From Microtetraspora glauca (GTDB lineage Bacteria; Actinomycetota; Actinomycetes; Streptomycetales; Streptomycetaceae), in NCBI GenBank assembly GCA_000721275.1, contig JOFO01000009.1, positions 1 to 64,000 of the forward strand: DNA of 64,000 nucleotides, read 5' to 3'. The notes below the pieces were generated by a model. The model was not told the DNA's origin and did not search any database. It saw only the letters and a list, made by a program, of their open reading frames with translations. Made by a program: the position numbers and the translations under genes. Positions 1 through 64,000 of the stretch are shown in pieces. Each line of letters opens with the position of its first letter. Within the stretch, counting starts at the first letter, position 1.

Positions 1-360
1 GCCGCGGACGGCTCCGCGAGCCAGACACCCCCGGAGACCCCCGGGACCCCGCCGACCCCGGCACCCGGCGAAGCCCCGGCGGCCCGCCCCCGCCGGACGC
101 GCTCGGCGTCGGAGGGCTCGGCGAGCCAGACGACCCCGGCGACCTCCGGGACCCCGGAGACCCCGGCGGCCCCCCGCCCGGCGCCGCGCACCCGCAGCGC
201 GGACGCCCCCTGGCACCACGCCCGCCCGGCCTTCGACGACCCGCCGGAGACGAAGCCCGCATCGGAGGCGAAGCCCGAGCCGCGACCCGAGCCCGACGCG
301 GACCCGCGACCCGAGCCCGAGCCCAAGCCCGACCCCGCCGGAGGCGATCCGCGTGACTGA
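1..360 (+). CDS. nuoG: NADH-quinone oxidoreductase subunit G, C-terminal tail (partial)
   Basis: Reading frame 1 is open from the window edge to a TGA at 358-360 and overlaps the GTG start of nuoH by 8 nt, so it is the 3' end of the gene before nuoH. In actinobacterial nuo operons that gene is nuoG, the large iron-sulfur subunit of the complex I peripheral arm. The visible 119 residues hold no catalytic motif: they are a low-complexity tail rich in Pro, Ala, Glu and Arg, with a short PWHHARPAFDD patch near residues 75-85 and KPEPRPEP-like repeats at the end. Long disordered NuoG tails are plausible in Streptomyces. Identity rests on position, not on domain evidence. Confidence 0.7.
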   Translation, partial: AADGSASQTPPETPGTPPTPAPGEAPAARPRRTRSASEGSASQTTPATSGTPETPAAPRPAPRTRSADAPWHHARPAFDDPPETKPASEAKPEPRPEPDADPRPEPEPKPDPAGGDPRD

Positions 361-1315
361 CGCACTCGACGTCGCCGTCCGGCTGCTGCTCGTCTTCGCC
401 GCGTTCCTCGTGCTGCCGCTCGTCGTCGGCCAGACCGAGCACAAGGTGATGGCCCACATGCAGGGCCGGCTCGGACCCATGTACGCGGGCGGCTTCCACG
501 GCTGGGCGCAGCTCGTCGCGGACGGCGTGAAGTTCGCGCAGAAGGAGGACGTCGTCCCGAAGGACGCCGACCGCCGGGTCTTCCAGCTCGCGCCGGCCGT
601 CGCCCTCCTCCCGTACCTCCTCGTCCTCGTCGCGATCCCGGTCGCACCGGGCTCCGTCGGCGCCGTCGTCGACGCCGGCGTCTTCTTCGTGCTCGCCGTC
701 ATGGGCGTCGGCGTGCTCGGCAGCCTGATGGCCGGCTGGGCGTCCGCCAACAAGTTCTCGCTGCTCGGCGGTCTGCGGACGGCCGCCCAGCTGCTCGCGT
801 ACGAGCTGCCGATGCTGCTCGCCGCCGCGTCCGTCGCGATGGCCGCCGGCACCGTCTCCCTCACCGGCGTCCTCGACGCCTTCGAGTGGTGGTGGGTGCC
901 GTGGCAGATCGTCGGCGCGCTGGTCTTCTTCGTCGCGGGCCTCGCCGAACTGCAGCGCCCGCCGTTCGACATGCCGGTCGCCGACTCGGAGATCATCTTC
1001 GGCGCGTACACCGAGTACACCGGCCTCCGCTTCGCGCTGTTCCTGCTCGCCGAGTACGCCGGCATCGTCGTCCTCTGCGGCCTCACCACCGTCCTCTTCC
1101 TCGGCGGCTGGCACGGCCCCGGCGGCGCGGACGGCCTCGGCTGGCTGTGGACGCTGCTGAAGACCGCCGTCCTGGCCTTCGTCGTCATCTGGCTGCGGGT
1201 GAGCTACCCCCGGCTCCGCGAGGACCAGCTCCAGAAGCTGGCCTGGACGACCCTCGTCCCGCTCGCCCTGGCGCAGATCGCGCTCACCGGCATCGTGAAG
1301 GTGGCGATCCAGTAA
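353..1315 (+). CDS. nuoH: NADH-quinone oxidoreductase subunit H
   Basis: Membrane subunit of proton-pumping complex I, at the junction with the peripheral arm where quinone is reduced. The 320-residue product matches the family length. It is hydrophobic with about eight membrane segments and carries the NuoH signatures [14 protein letters not shown] (about residue 30) and [16 protein letters not shown] (about residue 198), the acidic quinone-site loop. The GTG start overlaps the NuoG stop by 8 nt, and the TAATG junction with nuoI implies translational coupling. Confidence 0.95.
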
Positions 1316-1878
1316 TGCCCCCGATCCCCGGCTCCGGCCTCGCCAAGGGCCTCGCCGTCACCCTCCGCACCATGACGCGCAGGAGCGTCACCGCGCAGTA
1401 CCCGGACGCGCAGCCCGAGCTGCCGCCCCGGTCGCGCGGCGTGATCGGGCTGTTCGAGGAGAACTGCACGGTCTGCATGCTGTGCGCCCGCGAGTGCCCC
1501 GACTGGTGCATCTACATCGACTCCCACAAGGAGACGGTGCCGGCCGCCGTCCCCGGCGGGCGCGAGCGCAGCCGGAACGTCCTCGACCGCTTCGCCATCG
1601 ACTTCTCGCTCTGCATGTACTGCGGGATCTGCATCGAGGTGTGCCCCTTCGACGCCCTCTTCTGGTCGCCGGAGTTCGAGTACGCCGAGACCGACATCCT
1701 GGAGCTCACCCACGAGCGCGACAAGCTCCGCGCGTGGATGTGGACCGTCCCCGAGCCGCCCGCGCTCGACCCGGCGGCCGAGGAGCCCAAGGAGATCGCC
1801 GCCGCCCGGAAGGCCGCCGAGAAGGCCGCCGCCCAGGCCGCGGCCGAGGCCGGCCGGCAGCAGGAGGGCGACGCGTGA
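1315..1878 (+). CDS. nuoI: NADH-quinone oxidoreductase subunit I (two 4Fe-4S clusters)
   Basis: Ferredoxin-like complex I subunit that passes electrons along the peripheral arm to the quinone site. Two cysteine motifs are visible, [12 protein letters not shown] (about residue 51) and [12 protein letters not shown] (about residue 98), each typical of a 4Fe-4S cluster. The ATG at 1315 overlaps the nuoH stop by one base and gives 187 residues; an upstream extension in the same frame lies inside nuoH and is not likely coding. The C-terminus is an Ala/Glu/Lys-rich tail, common in actinobacterial NuoI. Confidence 0.95.
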
Positions 1879-2429
1879 ACCTCGCCGCCCAGACCGCCCC
1901 CGGCTTCCTGTCGCCCACCGGCGTCGAGATCGCCTTCGTCCTCGTCGGCCTCGTCACCCTCGGCGCCGCGATCGTCTCCGTCACCACGAAGCAGCTCGTG
2001 CACGCCGCGCTCTGGCTCGTCGTCGCGCTCGGCGGCCTCGCCGTCGAGTACCTGCTGCTGACCGCCGAGTTCATCGCCTGGGTCCAGGTGCTGATCTACG
2101 TCGGCTCCGTCGTCGTCCTGCTGCTCTTCGGGCTCATGCTCACCAAGGCCCCCATCGGCCGCTCCCCGGACGCCGACTCCGGCAACCGCCCGGTCGCCCT
2201 GGCCGTCGCCGGCGCCGCCGCGGCGGCACTCGTCTGGGTGGTCGTGGACGCCTTCCGCACCACCTGGATCGAGCTGGACGGACCCGCGCAGGGCTCCACG
2301 GGAGTGACCGGCGAGATCCTGTTCCGGCACTGGGTGCTGCCCTTCGAGGCGCTCTCGGTGCTGCTGCTCGCCGCCCTGGTCGGCGCCATCGTCCTGTCCC
2401 GCAAGAAGCCGGAAGGGGAGCGGGACTGA
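1875..2429 (+). CDS. nuoJ: NADH-quinone oxidoreductase subunit J
   Basis: Small membrane subunit of complex I (184 residues, about five membrane segments). The conserved NuoJ region [20 protein letters not shown] (about residues 60-80) is present. The GTG start shares four bases with the nuoI stop (GTGA), and the gene ends in a TGATG overlap with nuoK, so translation is coupled on both sides. Confidence 0.93.
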
Positions 2430-2791
2430 TGCACCTCGCCTACCCCGCCGTCCTCGCCGCGCTCCTCTTCTGCGTCGGCCTGTACGGCGTCCTCGCCCGC
2501 CGCAACGCGATCCTGGTCCTGATGTCGGTCGAGCTGATGCTCAACGCCGTCAACCTCAACCTGGTCGCCTTCGACGTCTGGCTCCGCGACGCCCTCCACG
2601 CCGGCCAGGCCCTCACCCTCTTCACCATCGCCATCGCCGCCGCCGAGATCGGCATCGGCCTCGCGATCGTCCTCATGGTGTACCGCAACAGCCGCACGTC
2701 GGACGTCGACCGCCTCCGCGACACGGCGGAGACCCGGCACGGCGCCGACGCGACCGACGCGACCGACGAGAAGGCCGAGGCCGCCGCGTGA
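2429..2791 (+). CDS. nuoK: NADH-quinone oxidoreductase subunit K
   Basis: Smallest antiporter-like complex I subunit, homologous to MrpC. It has three membrane segments in the first 90 residues and the signature [18 protein letters not shown] with the conserved membrane Glu. At 120 residues it is slightly longer than the usual 100 because of an Asp/Ala-rich tail. The ATG overlaps the nuoJ stop by one base, and the end overlaps the nuoL GTG. Confidence 0.94.
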
Positions 2792-4767
2792 CCACCACGA
2801 CCCTCGCCGTCCTCGTCCCCGTCCTGCCCTTCCTCGGCGCCGCCGCCGGACTCGCCGCCGGCCGCGCCGCACCCGGCTTCGTCCGCCCGCTCGCCGTCCT
2901 CCCGACGCTCGCCGCCGCCGTCCTCGCCGTCCTCGTCGCGGTCCGCCAGGGCGGGAACACCGTCATCGAGGCGGCCACCGAGCTCACGCCGACCGGCTCC
3001 GTCCCGATCACGCTCGGCGTCCACATCGACGGCTTCGCCGCCCTCGTCGCGGTCCTCGTCGGCGTCGTCGCGACCTGCGTGCAGATCTACTCGACCGGCT
3101 ACCTCCGCGACGACCCGCGCTACCCCTCGTACGCGGCCCTCGTCTCCCTCTTCACCGCCGCGATGCTCCTCGTCGTCTACTCCGGCGACCTCATGGTGCT
3201 GCTGGTCGGCTGGGAGATCATGGGCATCTGCTCGTACTTCCTCGTCGGGCACTACTGGGAGACCCCCGAGGCGCGCTCCGCGTCCCTGAAGGCGTTCCTC
3301 GTCACCAAGCTCGGCGACGTCCCCTTCCTCTTCGGGCTCTTCGCGCTCGCCGCCGACGCCGGCACCTTCCGCATCGACGGCATCCTGTCGACCGTCGCGA
3401 GCGGCGGCCTCGACCACCCGACCGTGGTGGCGCTGCTGCTCCTCGCCGGCGTCGCGGGCAAGTCCGCGCAGTTCCCGCTGCACACCTGGCTCCCGGACGC
3501 CATGGCCGGCCCGACCCCGGTCTCCGCGCTCATCCACGCCGCCACCATGGTCGCCGCCGGCGTCTACTTCGTCGCCCGGCTGCTGCCGGTCTTCGCCGCC
3601 TCCGCCGCCGCGCTGACCGTCCTCGCCGTGATGGCCGCCGTCACCATGGTCGGCTCGGCGCTCGCCGCGCTCGCCCAGGACGACATCAAGCGGGTCCTCG
3701 CCTACTCGACGATCGGCCAGCTCGGCTACATGGCCGGCGCGCTCGCCGTCGGCGACCGGGGCGCCGCCGTCTTCCACCTCCTGTCGCACGCCGCCTTCAA
3801 GGCGCTGCTGTTCCTCGCCGCCGGCGCGGTCATCCACGCCGCCGGCACCAACTCGCTCACCGCCATGTCCCGGATGGGCGGCCTGGCGAAGCGGATCCCC
3901 GACGCGTACTGGACGATGACCGTCGCCCTCCTCGCGCTCGCCGCGATCCCGCCGTTCGCCGGCTTCTTCTCCAAGGAGGCCGTCCTGGTCGCCGCCGAGC
4001 ACACCGCGCTCGGCGACCGCCCCGGCATCCCCGCCGGGGCCGGCTGGACCGTCCTCGTCGCGGGCCTGCTGACCGCCCTCCTCACCGCCGCGTACGCGCT
4101 CCGCCTCTGGCTCCGCGCCTTCCGGGGGAGGGGCGCCGAGGCCCCGGACCACGGCCGCCAGCCGATCGCCATGACGAGCGTCCTGTGGATCCTCGCGATC
4201 CCCTCCCTCGGCTTCGGTCTGAGCGCGCTCGTCCTCGACGACTGGTTCGACGGCGAGAGCCTGCTGCCGACCCTCACCACCGCCGTCCTCGGCACCGGCC
4301 TCGCCGTCGCCGGCGGCGCCGTCACCTACGCCGTCTGGCGGACCGTGTCCGCCAGGGCCGTACCCGTGCCGGCGGCCCCGCACGTCGCCCACCCGGACGC
4401 CGACGCCGGCCTGGTCGAGGCCGAGGCGCTGCACCTGCCGCACCCCGCCGAGGACCCGGCCGACCCCGGCCGCGTCCTCCTCGGCCCGCTGTACGGCCCG
4501 GCCGCCGCCGGCTTCCACCTGGACGCCCTCTACACCAAGGTCTTCGTCCGCCCGGTGCTCGGCGCCGCCTCCCTGGTCCGCTTCCTGGACCGCGAGGTCG
4601 TCGACACGTACGTGCGCGGCGCCGCCGGCACCGCCCAGGGCCTCGGCCGGCTCGTCCGCCGCGCCCAGACCGGCAACGCGCAGACCTACCTCAGCGCCCT
4701 GCTCGCCGGCTCCGTCGTCCTGGCGATCGCCGCCGTCGCCCTCGCCAACGCCTTCGCCGGAGCGTGA
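2788..4767 (+). CDS. nuoL: NADH-quinone oxidoreductase subunit L
   Basis: Distal antiporter-like proton channel of complex I with the long lateral helix. The 659-residue product contains the proton-channel motifs [18 protein letters not shown] (Glu in TM5) and [26 protein letters not shown] (about residue 225), and the Lys region [16 protein letters not shown]. The soluble stretch at about 515-570 before the last helices is Asp/Glu rich. The GTG start overlaps nuoK by four bases, and nuoM follows after 3 nt. Confidence 0.95.
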
Positions 4768-4770
4768 GCC

Positions 4771-6348
4771 GTGATCGATATCAGCGAATCCGTGATGCAG
4801 TACCTCCTCGCTTTCCTCGTCGCCGCGCCGCTCCTCGGCGCCGCCGCCGCCCTGCTGCCCGCCCCGCCCGGACTGAAGGGGAAGTCGCCCGAGCAGGCGG
4901 TGCTCCGCCACGGCGTCACCGTCACCGGCGTGATCCTGCTGGCCGCGATCGTCCTCGCCCTCGGCTTCGACCACGACGACCCGTCGCGGATGCAGGCCAC
5001 CACGGACATCAGCTGGATCCGGGCGCTCGACGTGCGGATCCACCTCGGCGTCGACGGCATCTCGCTCCCCCTCCTGCTGCTGACGGCGCTGCTGACCTTC
5101 CTCTGCGCGCTGCACTCCTACTTCAAGCCGCCCGCGGGCCCGTCCCCGAAGGCGTTCGTCGCCCTGCTGCTCCTGCTGGAGGCCGGCACCCTCGCCACCT
5201 TCGCCGTCCTCGACCTGGTGCTCTTCTTCCTCGCCTTCGAGACGGTCCTCGTCCCGATGTACTTCCTCATCGCCCGCTGGGGCGGCGACGGCCGGCGCGC
5301 CGCCGCCGGGAAGTTCATCCTCTACACGCTGCTCGGCTCCGTGATCATGCTGCTCGGCCTGCTCCTGATCGGGATCAAGGCGGGCACCTTCGACATGGTG
5401 GCGCTCGCCACCGACAACGGCCGCGGACTCACCACCTCGGTGCAGGTCACCGCCGTCCTCGCGATCGGCCTCGGGCTCGCCGTGAAGACCCCGATGTGGC
5501 CGCTGCACTCCTGGCTGCCGGACGCCCACACCGCCGCCCCCACCGTCGGCTCGGTGCTCCTCGCCGGCGTGCTCCTCAAGATGGGCACGTACGGCTTCGT
5601 CCGCATCGCCCTGCCCATCGCCCCCGACGGCATGCACACCCTCGCCCCCTACCTGGCCGCCTTCGCCGCCGCCGGCATCGTCTACGGCTCCCTCGCCTGC
5701 CTCGCCCTCGCGCGGCCCGGCGCCAAGGGCGACCTCAAGCGGCTCATCGCGTACTCGTCCGTCGGCCACATGGGCTTCGTCCTCCTCGGCATCGCCACCC
5801 TGACGCCCACCGGCGTCAACGCCGCCCTCTTCGCCAACATCGCCCACGGCCTCATCACCGGCCTGCTGTTCTTCCTCGTCGGCGCCGTGAAGGACCGGTA
5901 CGGCACCGCCGACCTCGACACCCTCGCCGGCGCCACCGGCGCCGCCCTCTACGGCCGCGCCCCCCGCCTCGGCGCCCTCCTCGCCTTCGCCGCCGTCGCC
6001 TCCCTCGGCCTCCCCGGCCTGGCCGGCTTCTGGGGCGAGATGCTCGCCCTCTTCGCCGCCTTCGACCCCGCCGAGGGGCTGAGCCGCCCCGCGTACCTCG
6101 TCTTCATGGCGCTCGGCGGCCTCGGCACCCTGCTCACCGCCGCCTACCTGCTGATCGTGGTCCGCCGCGTCTGCATGGGCGGCCCCCGCCCCGCCGGCGA
6201 ACCCGAGCTCGCCGACGTCCAGCCGTACGAGCTGGCCGCCTGGACCCCGCTCGTCGCCCTCACCGTCCTCGCCGGACTCTGGCCCGCGGTCCTCCTCGGC
6301 CTCACCGACCCGGCCGTCCAGCAGCTCCTCGCCGGAGGCACCCCGTGA
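4771..6348 (+). CDS. nuoM: NADH-quinone oxidoreductase subunit M
   Basis: Antiporter-like membrane subunit of complex I. The 525-residue product carries the paired motifs LAFETVLVPMYFLIARWGG (Glu in TM5) and KTPMWPLHSWLPDAHTAAPT (about residue 240), with the Lys-bearing GDLKRLIAYSSVGHMG. It starts at GTG 4771, three bases after nuoL, and overlaps nuoN by four bases. Confidence 0.95.
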   Translation: MIDISESVMQYLLAFLVAAPLLGAAAALLPAPPGLKGKSPEQAVLRHGVTVTGVILLAAIVLALGFDHDDPSRMQATTDISWIRALDVRIHLGVDGISLPLLLLTALLTFLCALHSYFKPPAGPSPKAFVALLLLLEAGTLATFAVLDLVLFFLAFETVLVPMYFLIARWGGDGRRAAAGKFILYTLLGSVIMLLGLLLIGIKAGTFDMVALATDNGRGLTTSVQVTAVLAIGLGLAVKTPMWPLHSWLPDAHTAAPTVGSVLLAGVLLKMGTYGFVRIALPIAPDGMHTLAPYLAAFAAAGIVYGSLACLALARPGAKGDLKRLIAYSSVGHMGFVLLGIATLTPTGVNAALFANIAHGLITGLLFFLVGAVKDRYGTADLDTLAGATGAALYGRAPRLGALLAFAAVASLGLPGLAGFWGEMLALFAAFDPAEGLSRPAYLVFMALGGLGTLLTAAYLLIVVRRVCMGGPRPAGEPELADVQPYELAAWTPLVALTVLAGLWPAVLLGLTDPAVQQLLAGGTP

Positions 6349-7871
6349 CCTCAGCCAGCAGCACGCTCGTCCAGTCCGTCGACTGGCTGACGATCGCGCC
6401 CCCGACGCTCACCGCCCTCGTCGCGCTCGGCGTCCTCGTCGCCGACCTCTTCGTCCCCCAGGAGCGCAAGCAGCTCCTCGGCTGGATCTCGATCGCCGGC
6501 CTCGCCGCCGCCCTCGCCCTCCTGCTGCCGCTGCGCTCCGGCGACCGGGCGACCTTCTGCCTCACCGCCGGCGCCCAGACCGACAGCCACGCCCAGACCG
6601 CCGGCTGCAGCTACACCGCCGACACCTTCACCCTGGTCGTCCAGCTCCTGGTGCTCGGCGGCGCGCTCCTCACCGCGCTGCTCTCGCTGCCCGCCACCCG
6701 CGCCAAGCTCCCCGCCGGCGAGTACTGGTTCCTGCTGCTGTCCTCCGCCGCCGGCGCCGCCCTGCTGCCCGCCGCCCGCGACCTCGCCACCCTCGTCGTC
6801 GCCCTGGAGGTCGCCTCGCTGCCCGCGTTCGCGCTCGTCGGCCTGAAGCGCGGCGACCGGCGCTCCAGCGAGGCCGCCCTCAAGTTCTTCCTCTCCTCGG
6901 TGACCGCCACCGCCGTCACCCTCCTCGGCGTCAGCTTCGTCTACGCCGCCACCGGCACCCTCCACCTCACCGAGATCGCCGCCCGCCTCGACGAGGTCCC
7001 CGGCGGCCTCCAGACCCTCGCCGAGACCGGCGTCGCCCTCACCCTCGTCGGCTTCGCCTTCAAGCTCGCCGCCGTCCCCTTCCACTTCTGGGTCCCCGAC
7101 ACCTACAGCGGCGCCCCGCTGCCCGTCGCCGCCTACCTGTCGGTGGTCGGCAAGGCCGTCGGCTTCACCGGCCTCATCCTCGTGACGGTCGTCGCCTTCC
7201 CCGCGTACGCCGACGTCTGGGGCCCCGCCCTCGCCGTCCTCGCCGCCCTCACCATGACCGCCGGAAACGTCGCCGCGCTCCGCCAGGACCCCGCCCGCGA
7301 GGGCAGCGCCGTCCGGCTGCTCGCCTGGTCCTCCGTCGCCCAGGCCGGCTACCTCCTGGTGCCGATCGCCTCCGCCGCGTACTCCAGCGACGACCAGGTC
7401 GGCGCCACCGTCGCGTACGCCCTCATGTACGCCGTCGTGAACCTCGGCGCCTTCGCCGTCGTCGCCCTCGTCGCCCGTACGCACCCCGGCAGGCGGATCG
7501 CCGACCACGCCGGGCTGTACGCGACCGCCCCCGCCGCCGCCCTCGCGCTCGCCTTCTTCCTCCTGAACCTGGCCGGACTGCCCCCGGGTATCATCGGCCT
7601 CTTCGCCAAGGTGACCGTCTTCGCGTCGGCCGTCGACGCCGGCCTCGGCTGGCTGGCCGTGGTCATGGGCGCCAACGTCGTCATCGGCCTCGCGTACTAC
7701 CTGCGGTGGACGGCCCTGCTGTTCCGCACGCCGGAGCACGCCGCCGACGGCACCCGGCACCGGGCCCCGGCGCCCGTCACCCTGGCGATCGCGCTGACCG
7801 CCGCGGCCGGAGCCGTCCTGTCGGGCTACCCGCAGTCCGTGCTCCGCTTCGCGACGGCCGGCCTCTTCTGA
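6345..7871 (+). CDS. nuoN: NADH-quinone oxidoreductase subunit N
   Basis: Last gene of the nuo operon, an antiporter-like proton-channel subunit. GTG at 6345 overlaps the nuoM stop (GTGA) and gives 508 residues. Family marks: [18 protein letters not shown] (TM5 Glu region), [20 protein letters not shown] (TM7 Lys region) and [15 protein letters not shown] much longer reading in the same frame starts inside nuoL/nuoM and is an artefact of GC-rich coding. The next gene, mscL, follows 38 nt later with its own ribosome site, so it may be co-transcribed. Confidence 0.95.
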
Positions 7872-7909
7872 CCCCCCACCACCATGTACCACCCTGGGAG
7901 CAACACGCC

Positions 7910-8365
7910 GTGCTGAACGGATTCAAGGACTTCATCCTCCGCGGGAACGTCGTCTCGATGGCGATCGGCCTCGCCGTCGGCTCGGCGTTCACGGCCGTCG
8001 TCACCGGCTTCAGCAAGGCGTTCATCACCCCCCTCATCGGCCTCGCCACCGGCTCCGTCGGCGACTTCAGCGAAGCGAGGTTCAGCGTCGGCAAGACCGT
8101 CTTCCCGTACGGCCTCGCCATCTCCGCCACCATCGCCTTCGCCATCACGGCGCTCGTCCTCTACTTCCTCTTCGTCGTCCCCATGGCCAAGGTCCAGGAG
8201 CGGTTCGCCAAGGAGGAGGCCGCCGACCCCAAGTCCGAGAAGCGCGACTGCCCCCGCTGCTACACCGAGATCCCGGCCATCGCCACCCGCTGCGCCCACT
8301 GCACCAGCGAGGTCGAGCCCACCTCCCCGGCGGCCGTCCTGGACAGGATCCCCGCCACGCGCTGA
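7910..8365 (+). CDS. mscL: Large-conductance mechanosensitive channel with C-terminal zinc ribbon
   Basis: Stretch-gated channel that releases solutes on hypo-osmotic shock. GTG at 7910 after a CTGGGAG ribosome site gives 151 residues. The MscL core is clear: [22 protein letters not shown] in TM1 and a second membrane helix at about 65-90 ending in the cytoplasmic helix [11 protein letters not shown]. After the core comes an extra CPRC-x14-CAHC module (about residues 114-133), a likely zinc ribbon that canonical MscL lacks. The zinc-binding role is inferred from cysteine spacing only. Confidence 0.9.
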
Positions 8366-8505
8366 TCACCCGGACGGCCCAGCGCGCCTCCGGTACGGCC
8401 GGGGGAACCGCAGCCTCCCGCCTGGCGTTGACCAGTACGGGAGGGTCCACTGGAACGTGGACCCCAGCAAAGGGTTCCCCTGCCGCACCACCTGGAGGGC
8501 GTACC

Positions 8506-9369
8506 GTGCACCGCCGGCACAACGGGCTGAGGACCGCCGTACTCCTCGGAGGGCTCTCCGCCCTCATCATCGTCATCGGCAGCTTCTTCGGCCGTACGGG
8601 CCTGATCGTCGGACTCGTCGTCGCGATCGGCACCAACGCGTACGCGTACTGGAACAGCGACAAGCTGGCCCTGCGCGCCATGCGCGCCCGCCCCGTCAGC
8701 GAATTCGAGGCACCCGCCCTCTACCGGATGGTCCGGGAACTCTCCACCCAGGCCCGCCAGCCGATGCCCCGGCTCTACATCTCGCCTACCCAGGCGCCCA
8801 ACGCCTTCGCCACCGGCCGCAACCCGCGCAACGCCGCCGTCTGCTGCACCGAGGGCATCCTCGCCCTCCTCGACGAGCGCGAACTCCGCGGCGTCATCGG
8901 CCACGAGCTCAGCCACGTCTACAACCGGGACATCCTCATCTCCTCGGTCGCCGGCGCGCTCGCCTCCGTGGTGATGTTCCTGGTCAACTTCGCCTGGCTG
9001 ATCCCCGTCGGCCGCTCCAGCGACGACGACGGACCCGGCCTCCTCGGCTACCTGATGATCATCATCCTCGGTCCGCTCGCCGCCTCGATCATCCAGCTCG
9101 CCATCTCCCGCTCCCGCGAGTACGAGGCCGACGCCTCCGGCGCCCAGCTCACCGGCGACCCGCTCGCCCTCGCCGGCGCCCTCCGGAAACTGGAGACCGG
9201 CACCAAGCAGCTCCCGCTGCCGCCCGAGCCCCGGATCGAGACCGCCAGCCACATGATGATCGCGAACCCCTTCCGCCCCGGGCAGGGGCTGTCCAAGATG
9301 TTCTCGACCCACCCGCCCATGGCCGAGCGGATCGCTCGCCTCGAAGAGATGGCAGGTCGCCGTCCGTGA
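8506..9369 (+). CDS. htpX: Membrane zinc metalloprotease HtpX
   Basis: M48-family integral membrane protease that degrades misfolded membrane proteins. GTG at 8506, after GGAGGG, gives 287 residues; an in-frame upstream extension to 8428 is Thr/Gly/Pro rich and unlike the family. Two N-terminal membrane segments are followed by the zinc site HELSH (about residues 133-137), two further membrane segments, and [11 protein letters not shown] supplying the third zinc ligand. The stop overlaps the next GTG by four bases. Confidence 0.92.
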
Positions 9370-9794
9370 AGACCGTCCTCAACGTCATATGGCTCGTCCT
9401 CTCCGGCTTCTGGCTGTTCCTCGGCTACCTCCTCGCCGGCCTCCTCCTGTGCGTCACGATCATCGGCATCCCCTTCGGCCTCGCCGCCTTCCGGATCGGC
9501 CTCTACGCCCTCTGGCCCTTCGGCCGCACCGTCGTCGACAAGCCCGGCGCCGGCGCCGCCTCCTGCGTCGGCAACGTCCTCTGGCTGGTCCTCGCCGGCT
9601 GGTGGCTCGCCATCGGCCACATCGTCACCGGCATCGCCCTGTGCGTCACGATCATCGGCATCCCCCTCGGCCTCGCGAACTTCAAGCTCATCCCCGTCTC
9701 CCTGCTGCCCCTCGGCAAGGACATCGTCCCCACCGACCAGGCGTACGGCGGCCCGTCCCACCCCCAGCAGACGTACGGACGCCCGGGCTTCTGA
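9366..9794 (+). CDS. YccF-family inner-membrane protein (two YccF repeats)
   Basis: A 142-residue membrane protein coupled to htpX by a GTGA overlap. It is built of two copies of the YccF domain (Pfam DUF307 family): [20 protein letters not shown] (about residues 26-46) and [20 protein letters not shown] (about 90-110), each with its preceding helix. The short C-terminal tail is polar. Family function is not known; pairing with a membrane protease suggests an envelope role, but this is inference. Confidence 0.85.
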
Positions 9795-9797
9795 CCC

Positions 9798-10814
9798 GTG
9801 CGCCCGCCGCGCTACGCGCTGCTCGCCGGCCGTCGCGTCCTGGCCCTCTGCCACGACGTCGACGGCCTCTACGGCGACCCCGCCCCGCACCCCCGCCTCC
9901 GCCACGAACTCCGCGGCTGCGAACCGCGCGGCGAACTCGCCCGCGCCGTCACCCAGGCCGTCGTCGAAGGCACCGCCCCGCTCGGCACCCTCGACGTCGA
10001 GACCCCCGACGGCCCCTGGCGCTTCGACGCCGTCCGCGTCCTCGGCGCCCGCGGCGACGTCGTCACCGTCGAGGCCGCCGGACCACCGCGCCGCCTCCCC
10101 GGCGGCGCCACCGGCGCCACCCCCTGCGCCCACCTCATCCCGCTCCCCGACACCCCGCCGCCCCGCACCGAGGTCACCTTCCTCGGCTGCGCCCCGCGCG
10201 GCCCCCTCCGCACCGCCCTCGCCACCGGCGCCGCACCCGACGGCGACGTCCGCTACCAGGTCCTCCGCGCCGACGGGAACCCCCAGCACGAGGCCGCCGC
10301 CGGCCCCGTCACCGGCTGGGACACCGCCCCCGGCCACGGCGGCCTGCTCGACCTCACCGTCGCCTTCCCCCGCACCGACCTCGTCCCGCCGCCCACCCGC
10401 GCCGTCTGGGACCTCTTCCACGACCACCGCGGCCCCGCCGAGCCCGGCACCTGGCGCCGCTTCACCGGCGCCGCCCGCACCGCCTGGCGGCAGCAGGCCG
10501 CCCTCCGCTCGCACGACCTGCCCGAACCCGTCCCCGGCGCCACGTACACCCTCGACGGCCGGGGCGTCACCGACGAGGACGCGCTCGTCTGCGCCCTCAC
10601 CGAGGCCGTCCACGGCCCCGGCCACGCCTACCCCACCGGCTCCCCGCGCGCCCTCGGCGCCGAACTCTCCGGCACCACCCTCGTCTGGCGCCACTCCGCC
10701 GTCGCCCGCGCCTGCCTCGGCGTCACCCCGCTGCTCGCCGAACCGCGCCCCGCCACCTTCCGGGAATGGGTCGCGGGACTCAGGGCCGAAGGTGTCCGGG
10801 TCGTCCTCGACTGA
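9798..10814 (+). CDS. Hypothetical protein, 338 residues
   Basis: Follows the YccF gene by 3 nt from GTG 9798 and is probably in the same transcript. The product is soluble, with no membrane segment or signal peptide. Two halves each begin with a short repeated motif (HELRGCEPRGELARAV near residue 35 and VTFLGCAPRGPLRTAL near residue 125), suggesting a duplicated domain. I do not recognise the family. The 3' end overlaps the convergent permease gene by 35 bp. Codon use matches its neighbours. Confidence 0.75.
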   Translation: MRPPRYALLAGRRVLALCHDVDGLYGDPAPHPRLRHELRGCEPRGELARAVTQAVVEGTAPLGTLDVETPDGPWRFDAVRVLGARGDVVTVEAAGPPRRLPGGATGATPCAHLIPLPDTPPPRTEVTFLGCAPRGPLRTALATGAAPDGDVRYQVLRADGNPQHEAAAGPVTGWDTAPGHGGLLDLTVAFPRTDLVPPPTRAVWDLFHDHRGPAEPGTWRRFTGAARTAWRQQAALRSHDLPEPVPGATYTLDGRGVTDEDALVCALTEAVHGPGHAYPTGSPRALGAELSGTTLVWRHSAVARACLGVTPLLAEPRPATFREWVAGLRAEGVRVVLD

Positions 10815-12018
10815 CCGCGTACGCCACCACACCCGCCGCCAGCACCCCCGCCCCCGCCAGCACCGACCCCAGCGGCAGCGCCCCGGCCAGCACCGCGCAC
10901 CCGGCCAGGCCCAGCGCCGCCAGGAACCGGTTCCGGCCGCCCAGCGTCCACGCCGACGCGTTGGCGACGCCGTAGTAGACCAGCACGCCGAAGGACGAGA
11001 AGCCGATCGCGCCCCGCACGTCCGCCGTCGCCGCCACCACGGCCACCACCGCGCCCACCGCCAACTCCGCCCGGTGCGGCACCCGGAACCGCGGGTGCAC
11101 CGCCGCGAGACCGCCCGGCAGATAGCCGTCGCGGGCCATCGCCAGCGTCGTCCGCGACACCCCGAGGATCAGCGACAGCAGCGAGCCCAGCGCCGCCACC
11201 GCCGCCCCCGCCGTCACCACCGGCACCAGCCAGGCGGCGTCCGCCGCCCGCACCGCGTCGGCCAGCGGCGCGGCGGAGTCCGCCAGCGCCCGCGGCCCCA
11301 GCGCGACCAGCACCGCCACCGCGACCAGCGCGTACACCGCCAGCGCGAGGCCCAGCGCCAGTGGCACCGCCCGGGGGATCGTCCGCGCCGGGTCGCGCAC
11401 CTCCTCGCCGAGCGTGGCGATCCGCGCGTACCCCGCGAACGCGAAGAACAGCAGCCCCGCCGCCTGCAGCACCCCGCCCGCCGAGACCTCCCCGCCGAGC
11501 CCGAACCGGCCCCCCGGAGCACCCGCGAACGAGACCGTGACGACCGCCGCGAGCACCGCCAGCACCCCCGCCACGATCACCCGCGCGAGCAGCGCCGACT
11601 TCTGCACGCCCCCGTAGTTCACGGCGGTCAGCGCCACCACCGCGGCCACCGCCACCGCGTGCGCCTGGTCCGGCCACAGATAGGCGCCGACGGTCAGCGC
11701 CATCGCCGCGCACGAGGCCGTCTTGCCCACCACGAACGCCCAGCCCGCCAGGTACCCCCAGAAGGGACTCAGCCGTTCGCGGCCGTACACGTAGGTGCCG
11801 CCGGACTCCGGGTACAGGGCGGCGAGCCGGGCCGACGCCATCGCGTTGCAGTACGCCACCACGGCGGCGATCCCCAGCGCGGTCAGCAGCGCCGCCGAGG
11901 TGCCGGCCGCGCCGGCCGCCGGCCCGAGCGCGACGAAGATGCCGGCGCCCACCATGGCGCCGAGCCCGATGACGACGGCGTCGAGGACGCCGAGGGACCG
12001 GCGCATGTCGGAGGTCAC
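10780..12018 (-). CDS. APC-superfamily amino-acid permease
   Basis: About twelve membrane segments over 412 residues. The N-terminal signature LGAMVGAGIFVALGPAAG in TM1 is the substrate-binding helix of APC transporters, and SGGTYVYGRERLSPFWGYLAGW follows in the TM2-TM3 region. The GTG at 12018 is preceded by GGGAGA and overlaps the stop of the AlkB gene (GTGA), favouring it over ATG 12006. Substrate unknown; amino acids or amines are the family norm. Confidence 0.85.
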   Translation of the reverse strand: MTSDMRRSLGVLDAVVIGLGAMVGAGIFVALGPAAGAAGTSAALLTALGIAAVVAYCNAMASARLAALYPESGGTYVYGRERLSPFWGYLAGWAFVVGKTASCAAMALTVGAYLWPDQAHAVAVAAVVALTAVNYGGVQKSALLARVIVAGVLAVLAAVVTVSFAGAPGGRFGLGGEVSAGGVLQAAGLLFFAFAGYARIATLGEEVRDPARTIPRAVPLALGLALAVYALVAVAVLVALGPRALADSAAPLADAVRAADAAWLVPVVTAGAAVAALGSLLSLILGVSRTTLAMARDGYLPGGLAAVHPRFRVPHRAELAVGAVVAVVAATADVRGAIGFSSFGVLVYYGVANASAWTLGGRNRFLAALGLAGCAVLAGALPLGSVLAGAGVLAAGVVAYAVSRGRPGHLRP

Positions 12019-12641
12019 GGTCGGCCTGTCTCCCGGAGGGTGATGTTGAGCCGCCCGGCGAGCCCGAGCGACGGATCGGCGGTCCCAGGAAACACCTTCG
12101 GCACGCCGTGGTACACCCACCGCGACTCCCGTCCGAAGACGAACAGGTCCCCCGAGCCCAGCTCCACATCCTTCCAGGGCCGCCCGCGCCCCTCCGCGTT
12201 GCCCAGCCGGAACACGCACCGGTCGCCGAGGCTCAGCGACACCACGGGCGCCCCGGACCGCTCCTCCTTGTCCTGGTGCATGCCCATCCGGGCGCCGTCC
12301 CCGTAGAAGTTCACCAGCGCGGCGTCCGGCGCGAACCCGCCGTCGTCCCCGTACGCCTCGGCCACCGCCGCCCGCCCCAGCGCCACCAGCCAGTCCGGCA
12401 CCGGCACCGCGACGGCGTCGAGGTAGCGGTACGGCACCCACTGCCGCCCCAGGCACAGCGACCGCACCGACATCACGCCCCCGCCGGGCAGCACGGTGTG
12501 CCGGTACGCCAGCGGTCCGCGCCCGAACTCCCGGCAGGCCGCGACCAGTTCCCGCTGCCGGTCGAGCGGCAGCCACCCCGGCACGTGCACCGCGCCCGGC
12601 GCCGGCTCCGCCCGCTCGCGCGGGAACAGCCCCTCGGTCAC
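12015..12641 (-). CDS. alkB: AlkB-type 2-oxoglutarate/Fe(II) DNA dioxygenase
   Basis: Oxidative demethylase that repairs 1-methyladenine and 3-methylcytosine. The 208-residue length matches AlkB. Iron ligands are visible as MHQDKEE (H-x-D) and VYHGVPK (distal His), and 2-oxoglutarate is bound by RLNITLR, the AlkB R-x-N-x-T-x-R motif. It is coupled to the upstream alkyltransferase by a 4-nt overlap and to the downstream permease by GTGA, so all three form one operon. With the neighbour it forms a direct-reversal repair pair. Confidence 0.93.
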   Translation of the reverse strand: MTEGLFPRERAEPAPGAVHVPGWLPLDRQRELVAACREFGRGPLAYRHTVLPGGGVMSVRSLCLGRQWVPYRYLDAVAVPVPDWLVALGRAAVAEAYGDDGGFAPDAALVNFYGDGARMGMHQDKEERSGAPVVSLSLGDRCVFRLGNAEGRGRPWKDVELGSGDLFVFGRESRWVYHGVPKVFPGTADPSLGLAGRLNITLRETGRP

Positions 12642-13153
12642 GCGAGGACTCCGAGCGCCCCCTCCAGGTCCAGCAGCGACCGCTTGCGCTCCGGACCGGC
12701 CGCGTACCCGCGCAGGGTCCCGTCCGCGCCGACCACCCGGTGGCAGGGCCGCACCACCAGCAGCGGATTGCGCCCGATCGCCGTCCCCACGGCCCGGACC
12801 CCGGCCCCCGCCGCCCCGACCCGCCGCCCGATCTCGCCGTAGCTGACCGTCGTCCCGTACGGGATCTCCTCCAGCGCCGCCCAGACCCGCCGCTGGAACT
12901 CCGTCCCCGCGTCCCCGGCCAGCGGCACGTCGAACCGCCGCCGCCGCCCCGCGAAGTACTCCTCCAGCTGCCCCACGACCCCGGCGAACGCCCCCTGGTC
13001 CCGGACCCAGCCCTCCCGGACCGTCACGCCGCCCTTCTGCCCCGGCAGCGACAGCGACCGCAGCACGGCACGGCCCCCCGTCGAGAGCCGCCCGGTCAGC
13101 AGCATCTCGCCCAGGGGGCCGCCGGCGTACGCGTACACGGTGATGTCGTCCAT
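12638..13153 (-). CDS. ogt: Methylated-DNA-[protein]-cysteine S-methyltransferase
   Basis: Suicide alkyltransferase repairing O6-alkylguanine. The acceptor site PCHRVVG (about residue 137) is intact, with the upstream GTTVSYGEIGRRVG helix-turn-helix region. ATG 13153 gives 171 residues beginning MDDITVYAY, typical for the family; an upstream in-frame ATG adds a poorly supported 10 residues. First gene of the operon with alkB. No Ada-type regulatory domain is present. Confidence 0.92.
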   Translation of the reverse strand: MDDITVYAYAGGPLGEMLLTGRLSTGGRAVLRSLSLPGQKGGVTVREGWVRDQGAFAGVVGQLEEYFAGRRRRFDVPLAGDAGTEFQRRVWAALEEIPYGTTVSYGEIGRRVGAAGAGVRAVGTAIGRNPLLVVRPCHRVVGADGTLRGYAAGPERKRSLLDLEGALGVLA

Positions 13154-13227
13154 GCCTCCAGTGTGCGAGCCCCGCCGCCGCACCGCTGGCGGCTTCCGGA
13201 CACGACCCTGGACGGCCGGACGCCGGG

Positions 13228-13719
13228 TCAGCGGTAGTTCACGAACTGCAGCGCGAAGTCGAAGTCCTTGCTCTTCAGCAGCGCCTGCACGGCCTGGAGG
13301 TCGTCCCGGCTCTTCGAGCTGACCCGCAGCTCGTCGCCCTGCACCTGCGCCTTGACGCCCTTGGGGCCCTCGTCCCGGATGGTCTTCGCGACCTTCTTGG
13401 CGTTCTCCTGCGAGATGCCCTCGGTGACCGACGCGAAGAGCTTGTACTCCTTGCCGGACAGCTGCGGCTCACCCTCGACGTCCAGCGACTTCAGCGAGAT
13501 CCCGCGCTTGATCAGCTTGGACTGGAAGATGTCGAGGATCGCCTTCACGCGCTCCTCGCCGTTCGCCTGCATCAGGATCTTCTCGCCCGACCAGGAGATC
13601 GAGGCGTTGGTCCCCTTGAAGTCGTAGCGCTGCTGGATCTCCTTCGCGGCCTGGTTGAGGGCGTTGTCGACCTCCTGCCGCTCGACCTTGGAGACGATGT
13701 CGAAACTGGAGTCGGCCAT
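13228..13719 (-). CDS. YajQ-family nucleotide-binding protein
   Basis: 163 residues starting [20 protein letters not shown], the family hallmark, with two RNP-like alpha-beta repeats ([12 protein letters not shown] and [23 protein letters not shown]). YajQ proteins bind nucleotides, and in some bacteria cyclic di-GMP or tRNA; the role here is not evident from context. Monocistronic, with GGAGCC upstream. Confidence 0.92.
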
Positions 13720-13839
13720 GACTAGTGGCTCCTTGCTCGGATGCTGTGGGGTACCCCCAAAGCCTAGGGGGTGCGCCCCGGCCCGAACCCCTGATCACCC
13801 GTCGATCAATCCGGTGGCGAAGCACCCTCCGGGATCAGG

Positions 13840-13845
13840 TATTGT
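13840..13845 (+). promoter_or_regulatory. Possible -10 for tRNA-Tyr
   Basis: TATTGT, 58 nt before the tRNA, is the best -10 match in an otherwise GC-rich stretch. No good -35 is seen 16-18 nt upstream, so the call is weak. Confidence 0.3.
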
Positions 13846-13903
13846 TTACGTCGTTGCCAGGGAGCACCGCCGAAAAGCGGGAAACCACGGCGACAGATCC
13901 CAT

Positions 13904-13985
13904 GGCGGTGTGCCCGAGTGGCCAATGGGAGCGGACTGTAAATCCGTCGGCTTAGCCTACCCAGGTTCGAATCCTGGCGCCGCCA
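13904..13985 (+). tRNA. tRNA-Tyr (GTA)
   Basis: 82-nt class II tRNA. The acceptor stem GGCGGTG pairs with CGCCGCC, the T arm is CCAGG-TTCGAAT-CCTGG, the anticodon GTA lies at 13938-13940 in loop CTGTAAA, and there is a long variable arm as expected for bacterial tRNA-Tyr. The discriminator is A; CCA is not encoded. Confidence 0.95.
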
Positions 13986-13995
13986 CGCGATACGA

Positions 13996-14030
13996 GAAGG
14001 TCCCCGGTGTTCGCACCGGGGACCTTCTTC
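13996..14030 (+). terminator. Intrinsic terminator after tRNA-Tyr
   Basis: Perfect 14-bp stem (13996-14009 with 14014-14027) closed by a TTCG tetraloop, 10 nt after the tRNA. It also faces the 3' end of the convergent gene at 14044. The T tract is minimal, as usual in Streptomyces. Confidence 0.85.
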
Positions 14031-14043
14031 GTCGTCCGCGCGG

Positions 14044-14700
14044 TCAGTTGCCCGCGACGTCCGTCACCGCGACCGCCACCGGCGTCGAGCCCGTGACCAG
14101 TTCCAGGGTCAGGCCGGCCGTGCCGGGGGAGTCCACCAGCTCCGCGAGGACCGCCGCCACGTCGTCCCGGGGGACCGGGCCGAGGCCCGTGCGGGCCTCC
14201 AGGCGGACCAGGCCCGTCCCCGCGTCGTCCGTCAGCATGCCGGGGCGCAGAACCGTCCACTCCAGGCCCGTACGGGACCGGATCGCGTCGTCCGCGGCGC
14301 CCTTCGCCCGCAGATAGGCGTCGAAGACCTCGTCGCCCGGGCGGCCGGCGTCCGCGCCCATCGACGACACGACCACGAAGCGCCGGACCCCGGCCCGCTC
14401 GGCCGCGTCCGCGAACAGCACCGCCGCCGCCCGGTCCACCGTCTCCTTGCGGGCCGCCCCGCCCTCCGCGCCCGCGCCCGCCGCGAAGACCGCCGCGTCC
14501 GCGCCCCGCAGGACCTCCGCGACCTGCTCCACCGGCGCCGACTCCAGGTCCAGCACCACCGGCTCCGCGCCCGCCGCCCGCAGGTCCGCCGCCTGCTCCG
14601 GGCGGCGGATCAGCCCCACCGGCTCGTGCCCGCCCGCCGCGAGCAGCCGCTCCAGGCGCAGGGCGATCCGACCGTGTCCTCCAGCGATGACGATGCGCAT
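14044..14700 (-). CDS. NAD(P)-binding Rossmann protein (SDR-a5/NmrA-like)
   Basis: 218 residues with an N-terminal dinucleotide-binding site, MRIVIAGGHGRIALRLERLL (GxxGxxG-type), and VVSSMGAD with a downstream YLRAKGAAD in the place of the SDR YxxxK site. This pattern fits the extended SDR family of sugar-epimerase-like or NAD(P)H-binding proteins. Substrate cannot be inferred. It lies 16 nt downstream of the amidohydrolase gene on the same strand, so co-transcription is likely. Confidence 0.8.
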   Translation of the reverse strand: MRIVIAGGHGRIALRLERLLAAGGHEPVGLIRRPEQAADLRAAGAEPVVLDLESAPVEQVAEVLRGADAAVFAAGAGAEGGAARKETVDRAAAVLFADAAERAGVRRFVVVSSMGADAGRPGDEVFDAYLRAKGAADDAIRSRTGLEWTVLRPGMLTDDAGTGLVRLEARTGLGPVPRDDVAAVLAELVDSPGTAGLTLELVTGSTPVAVAVTDVAGN

Positions 14701-14716
14701 GCTCCGACCGTACGGC

Positions 14717-15976
14717 TCAGCGGGCCGCCTGGCCTCCCGGGTCGGAGCGCGCCTGCCGGGGCAGGTCCAGCGCCGCCGCCGAGTCGCAGTACTCCCGCAC
14801 CGCGCTCGTCCGCGCCACCACCCGCCCCCGGTGCACCACGATCCGGCTGTACGCCAGCGACAGCACGCCCGCCAGCCGCTCGCCCCGCACCGCCACCAGC
14901 TCCGCCGGGAAACCGGCCTCCACCCGCACCTCCGGCAGGCCCATCGCCTCCCGCGCCCGGGCGCTCACCGCCCCGTACGCCTCCGCCGGCCCCAGCCCCT
15001 CCACCGACGCCAGCAGGAAGGCCGCCTCCAGCGGGTCCCCGCGCCCCACCGGGTTCGCCGTGTCCCGCAGCGCGCCGCTCCCGGCCGCCAGCCGCACCCC
15101 CGCCGCCCGCAGCAGCCGCACCGGGGCCGTACCCCGCCGCTCCGTCCCCGCGCAGCCGCCCTGCGGCAGGCAGACCACCGTCACGCCCGCCGCCGCCAGC
15201 CGGTCCGCCGCCCGGCCCGCCACCTCCTCCGGCATCCGGGCGAGCCCCGCGCACGGGCCGATCGCCACCCCGGGCCGCAGCCCGCCCGCCATCGCCGCGA
15301 ACCGGGCCAGCCGCGCCGGGTCGTCGCCGTCCGTGTGCAGGTCCACCGGCACCCCGTGCTCGGCCGCGACCTCCAGCACCGCCTCCACGTACCCCGCCGG
15401 GTCCGGGTCCAGGTCCGGGCAGCCGCCGACCACCCCGGCGCCCATCTTCACCGCGTCCCGCAGCATCGCGAGCCCGTCCGCGCCCGCCGCGCCGGTCAGC
15501 AGCCGCGGCACCGCCACGGCCGTCAGCTCCGCCAGGCCGTGCAGCGAGCGCCGGGCCTGGAGGACGGCCTCCAGCGGCCCGAGCGCGTCCACGCCGCCGA
15601 TCCGCACATGGGCCCGCAGCGCCGTCGCCCCGTGCCCGAGCTGGAGCAGCGCCGCCTCGGTGGCCCGCCGCCGCACCTCCTCGGGGGCGTACGAGACCGG
15701 GCCGGGGCTCTCGGCGGACAGCGCGGTGTCGGCGTGGGCGTGCGGCTCGGCCGGCGCCGGCAGCAGCAGATAGCCGGCCAGGTCCACCCGGGCGCCGGCG
15801 GTGCTGAGGCTGCCCGCGGTGCCGACGGCCTCGATCCGGCCCCGCACCAGCCGTACGTCCACGGTCCGCCCGTCGGTGAGCCGCGCGTTCGACAGCAGGA
15901 GCGCGTGCGCGTCCTCGGTGGCCGCGCCGCCCCCGTCGTCCGAGGGCTGACGGGGCTGCTTGCTGTCGGCCGACAT
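14717..15976 (-). CDS. Amidohydrolase (cytosine deaminase-like)
   Basis: 419 residues from ATG 15976, which sits 4 nt after GAGGAG; longer in-frame readings run through tRNA-Thr and are rejected. The first metal-ligand motif is EPHAHAD (about residue 78, in place of the usual HxH of the urease-like superfamily), followed by VDLHTDGDD and a C-terminal composite-beta-sandwich segment. The layout resembles CodA-type deaminases. Substrate unknown. Confidence 0.78.
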   Translation of the reverse strand: MSADSKQPRQPSDDGGGAATEDAHALLLSNARLTDGRTVDVRLVRGRIEAVGTAGSLSTAGARVDLAGYLLLPAPAEPHAHADTALSAESPGPVSYAPEEVRRRATEAALLQLGHGATALRAHVRIGGVDALGPLEAVLQARRSLHGLAELTAVAVPRLLTGAAGADGLAMLRDAVKMGAGVVGGCPDLDPDPAGYVEAVLEVAAEHGVPVDLHTDGDDPARLARFAAMAGGLRPGVAIGPCAGLARMPEEVAGRAADRLAAAGVTVVCLPQGGCAGTERRGTAPVRLLRAAGVRLAAGSGALRDTANPVGRGDPLEAAFLLASVEGLGPAEAYGAVSARAREAMGLPEVRVEAGFPAELVAVRGERLAGVLSLAYSRIVVHRGRVVARTSAVREYCDSAAALDLPRQARSDPGGQAAR

Positions 15977-16142
15977 CGGGCTCCTCACCAAGTCACCAAG
16001 ATCGAGATCACGCAGCGTGGGGCAGAGCCTAGGGGCGGGCGCCGCCGCCTTCGAGAAGGAGCGCAATAGTCGTACCGATGAGTGCACGAGTGGCGTACGG
16101 GGCGGGGGCGGCGCCCCGGGCGGGCGGCCCGGCGAAACGGAT

Positions 16143-16172
16143 TTGGGTGATGGGCCGCAGACCGTGTAATGT
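16143..16172 (+). promoter_or_regulatory. Promoter for tRNA-Thr/tRNA-Met/rpmG
   Basis: -35 TTGGGT (16143-16148), 18-nt spacer, -10 TAATGT (16167-16172). Initiation would fall about 5 nt before the mature tRNA-Thr end. Matches the vegetative sigma (HrdB) pattern well. Confidence 0.6.
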
Positions 16173-16183
16173 CTTCCTCGCTC

Positions 16184-16256
16184 GCCCCAATAGCTCAGTC
16201 GGCAGAGCGTCTCCATGGTAAGGAGAAGGTCTACGGTTCGATTCCGTATTGGGGCT
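16184..16256 (+). tRNA. tRNA-Thr (GGT)
   Basis: 73 nt. Acceptor GCCCCAA pairs with TTGGGGC, D arm GCTC-AGTCGGCA-GAGC, anticodon stem TCTCC/GGAGA with loop ATGGTAA and anticodon GGT at 16217-16219, T loop TTCGATT. Discriminator T; CCA not encoded. Confidence 0.96.
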
Positions 16257-16300
16257 CTGGTGACGGGAATCCCGCCTTCGGGCGGGGATCCCGACATCAA

Positions 16301-16373
16301 AGCGGTGTAGCTCAGTCGGTAGAGCAAGCGGCTCATAATCGCTGTGTCACCGGTTCAAGTCCGGTCACCGCTA
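16301..16373 (+). tRNA. tRNA-Met (CAT), elongator type
   Basis: 73 nt. Acceptor AGCGGTG pairs fully with CACCGCT, which argues against the initiator tRNA with its 1-72 mismatch. The anticodon loop CTCATAA contains CAT and the T arm is ACCGG-TTCAAGT-CCGGT. It is separated from tRNA-Thr by 44 nt holding a GGGATCCC-type hairpin that may guide processing. The Thr-Met-rpmG order is typical for actinobacteria. Confidence 0.95.
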
Positions 16374-16491
16374 CACACGGTAGCCGATTGTGGGGTCGGT
16401 CCTGCGATCGGCTACTCTTTCATGTCCCCCCGAACTTTCCGGAGCGCGGGGGTGCGCCCATCCATCCATCCGTCCGTCAAGGAGCACTCAC

Positions 16492-16656
16492 GTGGCTGCC
16501 ACCGACGTCCGCCCGAAGATCACGCTGGCCTGCGTGGAGTGCAAGGAGCGGAACTACATCACCAAGAAGAACCGGCGTAACAACCCGGACCGTCTTGAGA
16601 TGAAGAAGCACTGCCCCCGCTGCAACTCGCACACCGCGCACCGCGAGACGCGCTAG
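16492..16656 (+). CDS. rpmG: 50S ribosomal protein L33 (zinc-binding form)
   Basis: 54-residue L33 starting MAATDVRPK from GTG 16492, after AAGGAGC. Paired motifs CVECKERNY and [14 protein letters not shown] show the four-cysteine (C+) zinc form. Streptomyces usually also has a cysteine-free copy elsewhere, under Zur control; the form seen here is the zinc-replete one. Probably co-transcribed with the two upstream tRNAs. Confidence 0.96.
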
Positions 16657-16670
16657 TCAGGCTCGTTCGA

Positions 16671-16707
16671 CGAGGCCGTCCCCAACCGGGGGCGGCCTCG
16701 CGGCGTT
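16671..16707 (+). terminator. Terminator after rpmG
   Basis: 13-bp stem (16671-16683 with 16688-16700, one G-T pair), loop AACC, followed by CGGCGTTTGT. It separates rpmG from the hydratase genes. Confidence 0.75.
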
Positions 16708-16737
16708 TGTCGGCAACAATCCTGGAGGTACCGAGGC

Positions 16738-17190
16738 ATGGCGCTCGACCAGTCCTTCGTGGGCCGGACCTATCCGCCCACCGCGCCCTACGAGGTCGGC
16801 CGCGAGAAGATCCGCGAATTCGCCGAGGCGATCGGCGACGCCAATCCCGCCTACACCGATCCCGAGGCGGCCAAGGAACTCGGTCACCCCGATGTGATCG
16901 CCCCGCCGACTTTCGTGTTCGCCATCACCTTCAAGGCCGCCGGCCTGGTGATCGAGGACCCGCAGCTCGGCCTCGACTACAGCCGCGTCGTCCACGGCGA
17001 CCAGAAGTTCGCGTACACCCGGCCCGTCCGCGCCGGCGACCGCCTCGCGGTCACCTCGACCATCGAGGCGATCAAGTCGCTGGCCGGCAACGACATCCTG
17101 GACATCCGCGGCGAGGTCCACGACGAGACCGGCGAGCACGTCGTCACCGCCTGGACCAAGCTCGTCTCCCGCGCCCCCGAGGAGGCCTGA
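16738..17190 (+). CDS. MaoC/HadA-like (R)-hydratase subunit, probably non-catalytic
   Basis: 150-residue hot-dog-fold protein (N-terminal MaoC type). The hydratase motif region reads GDANPAYTD: the catalytic His of the D-x-N-P-x-H motif is replaced by Tyr. In mycobacterial FAS-II HadAB the HadA subunit likewise lacks the catalytic dyad and pairs with HadB. The next gene, 2 nt downstream, has the full motif, so a heterodimeric 3-hydroxyacyl dehydratase is likely. ATG 16738 is preceded by GGAGGTACC. Confidence 0.85.
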   Translation: MALDQSFVGRTYPPTAPYEVGREKIREFAEAIGDANPAYTDPEAAKELGHPDVIAPPTFVFAITFKAAGLVIEDPQLGLDYSRVVHGDQKFAYTRPVRAGDRLAVTSTIEAIKSLAGNDILDIRGEVHDETGEHVVTAWTKLVSRAPEEA

Positions 17191-17192
17191 CC

Positions 17193-17621
17193 ATGACCGC
17201 GAAGATCGCCTACGACGAGGTCGAGGCCGGCACCGAGCTGCCCGCGCAGACCTTCCCCGTGACCCGCGCCACCCTCGTCCGGTACGCGGGCGCCTCCGGG
17301 GACTTCAACCCGATCCACTGGAACGAGAAGTTCGCCGTCGAGGTCGGGCTCCCGGACGTCATCGCCCACGGCATGTTCACCATGGCCGAGGCGATCCGCG
17401 TCGTCACCGACTGGGTCGGCGACCCCGCCGCCGTCGTCGAGTACGGCGTCCGCTTCACCAAGCCCGTCGTCGTCCCCAACGACGACGCCGGCGCCGTGAT
17501 CGAGGTCTCGGCCAAGGTCGGCGCCAAGCTGGACGACGGCCTCGTCCGGGTCGACCTGACGGCGACCAGCGCGGGCCAGAAGGTGCTGGGGATGAGCCGG
17601 GCCGTCGTACGCCTGGCCTGA
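17193..17621 (+). CDS. MaoC/HadB-like (R)-hydratase, catalytic subunit
   Basis: 142-residue hot-dog-fold hydratase with an intact catalytic motif GDFNPIHWNEKFA (Asp and His about residues 36 and 41). It starts 2 nt after its partner, with GGAGG just upstream inside that gene. The pair resembles FAS-II dehydratase HadAB; in Streptomyces the physiological acyl substrate is not established by this sequence. murB follows 35 nt later. Confidence 0.88.
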   Translation: MTAKIAYDEVEAGTELPAQTFPVTRATLVRYAGASGDFNPIHWNEKFAVEVGLPDVIAHGMFTMAEAIRVVTDWVGDPAAVVEYGVRFTKPVVVPNDDAGAVIEVSAKVGAKLDDGLVRVDLTATSAGQKVLGMSRAVVRLA

Positions 17622-17656
17622 CCGGCGCCTCCGGTCAGGAGGGCGAAGGCACTCAC

Positions 17657-18730
17657 GTGAGTACCCTTGGGCCCGTGCAGCAGCTCAAGGACGCCCCCCT
17701 CGCCCCCCTGACCACCTTCCGGCTCGGCGGCCCCGCCACCCGACTCGTCACGGCCACCACCGACGACGAGGTGATCGCCGCCGTCCGCGAGGCCGACGCG
17801 GCCGGGACCCCGCTGCTGATCATCGGCGGCGGCTCCAACCTGGTCATCGCCGACAAGGGCTTCGACGGCACCGCCCTGCACATCGCCACCACCGGCTTCT
17901 CCCTCGACGGGACCCGCCTGGAGCTCGCCGCCGGCGAGGTCTGGACGGACGCCGTCGCCCGGACCGTCGAGGCCGGGCTCGCCGGGATCGAATGCCTCGC
18001 CGGCATCCCCGGATCCGCCGGCGCCACCCCGATCCAGAACGTCGGCGCCTACGGCCAGGACGTCTCCGCCACCCTCACCGAGGTCGTCGCCTACGACCGC
18101 CGGACCGACGAGACCGTCACCCTCACCAACGCCGCGTGCGCCTTCTCGTACCGGCACAGCCTCTTCAAGGACCACCCCGACCGGTACGTCGTGCTCCGCG
18201 TCCGCTTCGCGCTGGAGGACGCCGGCGGGCTCTCCGCGCCGATCGCCTACCCGGAGACCGCCCGCGCCCTCGGCGTCGAGGCCGGTGACCGGGTGCCGCT
18301 CGCCCACGCGCGGGAGACCGTCCTCAAGCTCCGGGCCGGCAAGGGCATGGTCCTCGACCCCGAGGACCACGACACCTGGTCCGCCGGCTCCTTCTTCACC
18401 AACCCGATCCTCACGGCGGAGGAGTACGAGACCTTCCTCACGCGCGTCGCCGACCGGCTCGGCCCCGACGTCACCCCGCCCGCCTTCCCGGCCGGCGACG
18501 GCCGCACCAAGACCTCCGCCGCCTGGCTCATCGACCGGGCCGGCTTCACCAAGGGGTACGGCTCCGGGCCCGCCCGGATCTCCACCAAGCACACCCTCGC
18601 CCTCACCAACCGCGGCGAGGCGACCACCGAGGACCTGCTCGCCCTCGCCCGCGAGGTCGTCGCCGGCGTGCGCGCCGCCTTCGGCGTCACCCTCGTCAAC
18701 GAACCCGTGACGGTCGGCGTCAGCCTGTAG
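17657..18730 (+). CDS. murB: UDP-N-acetylenolpyruvoylglucosamine reductase
   Basis: Cytoplasmic FAD enzyme that reduces UDP-GlcNAc-enolpyruvate to UDP-MurNAc in peptidoglycan synthesis. 357 residues from GTG 17657. The FAD-domain marks TTFRLGGPATRLV and IGGGSNLVIADKGF, then IPGSAGATPIQNVGAYGQD, and near the C-terminus AAWLIDRAGFTKGYG are all MurB signatures (type I layout). The last 11 nt overlap the convergent deaminase gene. Confidence 0.96.
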   Translation: MSTLGPVQQLKDAPLAPLTTFRLGGPATRLVTATTDDEVIAAVREADAAGTPLLIIGGGSNLVIADKGFDGTALHIATTGFSLDGTRLELAAGEVWTDAVARTVEAGLAGIECLAGIPGSAGATPIQNVGAYGQDVSATLTEVVAYDRRTDETVTLTNAACAFSYRHSLFKDHPDRYVVLRVRFALEDAGGLSAPIAYPETARALGVEAGDRVPLAHARETVLKLRAGKGMVLDPEDHDTWSAGSFFTNPILTAEEYETFLTRVADRLGPDVTPPAFPAGDGRTKTSAAWLIDRAGFTKGYGSGPARISTKHTLALTNRGEATTEDLLALAREVVAGVRAAFGVTLVNEPVTVGVSL

Positions 18731-19799
18731 TCACCGGCACCGCACCCGGCCCCGGCACCCGCCCCGACGCCGTCGGCACCGGTGACGCCAGCCAGTCGTC
18801 CACGCCCGCCAGCAGCTTCCGGCGCACGTCCTCCGGCGCCGCCGAGGCCCGGACCGACTGGCGGGCCAGCTCCGCCAGCTCCGCGTCCGTGAAACCGTGG
18901 TGCCGGCGGGCGATCTCGTACTGGGCCGCCAGCCGGGAGCCGAAGAGCAGCGGGTCGTCGGCGCCCAGCGCCATCGGCACGCCCGCCGCGAAGAGGGTGC
19001 GCAGCGGGACGTCCTCGGGCCTCTCGTACACGCCCAGCGCCACGTTGGACGCCGGGCACACCTCGCAGGTCACGCCGCGCTCGGCGAGCTTCCGCAGCAG
19101 CCGCTCGTCCTCCGCCGCCCGCACGCCGTGCCCGACGCGGGCCGCCCGCAGGTCGTCCAGGCAGTCCCGGACCGACGCGGGACCGGTCAGCTCGCCGCCG
19201 TGCGGGGCGGCCAGCAGACCGCCGTCGCGGGCGATCGCGAAGGCCCGGTCGAAGTCCCGGGCCATGCCCCGGCGCTCGTCGTTGGACAGCCCGAAGCCCA
19301 CCACGCCCCGGTCCGCGTACCGCACCGCGAGCCGGGCCAGCGTGCGCGCCTCCAGCGGGTGCTTCATGCGGTTCGCCGCGACCAGCACCCGCATCCCGAG
19401 GCCGGTCTCCCGGGAGGCCGCGTCGACCGCGTCCAGGATGACCTCCAGGGCCGGGATGAGACCGCCGAGGTGGGGCGCGTAGGAGGTCGGGTCGACCTGG
19501 ATCTCCAGCCACCCCGAGCCGTCCCGCACGTCCTCCTGGGCCGCCTCCCGCACCAGCCGCTGGATGTCCTCGGGGGAGCGCAGGCAGGAGCGGGCGATGT
19601 CGTACAGGCGCTGGAAGCGGAACCAGCCGCGCTCGTCGGTGGCCCGCAGCTGCGGCGGCGTACCGCCCTTCAGCGCCTCCGGGAGGTGGACCCCGTACTT
19701 GTCGGCCAGTTCGAGGAGGGTCGAGGGCCGCATCGAACCGGTGAAGTGCAGGTGCAGGTGGGCCTTGGGCAACAGGGTGAGATCGCGGGGGTGCTCCAT
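18720..19799 (-). CDS. add: Adenosine deaminase
   Basis: Purine salvage enzyme converting adenosine to inosine. ATG 19799, with CAGGA upstream, gives 359 residues; an earlier ATG at 19835 would add 12 residues. Zinc and catalytic motifs: LPKAHLHLHFTGS (residues 11-23), HGGELTG, RVGHGVRA and ALGADDPLLFG. Monocistronic, converging on murB. Confidence 0.93.
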   Translation of the reverse strand: MEHPRDLTLLPKAHLHLHFTGSMRPSTLLELADKYGVHLPEALKGGTPPQLRATDERGWFRFQRLYDIARSCLRSPEDIQRLVREAAQEDVRDGSGWLEIQVDPTSYAPHLGGLIPALEVILDAVDAASRETGLGMRVLVAANRMKHPLEARTLARLAVRYADRGVVGFGLSNDERRGMARDFDRAFAIARDGGLLAAPHGGELTGPASVRDCLDDLRAARVGHGVRAAEDERLLRKLAERGVTCEVCPASNVALGVYERPEDVPLRTLFAAGVPMALGADDPLLFGSRLAAQYEIARRHHGFTDAELAELARQSVRASAAPEDVRRKLLAGVDDWLASPVPTASGRVPGPGAVPVTTG

Positions 19800-19869
19800 T
19801 GGCCGATCCTGCCTTACCCGAACGGCGGTATGCACGGCGATTCCCCGATCGGTACCCGTCCGAACGCAG

Positions 19870-19908
19870 AAACGGGCCCCGGTTCCACTGGAACCGGGGC
19901 CCGTCCCT
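19870..19908 (-). terminator. Terminator after aspC
   Basis: Perfect 15-bp stem (19872-19886 with 19890-19904) with a 3-nt loop, between the aspC stop and the start of the adenosine deaminase gene. On the minus strand the stem is followed by TTCTGCG, a weak T tract. Confidence 0.8.
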
Positions 19909-19922
19909 CGGGGCGGGGAGGC

Positions 19923-21149
19923 TCAGTCGCGGGCCTCGGCCAGCAGCTTCTGGATCCGGGACACGCCCTCGACCAGGTCCTCGTCGCCGAGCGCGTACGA
20001 CAGGCGCAGGTAGCCGGGGGTGCCGAAGGCCTCACCGGGGACGACCGCGACCTCGGCCTCGTCCAGGATCAGCGCGGCCAGCTCGACCGAGTTCTGCGGG
20101 CGCTTGCCGCGGATCTCCTTGCCGATCAGCTCCTTCACCGACGGGTACGCGTAGAACGCGCCCTCCGGGGTCGGGCAGAAGACGCCGTCGATCTCGTTGA
20201 GCATCCGGACGATCGTCTGGCGGCGGCGGTCGAAGGCGGTGCGCATCTCGGCGACCGCGTCCAGGTTCCCGGAGACGGCGGCGAGCGCGGCGACCTGGGC
20301 CACGTTGGAGACGTTGGAGGTGGCGTGCGACTGGAGGTTCGTCGCGGCCTTCACCACGTCCTTCGGGCCCACGATCCACCCGACGCGCCAGCCGGTCATC
20401 GCGTACGTCTTGGCGACGCCGTTGACCACGATGCACTTGTCGCGCAGCTCCGGCACGATCGCCGGCAGAGAGGTGAACGTCGCGTCGCCGTAGACCAGGT
20501 GCTCGTAGATCTCGTCGGTGAGGACCCACAGGCCGTGCTCGACGGCCCAGCGGCCGATCGCCTCGGCGTCGGCCTCGCTGTAGACGGCGCCGGTCGGGTT
20601 CGACGGCGACACGAAGAGGACGACCTTGGTCCGCTCGGTGCGGGCCGCCTCCAGCTGCTCCACCGACACGCGGTAGCCGGTCGTCTCGTCGGCGACGACC
20701 TCCACCGGGACGCCGCCGGCGAGGCGGATCGACTCCGGGTAGGTGGTCCAGTACGGGGCGGGGACGATGACCTCGTCGCCCGGGTCGAGGATCGCGGCGA
20801 ACGCCTCGTAGATCGCCTGCTTGCCGCCGTTGGTCACCAGGACCTGGGAGGCGTCGATCTCGTAGCCGGAGTCGCGGAGCGTCTTGGCGGCGATCGCGGC
20901 CTTCAGCTCGGGCAGGCCGCCGGCCGGCGTGTACCGGTGGTACTTCGGGTTCTTGCAGGCCTCGACGGCCGCGTCGACGATGTAGTCCGGGGTCGGGAAG
21001 TCGGGCTCGCCGGCGCCGAAACCGATCACCGGGCGCCCGGCGGCCTTGAGGGCCTTGGCCTTGGCGTCGACGGCGAGGGTGGCGGACTCGGAGATCGCAC
21101 CGATCCGGGCGGAGACCCGACGCTCGGTGGGAGGGGTAGCAGCGCTCAT
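19923..21149 (-). CDS. aspC: Aspartate aminotransferase, class I
   Basis: PLP enzyme transferring amino groups between aspartate and 2-oxoglutarate. 408 residues from ATG 21149 (an in-frame ATG at 21158 is an alternative). Type I fold marks: [17 protein letters not shown] near the start, [29 protein letters not shown], the PLP lysine in [16 protein letters not shown] (about residue 245), and the substrate Arg in YLRLSYAL near the C-terminus. The neighbourhood, upstream of tRNA-Trp and secE, is conserved in Streptomyces. Confidence 0.94.
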
Positions 21150-21353
21150 ACCCGCCATCGTCCCAGACCGTTTCCCGGCCCGGCACACAGGTTTCAGGGA
21201 GCGGACAGGACCGGTCGGCAACGGTCGGGAAGAGGCCCGTCGGCAGGTCGCCGCGGTTCCTGTTCGACGGGAGGCCCCCGGACCACGTACACTCTCTCCT
21301 CGTTGGCCCGCACCGATCCGATCACCGATGGGGTAGGTTGGGGGACACCGCAA
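21150..21353 (+). promoter_or_regulatory. Divergent aspC / tRNA-Trp-secE promoter region
   Basis: No gene is seen here. The best forward candidate is -10 TACACT (21288-21293) with a poor -35 TTCGAC at 19-nt spacing, about 60 nt before tRNA-Trp. Its -10 matches the rpoB candidate at 26903 exactly. aspC would be transcribed leftwards from this stretch. Confidence 0.35.
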
Positions 21354-21426
21354 AGGGTCGTAGCTCAATTGGTAGAGCACCGGTCTCCAAAACCGGCGGT
21401 TGGGGGTTCAAGTCCCTCCGGCCCTG
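21354..21426 (+). tRNA. tRNA-Trp (CCA)
   Basis: 73 nt. Acceptor AGGGTCG pairs with CGGCCCT (one T-G), D arm GCTC-AATTGGTA-GAGC, anticodon stem CCGGT/ACCGG with loop CTCCAAA and anticodon CCA, T arm with TTCAAGT. Discriminator G. The tRNA-Trp-secE-nusG order is conserved across bacteria. Confidence 0.96.
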
Positions 21427-21531
21427 CTACACACACCGCCAGGTTGTGTGCGCATGTACGTACTTCATTGCACCGCCGTGCGGCTCCACCCGGGCGCGGC
21501 ACGGCCACGACCCGGAATCAGGTGAGAGATC

Positions 21532-21822
21532 GTGACGGACGCCGTTGGCTCCATCGACATGCCTGATGCCGAAGACGACGCGTCTCCGGAGTCGAAGAAG
21601 AAGGGCCGCAAGGGCGGCAAGCGCGGGAAGAAGGGCCCCCTGGGCCGTCTCGCCGTTTTCTACCGCCAGATCGTCGCGGAGCTCCGCAAGGTCGTCTGGC
21701 CCACGCGGAGCCAGCTGACGTCGTACACGACCGTCGTGATCATCTTCGTGGTCGTGATGATCGGTCTGGTCACCGTGATTGACTTTGGCTTCCAGGAAGC
21801 AGTCAAGTACGTCTTCGGCTGA
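21532..21822 (+). CDS. secE: Preprotein translocase subunit SecE
   Basis: 96 residues from GTG 21532 with GTGAGAG upstream. A Lys/Gly-rich N-terminus ([14 protein letters not shown]) precedes the amphipathic helix [20 protein letters not shown], the SecE signature, and one membrane segment (about 70-90). This is the single-TM form typical of Gram-positive bacteria. It stabilises SecY in the translocon. Confidence 0.96.
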
Positions 21823-21866
21823 CTTTTTGTTCCACCCCATCTGTATCGCAGGAAGAAGCAGCCACC

Positions 21867-22769
21867 GTGTCTGACGCGAACCTGAACGACGCCTTCGAGT
21901 CCGAGCCCGCCGAGGACGAGCTGGACGCCATCGAGGCCGCCGACGAGGACGAGGACCAGGCCGAGGCTGCGGACGCCGCGGCGGACGAGACCGCCGAGGA
22001 CTCCGCCGTCGAGGACGAGGTGTCCGAGTCCGCCGACGAGGTCGAGGAGACCGACGAGGACGAGGCGGACCAGGCTGCCGACGCGGCCGAGACCGCCGAC
22101 GCCAAGGACGCGGTCGAGGACGCCGAGGAGGAGGCCGAGCCGGCCGCCCCCGTCGACCCGGTCGCCGCGCTCCGCGAGGAGCTGCGCACCCTGCCCGGCG
22201 AGTGGTACGTCATCCACACCTACGCGGGCTACGAGAAGCGCGTGAAGGCGAACCTGGAGCAGCGCGCCGTCTCGCTCAACGTCGAGGACTTCATCTACCA
22301 GGCCGAGGTGCCCGAGGAAGAGATCGTCCAGATCAAGGGCGGCGAGCGGAAGAACGTCAAGCAGAACAAGCTCCCCGGCTACGTCCTCGTCCGCATGGAC
22401 CTGACGAACGAGTCCTGGGGCGTCGTCCGCAACACGCCCGGCGTCACCGGCTTCGTGGGCAACGCCTACGACCCGTACCCGCTGACCCTGGACGAGATCG
22501 TCAAGATGCTCGCCCCGGAGGCCGAGGAGAAGGCCGCCCGCGAGGCCGCCGAGGCCGAGGGCAAGCCGGCTCCGGCCCGCAAGCTGGAGGTCCAGGTCCT
22601 CGACTTCGAGGTCGGCGACTCGGTCACCGTCACCGACGGCCCCTTCGCCACCCTCCAGGCCACGATCAACGAGATCAACCCGGACTCGAAGAAGGTCAAG
22701 GGCCTCGTCGAGATCTTCGGCCGCGAGACCCCGGTCGAGCTGAGCTTCGACCAGATCCAGAAGAACTGA
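21867..22769 (+). CDS. nusG: Transcription termination/antitermination factor NusG
   Basis: 300 residues from GTG 21867 after AGGAAG. The first ~110 residues are a very acidic Glu/Asp/Ala extension, seen in Streptomyces NusG and absent from E. coli NusG. The NGN domain starts at [20 protein letters not shown], and the KOW domain near the C-terminus reads [20 protein letters not shown]. It binds RNA polymerase and ribosomal protein S10 in other bacteria. Confidence 0.96.
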
Positions 22770-22800
22770 TCGTTCTTCTCGATCCACACGAGTTTCCGAA

Positions 22801-22847
22801 CAGGTCAGAGGGGCTGCCACAGCCCCTCTGACCTGCTCGGTTTTTGG
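22801..22847 (+). terminator. Terminator after nusG
   Basis: Perfect 16-bp stem (22801-22816 with 22820-22835), loop CCA, then CTCGGTTTTTGG. One of the most convincing rho-independent terminators in the window, so rplK needs its own promoter or readthrough. Confidence 0.92.
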
Positions 22848-22871
22848 ACGCGCAGCTATACCCGTTATCGT
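22844..22871 (+). promoter_or_regulatory. Candidate rplKA promoter
   Basis: -35 TTGGAC (22844-22849), 16-nt spacer, -10 TATCGT (22866-22871), directly after the nusG terminator and 71 nt before rplK. Confidence 0.4.
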
Positions 22872-22942
22872 TGTGCGGTATGCCTCCATCCGGATGACCG
22901 GATGGATCGGCTGAAAACTCTCACTAGGACCCGGAGAGAGCT

Positions 22943-23377
22943 ATGCCTCCCAAGAAGAAGAAGGTCACGGGGCTTATCAAGCTCCAGATCAACGCCGGTG
23001 CGGCCAACCCGGCCCCGCCGGTCGGCCCCGCGCTCGGTCAGCACGGCGTCAACATCATGGAGTTCTGCAAGGCCTACAACGCCGCGACCGAGTCGCAGCG
23101 TGGCTGGGTGATCCCGGTGGAGATCACGGTCTACGAGGACCGTTCCTTCACCTTCATCACCAAGACTCCGCCGGCCGCCAAGATGATCCTCAAGGCCGCG
23201 GGTGTGGAGAAGGGCTCCGGCGAGCCGCACAAGACCAAGGTCGCCAAGATCACCGAGGCGCAGGTCCGCGAGATCGCCACCACCAAGATGCCCGACCTCA
23301 ACGCGAACGACCTGGACGCCGCGTCGAAGATCATCGCCGGCACCGCCCGTTCCATGGGCATCACGGTCGAGGGCTGA
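22943..23377 (+). CDS. rplK: 50S ribosomal protein L11
   Basis: 144 residues from ATG 22943 after GGAGAGAG. N-terminal domain [20 protein letters not shown] and C-terminal rRNA-binding domain with [26 protein letters not shown] are standard. L11 binds the GTPase-associated centre of 23S rRNA and is needed for RelA activation. Confidence 0.97.
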
Positions 23378-23460
23378 TCACCCCCCCTCGTGACCGCAGT
23401 GGTAGGACCAGCGCTTGGTCCGCACCACGACTCCACACCTGAGACAACACAGGAGCAGCA

Positions 23461-24189
23461 GTGAAGCGCAGCAAGTCCCTCCGCGCTGCGGACGCCAAGA
23501 TCGACCGGGAGAAGCTCTACGCCCCGCTCGAGGCCGTCCGCCTTGCCAAGGAGACCTCCACCACGAAGTTCGACGGCACCGTCGAGGTCGCCTTCCGCCT
23601 GGGTGTCGACCCGCGCAAGGCCGACCAGATGGTCCGTGGCACCGTGAACCTCCCGCACGGCACCGGCAAGACCGCCCGGGTCCTGGTCTTCGCGACCGGT
23701 GAGCGTGCCGAGGCCGCGGTCGCCGCGGGCGCCGACATCGTCGGCTCCGACGAGCTGATCGACGAGATCGCCAAGGGCAACCGCCTGAACGAGTTCGACG
23801 CCGTGGTCGCCACCCCGGACCTCATGGGCAAGGTCGGCCGCCTCGGCCGCGTGCTCGGTCCGCGTGGTCTCATGCCGAACCCGAAGACCGGCACCGTCAC
23901 CCCCGATGTCGCCAAGGCTGTCAACGACATCAAGGGCGGCAAGATCGAGTTCCGCGTCGACAAGCACTCGAACCTGCACTTCATCATCGGCAAGACGTCC
24001 TTCGACGACACGCAGCTGGTGGAGAACTACGGCGCGGCCCTGGAGGAGATCCTCCGTCTGAAGCCGTCCGCCGCCAAGGGCCGGTACATCAAGAAGGCCG
24101 CCATCAGCACCACGATGGGCCCCGGCATCCCGGTCGACTCGAACCGCACCCGCAACCTCCTCGTCGAGGAGGACCCGGCCGCGGTCTGA
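23461..24189 (+). CDS. rplA: 50S ribosomal protein L1
   Basis: 242 residues from GTG 23461 after AGGAGC. L1 signatures [38 protein letters not shown] and KSNLHF-type RNA-binding strands are present. L1 binds the 23S rRNA L1 stalk and in many bacteria represses its own L11-L1 mRNA. Followed by a strong terminator. Confidence 0.97.
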
Positions 24190-24218
24190 GCCCTTCCGGC
24201 TCGGTAGCAGTCAGTCCT

Positions 24219-24267
24219 GAAAGCCGCCCCCCGTTCCTCTCCGGAGGAACGGGGGGCGGCTTTTATT
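24219..24267 (+). terminator. Terminator after rplA
   Basis: Stem of about 19 bp (24221-24239 with 24244-24262), loop TCCG, followed by TTTTATT. Strong rho-independent terminator that separates rplKA from the lipoprotein gene. Confidence 0.93.
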
Positions 24268-24342
24268 GCGTCTCCGCTGTCGTAGGCGTGCGTTACGGTT
24301 CAAGAGAACGCAAAGACGATGATCAAGGGGTGGGGAACACCT

Positions 24343-25266
24343 ATGGGCAAGTCGACCTGGAAGCGCGCGGGCGTCGCGCTCACCGCCGCGGGCCTCGTGG
24401 CGGGACTCGCGGGCTGCAACGACGACGGCAAGACGGGCGCCAAGTCCGGCGGCGCCGGTGACGTGACGCAGGTCCTGAAGGCCGCTTTCGAGAAGACCTC
24501 CGAGGCCAAGGCCGCCAAGATCCACATGACGCTCACCATGCCGGCCGGCATGGAGGGCGGCGGCACCATGGAGATGACCGGTGTCCAGGGCTGGGACCCC
24601 GCCCTCATGGACATCACGGTCAAGGGCTCCATGCTCTCCGCCGCCGCCGGTGCCGGCGGGCCGGAGCAGATGCGCATGCTCATGCTCGACAACGTCATGT
24701 ACATGGACATGGGCGCCGAGCAGGCCGCCAAGCTCGACGGCAAGCGCTGGATGAAGTTCGACCTCAAGGGCATCGCCGAGGCGTCCGGCGACAAGAACCT
24801 CCAGAAGTCCATGACGGGCGGCATGGAGAACATGAACCAGGACCCGGCCAAGCAGCTGGCCCTGCTCCTGGACTCGCCGAACCTCAAGCACGTCGGCGCG
24901 GAGAAGGTCGGCGGGGTCGAGGCCCAGCACTACAAGGGCACGCTCACCCTGGAGCAGATGGTCGACGCCAACACGTCCTTCGACGTCCTCTCCGAGCAGG
25001 AGCGCAAGGAGCTCGTCGACGGGGTGAAGAAGGCCGGCATCACCGCGTACGACACCGAGGTCTGGGTCGACGGGAACGGCTACCCGGTGAAGATGGACGT
25101 CGGCATGAAGATGCCGCAGGGCACCGTGAAGATGGTCGCCGAGTACTCCGACTACGGCACCAAGGCCGCCGTCCAGGCCCCGCCGGCCAAGGACACGGTC
25201 GACCTCTTCCAGATGCTCAAGGACGCCGGCCAGGCCATGAAGGACGCCGACGCCGCTCAGGGCTGA
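24343..25266 (+). CDS. Secreted lipoprotein (LppX/LprG-like fold candidate)
   Basis: 307 residues from ATG 24343, preceded by GGGGA; ATG 24319 is an alternative. The signal peptide ends in a lipobox LAGC (about residue 25), so the protein is probably lipid-anchored outside the membrane. The mature part is rich in Met and Lys with alternating beta-like segments (ITVKGSMLSAA, WMKFDLKGI, HYKGTLTLEQMV, YDTEVWVDGNGYPVKMDV), resembling the LppX_LprAFG group. The ligand is unknown. Sits between rplA and rplJ, as in other Streptomyces. Confidence 0.8.
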   Translation: MGKSTWKRAGVALTAAGLVAGLAGCNDDGKTGAKSGGAGDVTQVLKAAFEKTSEAKAAKIHMTLTMPAGMEGGGTMEMTGVQGWDPALMDITVKGSMLSAAAGAGGPEQMRMLMLDNVMYMDMGAEQAAKLDGKRWMKFDLKGIAEASGDKNLQKSMTGGMENMNQDPAKQLALLLDSPNLKHVGAEKVGGVEAQHYKGTLTLEQMVDANTSFDVLSEQERKELVDGVKKAGITAYDTEVWVDGNGYPVKMDVGMKMPQGTVKMVAEYSDYGTKAAVQAPPAKDTVDLFQMLKDAGQAMKDADAAQG

Positions 25267-25267
25267 T

Positions 25268-25297
25268 TTGCCCCGGACGGACGACGTCACGTACTCT
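25268..25297 (+). promoter_or_regulatory. Candidate rplJL promoter
   Basis: -35 TTGCCC (25268-25273), 18-nt spacer, -10 TACTCT (25292-25297), just upstream of the L10-type leader. Confidence 0.45.
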
Positions 25298-25299
25298 TC

Positions 25300-25460
25300 C
25301 ACAGAAGCCAAAGACCGCTGGTCGTTGCTGTGCCCTTACCGGGTGCGGTGGCCGAAGGATCCGTTGACAACGGACGACCCGCGCAGGTGACTGTGGAGAG
25401 TTCCCGGATGTTCCGTCCGGTCGAGCTGAGCCCCGTGCGCCTGCGCCCGGGGCGTTTTCG
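25300..25460 (+). promoter_or_regulatory. Ribosomal protein L10-type leader with attenuator-like hairpin
   Basis: The 5' part carries AGCCAAAGACCGCTGGTC, resembling the kinked L10/L12-binding helix of r-protein L10 leaders, followed by further paired segments. The leader ends in a GCCCCG / CGGGGC hairpin (25430-25435 with 25448-25453) followed by GTTTTCGTTT, an apparent terminator about 55 nt before rplJ. The layout suggests autoregulation of rplJL by L10-L12 binding. The fold was drawn by eye. Confidence 0.65.
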
Positions 25461-25514
25461 TTTGTTCAGCCCCTTCTGAGCGGTCCTCATCACCCGGAAG
25501 GAGGCGAACGCACT

Positions 25515-26045
25515 ATGCCGACGCCCAACAAGGCTGCATCGGTGGCCGAGCTCACGGACCAGTTCCGCAGCTCCAACGCCGCCGTGCTGACCGAGTACCG
25601 GGGTCTCACCGTGGCGCAGCTCAAGACGCTGCGTCGCTCGCTCGGTGAGAACGCCCAGTACGCCGTGGTGAAGAACACGCTGACCAAGATTGCGGCCAAC
25701 GAGGCCGGGATCACCGCACTGGACGAGCACTTCGCTGGTCCGACCGCGGTCGCCTTCGTCACCGGTGACCCGGTGGAGTCGGCGAAGGCCCTGCGTGACT
25801 TCGCCAAGGAGAACCCGAACCTCATCATCAAGGCCGGTGTCCTTGACGGTAAGGCTCTCTCCGCCGACGACATCAAGAAGCTTGCGGACCTCGAGTCCCG
25901 CGAGGTTCTGCTCAGCAAGCTGGCCGGCGCCTTCAAGGGCAAGCAGTCTCAGGCTGCTCAGCTCTTCCAGGCTCTGCCGTCGAAGCTCGTCCGCACCGTG
26001 GACGCGCTCCGTGCCAAGCAGGCCGAGCAGGGCGGTGCCGAGTAA
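25515..26045 (+). CDS. rplJ: 50S ribosomal protein L10
   Basis: 176 residues from ATG 25515 after AAGGAGG. N-terminal rRNA-binding domain ([20 protein letters not shown]) and C-terminal helix that binds L7/L12 dimers. Base of the ribosomal stalk and likely repressor through the leader upstream. Confidence 0.97.
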
Positions 26046-26156
26046 TTCGGCTCGCGCATTGATCCGCGCCGCCTAGTGCGCGGGTCGTAGCGGGCCGTTA
26101 CGCCCGCCTCTATAGACACATCGGCACCTGCCGAATTAGTGGAAGGATCGCCCATC

Positions 26157-26543
26157 ATGGCGAAGCTCTCTCAGGACGACCTCCTCGCCCAGTTCGAGGA
26201 GATGACCCTCATCGAGCTCTCCGAGTTCGTGAAGGCCTTCGAGGAGAAGTTCGACGTCACCGCCGCCGCGGCCGTCGCCGTTGCCGCCCCCGCCGCCGGT
26301 GGTGGCGACGCTGCCGGTGCCGCCGAGGAGCAGGACGAGTTCGACGTCATCCTCGAGGGTGCCGGCGACAAGAAGATCCAGGTCATCAAGGTCGTGCGCG
26401 AGCTCACCTCCCTGGGCCTCAAGGAGGCCAAGGACCTCGTCGACGGCACCCCGAAGCCGGTCCTCGAGAAGGTCGCGAAGGAGGCCGCCGAGAAGGCTGC
26501 CGAGTCCCTCAAGGCCGCCGGCGCCACCGTCACGGTCAAGTAA
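26157..26543 (+). CDS. rplL: 50S ribosomal protein L7/L12
   Basis: 128 residues from ATG 26157, with GGAAGGA 8 nt upstream; a longer in-frame start at 26139 is unlikely. N-terminal dimer domain ([20 protein letters not shown]), Ala/Gly hinge, and C-terminal domain [20 protein letters not shown] that recruits translational GTPases. Confidence 0.97.
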
Positions 26544-27089
26544 GACCGTTTCGGCTCGCTGAGCTGACTCTCGCCCCCGTGTAACGCGGAGGCACCGAAA
26601 GGCGATCATCCATCTGGGTGGTCGCCTTTCGGCGTTCCCGGGACCCGCGTGGCGGGGGTCCCGCGGGCCTCCGGAAGCGGAGTATGGTGATCTTCGCCGT
26701 GCGCCGCACACCGGCGGGGGCCTTGACGAACGGCACGCCGCGCGCAATTCTCAGGACGCGTCGTCACAACGATCCGTTTCCGAGGCATGGATCGACGACC
26801 GAACGGGCAGTATCGAGGTGCGCCGCACGGCGCGAGTACCGCGGAGTTGAGAGCAACGAGGGTCGCGCAGCAGTCGCCCTGGACATCAGTGAGCCAAGTG
26901 GCTACACTGACCCTTTGCGCTGCCTGTTAGCTGCCCCCTGCCCGTCACCAGGGGCATACCTTCGCATCAGCTTCGTGGACCGACCCCGTCTGACCTGGTC
27001 TTTTGGCCACTTCAGGAAACGTCTGCCGTGAAGCGTTGCTGGGGACCGGTACGCGCGTAGTGAGTCCGAGCCCTCGGAAGGACCCCCTC
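26544..27089 (+). promoter_or_regulatory. rplL-rpoB intergenic region and long rpoB leader
   Basis: 546 nt with no credible gene. It holds an 11-bp GC/AT stem (26595-26605 with 26622-26632) that may attenuate readthrough from rplL, and a good vegetative promoter at 26880. From the predicted start near 26915 the rpoB leader would be about 175 nt. The final stretch carries GGAAGGA (27076-27082) before the TTG start. Confidence 0.7.
26880..26908 (+). promoter_or_regulatory. Candidate rpoBC promoter
   Basis: -35 TGGACA (26880-26885), exactly 17-nt spacer, -10 TACACT (26903-26908). Close to the HrdB consensus TTGACN-N17-TANNNT. Confidence 0.65.
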
Positions 27090-30572
<3,483 letters not shown>

Positions 30573-30670
30573 CGGGAGTCCGGCGGGCCTTGAGTGATCA
30601 AGGCCCGCCGGCCCCAGGACCCCCGTATCAGACCCCACAGCCTTACAACCCTGAGAGGGATTGACGCATA

Positions 30671-34570
<3,900 letters not shown>

Positions 34571-34580
34571 GAGCGCGAGA

Positions 34581-34625
34581 CCGCAGGGCGGCACCCCTTT
34601 CCGGGGGTGCCGCCCTGCGGCGTTT
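34581..34625. terminator. Bidirectional terminator between rpoC and the tail cluster
   Basis: Perfect 17-bp stem (34581-34597 with 34604-34620) with a 6-nt loop. It lies between the ends of rpoC (+) and the last holin-like gene of the tail cluster (-). Followed by CGTTTCACC on the plus strand and TCTCGCGCTC on the minus strand. Confidence 0.85.
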
Positions 34626-34888
34626 CACCGGGAGGTCAGCTCCCACAGGGCGACCAGCACGCCGGCGCCGGCGGTGATCGCGGCGATGGAGCCGAGCGGC
34701 CAGCGGGCCCGCTCCAGGTCGTCGAGGCGGGCCTCGTGGTCGGCGAGCTGCTTGTCGGTCTGGTCGCTGCGCTGGACGAGCAGGGCGAGCGAGCCGTCGA
34801 CGCGGGCGAAGCCGGCTTCGAGGGTGCCGCGCAGCCGCTCCAGTTCGAGCGCGACCGCGACCGGGTCGTTCGGGTCAGCCTCGGTCAT
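34625..34888 (-). CDS. Holin-like / XhlA-type membrane protein
   Basis: 87 residues from ATG 34888 (89 from ATG 34894; either overlaps the end of the preceding gene). The first ~60 residues form a likely coiled coil (ELERLRGTLEAGFARVDGSL through HEARLDDLERAR), and one membrane segment follows (about 66-83, GSIAAITAGAGVLVALWEL). This cytoplasmic coiled coil plus C-terminal TM is the XhlA-type layout found beside holins and endolysins. Last gene of the tail cluster. Confidence 0.7.
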   Translation of the reverse strand: MTEADPNDPVAVALELERLRGTLEAGFARVDGSLALLVQRSDQTDKQLADHEARLDDLERARWPLGSIAAITAGAGVLVALWELTSR

Positions 34889-35108
34889 CGGCACCGCCCG
34901 GTTCCGTCCGCAGCCACGCGGGCAGCAGGCGCTGGACGGCGGGGACCGCCATGGCCCGGGTCAGGCCGCCGGCGACGGCGAGGGCGGCGGCCACCCACGG
35001 CAGGGTGGCGGGGATCCCGGCGGCGTCGACGAGCGCGGGCAGGACGAGGGCGAGGGCGACGGCGGTCTGCAGCACGGTGCGGGCCGTGCGCTTCGCGGCA
35101 TCGGACAT
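34875..35108 (-). CDS. Holin-like protein
   Basis: 77 residues with two hydrophobic segments (about 12-32 and 36-55) joined by a short turn and ending in a charged tail, typical of small class II holins. It starts 12 nt downstream of the endolysin and overlaps the next membrane gene by 14-20 nt. Function is inferred from topology and position, not sequence similarity. It would release the endolysin at the end of particle production. Confidence 0.65.
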   Translation of the reverse strand: MSDAAKRTARTVLQTAVALALVLPALVDAAGIPATLPWVAAALAVAGGLTRAMAVPAVQRLLPAWLRTEPGGADDRG

Positions 35109-35120
35109 GGGGGTCTCTCC

Positions 35121-36026
35121 TTACGTCGTGTACGGGACCTTGAGCGCGTTCCAGGACGCGGCGCCCGGCCAGCCGTCGGCGTCGGCGCCGCGGAAGCCGA
35201 GCTTGCGCTGCCAGGCCGCGTACGACTGCCGGTCGGCCTCGGACCAGCGCGGCCCGGGCCCGACCCGGTACCGTCCGCAGCCCTCGGCCGTCAGCCGGCG
35301 GCCCATCGCCGTGATCACCGGGGAGCTGGGCGCGCTCCGGAAGAAGGAGGTGCCGGGGAACGGGTGGTACGCGGGGGTGGCGGGCTTCGCCGGGGGCGCC
35401 GGCCGCGGGGCCGTGCCGAGGCGCCGCTGCACCCGGTCGCGCATCCCCGGCATGCCGAAGCCCTTGGGGTCGCTCTTCCAGTCGGACCACTCCAGGTGGC
35501 CGATGACCGACCTGGCGCCCCAGCCGTGGGCGCGGCAGAGCGCGGCGGAGACCCGTTCGATCGCGTCGAGCTGGGCGGCCGGCCAGGGGTCGGTGCCGTT
35601 GCCGAGGTTGACGCACTCGAAGCCGTAGAAGCGGGAGTTGCCGTCGACGGCGCCGGGGCTGCCCTGGTGTTCGCGGGGGGCCGGGGGCCGGTCGCCGTAC
35701 GCCTCGGTGACGACGGCCCGGAGGACGGCCGGGTCGCCGCCGCCGGCGTGGTTGGCGCGGCCGTTGCCGACCAGGTGGACGGTGCCGTCCTTGGCGATCA
35801 CGCCGTGGCAGAGCGGGCCGGGGAGGCTCTCGTAGCCGTCGAAGCACATCGCGACGGAGGACGCGGTGCCGGTGGACACGGTGTGGTGGATCATGACGCC
35901 GGCGACGGGACCCCAGGCGCCGGCGCCGTTGCGGTGGTGGGTGCGCCAGCCGGGGTGCTCGACGACGGTGACGCCTTCGGCGCGGAGCGCGGCGACGAGC
36001 CGGTCCGCGGACAGGGGAGTGGCCAT
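35121..36026 (-). CDS. Endolysin: zinc amidase with C-terminal wall-binding-like domain
   Basis: 301 residues from ATG 36026 after GGAGG; an upstream ATG at 36044 lacks a comparable ribosome site. The amidase_2/PGRP domain occupies about residues 1-205: zinc ligands would be His47 or His48 (MIHHTV), His177 (IGHLEW) and Asp186 (KSDPKGF), the pattern of actinophage N-acetylmuramoyl-L-alanine amidases. A Pro/Ala linker (about 205-220) leads to a repeat-like C-terminal domain (222-298) with FPGTSFF and WQRKLGF...DGWPG, similar to peptidoglycan-binding modules. No signal peptide, so export depends on the neighbouring holin-like proteins. Confidence 0.88.
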   Translation of the reverse strand: MATPLSADRLVAALRAEGVTVVEHPGWRTHHRNGAGAWGPVAGVMIHHTVSTGTASSVAMCFDGYESLPGPLCHGVIAKDGTVHLVGNGRANHAGGGDPAVLRAVVTEAYGDRPPAPREHQGSPGAVDGNSRFYGFECVNLGNGTDPWPAAQLDAIERVSAALCRAHGWGARSVIGHLEWSDWKSDPKGFGMPGMRDRVQRRLGTAPRPAPPAKPATPAYHPFPGTSFFRSAPSSPVITAMGRRLTAEGCGRYRVGPGPRWSEADRQSYAAWQRKLGFRGADADGWPGAASWNALKVPYTT

Positions 36027-36099
36027 CTGTGGTCCTCCAGACATGCGGGAGCCCCGGCCGTCGGCGGCGCGGGGCGGGCGTGCGGGCGGGGAGCGGGCG

Positions 36100-36537
36100 T
36101 TACGGGACGGGCTCCGGCTCCGGTGCCGGGGTGGGCTCCGGCTCCGGGGCGGGATCCGGTGCGGGCTCCGGGGCGGGGGCCGGGGCCCAGGCGGCGCAGA
36201 GCGCGGCGAAGGCGGCCCGGCGGGACTCGAAGTCGGCGAGGGCGGCCGCGACCGCCCGGACGACCGCGTCCGGGTCGGGCACCGCGGGGCGCCCGCCCGC
36301 GGGCTGGACCATGGTGAGGCCGTGGCCGCGCAGCTGGGCGCCGCCCTCGCCGCTCTCGACGACCTGGGCGGTGACGTACACCGCCGGGTACTCGCCGGTC
36401 ATCGGGTCGCGCTCCAGCGGGCCGCCGAGGGTGTTGTCGTACAGCCGCAGGTCGACGGTGTGGCCGTGCTCGGCGACGGTGCCGCGGCCCGCGTAGTCGA
36501 TCTCGACGCCCCAGGGGTGGTGCGGATCGGGGATCAC
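36100..36537 (-). CDS. Hypothetical tail-cluster protein with Pro-Glu-Pro tail
   Basis: 145 residues. The first ~75 residues look like a small beta domain (HPWGVEIDYAGRGTVAEHG, VDLRLYDNTLGG, YPAVYVTAQVV); an Ala-rich helix follows, and the last ~30 residues alternate Ala/Glu/Asp with Pro (PAPEPEP type). It lies between the minor tail protein and the endolysin, where phages often place tail-tip accessory genes. Family not recognised; a structural accessory is a guess. Confidence 0.65.
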   Translation of the reverse strand: MIPDPHHPWGVEIDYAGRGTVAEHGHTVDLRLYDNTLGGPLERDPMTGEYPAVYVTAQVVESGEGGAQLRGHGLTMVQPAGGRPAVPDPDAVVRAVAAALADFESRRAAFAALCAAWAPAPAPEPAPDPAPEPEPTPAPEPEPVP

Positions 36538-36560
36538 GGGGTGCTCCTTCTCGGGAGGGG

Positions 36561-37202
36561 TCAGGTCTGGCGGCCGTGCATCAGCACCGGCTGGGCGTAG
36601 ACGGTGCCGGAGGTGCTGGTGACGACGGCCTGCACCTCGACGGTGAGGTCCTTGCCGAAGTCGGCCTGCGGGTCGGTGGTGACGGCGGCGGTGTGGTCGA
36701 AGACCGTTCCGGCGGCCACCGTCGGACCGAACGGGGCGCCGCCGACCAGCACCCGCACCTGTCCGGTGGCCCCGGAGGAGACCCGGGTGAGCATCCGCAG
36801 CCGCATCTTGGGCTGCCAGAGGGGGTTCTGGGACTGGGCGATCGTCGTCCAGGAGGTGGCGGTGGTGGCCGGCCAGTTCGCCGGGGCCAGGTCCTGCGGC
36901 GGCAGCATCGGCAGCCAGGGCCGGGCGAGGCCGCCGGTGAGGATGTCGTCGGAGAGGATCTCGTGGCCGTAGGCGTCGTTGACCCGCAGCACGGGCTTGG
37001 TGCCGCCGGGGCCGCTGGTGGTGAACTGGGCGACGAGGACGGCCGTCGCGGGGTCGTGCGGGTCGGACTGCCGCTTCAGGGTGAGCGAGCCGTTGGTGAG
37101 TTCGGTCAGCGGCGGGCGGACGTTGACCGCGGTGGACAGGGCGTTGATCCGGCGCTCCATCTGGATCAGCCGGTCGACGATGTCCTCGGGCAGCAGGGCC
37201 AT
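36561..37202 (-). CDS. Minor tail protein with N-terminal coiled coil
   Basis: 213 residues from ATG 37202, which overlaps the stop of the hub gene by one base. The N-terminus (EDIVDRLIQMERRINALSTA) is a probable trimeric coiled coil as in phage fibres. A beta-rich body follows with LRVNDAYGHEILSDD (about residue 75), a repeat found in intramolecular-chaperone or collar regions of tail fibres, then WLPMLPPQDL and a final beta domain (125-213). A fourth receptor-binding or tip protein is possible. Confidence 0.7.
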   Translation of the reverse strand: MALLPEDIVDRLIQMERRINALSTAVNVRPPLTELTNGSLTLKRQSDPHDPATAVLVAQFTTSGPGGTKPVLRVNDAYGHEILSDDILTGGLARPWLPMLPPQDLAPANWPATTATSWTTIAQSQNPLWQPKMRLRMLTRVSSGATGQVRVLVGGAPFGPTVAAGTVFDHTAAVTTDPQADFGKDLTVEVQAVVTSTSGTVYAQPVLMHGRQT

Positions 37203-38302
37203 CAGGCTTCCTCCAGGGCGAGTTCGGCGGTGTCGGGGTGGCCCCGCTCGGCCGGCCGGACCTTCACGCCGACGATCCGGTAACGGGCGTCGAGGCCCGT
37301 CGGGTGCCATTCGTCGGTGATCCGGACGCGGGCGGTGCGGCCGAGGAGGGTCGAGGGGACGACGTCGGAGAGCCGGATGCTGAGCTCGGGGATGAGGACC
37401 GAGCCCTGGGCCTCCTTCAGGGCGGCCCGGGCCAGCGCGTCGAGCGTGGCCTTGTCGCTGATGTCGTTGTAGTCCGCCGACAGGTCCAGCCGCGGCCAGC
37501 GGTCGGGCAGGTCCGTCGCCGTGATCTCGTCCGACAGGGTCGGCCGGGAGGGGGCGGCGGCGTTGTTGTTGACGGTGGCGCCGCGGGCGAGCGAGGTGGT
37601 GCCGCCGCGGGTGGCGTCGTCCGGGAGGGAGTAGCTGAGGATCGTGCCGGGGCGGTCGAGGACGACGTCCGTGGCGCCGGCGCGGATCCTGGGGGAGCCG
37701 AGCCGGAGCCGGCGCACCCGCCGCCCGTCGGACGGGTCGCGGTAGACGAGGATCTGGTACTCGACGCCGTCCTCGTACGCCGCGAGCTGGTCGAGCGCCT
37801 CCTGGTAGGCGGTCTCGTCGCCGAGCTGGTAGGAGGCGGAGCGCGGCACCTCCTGCGCGGGCACGTCGTCGCCGGGCTCGACGGCGCTCGCCCCGAGGCC
37901 GGCGCCGAGCCGCGCCCACAGGTCGCGGACGATCCCGAACTGCTCGACCTGGTGGTACTTGACCTCGGTGCGGATCCGGCGCCGGGCCGCGTACGAGTCG
38001 AAGGTGGACGCCTGGACGCCGAGGGTCACCACGCCGCGGTCGCTGCCCTGGAGGTTGGTGGTCCAGACGATGCCGCCCCACCACAGGAAGCCGCCGCGCT
38101 CCAGGTACACGGTGGTGCGGCCGGGCTTGATCTTGCGGGCCCGCTCGGCCATCGCGCGGTCGGGCACGGGGACGGTGCCGGAGAGCGAGCCGGCGCGGCC
38201 GATGTAGTCCTCGAAGGAGACGTCCCGCAGCGGCAGGATGTCGAGGGTCTGGTCGGTCACCAGGTCGCAGAAGACGGCCCGGTAGGGGGTGTCGAGACTC
38301 AT
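37202..38302 (-). CDS. Tail hub protein, Siphovirus Gp37-like
   Basis: 366 residues from ATG 38302 after GAGG. Sequence style and position match the Siphovirus Gp37-like (ReqiPepy6 Gp37) minor tail family: N-terminal beta domain (YRAVFCDLVTDQTLDILPL), WWGGIVWTT, a long middle part, and a C-terminal RVRITDEWHPTGLDARYRI region, as in hub proteins that cap the tube. It follows the three fibre genes and is coupled to the next gene. Family assignment is from memory of the pattern, not a search. Confidence 0.72.
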   Translation of the reverse strand: MSLDTPYRAVFCDLVTDQTLDILPLRDVSFEDYIGRAGSLSGTVPVPDRAMAERARKIKPGRTTVYLERGGFLWWGGIVWTTNLQGSDRGVVTLGVQASTFDSYAARRRIRTEVKYHQVEQFGIVRDLWARLGAGLGASAVEPGDDVPAQEVPRSASYQLGDETAYQEALDQLAAYEDGVEYQILVYRDPSDGRRVRRLRLGSPRIRAGATDVVLDRPGTILSYSLPDDATRGGTTSLARGATVNNNAAAPSRPTLSDEITATDLPDRWPRLDLSADYNDISDKATLDALARAALKEAQGSVLIPELSIRLSDVVPSTLLGRTARVRITDEWHPTGLDARYRIVGVKVRPAERGHPDTAELALEEA

Positions 38303-38312
38303 GGGACGGACC

Positions 38313-39455
38313 TCACGGAAGGATGTAGGTGGCGCTGACGCGGACGTTGCGGCCCGGGACGAGCGCGCCGTTGGAGACCCACGTGCGCAGGGTGACCTGG
38401 CCGCTCGGGGAGAGCCAGGCCGAGCCGTCGCCGAAGCCGTCGGAGGCGATCGCGTCGATGCCGAGGGCGGGACGCCAGCCGGAGGGCAGGGTGCACAGCG
38501 GCTCGTCGTTGATGTTCCCGGCGCTGTTGGCGTCGATCTGGGCGCCGCTGCGGGTGAGCGTCACCTGCGTGGTGCACAGCCCGCCGCGGGTGCGCCGGGC
38601 CTCGTAGCCGACCAGGGTCCAGCCGGTGAGCGCGACCGCGCCGGCCGTCACGGACTCGGTCTCCACCGGCGGGTGGTAGGTCGCCCAGGCGGTGCCGTTC
38701 CACCGCTGGAGGACGCCGTTGTGCTCGCGGTACTGGCCGGTGTAGCCGCCGACGGAGAGCGCCCCCTGGGGGGCGATGCCGCCGATCTCCCGGGGGTACG
38801 CGACCCAGCCGGTGCCGCTCCACCGCTGGAGGTGGTGGGCGATGTCGTTGTCCTGGTACTGGCCGGGGTAGGCGCCCGGCACGCCGGCGTTGTTGTAGAC
38901 GGGCAGGATGCCGCCGACCGCGACGGTCGTGGCCCGCAGGTCGGTGAGGTCGCCGCCGGTCCAGGCGATGCCGCCGGTGCCGGCGGAGGTCCCGGCCTTG
39001 ACCCGGACGGTGAAGAGCGGCAGCGAGGCGGGCGGGACGGGCGGGGCGACCGGGTCGGCCTTCGCCTGGCCGACGACGACCTCCAGGACGGCCTCGTACC
39101 GGGTGAGGCTGTCGAACTCGTCGTCGTACACCCGCAGGACGACGAGGTCGATCCGCGGGTGGAGCGGGTCGCCGTCGCCGAAGGTGAGGACGGTGTCGCC
39201 GTCGAGGGCGACGGGGTACGCGCCCTGTTCGGGGCGGCCCTGGACGAGGGCCCGGCCGGCGTGGACGGTCGCGGTCATCGGGCCGCTGCCGGCCATGGAC
39301 AGGCCGCTGACCCGGTACTTGCCGTCGGTGGAGCCCGGCAGGATGCCGGAGCGGGAGACGAGCGGGTCGACGGGGACGCCGGCCCCGAGGTCGGTGAGGC
39401 GGGTCGTCCGGCGGGTCTGGCCGCTGGGCAGCAGCCAGCCGGGGCGCAGGGGCAT
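38313..39455 (-). CDS. Tail fibre 3 (paralogous receptor-binding protein)
   Basis: 380 residues from ATG 39455 after GAGAGGAGA. Residues 1-180 share the anchor design of the other two fibres (SGQTRRTTRL, RSGILPGS, GSGPMTATV, EQGAYPVAL, PRIDLVVLRVYDD). Two repeats of the type GAYPGQYQDN..LQRWSG (194-215) and YTGQYREHNG.LQRWNG (238-254) follow. The C-terminal domain (about 262-380) is unlike those of fibres 1 and 2 and is the likely receptor-binding part. It ends 11 nt before the hub gene. Confidence 0.82.
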   Translation of the reverse strand: MPLRPGWLLPSGQTRRTTRLTDLGAGVPVDPLVSRSGILPGSTDGKYRVSGLSMAGSGPMTATVHAGRALVQGRPEQGAYPVALDGDTVLTFGDGDPLHPRIDLVVLRVYDDEFDSLTRYEAVLEVVVGQAKADPVAPPVPPASLPLFTVRVKAGTSAGTGGIAWTGGDLTDLRATTVAVGGILPVYNNAGVPGAYPGQYQDNDIAHHLQRWSGTGWVAYPREIGGIAPQGALSVGGYTGQYREHNGVLQRWNGTAWATYHPPVETESVTAGAVALTGWTLVGYEARRTRGGLCTTQVTLTRSGAQIDANSAGNINDEPLCTLPSGWRPALGIDAIASDGFGDGSAWLSPSGQVTLRTWVSNGALVPGRNVRVSATYILP

Positions 39456-39493
39456 GGGGTTCTCCTCTCGGTGGCCGGATGGCCGGGGCGGGG

Positions 39494-40678
39494 CTACGGC
39501 AGCGGGTCGACCTTGATGAAGGAGTTGTCGAAGGAGGCCTTGTAGCCGAGGGTGTTGGGGACGATCCGGAAGAAGGCCGTCAGCGTGTAGGTCGCGCCCG
39601 GCGTGAGGTTCGAGATCCGGCGGGTGCTGGAGACCGAGACCGTGGTGGCGCTGGCGGCCATGGCCGCGTACTCGTCCAGGGGGGCGCTGATGACCGTCGA
39701 ACCCAGGCTCAGCTCCAGCGCCATGTACGCGTAGTGGTCGTCGCGCGACCGCATGCGGGAGCCGAAACCGACGGCGACCGCCTTCGACGGCGGGGCGACG
39801 AAGCTGACCCGGAGCGGGTTGGTGGCCCTCTTCTCCAGCGTCGGGGTGTAGGTGCCGGACCCGGTCTCGCCCGCGTCGGCGGTGTCGGCGAAGTACGGGC
39901 CGGGCACGGCCGGCACCCAGGCGGTGCCGTTCCAGCGCTGGAGGATGCCGGTGGGGGAGTCCCGGTACTGGCCGGTGTAGCTGGCGGTGAGGGAGGAAGC
40001 GGAGTTCGGGACGATGCCGCCGAGCGCGGACGGGTAGGACACCCAGGCGCCGCCGTCCCAGCGCTGGAGGGCGCCGCCGGCGTCCTGGTACTGGCCCGGG
40101 TAGGCGCCGGGCTGGACCGGGCCCTCGACCGGCAGGATGCCGCCGAGGCTCACCACCGGGGTGCGCAGGTCCTTGAGCGAGGTGTTCCACGGGATGCCGC
40201 CGTTGCCCGCGCTGACGCCGGCCGGCACCAGCACCTCGTACAGCGGCAGGCAGCGCTCGGGGACCAGCGGGACCTGCGGGTTCGGTTCGGCGGTGCCCTG
40301 GATGATCTCCAGCTTCGCCTCGTACCGCTGGTTGTCGTCGTACAGGTCGTCGTAGATCTTGAGGACGATCAGGTCGATGCGGTTGTACGCGTTGCCGGGC
40401 GCGAAGGTGAGGGTCTCGGAGGTCGGCAGGGTCACCGGGTAGGCGCCCTGGGAGATCTCGCCCTGGATGACGGCCCGGCCCTCGGAGACGGTCGCGGTCA
40501 TCGGGGCGGAGCCGAAGGTCCAGAAGCCGGCGAGCCGGTACTGGCCGTCGTAGGAGCCGGGCAGGATGCCGGAGCGGACCTGGACGGGGTTGGCGAGGGT
40601 GGTGACGCCGGTCTGGGTGAGGCGGGTGTCCTCGCGGGTCTGGCCGATCTCGGCGACCCAGCTGCTGCGCAGGTTCAC
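39494..40678 (-). CDS. Tail fibre 2 (paralogous receptor-binding protein)
   Basis: 394 residues from ATG 40678. Anchor region residues 1-180 (IGQTREDTRL, RSGILPGSYDGQYRL, GSAPMTATV, SQGAYPVTL, RIDLIVLKIYDD) aligns without large gaps to fibre 3. The two QY-D-LQRW repeats lie at 191-212 and 234-254. The unique C-terminal domain (about 260-394) has a beta-sandwich look (SSTRRISNLTPGATYTLTAF), possibly carbohydrate-binding-like. The C-terminal difference from the neighbours suggests a separate receptor. Confidence 0.82.
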   Translation of the reverse strand: MNLRSSWVAEIGQTREDTRLTQTGVTTLANPVQVRSGILPGSYDGQYRLAGFWTFGSAPMTATVSEGRAVIQGEISQGAYPVTLPTSETLTFAPGNAYNRIDLIVLKIYDDLYDDNQRYEAKLEIIQGTAEPNPQVPLVPERCLPLYEVLVPAGVSAGNGGIPWNTSLKDLRTPVVSLGGILPVEGPVQPGAYPGQYQDAGGALQRWDGGAWVSYPSALGGIVPNSASSLTASYTGQYRDSPTGILQRWNGTAWVPAVPGPYFADTADAGETGSGTYTPTLEKRATNPLRVSFVAPPSKAVAVGFGSRMRSRDDHYAYMALELSLGSTVISAPLDEYAAMAASATTVSVSSTRRISNLTPGATYTLTAFFRIVPNTLGYKASFDNSFIKVDPLP

Positions 40679-40724
40679 GGGGGTTCTCCAATCAGGGGAA
40701 GGCCGGAGGAGGGGGCGGCGGGCG

Positions 40725-41921
40725 TCAGGACCTGAGCCACTCGGCGGTGAGGTTGCAGGCGTAGCCGGAGCCGCCGAGGGTCTTGAGCGACGCGGTGTGG
40801 CTGTGGAAGCCGGCGAGCTGGAGGGTGTCGCCGGCGACGAGCTTGAGCACGCCGCTGCCGCCCACCGAGACGGCGCCGTTGCCGGCCGGGAGGAGCCAGG
40901 TCATCCGGGACTGTCCGGCGCCGCTGACCAGGATCCGGGCGCCGCGCATGCCGGTCTGGCCGTCGCCGGCGAAGGTGGCGTGGGCGGAGACCCGCCACCA
41001 GCCGCCGCGCGGGACGGTGTAGGTGGTGGTGCCGTTCCAGCCGGCGCCGTCGTCGACCTCCACGGTGGGCAGGCTGAGCGTGGTCCAGGTGTTCACCGGG
41101 ACGGTCTGCTGCTGGGTGGTCAGCCACTGGGTGGCGCTGAGCAGCAGGGTCGCGGCGCCGTCGGTGTACTGCCAGGCGGCGCCGTCCCAGCGCTGGAGGC
41201 CGCGGCCGGTGTCCCGGAACTGCCCGGCGTAGGAACCGGAGGTCGTGGTGGTCGGCGCGATGCCGCCGATCGCCTTCGGGTACGAGACCCAGGTGGTGCC
41301 GTCCCAGCGCTGGAGCAGCCCGGCGGTGTCCCGGTACTGGCCGGGGTAGGCGCCCCTGAAGCCGCTGGCGGGCATGATCCCGCCGAGGGCGACGACCGGC
41401 CAGTGCTGGGTGGTGACCGCGCCGGAGTTCCAGCCGATGCCGCCGGTGCCGGCCGAGGTGCCCTTCGGCACCTTGACCGTGTAGAGCGGGAGGACGCTGC
41501 CCGTGCCGCTGGGCGGCACGACCGGGGTGGCGCTCGCCTCGCCCTTGACCAGGCGGATGACGGCCTCGGTGGTGCCGGTGCGGTCGTAGGGCTCGTCGAC
41601 GACGGCCAGTTCGATCAGGTCGATCCGGTCGTACTGGGCGTCGCCGTCCGCCAGGGTCAGGGTCTCCGGCGCGGTGACGGCGACCAGGTAGGCGCCCTGG
41701 GCGGTGTCCTTGCCCTGGACGATCGCGCGGCCCGTGCCGATGGTGGCCTGCATGGGCGCGCTGCCGGTGAGCGCGAGCCCGCCCGGCAGGACGCCGGGGC
41801 GGGAGCGGAGCGGGGTCTCCGCGGTGCTCTGGCCGCTGGGGGTGAGGAGGGCGGCGAGGGCCAGCCGGGTGTCCTCGCGGGTCTGCCCGGTGGGCTGGAG
41901 CCAGGCGGCTCGTACGGTCAT
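40725..41921 (-). CDS. Tail fibre 1 (paralogous receptor-binding protein)
   Basis: 398 residues. Anchor region (TGQTREDTRL, RPGVLPGG, GSAPMQATI, AQGAYLVAV, RIDLIELAVVD) followed by repeats GAYPGQYRDT.LLQRWDG (190-208) and YAGQFRDTGRGLQRWDG (231-247). The C-terminal domain (about 255-398) contains PTVEVDDGAGWN, YTVPRGGWWRVSAHATFAG and LKLVAGDTLQLAGFHSH, a C1q/TNF-like jelly-roll pattern common at phage fibre tips. First of three tandem fibre genes, directly downstream of Dit. Confidence 0.82.
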   Translation of the reverse strand: MTVRAAWLQPTGQTREDTRLALAALLTPSGQSTAETPLRSRPGVLPGGLALTGSAPMQATIGTGRAIVQGKDTAQGAYLVAVTAPETLTLADGDAQYDRIDLIELAVVDEPYDRTGTTEAVIRLVKGEASATPVVPPSGTGSVLPLYTVKVPKGTSAGTGGIGWNSGAVTTQHWPVVALGGIMPASGFRGAYPGQYRDTAGLLQRWDGTTWVSYPKAIGGIAPTTTTSGSYAGQFRDTGRGLQRWDGAAWQYTDGAATLLLSATQWLTTQQQTVPVNTWTTLSLPTVEVDDGAGWNGTTTYTVPRGGWWRVSAHATFAGDGQTGMRGARILVSGAGQSRMTWLLPAGNGAVSVGGSGVLKLVAGDTLQLAGFHSHTASLKTLGGSGYACNLTAEWLRS

Positions 41922-42050
41922 GGGGTCACCTCGGGTCGGGAGAGGGGAAGCGGTACGGCCGCCGGGGTCCGGGCGCCGGGGCTCACGCGGAGCGGGCCGT
42001 GCGGCACGGGTCGGGCGGCGCGGGGCGTACGGAGCGGGCCGGGGCGGCCG

Positions 42051-42974
42051 TCACCACTCGGCGCTGCGCCAGCGGACGGTCATGAGGGCCTGCTCGGTGC
42101 CCTCCTCGGGCCGGAAGGACAGGTCGGTGCGGCCGGGCTCCAGGACGAACAGCTCCTCCGGGGTGGAGTCGGCCATCGCCGTGTGCAGCCGGGAGGCGGA
42201 GTTGTTGAGCATGACCGTGCCCGCCCGGGTGTCGACGGTGAGCTCGTCGCCGGCGGCCAGGTCGATCGCGTACCGCAGCCGGCGCCGGCTGAGCCGCTCG
42301 GTGACGCTCGGCATCGAGCAGGGGCCGCGGAAGACGATCACCGGGTGGGTGGGCGCGGAGCCGGTGTTCTCGACGACGGCGTCGCCGGTGCTCTTGGCCT
42401 CGCCCCAGTCGAGCGGCCAGGTCAGCGGCCAGGTGATGCCGGCCTCCGGCTGCGGGGGCATGGTGGAGACGATCTGCTCGTTGACCGCGTACCGGCGCGG
42501 GTCGGCGGCGAGCCACTGCACGGACATGCGGGAGCTGCCCTGGGTGGCGAAGCCCTGGTCGGCGGGGACCACCCGCTGGGCGATCCGGGCCCGTACGGCG
42601 AGGGTCTCGCCGTGCAGCCGGACGGCGAGCCAGCGCTCCTCGTCGAGCAGGGCCAGCGCCTGCCGCAGCGCCCGGACGGCCGCGGGGGCGCCGCCGTGCT
42701 CGGGCACCAGCACGATCGTGCCGCCGGTCTTGCGCGGCTTGGCGTAGCGGGAGCCGGGCCAGGCGCCGTGGGAGGTCGGGCGGTCGGCGTCGGAGGAGTC
42801 GTACTCGGGCAGGTCCTCCCAGCCGGACAGGCCGGACTTGTCGACGGCGAAGGGGGTGCCGGGGCCGATGAGCAGCCCGGCCCACTGCATCTGCCCGTCC
42901 TGGGTGATGAGCGAGCCGGGCGCGAGGTCGGCGGTGTGGGAGTTTCCGGCGTACGGGATCGTGGTCTCGGCCAT
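42051..42974 (-). CDS. Distal tail protein (Dit / Sipho_tail family)
   Basis: 307 residues from ATG 42974. The N-terminal part (WAGLLIGPGTPFAVDKSGLSG, then SHGAWPGSRYAKPRKTGGTIVL) matches the Dit belt domain of actinophage minor tail proteins that ring the end of the tube. The C-terminal part (VENTGSAPTHPVIVFRGPC and GDELTVDTRAGTVMLNN) is the galectin-like domain usual in Dit. Its place directly after the tape-measure genes is the standard siphovirus order. A 129-nt gap separates it from fibre 1. Confidence 0.85.
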   Translation of the reverse strand: MAETTIPYAGNSHTADLAPGSLITQDGQMQWAGLLIGPGTPFAVDKSGLSGWEDLPEYDSSDADRPTSHGAWPGSRYAKPRKTGGTIVLVPEHGGAPAAVRALRQALALLDEERWLAVRLHGETLAVRARIAQRVVPADQGFATQGSSRMSVQWLAADPRRYAVNEQIVSTMPPQPEAGITWPLTWPLDWGEAKSTGDAVVENTGSAPTHPVIVFRGPCSMPSVTERLSRRRLRYAIDLAAGDELTVDTRAGTVMLNNSASRLHTAMADSTPEELFVLEPGRTDLSFRPEEGTEQALMTVRWRSAEW

Positions 42975-43106
42975 GCGGCCGTCACCTCACTTCGGATGGG
43001 CGTGCGGAAAGGACCGGGCGGCCCGGGTCCTTCGGGGGTTCGGGCCGCCGGGCCTTCGGGGGGCGGCGCGGAGGCCCGGCGGCGCGGCGCGGAGGCCGGC
43101 GGCGGC

Positions 43107-44408
43107 TCAGGCGCGGGCGCCGGTGAGGGCCGGCCAGTCGGCCGCGTCCTGCGGCCCGGTGTGGGCGGTCAGCAGGAAGAGCAGGTCCTCGGCGGCCGAC
43201 CGGGGGCCGGCCCCGGGCTCCTCGTGGAAGTCCCGGATGCGGTGCGGCCGCGGCGGCGCCTCGGTGAGGGCCGGGACGCGGCGGTTCTCCAGCTGGGACA
43301 GCGGGTCGATGCGGTGCTCGTCCGGGGTGCCGGGCGAGACGATGCCGCCCTCGGCGAGCATCGGGAGCTTGTCGAGTTCGACGCCGAACTTCTTGCCGGT
43401 GAGCGGGATCTCGAAGGACAGCTTGTTGAGTCCGTCGATGATCCAGTTGGCGAAGGCGATGAGGCCGTTGACCGGCCCCTTGACGACGCCGAGGACGGCG
43501 CTGAGGCCGCCCTTGACCAGTTCGCCGATGCCGCGCAGGGCCTTCGAGACGGCGTCCTTCGCGGTGCGGAAGAAGCCGGGGATCTTGTCGGTGATCCAGC
43601 GGAGGACGGGCTGGACGGCGCTCTTGACGCCGCCGATGGTGCGGGAGGCGATGGAGCGCAGGGCGGTGGTCGCCGAGCGCACGGCGGAGCCGATCCTCGC
43701 GATCCCGTCGATGGCCGCGCCGACGCTCCGCAGAGCGCTCTTGAAGACCGTCAGGTACGCCTTGGCGTAGGTGGTGACGGCCTTGCCGATGAGCTTCAGG
43801 ACCGGCTGGAGGAAGTTCCAGACCGCCTGGAAGCCCTTGAGGGCCTGCTGGAGGCCCTGCCGGACGATCCGCTGCCCGGTCCGCGAGCTGACGGCCAGTT
43901 CGATGAGGTACGCCGCGACGGGGACGATCAGGCCGACGAGGAAGCCGAGCGGGTTGGCCCGCATGGCGACGTTGACGCCTGTCATGGCGACCGAGGCGAC
44001 GGTCATGACGGTGCCGAAGGTGCCCATCAGGCCGGCGATGACGTCGGTGACGGGGAGCAGGGGCAGCAGGACGCCGAGGACCGCGCCGGCGCCGGTGGCG
44101 ATCCTCCGGGTGGCGGTGCGGGCCTTGCCGGCGGCGGTGCCGAGCCGCTTGACGCGGGCGGTGGCGGGGGAGCGGCGGAGCTTGTCGAGGGTGGTGCGGG
44201 TCCCGGCGGCGTTCTGGCCGAGGGTGCGCACGGCCGTGCCCGCGGTGCGGGCCGCGGTGCCGAGGGCGCCGGTGCCGCCGGCGGCCCGCTGGACGGCCTG
44301 CCGGAGGTTCCGGGCCGCTCCGCTCGCCCCCGCGGCCCCCTGCTGGAGGCTCCTCATGGGGGAGAGCGCCATGCGGAACCGCGGCATGGCGACGGCCGCG
44401 GCACTCAT
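43107..44408 (-). CDS. Tape-measure-like protein 2
   Basis: 433 residues from ATG 44408, overlapping the end of tape-measure 1 by four bases. An Ala/Thr/Arg-rich N-terminal helix region (20-105), a hydrophobic block (about 107-172, several membrane-type segments), a long amphipathic helix region, and a C-terminal block VVKGPVNGLIAFANWIIDGL (308-327) ... KKFGVELDKLPMLAEGGIV (339-357) that repeats the corresponding block of tape-measure 1. The paralogy indicates duplication of the tape-measure gene. Confidence 0.78.
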   Translation of the reverse strand: MSAAAVAMPRFRMALSPMRSLQQGAAGASGAARNLRQAVQRAAGGTGALGTAARTAGTAVRTLGQNAAGTRTTLDKLRRSPATARVKRLGTAAGKARTATRRIATGAGAVLGVLLPLLPVTDVIAGLMGTFGTVMTVASVAMTGVNVAMRANPLGFLVGLIVPVAAYLIELAVSSRTGQRIVRQGLQQALKGFQAVWNFLQPVLKLIGKAVTTYAKAYLTVFKSALRSVGAAIDGIARIGSAVRSATTALRSIASRTIGGVKSAVQPVLRWITDKIPGFFRTAKDAVSKALRGIGELVKGGLSAVLGVVKGPVNGLIAFANWIIDGLNKLSFEIPLTGKKFGVELDKLPMLAEGGIVSPGTPDEHRIDPLSQLENRRVPALTEAPPRPHRIRDFHEEPGAGPRSAAEDLLFLLTAHTGPQDAADWPALTGARA

Positions 44409-45610
44409 GCGCGGGCTCCCCGCGCCTTCACGAGGTACATGAGGGCGTCGGCGGTGGCCTTCGGGTTGTTGTCGCGGGCCGCGTGGTAGTGCTCGATGTG
44501 CAGTCCGCCGCCGGCGGAGGCGGCCTGGCCCTGGGCCTGGCGGGCCCGGCGGGCGGTGAGGGCGAGCAGCCGGTCGAGCTTGGAGAGCGGCAGGACGGCC
44601 TCGGCCTCGCCGGCCTCGGCGAGGATCGCGGGGACGCCGCCGGTGCGGGGCATGACGACGCCGCCGGTGGCGAGCATCGGGATGGTCGGGATGGAGACGC
44701 CGAAGGTCTTGCCGCCGACGACGGGCACCCAGCCGGGGACGCTGACCTTGACCTTGTTCAGGGCGCCGATCATGCGGTTGATGAGCCCGATGACGGAGTT
44801 GATCGGGCCCTTCACGCCGTTCTTGATGCCGTCGAAGGCACGGGACGCGATGGACTTCAGGCCGTTCCAGATCGAGGACATCTTGTCCTTGACCGCGCTG
44901 AACGCCCGGGGGATCGCGGACTTGATCCAGTTGACGACGGGGGTGATGACGCGCTTGATGCCGTTCCAGACGGTGCTGATCACCGTCTTGATCGCCTTCA
45001 TCACCGTGGTGATGACCGTCTTCCAGACCTTCACATAGGTCTTGATGACGGTGGCGACCGCCTTGACGACGGTCGAGATGGCCTTCTTGATGCCGTTCCA
45101 GACGCTCTTGATCAGCGATCCGGCCTTCTTCATGATCGGCCCGATGGCCTTCATGACCGAGCTGATCACGCTCTTGATCGCGCTGAACGCCTTCTTCAGG
45201 ACCGTCTGCATCGTCTTCGAGCGCAGCGCCATGTCGACGATCGCCTCGATGAGCGGCATGAAGAGTTCGAGCAGCCGGACCAGGAAGTTGCCCTTCATGG
45301 AGCGGTTGAGCTTGTCCTGGCCCTTGGCGGCCTTGCCGGCGCCCGACTCGTACCGGGCGAGCTTGCCGCCGGCCGACTGGGCGGTGGAGCCGGCCTTCCG
45401 CATGGCCCGTTCGGCCTGGTCGGACGCGGTCTTGAGGTTCTTGAGCTGGGTGCCGGCGCCCTGGGCGTTCGTACGCAGCGTCCTGAGCTGACCGGACGCG
45501 GACCGGCCGGCGTCGCCGACCTTCCTGACCGAGGTGCCGGCGTTCGCCGCCTGGGACTTGAAACCGCTGAGGGCGGTCGACGCGTTCTTGAGGTTCCTGA
45601 CGAGAGACAT
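44405..45610 (-). CDS. Tape-measure-like protein 1
   Basis: 401 residues from ATG 45610. The N-terminal ~105 residues form a predicted coiled coil (LRTLRTNAQGAGTQLKNLKT). The middle (140-262) is a run of amphipathic 11-residue-like repeats (IKKAISTVV, IKTVISTVWNGIKR) with WNGIK/LK recurring near residues 171, 215 and 248. The C-terminal block GVKGPINSVIGLINRMIGAL, TFGVSIPTIPMLATGG, then AEAGEAEAVLPLSKLD, is a classic tape-measure ending. At about 0.15 nm per residue the tail would be short, near 60 nm, if this protein alone sets length. Confidence 0.85.
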   Translation of the reverse strand: MSLVRNLKNASTALSGFKSQAANAGTSVRKVGDAGRSASGQLRTLRTNAQGAGTQLKNLKTASDQAERAMRKAGSTAQSAGGKLARYESGAGKAAKGQDKLNRSMKGNFLVRLLELFMPLIEAIVDMALRSKTMQTVLKKAFSAIKSVISSVMKAIGPIMKKAGSLIKSVWNGIKKAISTVVKAVATVIKTYVKVWKTVITTVMKAIKTVISTVWNGIKRVITPVVNWIKSAIPRAFSAVKDKMSSIWNGLKSIASRAFDGIKNGVKGPINSVIGLINRMIGALNKVKVSVPGWVPVVGGKTFGVSIPTIPMLATGGVVMPRTGGVPAILAEAGEAEAVLPLSKLDRLLALTARRARQAQGQAASAGGGLHIEHYHAARDNNPKATADALMYLVKARGARA

Positions 45611-45635
45611 GGTGTACCTCCTTTCGTGGGTGGGG

Positions 45636-46547
45636 TCAGCGGGCGCCGGAGCCGGCGATGACGTCGTCGAGGGAGCTGATGCTGCCGCGCAGGCCCTGGA
45701 ACTTCTCCCGGAGGGACTCGGTCTGGGTGACGAGGTTGCTCATCGCCTGGGCGGTGTTCCCGAGCTGGGTGTCCGTGGGCAGCTTGGCGGGCTGGAAGGT
45801 GTCCAGCTCCCTGTTGAGCTTTTCGAGGCCGTCGGCGATCTTCTTCAGCTTCGTGGTGTTGACCTTCTTGATGGCCTCGCCCACCGTTCCGAGGACGGTC
45901 GCCGCCTTGTCGGCCTTGCTCTGGTTCGGCAGCCTCTGGAACGAGTTCAGGAACGAGGGGGCTTTCGCGTCGAACCTCTCCACCTGCGGGTTCAGCTTTT
46001 CGAGCGCCCTGGCCAGCGTCTCGGCCTGCTGGGCGTTGGCCGGGTTGCTCACGAGGTCGGCGAGGCTGGTGCCGCCGTTGGCGACCCGGCGTTCCCGGTC
46101 CTCGATCGCCTGGCGGGTCTGCCGGGTGACGTCGCCGTTCGCGTCGTAGCCCCGGATGAGGCCGTCGCGACTGAAGAACTCCTGGATCGACCGCTGGATG
46201 TTGGTGAGCTTGCCCGAGATGTAGAGGGCGACGCCGCCGATGACGATGGCCGCCAGGGCGCCGGCGCCGTTCGACAGCCAGTAGTTGATGGCGGTGCCGA
46301 TGCCCTCGCCCTCGTACAGCTTCTCGATGCCGGCGGCGATGCCGCCGAAGCCGGCGGCCTCCCAGTACTCCGTGACGGGGTTCTTGACGATCTCCTTGTG
46401 CATCTCGTCGACCTTCTCCTTGAGGTAGGAGAAGTTGATCGACAGCTCGCCGAGGACCTCGGCGTGCTCCAGGATCTGCCGTATGTGCCCCTGGACCACC
46501 GTGATCTTGAGGTCCGCGATCAGGTCGGGGACGTTCGTTTCTGCCAT
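45636..46547 (-). CDS. Tail-associated coiled-coil membrane protein
   Basis: 303 residues from ATG 46547 after GGAG. It has a helical N-terminus (VLGELSINFSYLKEKVDEMH), one strong hydrophobic segment (about 88-110, GAGALAAIVIGGVALYISG), then a long helical region with coiled-coil character (ETLARALEKLNPQVERF, KIADGLEKLNRELDTF). It occupies the place where the 5' part of a tape-measure gene would be, 26 nt before tape-measure 1. It may be a split-off tape-measure segment or a separate internal tail protein. No known family recognised. Confidence 0.65.
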   Translation of the reverse strand: MAETNVPDLIADLKITVVQGHIRQILEHAEVLGELSINFSYLKEKVDEMHKEIVKNPVTEYWEAAGFGGIAAGIEKLYEGEGIGTAINYWLSNGAGALAAIVIGGVALYISGKLTNIQRSIQEFFSRDGLIRGYDANGDVTRQTRQAIEDRERRVANGGTSLADLVSNPANAQQAETLARALEKLNPQVERFDAKAPSFLNSFQRLPNQSKADKAATVLGTVGEAIKKVNTTKLKKIADGLEKLNRELDTFQPAKLPTDTQLGNTAQAMSNLVTQTESLREKFQGLRGSISSLDDVIAGSGAR

Positions 46548-46583
46548 GGTTGCTCCGCTTCCGGCCCGTGCGGGCCAAGCGCC

Positions 46584-46614
46584 GAAAAGCCCCTGCCGGT
46601 CTCCGGCAGGGGCT
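46584..46614 (-). terminator. Intrinsic terminator upstream of the tape-measure block
   Basis: Minus-strand hairpin with a perfect 12-bp stem (46588-46599 with 46603-46614) followed by TTTTCGGC. It lies between the 70-residue gene and the coiled-coil membrane gene, so it would limit or attenuate readthrough into the tape-measure to lysis genes. Confidence 0.75.
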
Positions 46615-46639
46615 CGTTCGCAGGGGCGGTGCGCTGGGG

Positions 46640-46852
46640 CTAGGCGTCGGGGGCCCGGCGGGGGCCGCGCCGCACCGCCGCCAGGGCGTCGTTCCAGCCG
46701 GCGGCGTACGCAAGGGCCTCGTACCGGGAGACCTCGGCGCACAGCGTGCCGAGCAGCGCTCTCCTGTCGAGGGCGACGGGGCCGTCGAGGAGCCGGCGGA
46801 GGCGGTCCTGGAGCGGGATGTGCGGTCGCGATGCCTCGCCCGGCTGAGTCAT
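46640..46852 (-). CDS. Small hypothetical tail-cluster protein, 70 residues
   Basis: From ATG 46852 to 46640. Helical, with the motif YEALAYAAGWNDALAAV (about residues 44-60). A similar motif, ETTAFTSGWAEAVSDEL, occurs in the divergent gene starting at 47156, suggesting a shared small domain. A long reading in the same frame extends upstream through the neighbouring gene and is rejected. Function unknown. Confidence 0.6.
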   Translation of the reverse strand: MTQPGEASRPHIPLQDRLRRLLDGPVALDRRALLGTLCAEVSRYEALAYAAGWNDALAAVRRGPRRAPDA

Positions 46853-47155
46853 GGACGCCTGCCTTCCGTTGCTTGCCCGTGCGTGCGTGGCGGCGCCGCG
46901 GGGTGGGGAGCGGGGGCACCACGTTTTCGAACTGTTGTGCGAACAGAGTGTGGGATATCTGTTCGGGGTTTGTCGAGCGGGATAGGTGTGACGGCGTGTC
47001 TTCTCGTCACGTTCCCGAACGAGTTGGCGGTGATCGAAGGGAAAGTTCGAGCAGGTAATCTGGACGACGCGTTCCCTCGGACCGACCGCTCGGGGAGCGA
47101 GGGGCGCGAGGGGCGCGCGGGGGATCCCCAGGGGGCTGGAAGGCAGCACTGACGC
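46853..47155. promoter_or_regulatory. Divergent promoter region with nested inverted repeats
   Basis: 303 nt without a gene between the 70-residue gene (-) and the 274-residue gene (+). It contains overlapping dyads: CTGTT-N5-AACAG (46932-46946) and CGAACAG-N12-CTGTTCG (46940-46965), with another GAAC half site at 46929. A possible forward -10 TAATCT lies at 47056. The dyads are AT-richer than their surroundings and look like an operator for an unidentified regulator. Confidence 0.55.
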
Positions 47156-47980
47156 ATGGACACGGATCCCGGAGCGAACCGGCGGGAGCGGGTGGTCGAC
47201 TGGCTCGCCTCCCATCCCGATCTGCCCCACCTCTTCGCACGCCTTTCCGAGCTCGTCCACGTCCACGGGCACGCCCCCGAGGAGCTCGTGGTCATCCCCC
47301 GGTCCGAGATCGACCGCCGGGAGACCACCGCCTTCACCTCCGGCTGGGCCGAGGCCGTCTCCGACGAACTCCCCCGGATACGCCGGGAGTACGAGCGCCG
47401 GGTCGCCGACGCGTACGCCCAGGGGCAGAGCGACGCGCGGGGCATCCGGCGGCCGCAGCGCCGGACCGACGACGGCCCCCGGGACGGGGCCCGCGTCATC
47501 GCGCTGCCCTTCGCCCGGCTCCTCGAACCGCCGGCCGCCGTCGTCGAGGCGGAGGAGCGGGTGCGCCGGGAGCGCGAGCTCTTCGAACAGCGCCCCGCGC
47601 GCGAGGAGCCGTACGAGCAATCCGGCGCGTACGAGCCGGACTTCGGCGTACACGAGCCGGACTTCGGCGCGCGCGAGCCGGAGCCCGAGGACGACAAGGA
47701 GCCCGCCCCCGGCCCGGAGCCGGAGTTCCCGCCCGCGGCCCAGGAGGGCCGCACGCGCCGGAACCCGCAGCCCGTCCGGAAGGTCGTCCGCGGCAAGGGC
47801 GGCCGCCCGATCGTCCCGCCGCTCTCCCACGTCCCCGGCCAGCAGGGCGCGGGCGGCGAGCGCAGGGACCCCGACCAGCGCCCCGGCCGGGGCCGGCGCC
47901 TCTCCGAGCGGGCCAAGGCCCTGGAGGAGGACCTGGCCGCCGAGCGGACACCGGAAGCGCCCCCGGGGTCCGCCCCCTGA
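47156..47980 (+). CDS. Hypothetical protein encoded against the tail operon, 274 residues
   Basis: From ATG 47156 after GGAAGGCAGC. The N-terminal ~100 residues are ordered-looking (ERVVDWLASHPDLPHLFARL, then ETTAFTSGWAEAVSDEL, IRREYERRVADAYAQGQ). The rest is charged and Pro-rich, with a short tandem repeat (YEPDFGVHEPDFGAREPE, about 162-180) and an Arg/Lys-rich end, so probably disordered. It is the only plus-strand gene between chaperone and tape measure. No family recognised; it might regulate or accompany the particle. Confidence 0.7.
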   Translation: MDTDPGANRRERVVDWLASHPDLPHLFARLSELVHVHGHAPEELVVIPRSEIDRRETTAFTSGWAEAVSDELPRIRREYERRVADAYAQGQSDARGIRRPQRRTDDGPRDGARVIALPFARLLEPPAAVVEAEERVRRERELFEQRPAREEPYEQSGAYEPDFGVHEPDFGAREPEPEDDKEPAPGPEPEFPPAAQEGRTRRNPQPVRKVVRGKGGRPIVPPLSHVPGQQGAGGERRDPDQRPGRGRRLSERAKALEEDLAAERTPEAPPGSAP

Positions 47981-48017
47981 CGGGAGCCGGACCCCGGGGG
48001 GCCGGGGCGCGGACCGG

Positions 48018-48715
48018 TCAGCCGAAGAAACGGGCCAGCTCGCCGGCGGAGACCGCCTCGGCGGGCCGTTCCGGCTCTCCGTCCCGGCTCTCCTCCCCGT
48101 CCCCTCCGCTGCCCGGCCGGGGCACCGGCTTCGGGGGTTCGGGCTGGTCGCCGTCCTCGGTCCCGTTGACGGACAGGAACATCCAGTTGGCGACGGCCAG
48201 GTGGTCCACCACCGCCGCCAGCAGGTGGTCGGTGACCGACCACCCGGCCGCCTCGCCGTGCAGCTCGTGCTGGACGGCGCTGCCCGGGGGCAGGTGCTTG
48301 ATCAGCAGCAGCAGCCGGCGGCTGGAGAGCTCACCGCGGTGCCAGTCGAGGAGGTCGATCCCGTAGTGGCGGAGGAGGTCCGCTTCGAGGGCCTCGGCGT
48401 GTTCGTCGACGAACTCGACGAGGCTCAGTCTTCCCCCAGGCCGAGCCCGGTCTCCTTGCCGTACGCCTCCAGGACGGCGGCGATGTCCTGCATGGTGACG
48501 TCGTGCTCCTCGAAGCGGGCGAACTGCTCCTCGCCCATCAGGAGCGCGAGCAGGCCGTCCACGTCGTTGTCGTCGAGCGTGCGCAGGCCCTTCGCGGTCG
48601 CGCGGGACAGCTCGGTCGGAAGGGTGAAAGTGTCGCCGTCCAGCTCGAAGGACCAGGTGCGGCCGTGGGCCTCCTGGCGCTGGGCACGGGCGGCGTTGAC
48701 GTCGAAACGGGCCAT
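48018..48715 (-). CDS. Tail assembly chaperone GT (product of -1 frameshift)
   Basis: Joined product of about 232 residues: the first ~94 are those of the G protein, then ribosomes shift -1 near 48431-48437 and continue to the stop at 48018. The -1 frame is fully open from the slip site and translates to a sensible T domain (DEHAEALEADLLRHYGIDLL, DWHRGELSSRRLLLLIKHLP, HLLAAVVDHLAVANWMF), typical of actinophage T-part chaperones, followed by a Pro/Glu/Gly-rich tail ending LARFFG. As in lambda gpG/gpGT, the long form would bind the tube protein and the tape measure during assembly. No start codon is needed for the T part. Confidence 0.85.
48425..48715 (-). CDS. Tail assembly chaperone G
   Basis: 96 residues from ATG 48715, starting MARFDVNAARAQRQEAHGR; the core (WSFELDGDTFTLPTELSRAT, DDNDVDGLLALLMGEEQFARF) is the usual actinophage tail-chaperone pattern. 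It follows the tail-tube gene and precedes the frameshift. In the lambda model the short form is the major product and the GT fusion the minor one. Confidence 0.85.
   Translation of the reverse strand: MARFDVNAARAQRQEAHGRTWSFELDGDTFTLPTELSRATAKGLRTLDDNDVDGLLALLMGEEQFARFEEHDVTMQDIAAVLEAYGKETGLGLGED
48431..48437 (-). other. Candidate -1 slippery site GGGGGAA
   Basis: On the minus strand the zero frame reads CTG GGG GAA GAC TGA; the run of five G then AA lies two codons before the G-protein stop. The -1 frame is open through and beyond this point. A downstream pairing segment has not been computed. Confidence 0.65.
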
Positions 48716-48803
48716 GGCGATGCGTACTCCTTGATCGGGTGCGTGCGGGGCGGAGAGGGGCCCGGGGCGGGACGGCGGCCGGCCGTCCCGCCCCGGAGGA
48801 GGG

Positions 48804-49415
48804 TCAGGCCGAGGCGCCGGTCTTGTACTGGTCGTCCTTCATGAGGAAGGTCGCCAGCGGCTGGCCGGCCCCGTTCGACATGGCGGTGAAGGTGATGCCC
48901 AGGGTGGACGCCGCCTTGCGGGCCAGCTTGATGTCGTCGGAGGCGGTGACCTGGCCGCGCGGGATGATGAAGCGGTACGTGACCGCGGTGCCGCCGACCT
49001 TGACGTCGGTGAACTCCAGGCCGAGGGCGCGGACGTCCGCGTACGGGCGCTCGGCGATCTCGTACTTGTACGTGTCGGTCGCCGCGGCCGGCTCCGCCTC
49101 GACCTTGCCGCCGCCCATGAAGAACGGCAGCGTGTCCTCGTTGAACTGGAGCATCGAGAACTTCAGCGAGAGGTCGCGGCTGGAGTAGATGAAGTGCACC
49201 GGGGAGACCGACTGCCAGGTGTCGATCGGCTCCAGCTTGTCCTTCTTGGAGAAGGTGACGCCGTCGCCGGTGGTGTAGCCGAGGTTCGTCCAGGTCGTGG
49301 CGGACCAGTCGGTCGCCGGGTCGGCGCCGAAGGACGGGGCGGCGGCGCCGGCCGCGGCCACGAAGAGCTTGCCGGTGCCGGCGACGCGGATCTCGGCGGA
49401 GTTGTTTCCTGCCAT
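48804..49415 (-). CDS. Major tail tube protein
   Basis: 203 residues from ATG 49415. A beta-rich protein with the layout of siphovirus tube proteins: NSAEIRVAGTGKLFVAAAG at the start, TGDGVTFSKKDKLEPIDTWQ, then SRDLSLKFSMLQFNEDTLPF with the long inter-ring loop region, and ending in a short flexible tail. Immediately precedes the G/GT chaperones, which is the invariant order in long-tailed phages. Forms the stacked hexameric rings of a non-contractile tube. Confidence 0.85.
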   Translation of the reverse strand: MAGNNSAEIRVAGTGKLFVAAAGAAAPSFGADPATDWSATTWTNLGYTTGDGVTFSKKDKLEPIDTWQSVSPVHFIYSSRDLSLKFSMLQFNEDTLPFFMGGGKVEAEPAAATDTYKYEIAERPYADVRALGLEFTDVKVGGTAVTYRFIIPRGQVTASDDIKLARKAASTLGITFTAMSNGAGQPLATFLMKDDQYKTGASA

Positions 49416-49481
49416 GGTGGGTTTCTCCTTGGGTGGGTGAGGGCGCCGCGCCCGGGCGAAGGGAAGGACCCGGGCACGGCA

Positions 49482-49507
49482 AAGGCCCCGCCGGACGGCG
49501 GGGCCTG
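49482..49507 (-). terminator. Hairpin between tail terminator and tube genes
   Basis: 10-bp stem (49484-49493 with 49496-49505) followed on the minus strand by TTTGCCGTG. Weak terminator or mRNA-processing hairpin; partial readthrough would be needed for tube expression from the upstream promoter. Confidence 0.5.
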
Positions 49508-49548
49508 GTCGGTGGGGCCGGACGGGACGGGGCGGGTCCGGCGGGCCG

Positions 49549-49956
49549 TCAGAAGACGGTGAGGGAGAGGCGCAGCACGCAGAGGTAGCGGTTGGCGCCG
49601 CGGTAGAGGTAGTCGGGCAGCCAGCGCGGCCCGTCCTGCTCCTCCACGTCGTGGACGGTGTTGACGCCGATCTGCTTGCCCAGGGTCGCGAGCAGGGCGC
49701 GCCGGGCGGCGTTGGCGAGGACGTGGGCCTCGTTCTTGGTGGGGCCGTACACCTCGAACTCGATCAGCGGCATGTCGACGTGCAGGTCGCCGATCCAGGC
49801 GCCGCCGCGGCGGTTGACCAGGACGGCGCGCTGGGTGCCGTCGAAACCGGCGGGCGCCTGCACGGCGATCACCGCCCCGGCCAGCGCCGGGTCGGCCTTG
49901 AGGACGTCGACGACCAGCTTCTCGACGTCCGGGAACGCACTCGGGGGAGTGGTCAT
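49549..49956 (-). CDS. Tail terminator protein
   Basis: 135 residues from ATG 49956, which sits 8 nt after GAGGAGA; a longer reading to 50079 adds low-complexity Pro/Arg sequence and is rejected. The pattern (FPDVEKLVVDVLKADPALAG, VLVNRRGGAWIGDLHVDMP, EVYGPTKNEAHVLANAARRA) matches actinophage tail terminators (gpU/HK97 gp10-like) that cap the tube. In a phage this gene follows head-tail connector genes; here those are missing and an ATP-grasp-like gene takes the place. Confidence 0.75.
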   Translation of the reverse strand: MTTPPSAFPDVEKLVVDVLKADPALAGAVIAVQAPAGFDGTQRAVLVNRRGGAWIGDLHVDMPLIEFEVYGPTKNEAHVLANAARRALLATLGKQIGVNTVHDVEEQDGPRWLPDYLYRGANRYLCVLRLSLTVF

Positions 49957-50288
49957 CGCGGTTCTCCTCGGGAGGGGCGGTGGGAAGGGAGGGGGCCGTC
50001 CGGGGGCGCCGGCGGGGAGGGGAGGGGCGCGGCGCCGCTCCCGGACGGCCGACGGCGGAGCCGCGCCCCGTCCGGGCACAGCTCCGCCGCTGCACCAACT
50101 GTGACAGAGAGCGTGCGCGCGCGCAACTAAAACGGCGAGGTGCTGGGCCGCGCTGTGTCCGCGGCGGGTCGGTACGGCTCTGACCTGCGGCGCGACCCCG
50201 GCGGATACCGGTTCCGGCGGGAGGCGGGGGACCGGTAGGTTGACCGTTCCCGGCCCGCGGGCCGGGCCGTACCCCTGAGGAGCCGCCC
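49957..50288. promoter_or_regulatory. Tail-operon control region
   Basis: 332 nt with no gene, between the tail terminator gene (-) and the ATP-grasp-like gene (+). It contains the conserved 29-bp element at 50102-50130. The stretch 49985-50070 is a very GC-rich minus-strand leader. The short AT-containing core around 50095-50130 is the obvious promoter location. Confidence 0.6.
50102..50130 (-). promoter_or_regulatory. Conserved 29-bp promoter/operator element, tail-operon copy
   Basis: Read on the minus strand, TTAGTTGCGCGCGCGCACGC then TCTC then TGTCA; 23 of 29 positions equal the copy at 52582-52610. It holds GTTGC-N6-GCACG with a perfect 12-bp palindrome in the core. A promoter reading is possible: -35 TTGCGC, 17-nt spacer, -10 CACAGT. 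Lies 146 nt before the tail terminator start. Confidence 0.7.
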
Positions 50289-51122
50289 GTGTCCGCCGTC
50301 GCCCGCCCCCGGCTGCTGTACGTCACCGACCTCGCCTATCCCGCGCGCGGGCGCCGCTACGGCGACGAGGACATCGCGCTCACCGCCCGGCTCCGCGAGG
50401 CGTTCGACCTCGCGCTGTGCCACCCGGGCGACGCCGCCGCGCTGATGGACGCCTTCGACGGCGTCGTCGTCCGCAACAGCGGGCCCGTGCTCCACCACCA
50501 GGAGGCGTACGACCGGTTCCGCGAGCGGGCCGCCACCCTCGGCACGCGCGTCTACAACCCGCTGCACGGGCGCGGCGACATGGCCGGCAAGCAGTACCTG
50601 CTCGACCTCACCGCCGCCGGGTTCCCCGTCATCCCCACGGTCGACCGCGCCGAGGACCTCGACCGGCTCCCCGACGCCGCGCTCTACGCGGTCAAGCCGA
50701 AGGCGGGCGCCGACTCCATAGGGCTGCGCTTCCTGCCGTACGAGGAACTGACCGGACTGGCCCTCGACGGCGGACTGCTCGTCCAGCCGCGGATCGACTT
50801 CGTGTACGAGGTCTCCTTCGTCTTCGTGGACGACCTCTTCCAGTACGCCGTCCACGCCCCCGACCCCGAGCGCCGCTGGGTCCTGGAGCCGTACGAGCCC
50901 ACCCCGGACGACCTCGCCTTCGCCCGCCGCTTCATCGACTGGAACACGCTCCGGCACGGCGTCCAGCGCGTCGACGCCTGCCGCACCCGGGACGGCGGGC
51001 TGCTCCTCGTGGAGCTGGAGGACCTCAACCCGTACCTCTCCCTCGACCGCGTCGGCGAGCCCGTCCGCGCCCGCTTCGCCGACGCCCTCACCCGCTCCCT
51101 CCGCGCCTTCCTGGAGGCGTGA
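50289..51122 (+). CDS. ATP-grasp-fold protein of unknown substrate
   Basis: 277 residues from GTG 50289 after GAGGAGCC. ATP-grasp marks: the lysine-bearing strand YAVKPKAGADSIGLRF (about residue 134), LVQPRIDFVYEVSFVF in the place of the second nucleotide-binding strand, and the metal-binding end LLVELEDLNPYLSLD (about residue 240), close to the E-x-D/N-x-N-P hallmark. RimK/glutathione-synthetase-like enzymes join carboxylates to amines. It runs against the tail genes and ends before a 25-bp perfect inverted repeat. It could be tail-linked cargo or a neutral passenger. Confidence 0.7.
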   Translation: MSAVARPRLLYVTDLAYPARGRRYGDEDIALTARLREAFDLALCHPGDAAALMDAFDGVVVRNSGPVLHHQEAYDRFRERAATLGTRVYNPLHGRGDMAGKQYLLDLTAAGFPVIPTVDRAEDLDRLPDAALYAVKPKAGADSIGLRFLPYEELTGLALDGGLLVQPRIDFVYEVSFVFVDDLFQYAVHAPDPERRWVLEPYEPTPDDLAFARRFIDWNTLRHGVQRVDACRTRDGGLLLVELEDLNPYLSLDRVGEPVRARFADALTRSLRAFLEA

Positions 51123-51135
51123 CGGCGGCATGACG

Positions 51136-51186
51136 GAACGGCGGAGCGCCCCGTGTCCGGTCCGGACACGGGGCGCTCCGCCGTTC
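51136..51186. terminator. Bidirectional terminator, 25-bp perfect inverted repeat
   Basis: Arms 51136-51160 and 51162-51186 are perfectly complementary around a single central base. It lies 14 nt after the ATP-grasp-like stop and 30 nt after (on the minus strand) the end of the small HTH gene, so it would end both converging transcripts. It isolates the regulator genes from the tail terminator gene, which has its own promoter element. Confidence 0.85.
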
Positions 51187-51215
51187 CCGCGCGGGCGCGC
51201 GGTCGAGGGGCTGGA

Positions 51216-51425
51216 TCAGGTCGTACGGGGCCGGGCCCGCCGCCGGGCCGCCCGCTCCGCCGCGAAGACGTCCTCCAGGCGGAAGAGCTGGGCGCGGCCC
51301 GCGCGGCCCGCGGCCCGCAGGTGGCCCAGCTGGACCCACTTGCGGATGGTCGCGGGCGCGACCCCGGCCTCGGCGGCGGCCAGCGGCCCCGGGATCAGGG
51401 CCGGCAGGTGGGGCGTGCTCAGCAT
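51216..51425 (-). CDS. Small helix-turn-helix protein (MerR/excisionase type)
   Basis: 69 residues from ATG 51425, overlapping the upstream stop by seven bases. The winged-helix pattern AAAEAGVAPATIRKWVQLGH, LRAAG, AQLFRLEDVFAAER matches single-domain MerR-like proteins such as BldC, AlpA and phage excisionases. Without an integrase nearby an excisionase role is unlikely; a transcriptional regulator of the tail cluster is more plausible. Confidence 0.78.
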   Translation of the reverse strand: MLSTPHLPALIPGPLAAAEAGVAPATIRKWVQLGHLRAAGRAGRAQLFRLEDVFAAERAARRRARPRTT

Positions 51426-52150
51426 GGGGTCTCCTCCGTGTCGTCCATCGCCGCCTCGATCTCCTCCGCGCGGGCGCCGGACGCCGCCGCCAGCTCCCGC
51501 CACTCGTCCTCCCGCCACAGGTGCCGGTAGGCCGGGTCGTCCTGGCAGCCGCACACCGGATCGGCGCACACACAGGCCGGGTTGACGCACAGCACCGCCC
51601 GGCGGTCCGGGAACGCGCGCAGCGAGACCGAGTCGCACCACGGGCAGCGGCCGGCCACCCGCACCACCGGCTCCGCCGCGCCGAGCGTCCGCGCGCACCG
51701 GCGGGCCATCCGCCGCAGCTCGTCCCGCACGTGGCGGGCCAGGTCGGGGTGGGCGGCGACGGCGTCGAGGAGCCCGACGACCCGGCGGACCCGGTCGGTG
51801 ACCCCGGCGCGCGGCGGCCGCGGCAGCCCGAGCCGCGCGCACACGGCCTCCTCCAGCTCCACCACGCCGTCGGTCACGTCCCGGATGCAGTCGGAGACGT
51901 GCAGCCGGATCGGGGCGGCGCCGTGGCCGGGGACGGCGAGCCCGTGCCGCTGCTCCATGAGCAGCGCCTCGCGCCGTTCCTGGCGCAGGAGTCCGGCGTC
52001 GCCGGGGCGGGGGACGGCCGGCGCGGCGCCGGCGGGGGAGCGGCGGACGGGGGCCAGCTCCTCGGCGAGTTCGGGGAACTGCCGGACGAGCGCGGCGGCC
52101 CAGAGCGTCACGTCCCGCAGGACGGCCTCGGCGGCGGCCCGCCCGGTCAC
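51419..52150 (-). CDS. Zinc-ribbon protein of the regulator operon
   Basis: 243 residues from GTG 52150, which overlaps the WhiB-like stop by four bases (GTGA). Mostly helical (LRDVTLWAAALVRQFPELAE, VTDRVRRVVGLLDAVAAHPD), with a cysteine cluster near the C-terminus (CPWC at about residue 180, then CVNPACVCADPVCGC) that could bind zinc. Family not recognised; similar helical plus zinc-ribbon proteins occur in actinophage and integrative-element regulator regions. Coupled on both sides, so it is co-expressed with the WhiB-like and small HTH proteins. Confidence 0.68.
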   Translation of the reverse strand: MTGRAAAEAVLRDVTLWAAALVRQFPELAEELAPVRRSPAGAAPAVPRPGDAGLLRQERREALLMEQRHGLAVPGHGAAPIRLHVSDCIRDVTDGVVELEEAVCARLGLPRPPRAGVTDRVRRVVGLLDAVAAHPDLARHVRDELRRMARRCARTLGAAEPVVRVAGRCPWCDSVSLRAFPDRRAVLCVNPACVCADPVCGCQDDPAYRHLWREDEWRELAAASGARAEEIEAAMDDTEETPC

Positions 52151-52497
52151 GCGGTCCCCCCGGCGCGGCCGCCGCCCGCGACGGCGGCGAGCGCGGCGTC
52201 GAGCTGCGCGGCGACGGCACGGGGGTCGAGGGGACCGGCGGTGCCCGGTGTCGTGTGACGGGTGGCCGAACGGGGCTGCACCGGGCGGCCGTTGCGCCAC
52301 AGGCGGCCGGCGCAGACGCCGTCGAACCAGCTCTCGGCGGGGGCGACGGCGGCCTCGCACTCACGGGGGACGGGACAGGCGGCGCAGGCCCGCAGGGCGG
52401 GGGCTGCCTGCCGCTCGCGGCGGGCGAAGACGACGGCCGGGGAGAGGCCGGCGCACGCGGCGGCGGCCTGCCAGGGGGTCGGGTCGGGCTGGGACAA
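52147..52497 (-). CDS. WhiB-like iron-sulfur transcription factor
   Basis: 116 residues from TTG 52497, 6 nt after GGAGAG. The in-frame ATG at 52587 would lie inside the 29-bp promoter element and is less likely. Wbl pattern: first Cys in AAACAGL, CAACPVPREC (C-x2-C-x5-C), then SWFDGVCAGRLWRNGRP in place of the G-V-W-G-G turn. Wbl proteins hold a 4Fe-4S cluster and usually act with the principal sigma factor; actinophages carry homologues that alter host transcription. First gene of the three-gene regulator operon. Confidence 0.85.
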   Translation of the reverse strand: MSQPDPTPWQAAAACAGLSPAVVFARRERQAAPALRACAACPVPRECEAAVAPAESWFDGVCAGRLWRNGRPVQPRSATRHTTPGTAGPLDPRAVAAQLDAALAAVAGGGRAGGTA

Positions 52498-52581
52498 GAC
52501 GTTCTCTCCACGGTCCGGGGCCGCGGGGCGCGGGCCACGAGGGCCGGCGTCCGGGGCCGGCGAGTGCGGCGGACAGCAGAC

Positions 52582-52610
52582 TGACATGTTGCGTGCGAGC
52601 TCGCAACTAA
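52582..52610 (-). promoter_or_regulatory. Conserved 29-bp promoter/operator element, regulator-operon copy
   Basis: Minus strand TTAGTTGCGAGCTCGCACGC then AACA then TGTCA; same spacing as the copy at 50102-50130. The core TGCGAGCTCGCA is a perfect palindrome. Possible -35 TTGCGA, 17-nt spacer, -10 CAGTCT. Lies 85 nt before the WhiB-like TTG start. Confidence 0.7.
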
Positions 52611-52667
52611 CGCCCAGGCGGTCATCTTGCCGCTCCGGTGGTGGTCTTCATCGTTTCGACACGATTG

Positions 52668-52705
52668 CGTGCCCGAAAGCACGTAATTCCGTGCGCGCAA
52701 GCACG
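52668..52705 (+). promoter_or_regulatory. Twin dyad operators before the XRE regulator
   Basis: Two copies of CGTGC-N6-GCACG at 52668-52683 and 52690-52705, centres 22 bp (two helical turns) apart, immediately before a possible -10 TAGAGT (52707-52712) of the plus-strand regulator. Related to the half-sites GC-N6-GCACG in the 29-bp elements. Fits autoregulation by the adjacent HTH protein. Confidence 0.7.
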
Positions 52706-52753
52706 CTAGAGTGAGGGGCCCGGAGGGTGGGGATGATGAGGGAGCGGTAGAGC

Positions 52754-53203
52754 ATGAACAGTCATGGGCTCGACGAGTTCGCCGGCTGGGTCGAAGACCT
52801 GATGAGACGGCGCGGGTACGACATCGACAGCCCGCGCGGCGGCGGCAAGTCCCGGATCGCGGACGAGGCCGGGGTCCACCGGGCCGCGGTGACCCGCCTG
52901 CTCCAGCGGCAGAGCATGCCCGACCTGGAGACCATGCGCCGGATCGCCCCGCTGCTCGGGGTCTCCGTCCGGGACATGCTGATCCGCTCCGGCCGGGTCA
53001 CCCCCGAGGAACTCCCGCTCGCGGCGGACCTGCTCCCGCCGACCGACTGGCAGCCCACCATGGAGGACTTCGCGCGCTGGCTCGGCGTCCCCGACGAGCG
53101 CATGGGCGTCTTCGTCAAGGTGGTCAGCCAGTTCCTGGAGCCCGACGCCGCCCCCGAGGCCGAGGACGTCCGCCCCGAATCCCGCCGCACCGCCCGCGAC
53201 TGA
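52754..53203 (+). CDS. XRE-family helix-turn-helix regulator
   Basis: 149 residues from ATG 52754 after GGGAGCGG. Cro/C1-type HTH at about 35-75: SRIADEAGVHRAAVTRLLQR, followed by PDLETMRRIAPLLGVSVRDM. The C-terminal half (75-149) has no known domain and may mediate oligomerisation. It is transcribed away from the WhiB-like operon across 256 nt holding three operator-like dyads, the usual place for a phage-type repressor. Probable master switch of the tail cluster, by inference. Confidence 0.82.
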   Translation: MNSHGLDEFAGWVEDLMRRRGYDIDSPRGGGKSRIADEAGVHRAAVTRLLQRQSMPDLETMRRIAPLLGVSVRDMLIRSGRVTPEELPLAADLLPPTDWQPTMEDFARWLGVPDERMGVFVKVVSQFLEPDAAPEAEDVRPESRRTARD

Positions 53204-53326
53204 CCCCGCCCCGCCGGGCGCCGCGCGGTGCCGGCCGGGCGCTGGTGCGGTGCCGCCGGGGGCCGCCGGGGCGGGTCGTATCAAGATCGGCCCCGGCCGT
53301 CCCCGGGCCGCCGGGTTCCTTTTCTT

Positions 53327-53355
53327 TTGACCGCAGTCCGTGCGGTAGGTACGCT
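53327..53355 (+). promoter_or_regulatory. Candidate rpsL operon promoter
   Basis: -35 TTGACC (53327-53332), exactly 17-nt spacer, -10 TACGCT (53350-53355); preceded by a CTTTTCTTT stretch. Strong HrdB-type match. Confidence 0.75.
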
Positions 53356-53473
53356 CATGCCTTGTGCCTGGGGTGTGCCTGGGCTCCTGTGCGTGTCCAC
53401 AACCGCACGTGAGTCCCTAGACCGGCCGCCGTGATCCGCGCCCTTTCCGCGCTCTGCGGAAGTACGCCGGGTC

Positions 53474-53498
53474 CGACACGCCCGACCGCGTGGGTCGG
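53474..53498 (+). promoter_or_regulatory. 25-nt leader element shared with rpsJ
   Basis: Identical to 63725-63749. Begins CGACACGC and contains the hairpin CCGACC-GCGTG-GGTCGG. It ends 50 nt before the rpsL start. Confidence 0.75.
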
Positions 53499-53548
53499 TG
53501 AATGTTCCAGGTTAGTAGTACTTACGGCACACAGAAACCGGAGAAGTA

Positions 53549-53920
53549 GTGCCTACGATCCAGCAGCTGGTCCGGAAGGGCCGGCAGGACAAGGTCGAGA
53601 AGAACAAGACGCCCGCTCTCGAGGGTTCGCCCCAGCGCCGTGGCGTCTGCACGCGTGTGTTCACGACCACCCCGAAGAAGCCGAACTCGGCCCTCCGTAA
53701 GGTCGCGCGTGTGCGTCTGACCAGCGGCATCGAGGTCACGGCCTACATCCCGGGTGAGGGACACAACCTGCAGGAGCACTCCATCGTGCTCGTGCGTGGC
53801 GGCCGTGTGAAGGACCTGCCTGGTGTTCGTTACAAGATCATCCGCGGTTCCCTCGACACCCAGGGTGTCAAGAACCGCAAGCAGGCCCGCAGCCGCTACG
53901 GCGCCAAGAAGGAGAAGTAA
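53549..53920 (+). CDS. rpsL: 30S ribosomal protein S12
   Basis: 123 residues from GTG 53549. The streptomycin-site residues Lys43 (TTPKKPNS) and Lys88 ([13 protein letters not shown]) are wild type. First gene of the str operon; rpsG follows 2 nt after the stop. Confidence 0.97.
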
Positions 53921-53922
53921 GA

Positions 53923-54393
53923 ATGCCTCGTAAGGGCCCCGCCCCGAAGCGCCCGGTCATCATCGACCCGGTCTACGGTTCTCCTCTTGTCACGTCGCTG
54001 ATCAACAAGATCCTGCTCGACGGCAAGCGCTCCACCGCCGAGCGCATCGTCTACGGCGCCATGGAGGGCCTGCGCGAGAAGACCGGTGCTGACCCGGTCG
54101 TCACGCTGAAGCGCGCCCTCGAGAACGTCAAGCCGGCTCTCGAGGTCAAGTCCCGTCGTGTCGGTGGCGCCACCTACCAGGTGCCGATCGAGGTCAAGCC
54201 CGGTCGTGCCTCCACCCTCGCGCTGCGCTGGCTCGTCGGTTACTCCCGCGCCCGTCGCGAGAAGACCATGACCGAGCGCCTCATGAACGAGCTCCTGGAC
54301 GCCTCCAACGGCCTGGGCGCTTCGGTCAAGAAGCGTGAGGACACGCACAAGATGGCCGAGTCCAACAAGGCCTTCGCGCACTACCGCTGGTAG
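53923..54393 (+). CDS. rpsG: 30S ribosomal protein S7
   Basis: 156 residues from ATG 53923, with GGAGAAG inside the end of rpsL. S7 marks [29 protein letters not shown] and [15 protein letters not shown] are present. Primary binder of the 16S rRNA 3' domain, and translational repressor of the str operon in E. coli. Confidence 0.97.
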
Positions 54394-54432
54394 TCGCAAC
54401 CCCCATCGAGACCGAGAGAAGACTGAAGCCTT

Positions 54433-56559
54433 ATGGCTACCACTTCGCTTGACCTGGCCAAGGTGCGCAACATCGGCATCATGGCCCACATCGACGCGGG
54501 CAAGACGACCACCACCGAGCGGATCCTGTTCTACACCGGCGTTTCGTACAAGATCGGTGAGGTCCACGACGGCGCTGCCACGATGGACTGGATGGAGCAG
54601 GAGCAGGAGCGTGGCATCACGATCACGTCCGCTGCCACCACCTGCCACTGGCCGCTCGAGAACGTCGACCACACGATCAACATCATCGACACGCCGGGTC
54701 ACGTCGACTTCACCGTCGAGGTGGAGCGTTCGCTGCGCGTGCTCGACGGTGCTGTCACCGTGTTCGACGGCGTGGCCGGTGTCGAGCCCCAGTCCGAGAC
54801 CGTCTGGCGTCAGGCGGACCGCTACGGCGTTCCGCGCATCTGCTTCGTCAACAAGCTCGACCGCACGGGTGCCGACTTCTTCCGCTGTGTCGACATGATC
54901 GTGAGCCGCCTCGGCGCGACCCCGATCGTCATGCAGCTCCCGATCGGTGCCGAGGCCGACTTCCAGGGCGTCATCGACCTCGTGCGGATGAAGGCCCTCG
55001 TCTGGTCCGCCGAGGCGACCAAGGGCGAGATGTACGACGTCGTCGACATCCCGGCCGACATGCAGGAGCTCGCCGACGAGTGGCGCGCCAAGCTCGTCGA
55101 GGCCGTCGCCGAGAACGACGAGGAGCTCATGGAGCTCTTCCTCGAGGGCCAGGAGCCCACCGAGGAGCAGCTCTACACCGCGATCCGTCGCATCACCATC
55201 GCCTCCGGCAAGGGCGGCGACACCACGGTCACCCCGGTGTTCTGTGGCACCGCGTTCAAGAACAAGGGCGTCCAGCCCCTGCTCGACGCCGTCGTCCGCT
55301 ACCTGCCGTCGCCCCTCGACGTCGAGGCCATCGAGGGCCAGGACGTCAAGGACGCCGAGGTCGTCGTCCGGCGCAAGCCGTCCGACGAGGAGCCGCTGGC
55401 CGCCCTCGCGTTCAAGATCGCGAGCGACCCGCACCTCGGCAAGCTCACCTTCGTCCGGATCTACTCCGGTCGCCTGGACGCCGGCACCGCGGTGCTGAAC
55501 TCCGTCAAGGGCAAGAAGGAGCGCATCGGCAAGATCTACCGCATGCACGCGAACAAGCGTGAGGAGATCGACTCGGTGGGCGCCGGCGACATCGTCGCCG
55601 TCATGGGCCTGAAGCAGACCACCACCGGTGAGACGCTGTGCGACGAGAAGAACCCGGTCATCCTGGAGTCCATGGACTTCCCGGCGCCGGTCATCCAGGT
55701 CGCGATCGAGCCCAAGTCCAAGGGTGACCAGGAGAAGCTGGGTGTCGCCATCCAGCGTCTCGCGGAGGAGGACCCCTCCTTCCAGGTGCACTCGGACGAG
55801 GAGACCGGCCAGACCATCATCGGTGGCATGGGCGAGCTCCACCTCGACATCCTCGTCGACCGCATGCGTCGCGAGTTCAAGGTCGAGGCGAACGTCGGCA
55901 AGCCGCAGGTGGCGTACCGCGAGACGATCCGCAAGGCCGTCGAGCGCGTCGACTTCACGCACAAGAAGCAGACCGGTGGTACGGGTCAGTTCGCCAAGGT
56001 CCAGATCGGCATCGAGCCGATCGAGGGCGGCGAGGCGTCGTACGAGTTCGTGAACAAGGTCACCGGTGGCCGCATCCCCAAGGAGTACATCCCCTCGGTG
56101 GACGCGGGTGCGCAGGAGGCCATGCAGTTCGGCATCCTCGCCGGCTACGAGATGACCGGCGTCCGCGTCATCCTGCACGACGGTGCGTACCACGAGGTCG
56201 ACTCCTCCGAGCTCGCCTTCAAGATCGCCGGCTCGCAGGCCTTCAAGGAGGCCGCGCGCAAGGCTTCGCCCGTGCTCCTCGAGCCGATGATGGCCGTCGA
56301 GGTCACCACGCCCGAGGACTACATGGGTGAGGTCATCGGCGACATCAACTCCCGCCGTGGCCAGATCCAGGCCATGGAGGAGCGGGCCGGTGCCCGCGTC
56401 GTGAAGGGCCTCGTGCCCCTCTCGGAGATGTTCGGCTACGTCGGCGACCTGCGCAGCAAGACGTCCGGCCGTGCCAGCTACTCCATGCAGTTCGACTCCT
56501 ACGCCGAGGTTCCGCGGAACGTCGCCGAGGAGATCATCGCGAAGGCCAAGGGCGAGTAA
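54433..56559 (+). CDS. fusA: Elongation factor G
   Basis: 708-residue translocase GTPase. G1 [15 protein letters not shown] (residues 17-31), G3 [10 protein letters not shown]4 [10 protein letters not shown], and later GMGELHLDI and the domain IV-V region are intact. Standard length. Confidence 0.97.
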
Positions 56560-56640
56560 CGCACCGCGTTCAACGCACCGCGTCCACACGCTTTAGGCTT
56601 GTCACCGACCGATGGGGGCTGTCCCGAGAGGGACACCCCC
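56558..56640 (+). promoter_or_regulatory. fusA-tuf intergenic control region
   Basis: Holds a 12-bp direct repeat AACGCACCGCGT (56558-56569 and 56572-56583, 14-bp period), a possible tuf promoter (-35 TTCAAC 56569-56574, 19-nt spacer, -10 TAGGCT 56594-56599) and a leader hairpin GGGGG..GTCCC-GAGA-GGGAC.CCCCC (56614-56640). Confidence 0.5.
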
Positions 56641-56716
56641 TGTCGGACGGCACCCCAGCAAAGATCACCTGGCGCCGATGAAGCAAGGCGTTCAGAACCA
56701 CTCCAGGAGGACCCCA

Positions 56717-57910
<1,194 letters not shown>

Positions 57911-57946
57911 TCTTGAACTGACCTGGTGGCTCGCAGGAGCCGCTGA

Positions 57947-61639
<3,693 letters not shown>

Positions 61640-61660
61640 CCCGGTCCCCGTACGGTCTCT

Positions 61661-61700
61661 CCCCCCGGAAAGAATTCTTCGGAAGATCTTTCCGGGGGAT
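61661..61700 (+). terminator. Terminator after gdhA
   Basis: 12-bp stem (61662-61673 with 61687-61698) with an inner cTTCGg-type tetraloop; no T tract follows. Confidence 0.6.
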
Positions 61701-61778
61701 GTCGAGGACCCGGACACCGGCTCCGACCGTAGGGTGACAGCGCGCCGACGGGGCGCGCGGGACGGGGAGGGACCCGGC

Positions 61779-62137
61779 ATGAAGTACGTCGCGATGATCT
61801 ACGGCAACCAGGCCAAGTGGGACGCGCTCCCGGCCGAGGCGTGGCCGGAGGCGATCGCCCGCCAGGAGGCGTTCAACCGGAAGTACCGGGAGACCGGCGA
61901 GCTGATCGGCGCGTACGGACTCGCCGACGCCGCCTCCGCGATGCTGGTCCGCCGCGAGGCCGGCGCCCCCGCCGTCACCGACGGCCCCTACCTGGAGACC
62001 AAGGAGTACCTGGCCAGCTTCTACCTGCTGGACTGCGAGTCACTGGAGCGCGCCCAGGCCATCGCCGCGGACATGCCCTTCGCGGACGTCGACCCGGTGG
62101 AGCTGTGGCCGGTGCTCCACGAGTCCGCGGCGGACGT

Positions 62138-62141
<4 letters not shown>
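61779..62141 (+). CDS. YCII/DGPF-domain protein
   Basis: 120 residues from ATG 61779 after GGGAGGGA. Family motif VTDGPYLETKEYLASFYLLD (the DGPF motif, about residues 68-87) is present. DGPF proteins are encoded beside ECF42-type sigma factors in actinobacteria, as here, with a GTGA overlap to the sigma gene. Biochemical role unknown. Confidence 0.88.
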
Positions 62142-63382
<1,241 letters not shown>

Positions 63383-63811
63383 GCGGGAGGGGCGCGTACG
63401 GGAATCCGCGCGCCCCCTGCGTGTACCCGGACGTGACGTGGGGTACAGTCTTCGACCCCGATTGGCGGCCCGCCGGGGCCGTATGGCAGACTAGCGGGGT
63501 TGCTCGGTTGAGTGCCGATGCTGCGCGCCTCCCGCCGGGAGGACCGGAAGCGAGTCCCACAGTACTCGTCGCCCCTTCTCAGGGGCGGACGTACGGGAAT
63601 CTTCCGGGAAGCGTCAGCGGGGTACCGGCCAGGCACCCGGTGGGTGTTCTGCCCCCGTTCCGCGGTCCACGGCCCGCACCCCCTTGGTTGGGAAATCCTT
63701 CGGGACTTCTTCGTAGAGGGAGTGCGACACGCCCGACCGCGTGGGTCGGAGGAAGAACGCGAACCCCCCGGGTTCCGGAGCGTTACGAAGAGACAGGACT
63801 ACGAAGTAGCC
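63383..63811 (+). promoter_or_regulatory. S10 operon leader region
   Basis: 429 nt without a gene before rpsJ. A weak promoter candidate is TTGGCG (63462-63467) with CAGACT (63487-63492) at 19-nt spacing. It also has a GCCCCTTCTCAGGGGC hairpin near 63572, and the 25-nt element shared with rpsL at 63725-63749. Confidence 0.5.
63725..63749 (+). promoter_or_regulatory. 25-nt leader element shared with rpsL
   Basis: Identical to 53474-53498, including the CCGACC-GCGTG-GGTCGG hairpin; ends 62 nt before the rpsJ start. Confidence 0.75.
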
Positions 63812-64000
63812 ATGGCGGGACAGAAGATCCGCATCCGGCTCAAGGCCTACGACCACGAGGTCATCGACTCCTCGGCGAAGAAGATCGTCGAGACGGTGAC
63901 CCGCACTGGTGCGTCGGTCGCGGGCCCGGTGCCGCTGCCCACTGAGAAGAACGTGTACTGCGTCATCAAGTCGCCGCACAAGTACAAGGACTCGCGCGAG
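63812..64000 (+). CDS. rpsJ: 30S ribosomal protein S10 (partial)
   Basis: First 63 residues, starting [19 protein letters not shown], run off the window edge. S10 is the first gene of the large S10-spc ribosomal operon and the NusG/NusB partner in antitermination. AGGA lies about 12 nt upstream of ATG 63812. Confidence 0.96.

Follow-up and report, generated by a model that had tools for sequence, protein, structure and literature searches.

What would a set of phage tail and lysis genes lodged between rpoC and rpsL, both essential genes of a soil bacterium, make, and what would it be used for? In the 64,000-nucleotide stretch of DNA analyzed here (the window), this interval holds a module that, by Pfam and PHROGs matches, encodes a siphovirus tail, a lysis set made up of an amidase endolysin and a pair of holin-like proteins, and regulators of phage type. 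We propose that the module is probably a domesticated headless siphovirus tail locus working like an F-type tailocin, and that it would most likely yield tail-shaped particles used against rival bacteria.

The F-type pyocin of Pseudomonas aeruginosa and the monocin of Listeria combine a flexible, non-contractile tail with lysis genes, are headless, and reside at a chromosomal locus. The module shares with them the non-contractile tail, the lysis genes, the lack of a head, and the chromosomal residence. However, its phage ancestry is different, and it has three paralogous fibers, a split tape measure, and no recognized DNA-damage box. With one genome sampled per species and this one included, 41 of 246 genomes carry a copy. 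If the proposal is true, the best known genus of antibiotic producers, mined for decades for small molecules, would gain a protein weapon or a lysis device.

Tail and lysis genes of the module

The tail operon starts at a predicted promoter at 50128, is read on the minus strand as far as 34625, and encodes a terminator, a tube protein, a frameshifted chaperone, a split tape measure, Dit, three fibers, and a hub; the features below are on this strand unless stated otherwise. The tail terminator (49549..49956; phrog_123, 7e-20), whose start was picked within a longer open frame, precedes the tail tube protein (48804..49415; PF25681, 1.4e-57) and the tail assembly chaperone (48425..48715; phrog_10551). 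The chaperone has a -1 frame extension (48018..48425) via a frameshift at GGGGGAA, a slippery site that is in-frame in the window and conserved in 104 of 106 loci. A 274-aa ORF (47156..47980, plus strand) with no Pfam or PHROGs family breaks the operon from the opposite strand, and we counted this break against a tailocin.

A fast-evolving ORF (45636..46547) has a weak tape-measure match (phrog_167, 2e-4) and is 25 to 62% identical among loci with a tblastn match. The tape-measure-like proteins B (44405..45610) and C (43107..44408) overlap by 4 bases. One tape-measure ORF also gave a weak coiled-coil match to a hub/lysozyme family. The split or duplicated tape measure was likewise counted against a tailocin.

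The distal tail protein Dit (42051..42974; PF22768; phrog_5577, 5e-80) is followed by fiber 1 (40725..41921), fiber 2 (39494..40678), and fiber 3 (38313..39455), all of phrog_3398; the start of fiber 3 is the first Met of the scanned stretch. In fibers 1 and 2 the C-terminus diverges faster than the rest. The model of fiber 1 has a predicted C-terminal C1q/TNF-like head, and its best Foldseek match is the phage phi812 spike. A looser Foldseek match of fiber 1 to the phage 1358 receptor-binding protein (rmsd about 20) was set aside, and a sequence search of solved structures with the fiber profile gave no match. PHROGs classes phrog_3398 as "head and packaging," virion structural protein; the Austintatious member of the family sits between Dit and the hub. 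The natural variants of the fibers and the split tape measure would be material on target choice and on how tail length is set.

Next come the tail hub or minor tail protein (37202..38302; phrog_1885, 4e-61), a phrog_9849 protein (36561..37196), and a 145-aa ORF (36100..36537), which is full-length in 9 of the 10 loci reaching that far. The lysis cassette consists of an N-acetylmuramoyl-L-alanine amidase endolysin (Amidase_2; 35121..36044; PF01510; phrog_880, 3e-75), a holin-like small membrane protein (34625..34894; phrog_5225), and a second holin-like protein (34875..35108; phrog_4316). A simple hydropathy scan gave both holin-like proteins one hydrophobic segment apiece. In 8 of the 40 other carriers described below, module-type lysis genes had no match despite the presence of tail genes, which also counted against a tailocin; the locus of a ninth, G041, ends at a contig end.

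Pfam and PHROGs searches of the rpoC-rpsL interval gave no match to head, terminase, or portal families or to integrase or replication families, and what the core genes of the module did match included neither a sheath family nor a contractile baseplate family. An earlier note on this DNA had described an ordered siphovirus tail set with an amidase endolysin, two holin-like proteins, and private regulators, free of head, packaging, integrase, and replication genes and distinct from contractile systems, and these searches bore the description out. The gene-level features of an F-type tailocin are found together here: a non-contractile siphovirus-type tail with no sheath, the absence of head, portal, and packaging genes from the locus, a linked holin and endolysin in the window, its own phage-type control by regulators and operators with predicted binding, and a resident chromosomal locus under purifying selection. 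The sheath and contractile baseplate genes of a contractile eCIS or R-type tailocin were not found, nor were the head, packaging, integration, and replication genes of an active prophage in the module, nor, in the locus, the heads with which a gene transfer agent packages host DNA.

Phage ancestry and related systems

By gene order and identity, the distal half of the module resembles Austintatiousvirus phages, and the proximal half another lineage. In the Austintatiousvirus phages of Streptomyces venezuelae (MK305888), Dit, fiber, hub, gp20, endolysin, and two small proteins follow in the same order as in the module, with 42 to 77% identity over the genes compared. The hub is 45% identical to gp19, the phrog_9849 protein matches gp20 in position, and the second holin-like protein and the small membrane protein are 56% and 77% identical to gp22 and gp23, respectively. 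In contrast to the headless module, Austintatious has a terminase, a portal, a capsid, and an early region, and its tube protein is a different one; it has one fiber-type gene (gp18) and one tape measure, whereas the module has three fibers and a split tape measure. The tube protein is 32% and 29% identical to those of Streptomyces phage Kromp and Thermobifida phage P318, both complete phages. The chaperone is related to those of Kromp and P318, and the terminator to that of Kromp. A single tape measure is annotated in Austintatious, Kromp, and P318, whereas it is split or duplicated in the module.

Published F-type tailocins are few. Rhizoviticin of Allorhizobium vitis is one for which killing has been shown, while for the module killing is a prediction; F-pyocin and monocin are the only other F-type tailocins named in the available text (PMC10811719). 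As that text describes it, rhizoviticin resembles the module in being headless, in combining two phage lineages as a chimera, and in having kept tail genes, lysis genes, and phage-type regulators (PMC10811719). Its early region, with an integrase remnant and replication genes, places it early in the transition, whereas no early replication genes were matched in the module, which also differs in having a site common to several genera and WhiB/MerR regulators (PMC10811719, available text). In the titles and abstract openings of the matches listed from the open-licence literature, there was no paper on an F-type tailocin in Streptomyces. The module is best read as an F-type-tailocin-like locus with an independent origin, and it is the first that we find in Streptomyces.

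Regulators, promoters, and operators

The XRE phage-type repressor (52754..53203, plus strand; PF01381; phrog_3949) has a helix-turn-helix that is nearly invariant among 17 aligned sequences. Two operator-like inverted repeats (52663..52709) lie ahead of its gene. A putative whiB operon promoter (52578..52608) contains the second operator copy (52591-52608) and would drive a WhiB-family regulator (52147..52497; PF02467), a protein with Cys clusters (51419..52150), and a MerR-type HTH regulator (51216..51425; phrog_2474, 1e-14; Pfam MerR below the cut-off). The start of whiB was placed at the shorter frame because the longer frame would overlap its own promoter. A 277-aa protein (50289..51122, plus strand) with no Pfam or PHROGs family is present in the 27 loci with tubes closest to that of the window; its assignment as an ATP-grasp protein found no Pfam support and was dropped.

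The predicted tail operon promoter (50098..50128) reads TTGCGC, 17 bp, CACAGT, and the operator AGTTGCGCGCGCGCACGC (50111-50128) overlies its -35 element and part of its spacer. Exact copies of the operator common to the tail and whiB promoters occur at only two places in the 7.47-Mb genome, both in the module. The strict tail promoter pattern fits 70 of 104 loci, and the leader is kept in 79 of 104. An RNA hairpin in the tail leader is not claimed: the 5' arm is kept, and by eye the matching 3' arm is missing in several printed loci.

DNA-damage induction is typical of F-type tailocins, but not universal. The LexA-type pattern was no more frequent in the window than expected by chance, and no LexA-type box was found near the class A regulators, so that DNA-damage induction lacks sequence support in this copy; we counted the missing box against a tailocin. 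A LexA-type site was found upstream of xre in 3 of 11 class B loci.

These elements suggest how the module could work. The XRE repressor would bind the operators recognized in the tail promoter, in the whiB-merR promoter, and before its own gene, and would repress them. Once repression was lifted, one long operon would be transcribed, and the tube would be built on the tape measure with the help of the frameshifted chaperone. By homology, the terminator protein would cap the tube where a head would otherwise be, and Dit, the hub, and the three related fibers would form the tip of the particle. The cassette suggests that the holin-like proteins and the amidase would lyse the producer cell and free the particles; the fiber heads may then attach to glycans in the walls of related actinomycetes, whose envelope the tail may disturb.

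The same particle and lysis could instead have been selected for programmed lysis of part of the mycelium, for nutrient or DNA release or for development, under the WhiB/MerR-type regulators. The placing of WhiB and MerR-type regulators in a private operon points that way, as does the missing LexA-type box near the class A regulators. The contractile Streptomyces eCIS or SLP particles, which are phage-tail-derived like the module but have a sheath, also fit, being described in the available text as acting on fungal interactions and not as bacteriocins (PMC8505568, PMC8910223). On the other hand, receptors that are foreign or variable are suggested by the three fibers, of which two diverge most in the C-terminal part and one has a predicted head of the receptor-binding type. 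Phage Austintatious also has an annotated WhiB gene, so that WhiB need not imply development. We consider selection for lysis or development unlikely.

Head genes elsewhere in the genome

Head proteins of four phages, used as tblastn queries, matched none of the 40 fetched carrier loci, none of the 10 loci in other genera, and none of the 67 named loci; the same queries matched 4 of 4 low-identity tube loci, which are true prophages and served as positive controls. In the genome of the window itself, Pfam searches for TerL (PF03354), portal (PF04860), and capsid (PF05065) were blank, yet they missed the type of prophage found on contig C78. The Austintatious portal, a query with no positive control, and the Austintatious terminase, a query positive in 3 of 11 genomes, had no match there. 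The P318 portal query led to the C78 prophage, which has head genes and overturned the absence of heads from the genome as a whole.

Could the module supply tails to DNA-bearing heads encoded elsewhere, as in a gene-transfer agent, a satellite, or a resident prophage? The C78 head genes would allow it, as would portal matches in carriers G015, G169, G025, G201, and G041, terminase matches in carriers G004, G041, and G208, and the occurrence of tail-only loci without recognized lysis genes. However, the C78 prophage carries matches to a major tail protein and a tape measure of its own and none to the two module operator patterns tried, and heads elsewhere under the same control, which the earlier note had named as a point against a tailocin, were not seen. 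A portal query had no match in the four class A carriers G004, G161, G223, and G208, and an Austintatious-type terminase had none in G161 and G223, with one query each, which other head types could escape. A tail supplier is very unlikely.

Conservation, selection, and decay

The ORFs of the terminator (97 of 97 loci), chaperone (96 of 96), and tube (95 of 97) are full-length almost throughout. The shares are lower for fiber 2 (72 of 80), tape measure C (74 of 84), and whiB (31 of 64, with a query whose N-terminus is doubtful). The check for purifying selection on tail genes proposed in the earlier note gave omega values of 0.05 to 0.21 wherever the F3X4 codon model allowed an estimate, and values of 0.05 to 0.16 for the tube, chaperone, tape measures B and C, Dit, hub, fibers, amidase, xre, and holA. 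IQ-TREE GY+F3X4 stayed at its starting value of 1.000 for fusA, ter, and o145 and gave no F3X4 estimate there; the F1X4 values were 0.11, 0.19, and 0.36, respectively. F1X4 omega was above F3X4 omega (tac, 0.20; mtp, 0.30). Pairwise NG86 dN/dS was also higher, at 0.33 to 0.84 for the tube, mostly 0.5 to 0.9 for the fibers, and 1.1 to 1.7 for tmpA; the host genes rpoC and fusA gave 0.12 and 0.14 to 0.37. The higher NG86 and F1X4 values and the fewer full-length copies of whiB, fiber 2, and tape measure C were counted against a tailocin.

Damaged copies occur: G018 has only a 2-kb relic (holA, a holB piece, and xre), G008 a reduced module whose tube gene is split, and G223/L073, which are one strain, a broken tube, Dit, and fiber 1. 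Such copies and the clear phage origin would suit a functionless, decaying prophage remnant, but the omega range above, the full-length state of most genes in nearly all loci, and the retained frameshift site, promoter, and operators make this highly improbable. Tail genes decayed in most relatives were thus not seen; the decay is that of single genomes such as G018 and G008.

Distribution and chromosomal site

Relatives of the tube protein (at least 42% identity) were found in 40 of the 245 other congeneric genomes drawn. Nineteen of these carriers have the module beside rpoC, 19 elsewhere, and 2 have no site call. The named loci at this site include S. griseus records (L068 and L032). Four other genera supplied 10 fetched modules, 6 of them in the rpoC-rpsL interval, and two of these genera have the same site and gene order. 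The earlier note had called the module fixed between rpoC and rpsL: the site is recurrent, in about half of the carriers, but not universal. The interpretation in that note is partly supported, namely for a headless, non-contractile locus under purifying selection with a lysis cassette, a predicted switch of its own, and a recurrent site. The relatives in 40 genomes and four other genera do not fit an isolated recent remnant, and an ordinary incomplete prophage recently inserted beside rpoC, for which recognizable phage genes and the homology of one end to phages of a known genus would speak, is hardly credible given the site and order shared with two other genera, the module distances that track unlinked recA, and the lack of a matched integrase or replication family in the interval.

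The Mantel r against unlinked recA was 0.44 to 0.63 for module genes and 0.67 for rpoC. In the tail tree, the other genera are nested within Streptomyces and G078 is mosaic, which indicates that exchange has occurred; strict vertical descent was softened on these grounds despite the recA correlation. A tentative possibility is that there are two forms of a Streptomyces-family system, lysis-equipped and lysis-free, with homes at rpoC-rpsL and in a second shared neighborhood, domesticated from an independent actinophage origin and used in kin competition or controlled hyphal lysis. If so, the lysis-free form would have to leave these mycelial bacteria by another route or make use of the lysis that comes with hyphal death. 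The distance from the tube gene to rpsL is 3.0 to 7.4 kb in 52 of the 53 named loci whose sequence extends 8 kb or more in that direction (the carrier, other-genus, and named-locus sets overlap, and some named loci and G genomes are one strain).

A tail and lysis module without head genes between rpoC and rpsL

The genes of the interval bordered by rpoC (30671-34570) and rpsL (53549-53920) were re-called and scanned with Pfam and PHROGs. The tail operon runs on the minus strand from a promoter at 50128-50098 down to 34625. It starts with the tail terminator, the tail tube and a chaperone with a -1 frame extension, continues with a rapidly evolving ORF that weakly matches tape measures, two ORFs that clearly resemble tape measures and Dit, and ends with three phrog_3398 fibres, a hub, two further ORFs, an amidase endolysin and two small membrane proteins. 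Upstream lies a minus-strand operon of whiB, a Cys-cluster protein gene and merR, from which the XRE repressor gene (xre) diverges. The scans gave no convincing match to terminase, portal, capsid, integrase or replication genes in the interval; a small MerR-type helix-turn-helix protein matched excisionase and small-terminase families marginally (E-values 0.003-0.008). By anatomy, the locus is F-type tailocin-like, which makes it a candidate tailocin in function (particles, killing). Compared with rhizoviticin, the F-type tailocin of Allorhizobium vitis, as described in PMC10811719, the module is more settled: the scans matched no early replication region, and its site recurs in other genera. 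Among the open-licence papers listed, judged by their titles and abstract beginnings and by passages of PMC8910223 and PMC8505568, none describes such a locus.

Two plus-strand ORFs (50289-51122 and 47156-47980) had no family match in Pfam or PHROGs. The second (p274) lies within the tail operon and is retained in many loci. The ORF at 45636-46547 (tmpA), before tape measure B, shares 25-62% identity in named loci where tape measure B shares 66-93%.

Distribution and sites of the module

A tube search of 246 genomes of the genus, including the window's own (E up to 1e-10), matched 46, five of them at just 25-35% identity. With the window and these five left out, 40 other genomes carry a tube relative at at least 42% identity, and the loci of all 40 carriers were fetched in part and compared. 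The module lies beside rpoC in 19 of the 40 (class A); the fetched stretch holds both rpoC and rpsL, flanking the tube gene, in 13, and rpoC alone is in reach in six, with the module seemingly inverted in two (G113 and G118). In another 19 it lies elsewhere by the visible flanks, 11 times with lysis genes (class B) and eight times with neither lysis genes nor xre matched (class C). The modules of G041 and G201 run into contig edges. Six of the eight class C loci have common neighbours, and a gene near five of these six is, judging by its sequence, presumably DNA polymerase III alpha. The class C loci are L102 (G188), L104 (G139), L108 (G234), L124 (G011), L187 (G200), L192 (G241), L110 (G095) and L122 (G212).

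The 67 named loci overlap with these genomes, so the two sets cannot count as independent. On the side towards rpsL, 53 of the named loci extend 8 kb or more beyond the tube gene, and 52 of the 53 include rpsL, 3.0-7.4 kb from the tube gene. A family draw of 150 genomes gave 21 tube matches in 7 of 17 genera, seven of them in the own genus (window included). Ten of the 14 other-genus matches, from four genera, were fetched; six lie between rpoC and rpsL (five in one genus, one in another) and four have neither flank visible. A class draw of 296 genomes gave four tube matches, all in the own genus, window included.

Head genes were found only outside the module

Queries with the head proteins of four phages matched 0/40 carrier loci, 0/10 other-genus loci and 0/67 named loci. 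The same queries matched in 4/4 low-identity tube loci tested (27-37%), a positive-control set that takes in the tube loci of G041, G025, G201 and G016 and leaves out those of G031, G092, G145 and G166. These four loci are true prophages.

In the window's own genome, a portal was found on contig C78 (L262, L263), which holds a separate siphovirus prophage with terminase, portal, protease and major head protein, and with a tail of its own by matches to a major tail protein and a tape measure. The contig matched neither the module genes nor the two operator patterns tried there. Because this prophage has its own tail and gave no match to module genes or to either operator pattern, the head genes of the genome appear, as far as the sequence goes, to lie outside the tail-module system. 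Portal or terminase genes were also found in other carriers, of which the closer comparison took in the four control loci.

Most module genes are intact and under purifying constraint

Full-length ORFs were counted at loci with the stop in reach, and other loci were left out. The terminator (97/97), chaperone (96/96), tube (95/97), xre (82/82), amidase (23/23) and the holin-like holA (23/23) were largely or entirely full length, the xre and holA counts including the relic G018. The counts were 88/90 for tape measure B, 74/84 for tape measure C, 75/77 for Dit, 72/75, 72/80 and 54/54 for fibres 1, 2 and 3, 36/36 for the hub, 57/63 for p274, 9/10 for the 145-aa ORF o145 and 31/64 for whiB, whose query N-terminus is doubtful; tmpA was recognisable in 25 loci only. 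Both short tubes come from a single strain seen twice (G223 and L073), whose Dit and fibre 1 genes are likewise broken. Sequencing error is a possible cause, since even rpsL is just 93% identical there. The tube gene is also split in G008, outside this set.

Omega values (codon model GY+F3X4, 5-12 sequences per gene, four for rpoC) are relied on for direction, not value, because pairwise NG86 ratios were higher: tube 0.10 (second set 0.12), chaperone 0.08, tape measures B and C 0.08 and 0.11, Dit 0.07, hub 0.09, fibres 0.10-0.16, amidase 0.08, holA 0.05, holB (the other holin-like protein) 0.18, xre 0.05, whiB 0.19, tmpA 0.21, p274 0.11, the 277-aa protein encoded at 50289-51122 0.06 and rpoC 0.04. 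The set leaves out fusA, the terminator and o145, which gave no estimate under this model. Near the chaperone stop, GGGGGAA stands in frame in 104/106 loci, versus 1.6% in codon-shuffled controls, and a slip there is followed by a median of 140 open codons.

A putative repressor switch

The predicted tail promoter reads TTGCGC-17-CACAGT, and an operator covers its -35 and spacer. An identical operator precedes whiB, and related repeats precede xre. A search of the 7.47 Mb genome with the pattern AGTTGCGNGCNCGCACGC gave exactly two hits, no further place with one mismatch and four further places with two; it covers one operator form only, to which the xre-proximal repeats do not conform. The strict operator-promoter-leader pattern was found upstream of the terminator in 70/104 loci, and the leader motif in 79/104. 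The XRE helix-turn-helix is nearly invariant among 17 aligned sequences, and we infer that XRE binds these operators and represses.

The leader TGCAGCGGCGGAGCTGYGCCC (50074-50094, minus strand), directly after the tail promoter, is nearly invariant, with its core in those 79 loci; its 3' hairpin partner is missing in some. CGAACN4GTTCG, which we take to be a LexA-type box, stands upstream of xre, no more than about 350 bp away, in 3/11 class B loci, those of G100 (L114), G033 (L118, L119) and G080 (L183), and was so placed in no class A locus.

Diverging fibres and mixed ancestry

Relative to the window, identity falls from about 90% N-terminally to 63-69% C-terminally in fibre 1 (20 related loci) and to 52-67% in fibre 2 (19 related loci); fibre 3 (7 loci only) shares 60-72% over the first 240 residues and 43-59% beyond. 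The predicted fibre 1 model has a mean pLDDT of 76.5 and a pTM of 0.43, with its C-terminal 140 residues mostly at 81-92. The modelled head resembles C1q domains (TM-score by target mostly 0.7-0.8); the structure search ranked the phage phi812 central spike first and the cyanophage A-1(L) fibre 18th, with the phage 1358 receptor-binding protein a loose match.

The distal half of the module is collinear with phage Austintatious (MK305888), at 46% identity for Dit, 42-47% for the fibres, 45% for the hub, 49% for the amidase and 56% and 77% for the two small membrane proteins. The tube resembles those of Kromp (32%) and P318 (29%), not that of Austintatious; the chaperone resembles those of Kromp and P318, and the terminator that of Kromp, more weakly. 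Since the two parts match different phages, the module is a chimera of two siphovirus lineages without the heads of either. Weak relatives of the XRE repressor occur in Austintatiousvirus and in other Streptomyces phages (28-39% among the matches listed). The terminase of Austintatious has a counterpart at 96% identity in the module-carrying genome G004 (G004:C3:20375-21637).

History of the interval

Of 40 module-less genomes in which rpsL could be placed, 39 had the interval retrieved, and in these rpoC and rpsL are 346-8694 bp apart. Module genes are absent from the interval in 38 of the 39. In G018, holA, xre and part of holB are left within 2.0 kb, and this remainder is a deletion relic.

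Pairwise distances of module genes correlated with those of the unlinked recA (Mantel r 0.44-0.63, p up to 0.002; on-site carriers, 15-20 genomes), as did those of rpoC (r 0.67). The main clades of the trees agree, if incompletely, and other genera are nested inside Streptomyces in the tail-gene tree. The off-site copies of G012 and G023 fall within on-site clades, and G078 shows a mosaic pattern. The history that fits best is one of long residence, with losses and some exchange.

Another cassette, whole or partial, occupies the same interval in 9/39 module-less genomes: L137 (G006), L142 (G019), L158 (G026), L155 (G038), L149 (G040), L150 (G044), L165 (G045), L147 (G092) and L164 (G145). It encodes a cNMP-binding regulator of the Crp type, a membrane protein resembling PycTM (PADLOC 7e-14, G006 copy), a protein taken for cyclase-like with no Pfam match, and others. 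The interval looks like a hotspot common to exchangeable systems. One of the 40 carriers (G078) has both the tail module and this cassette.
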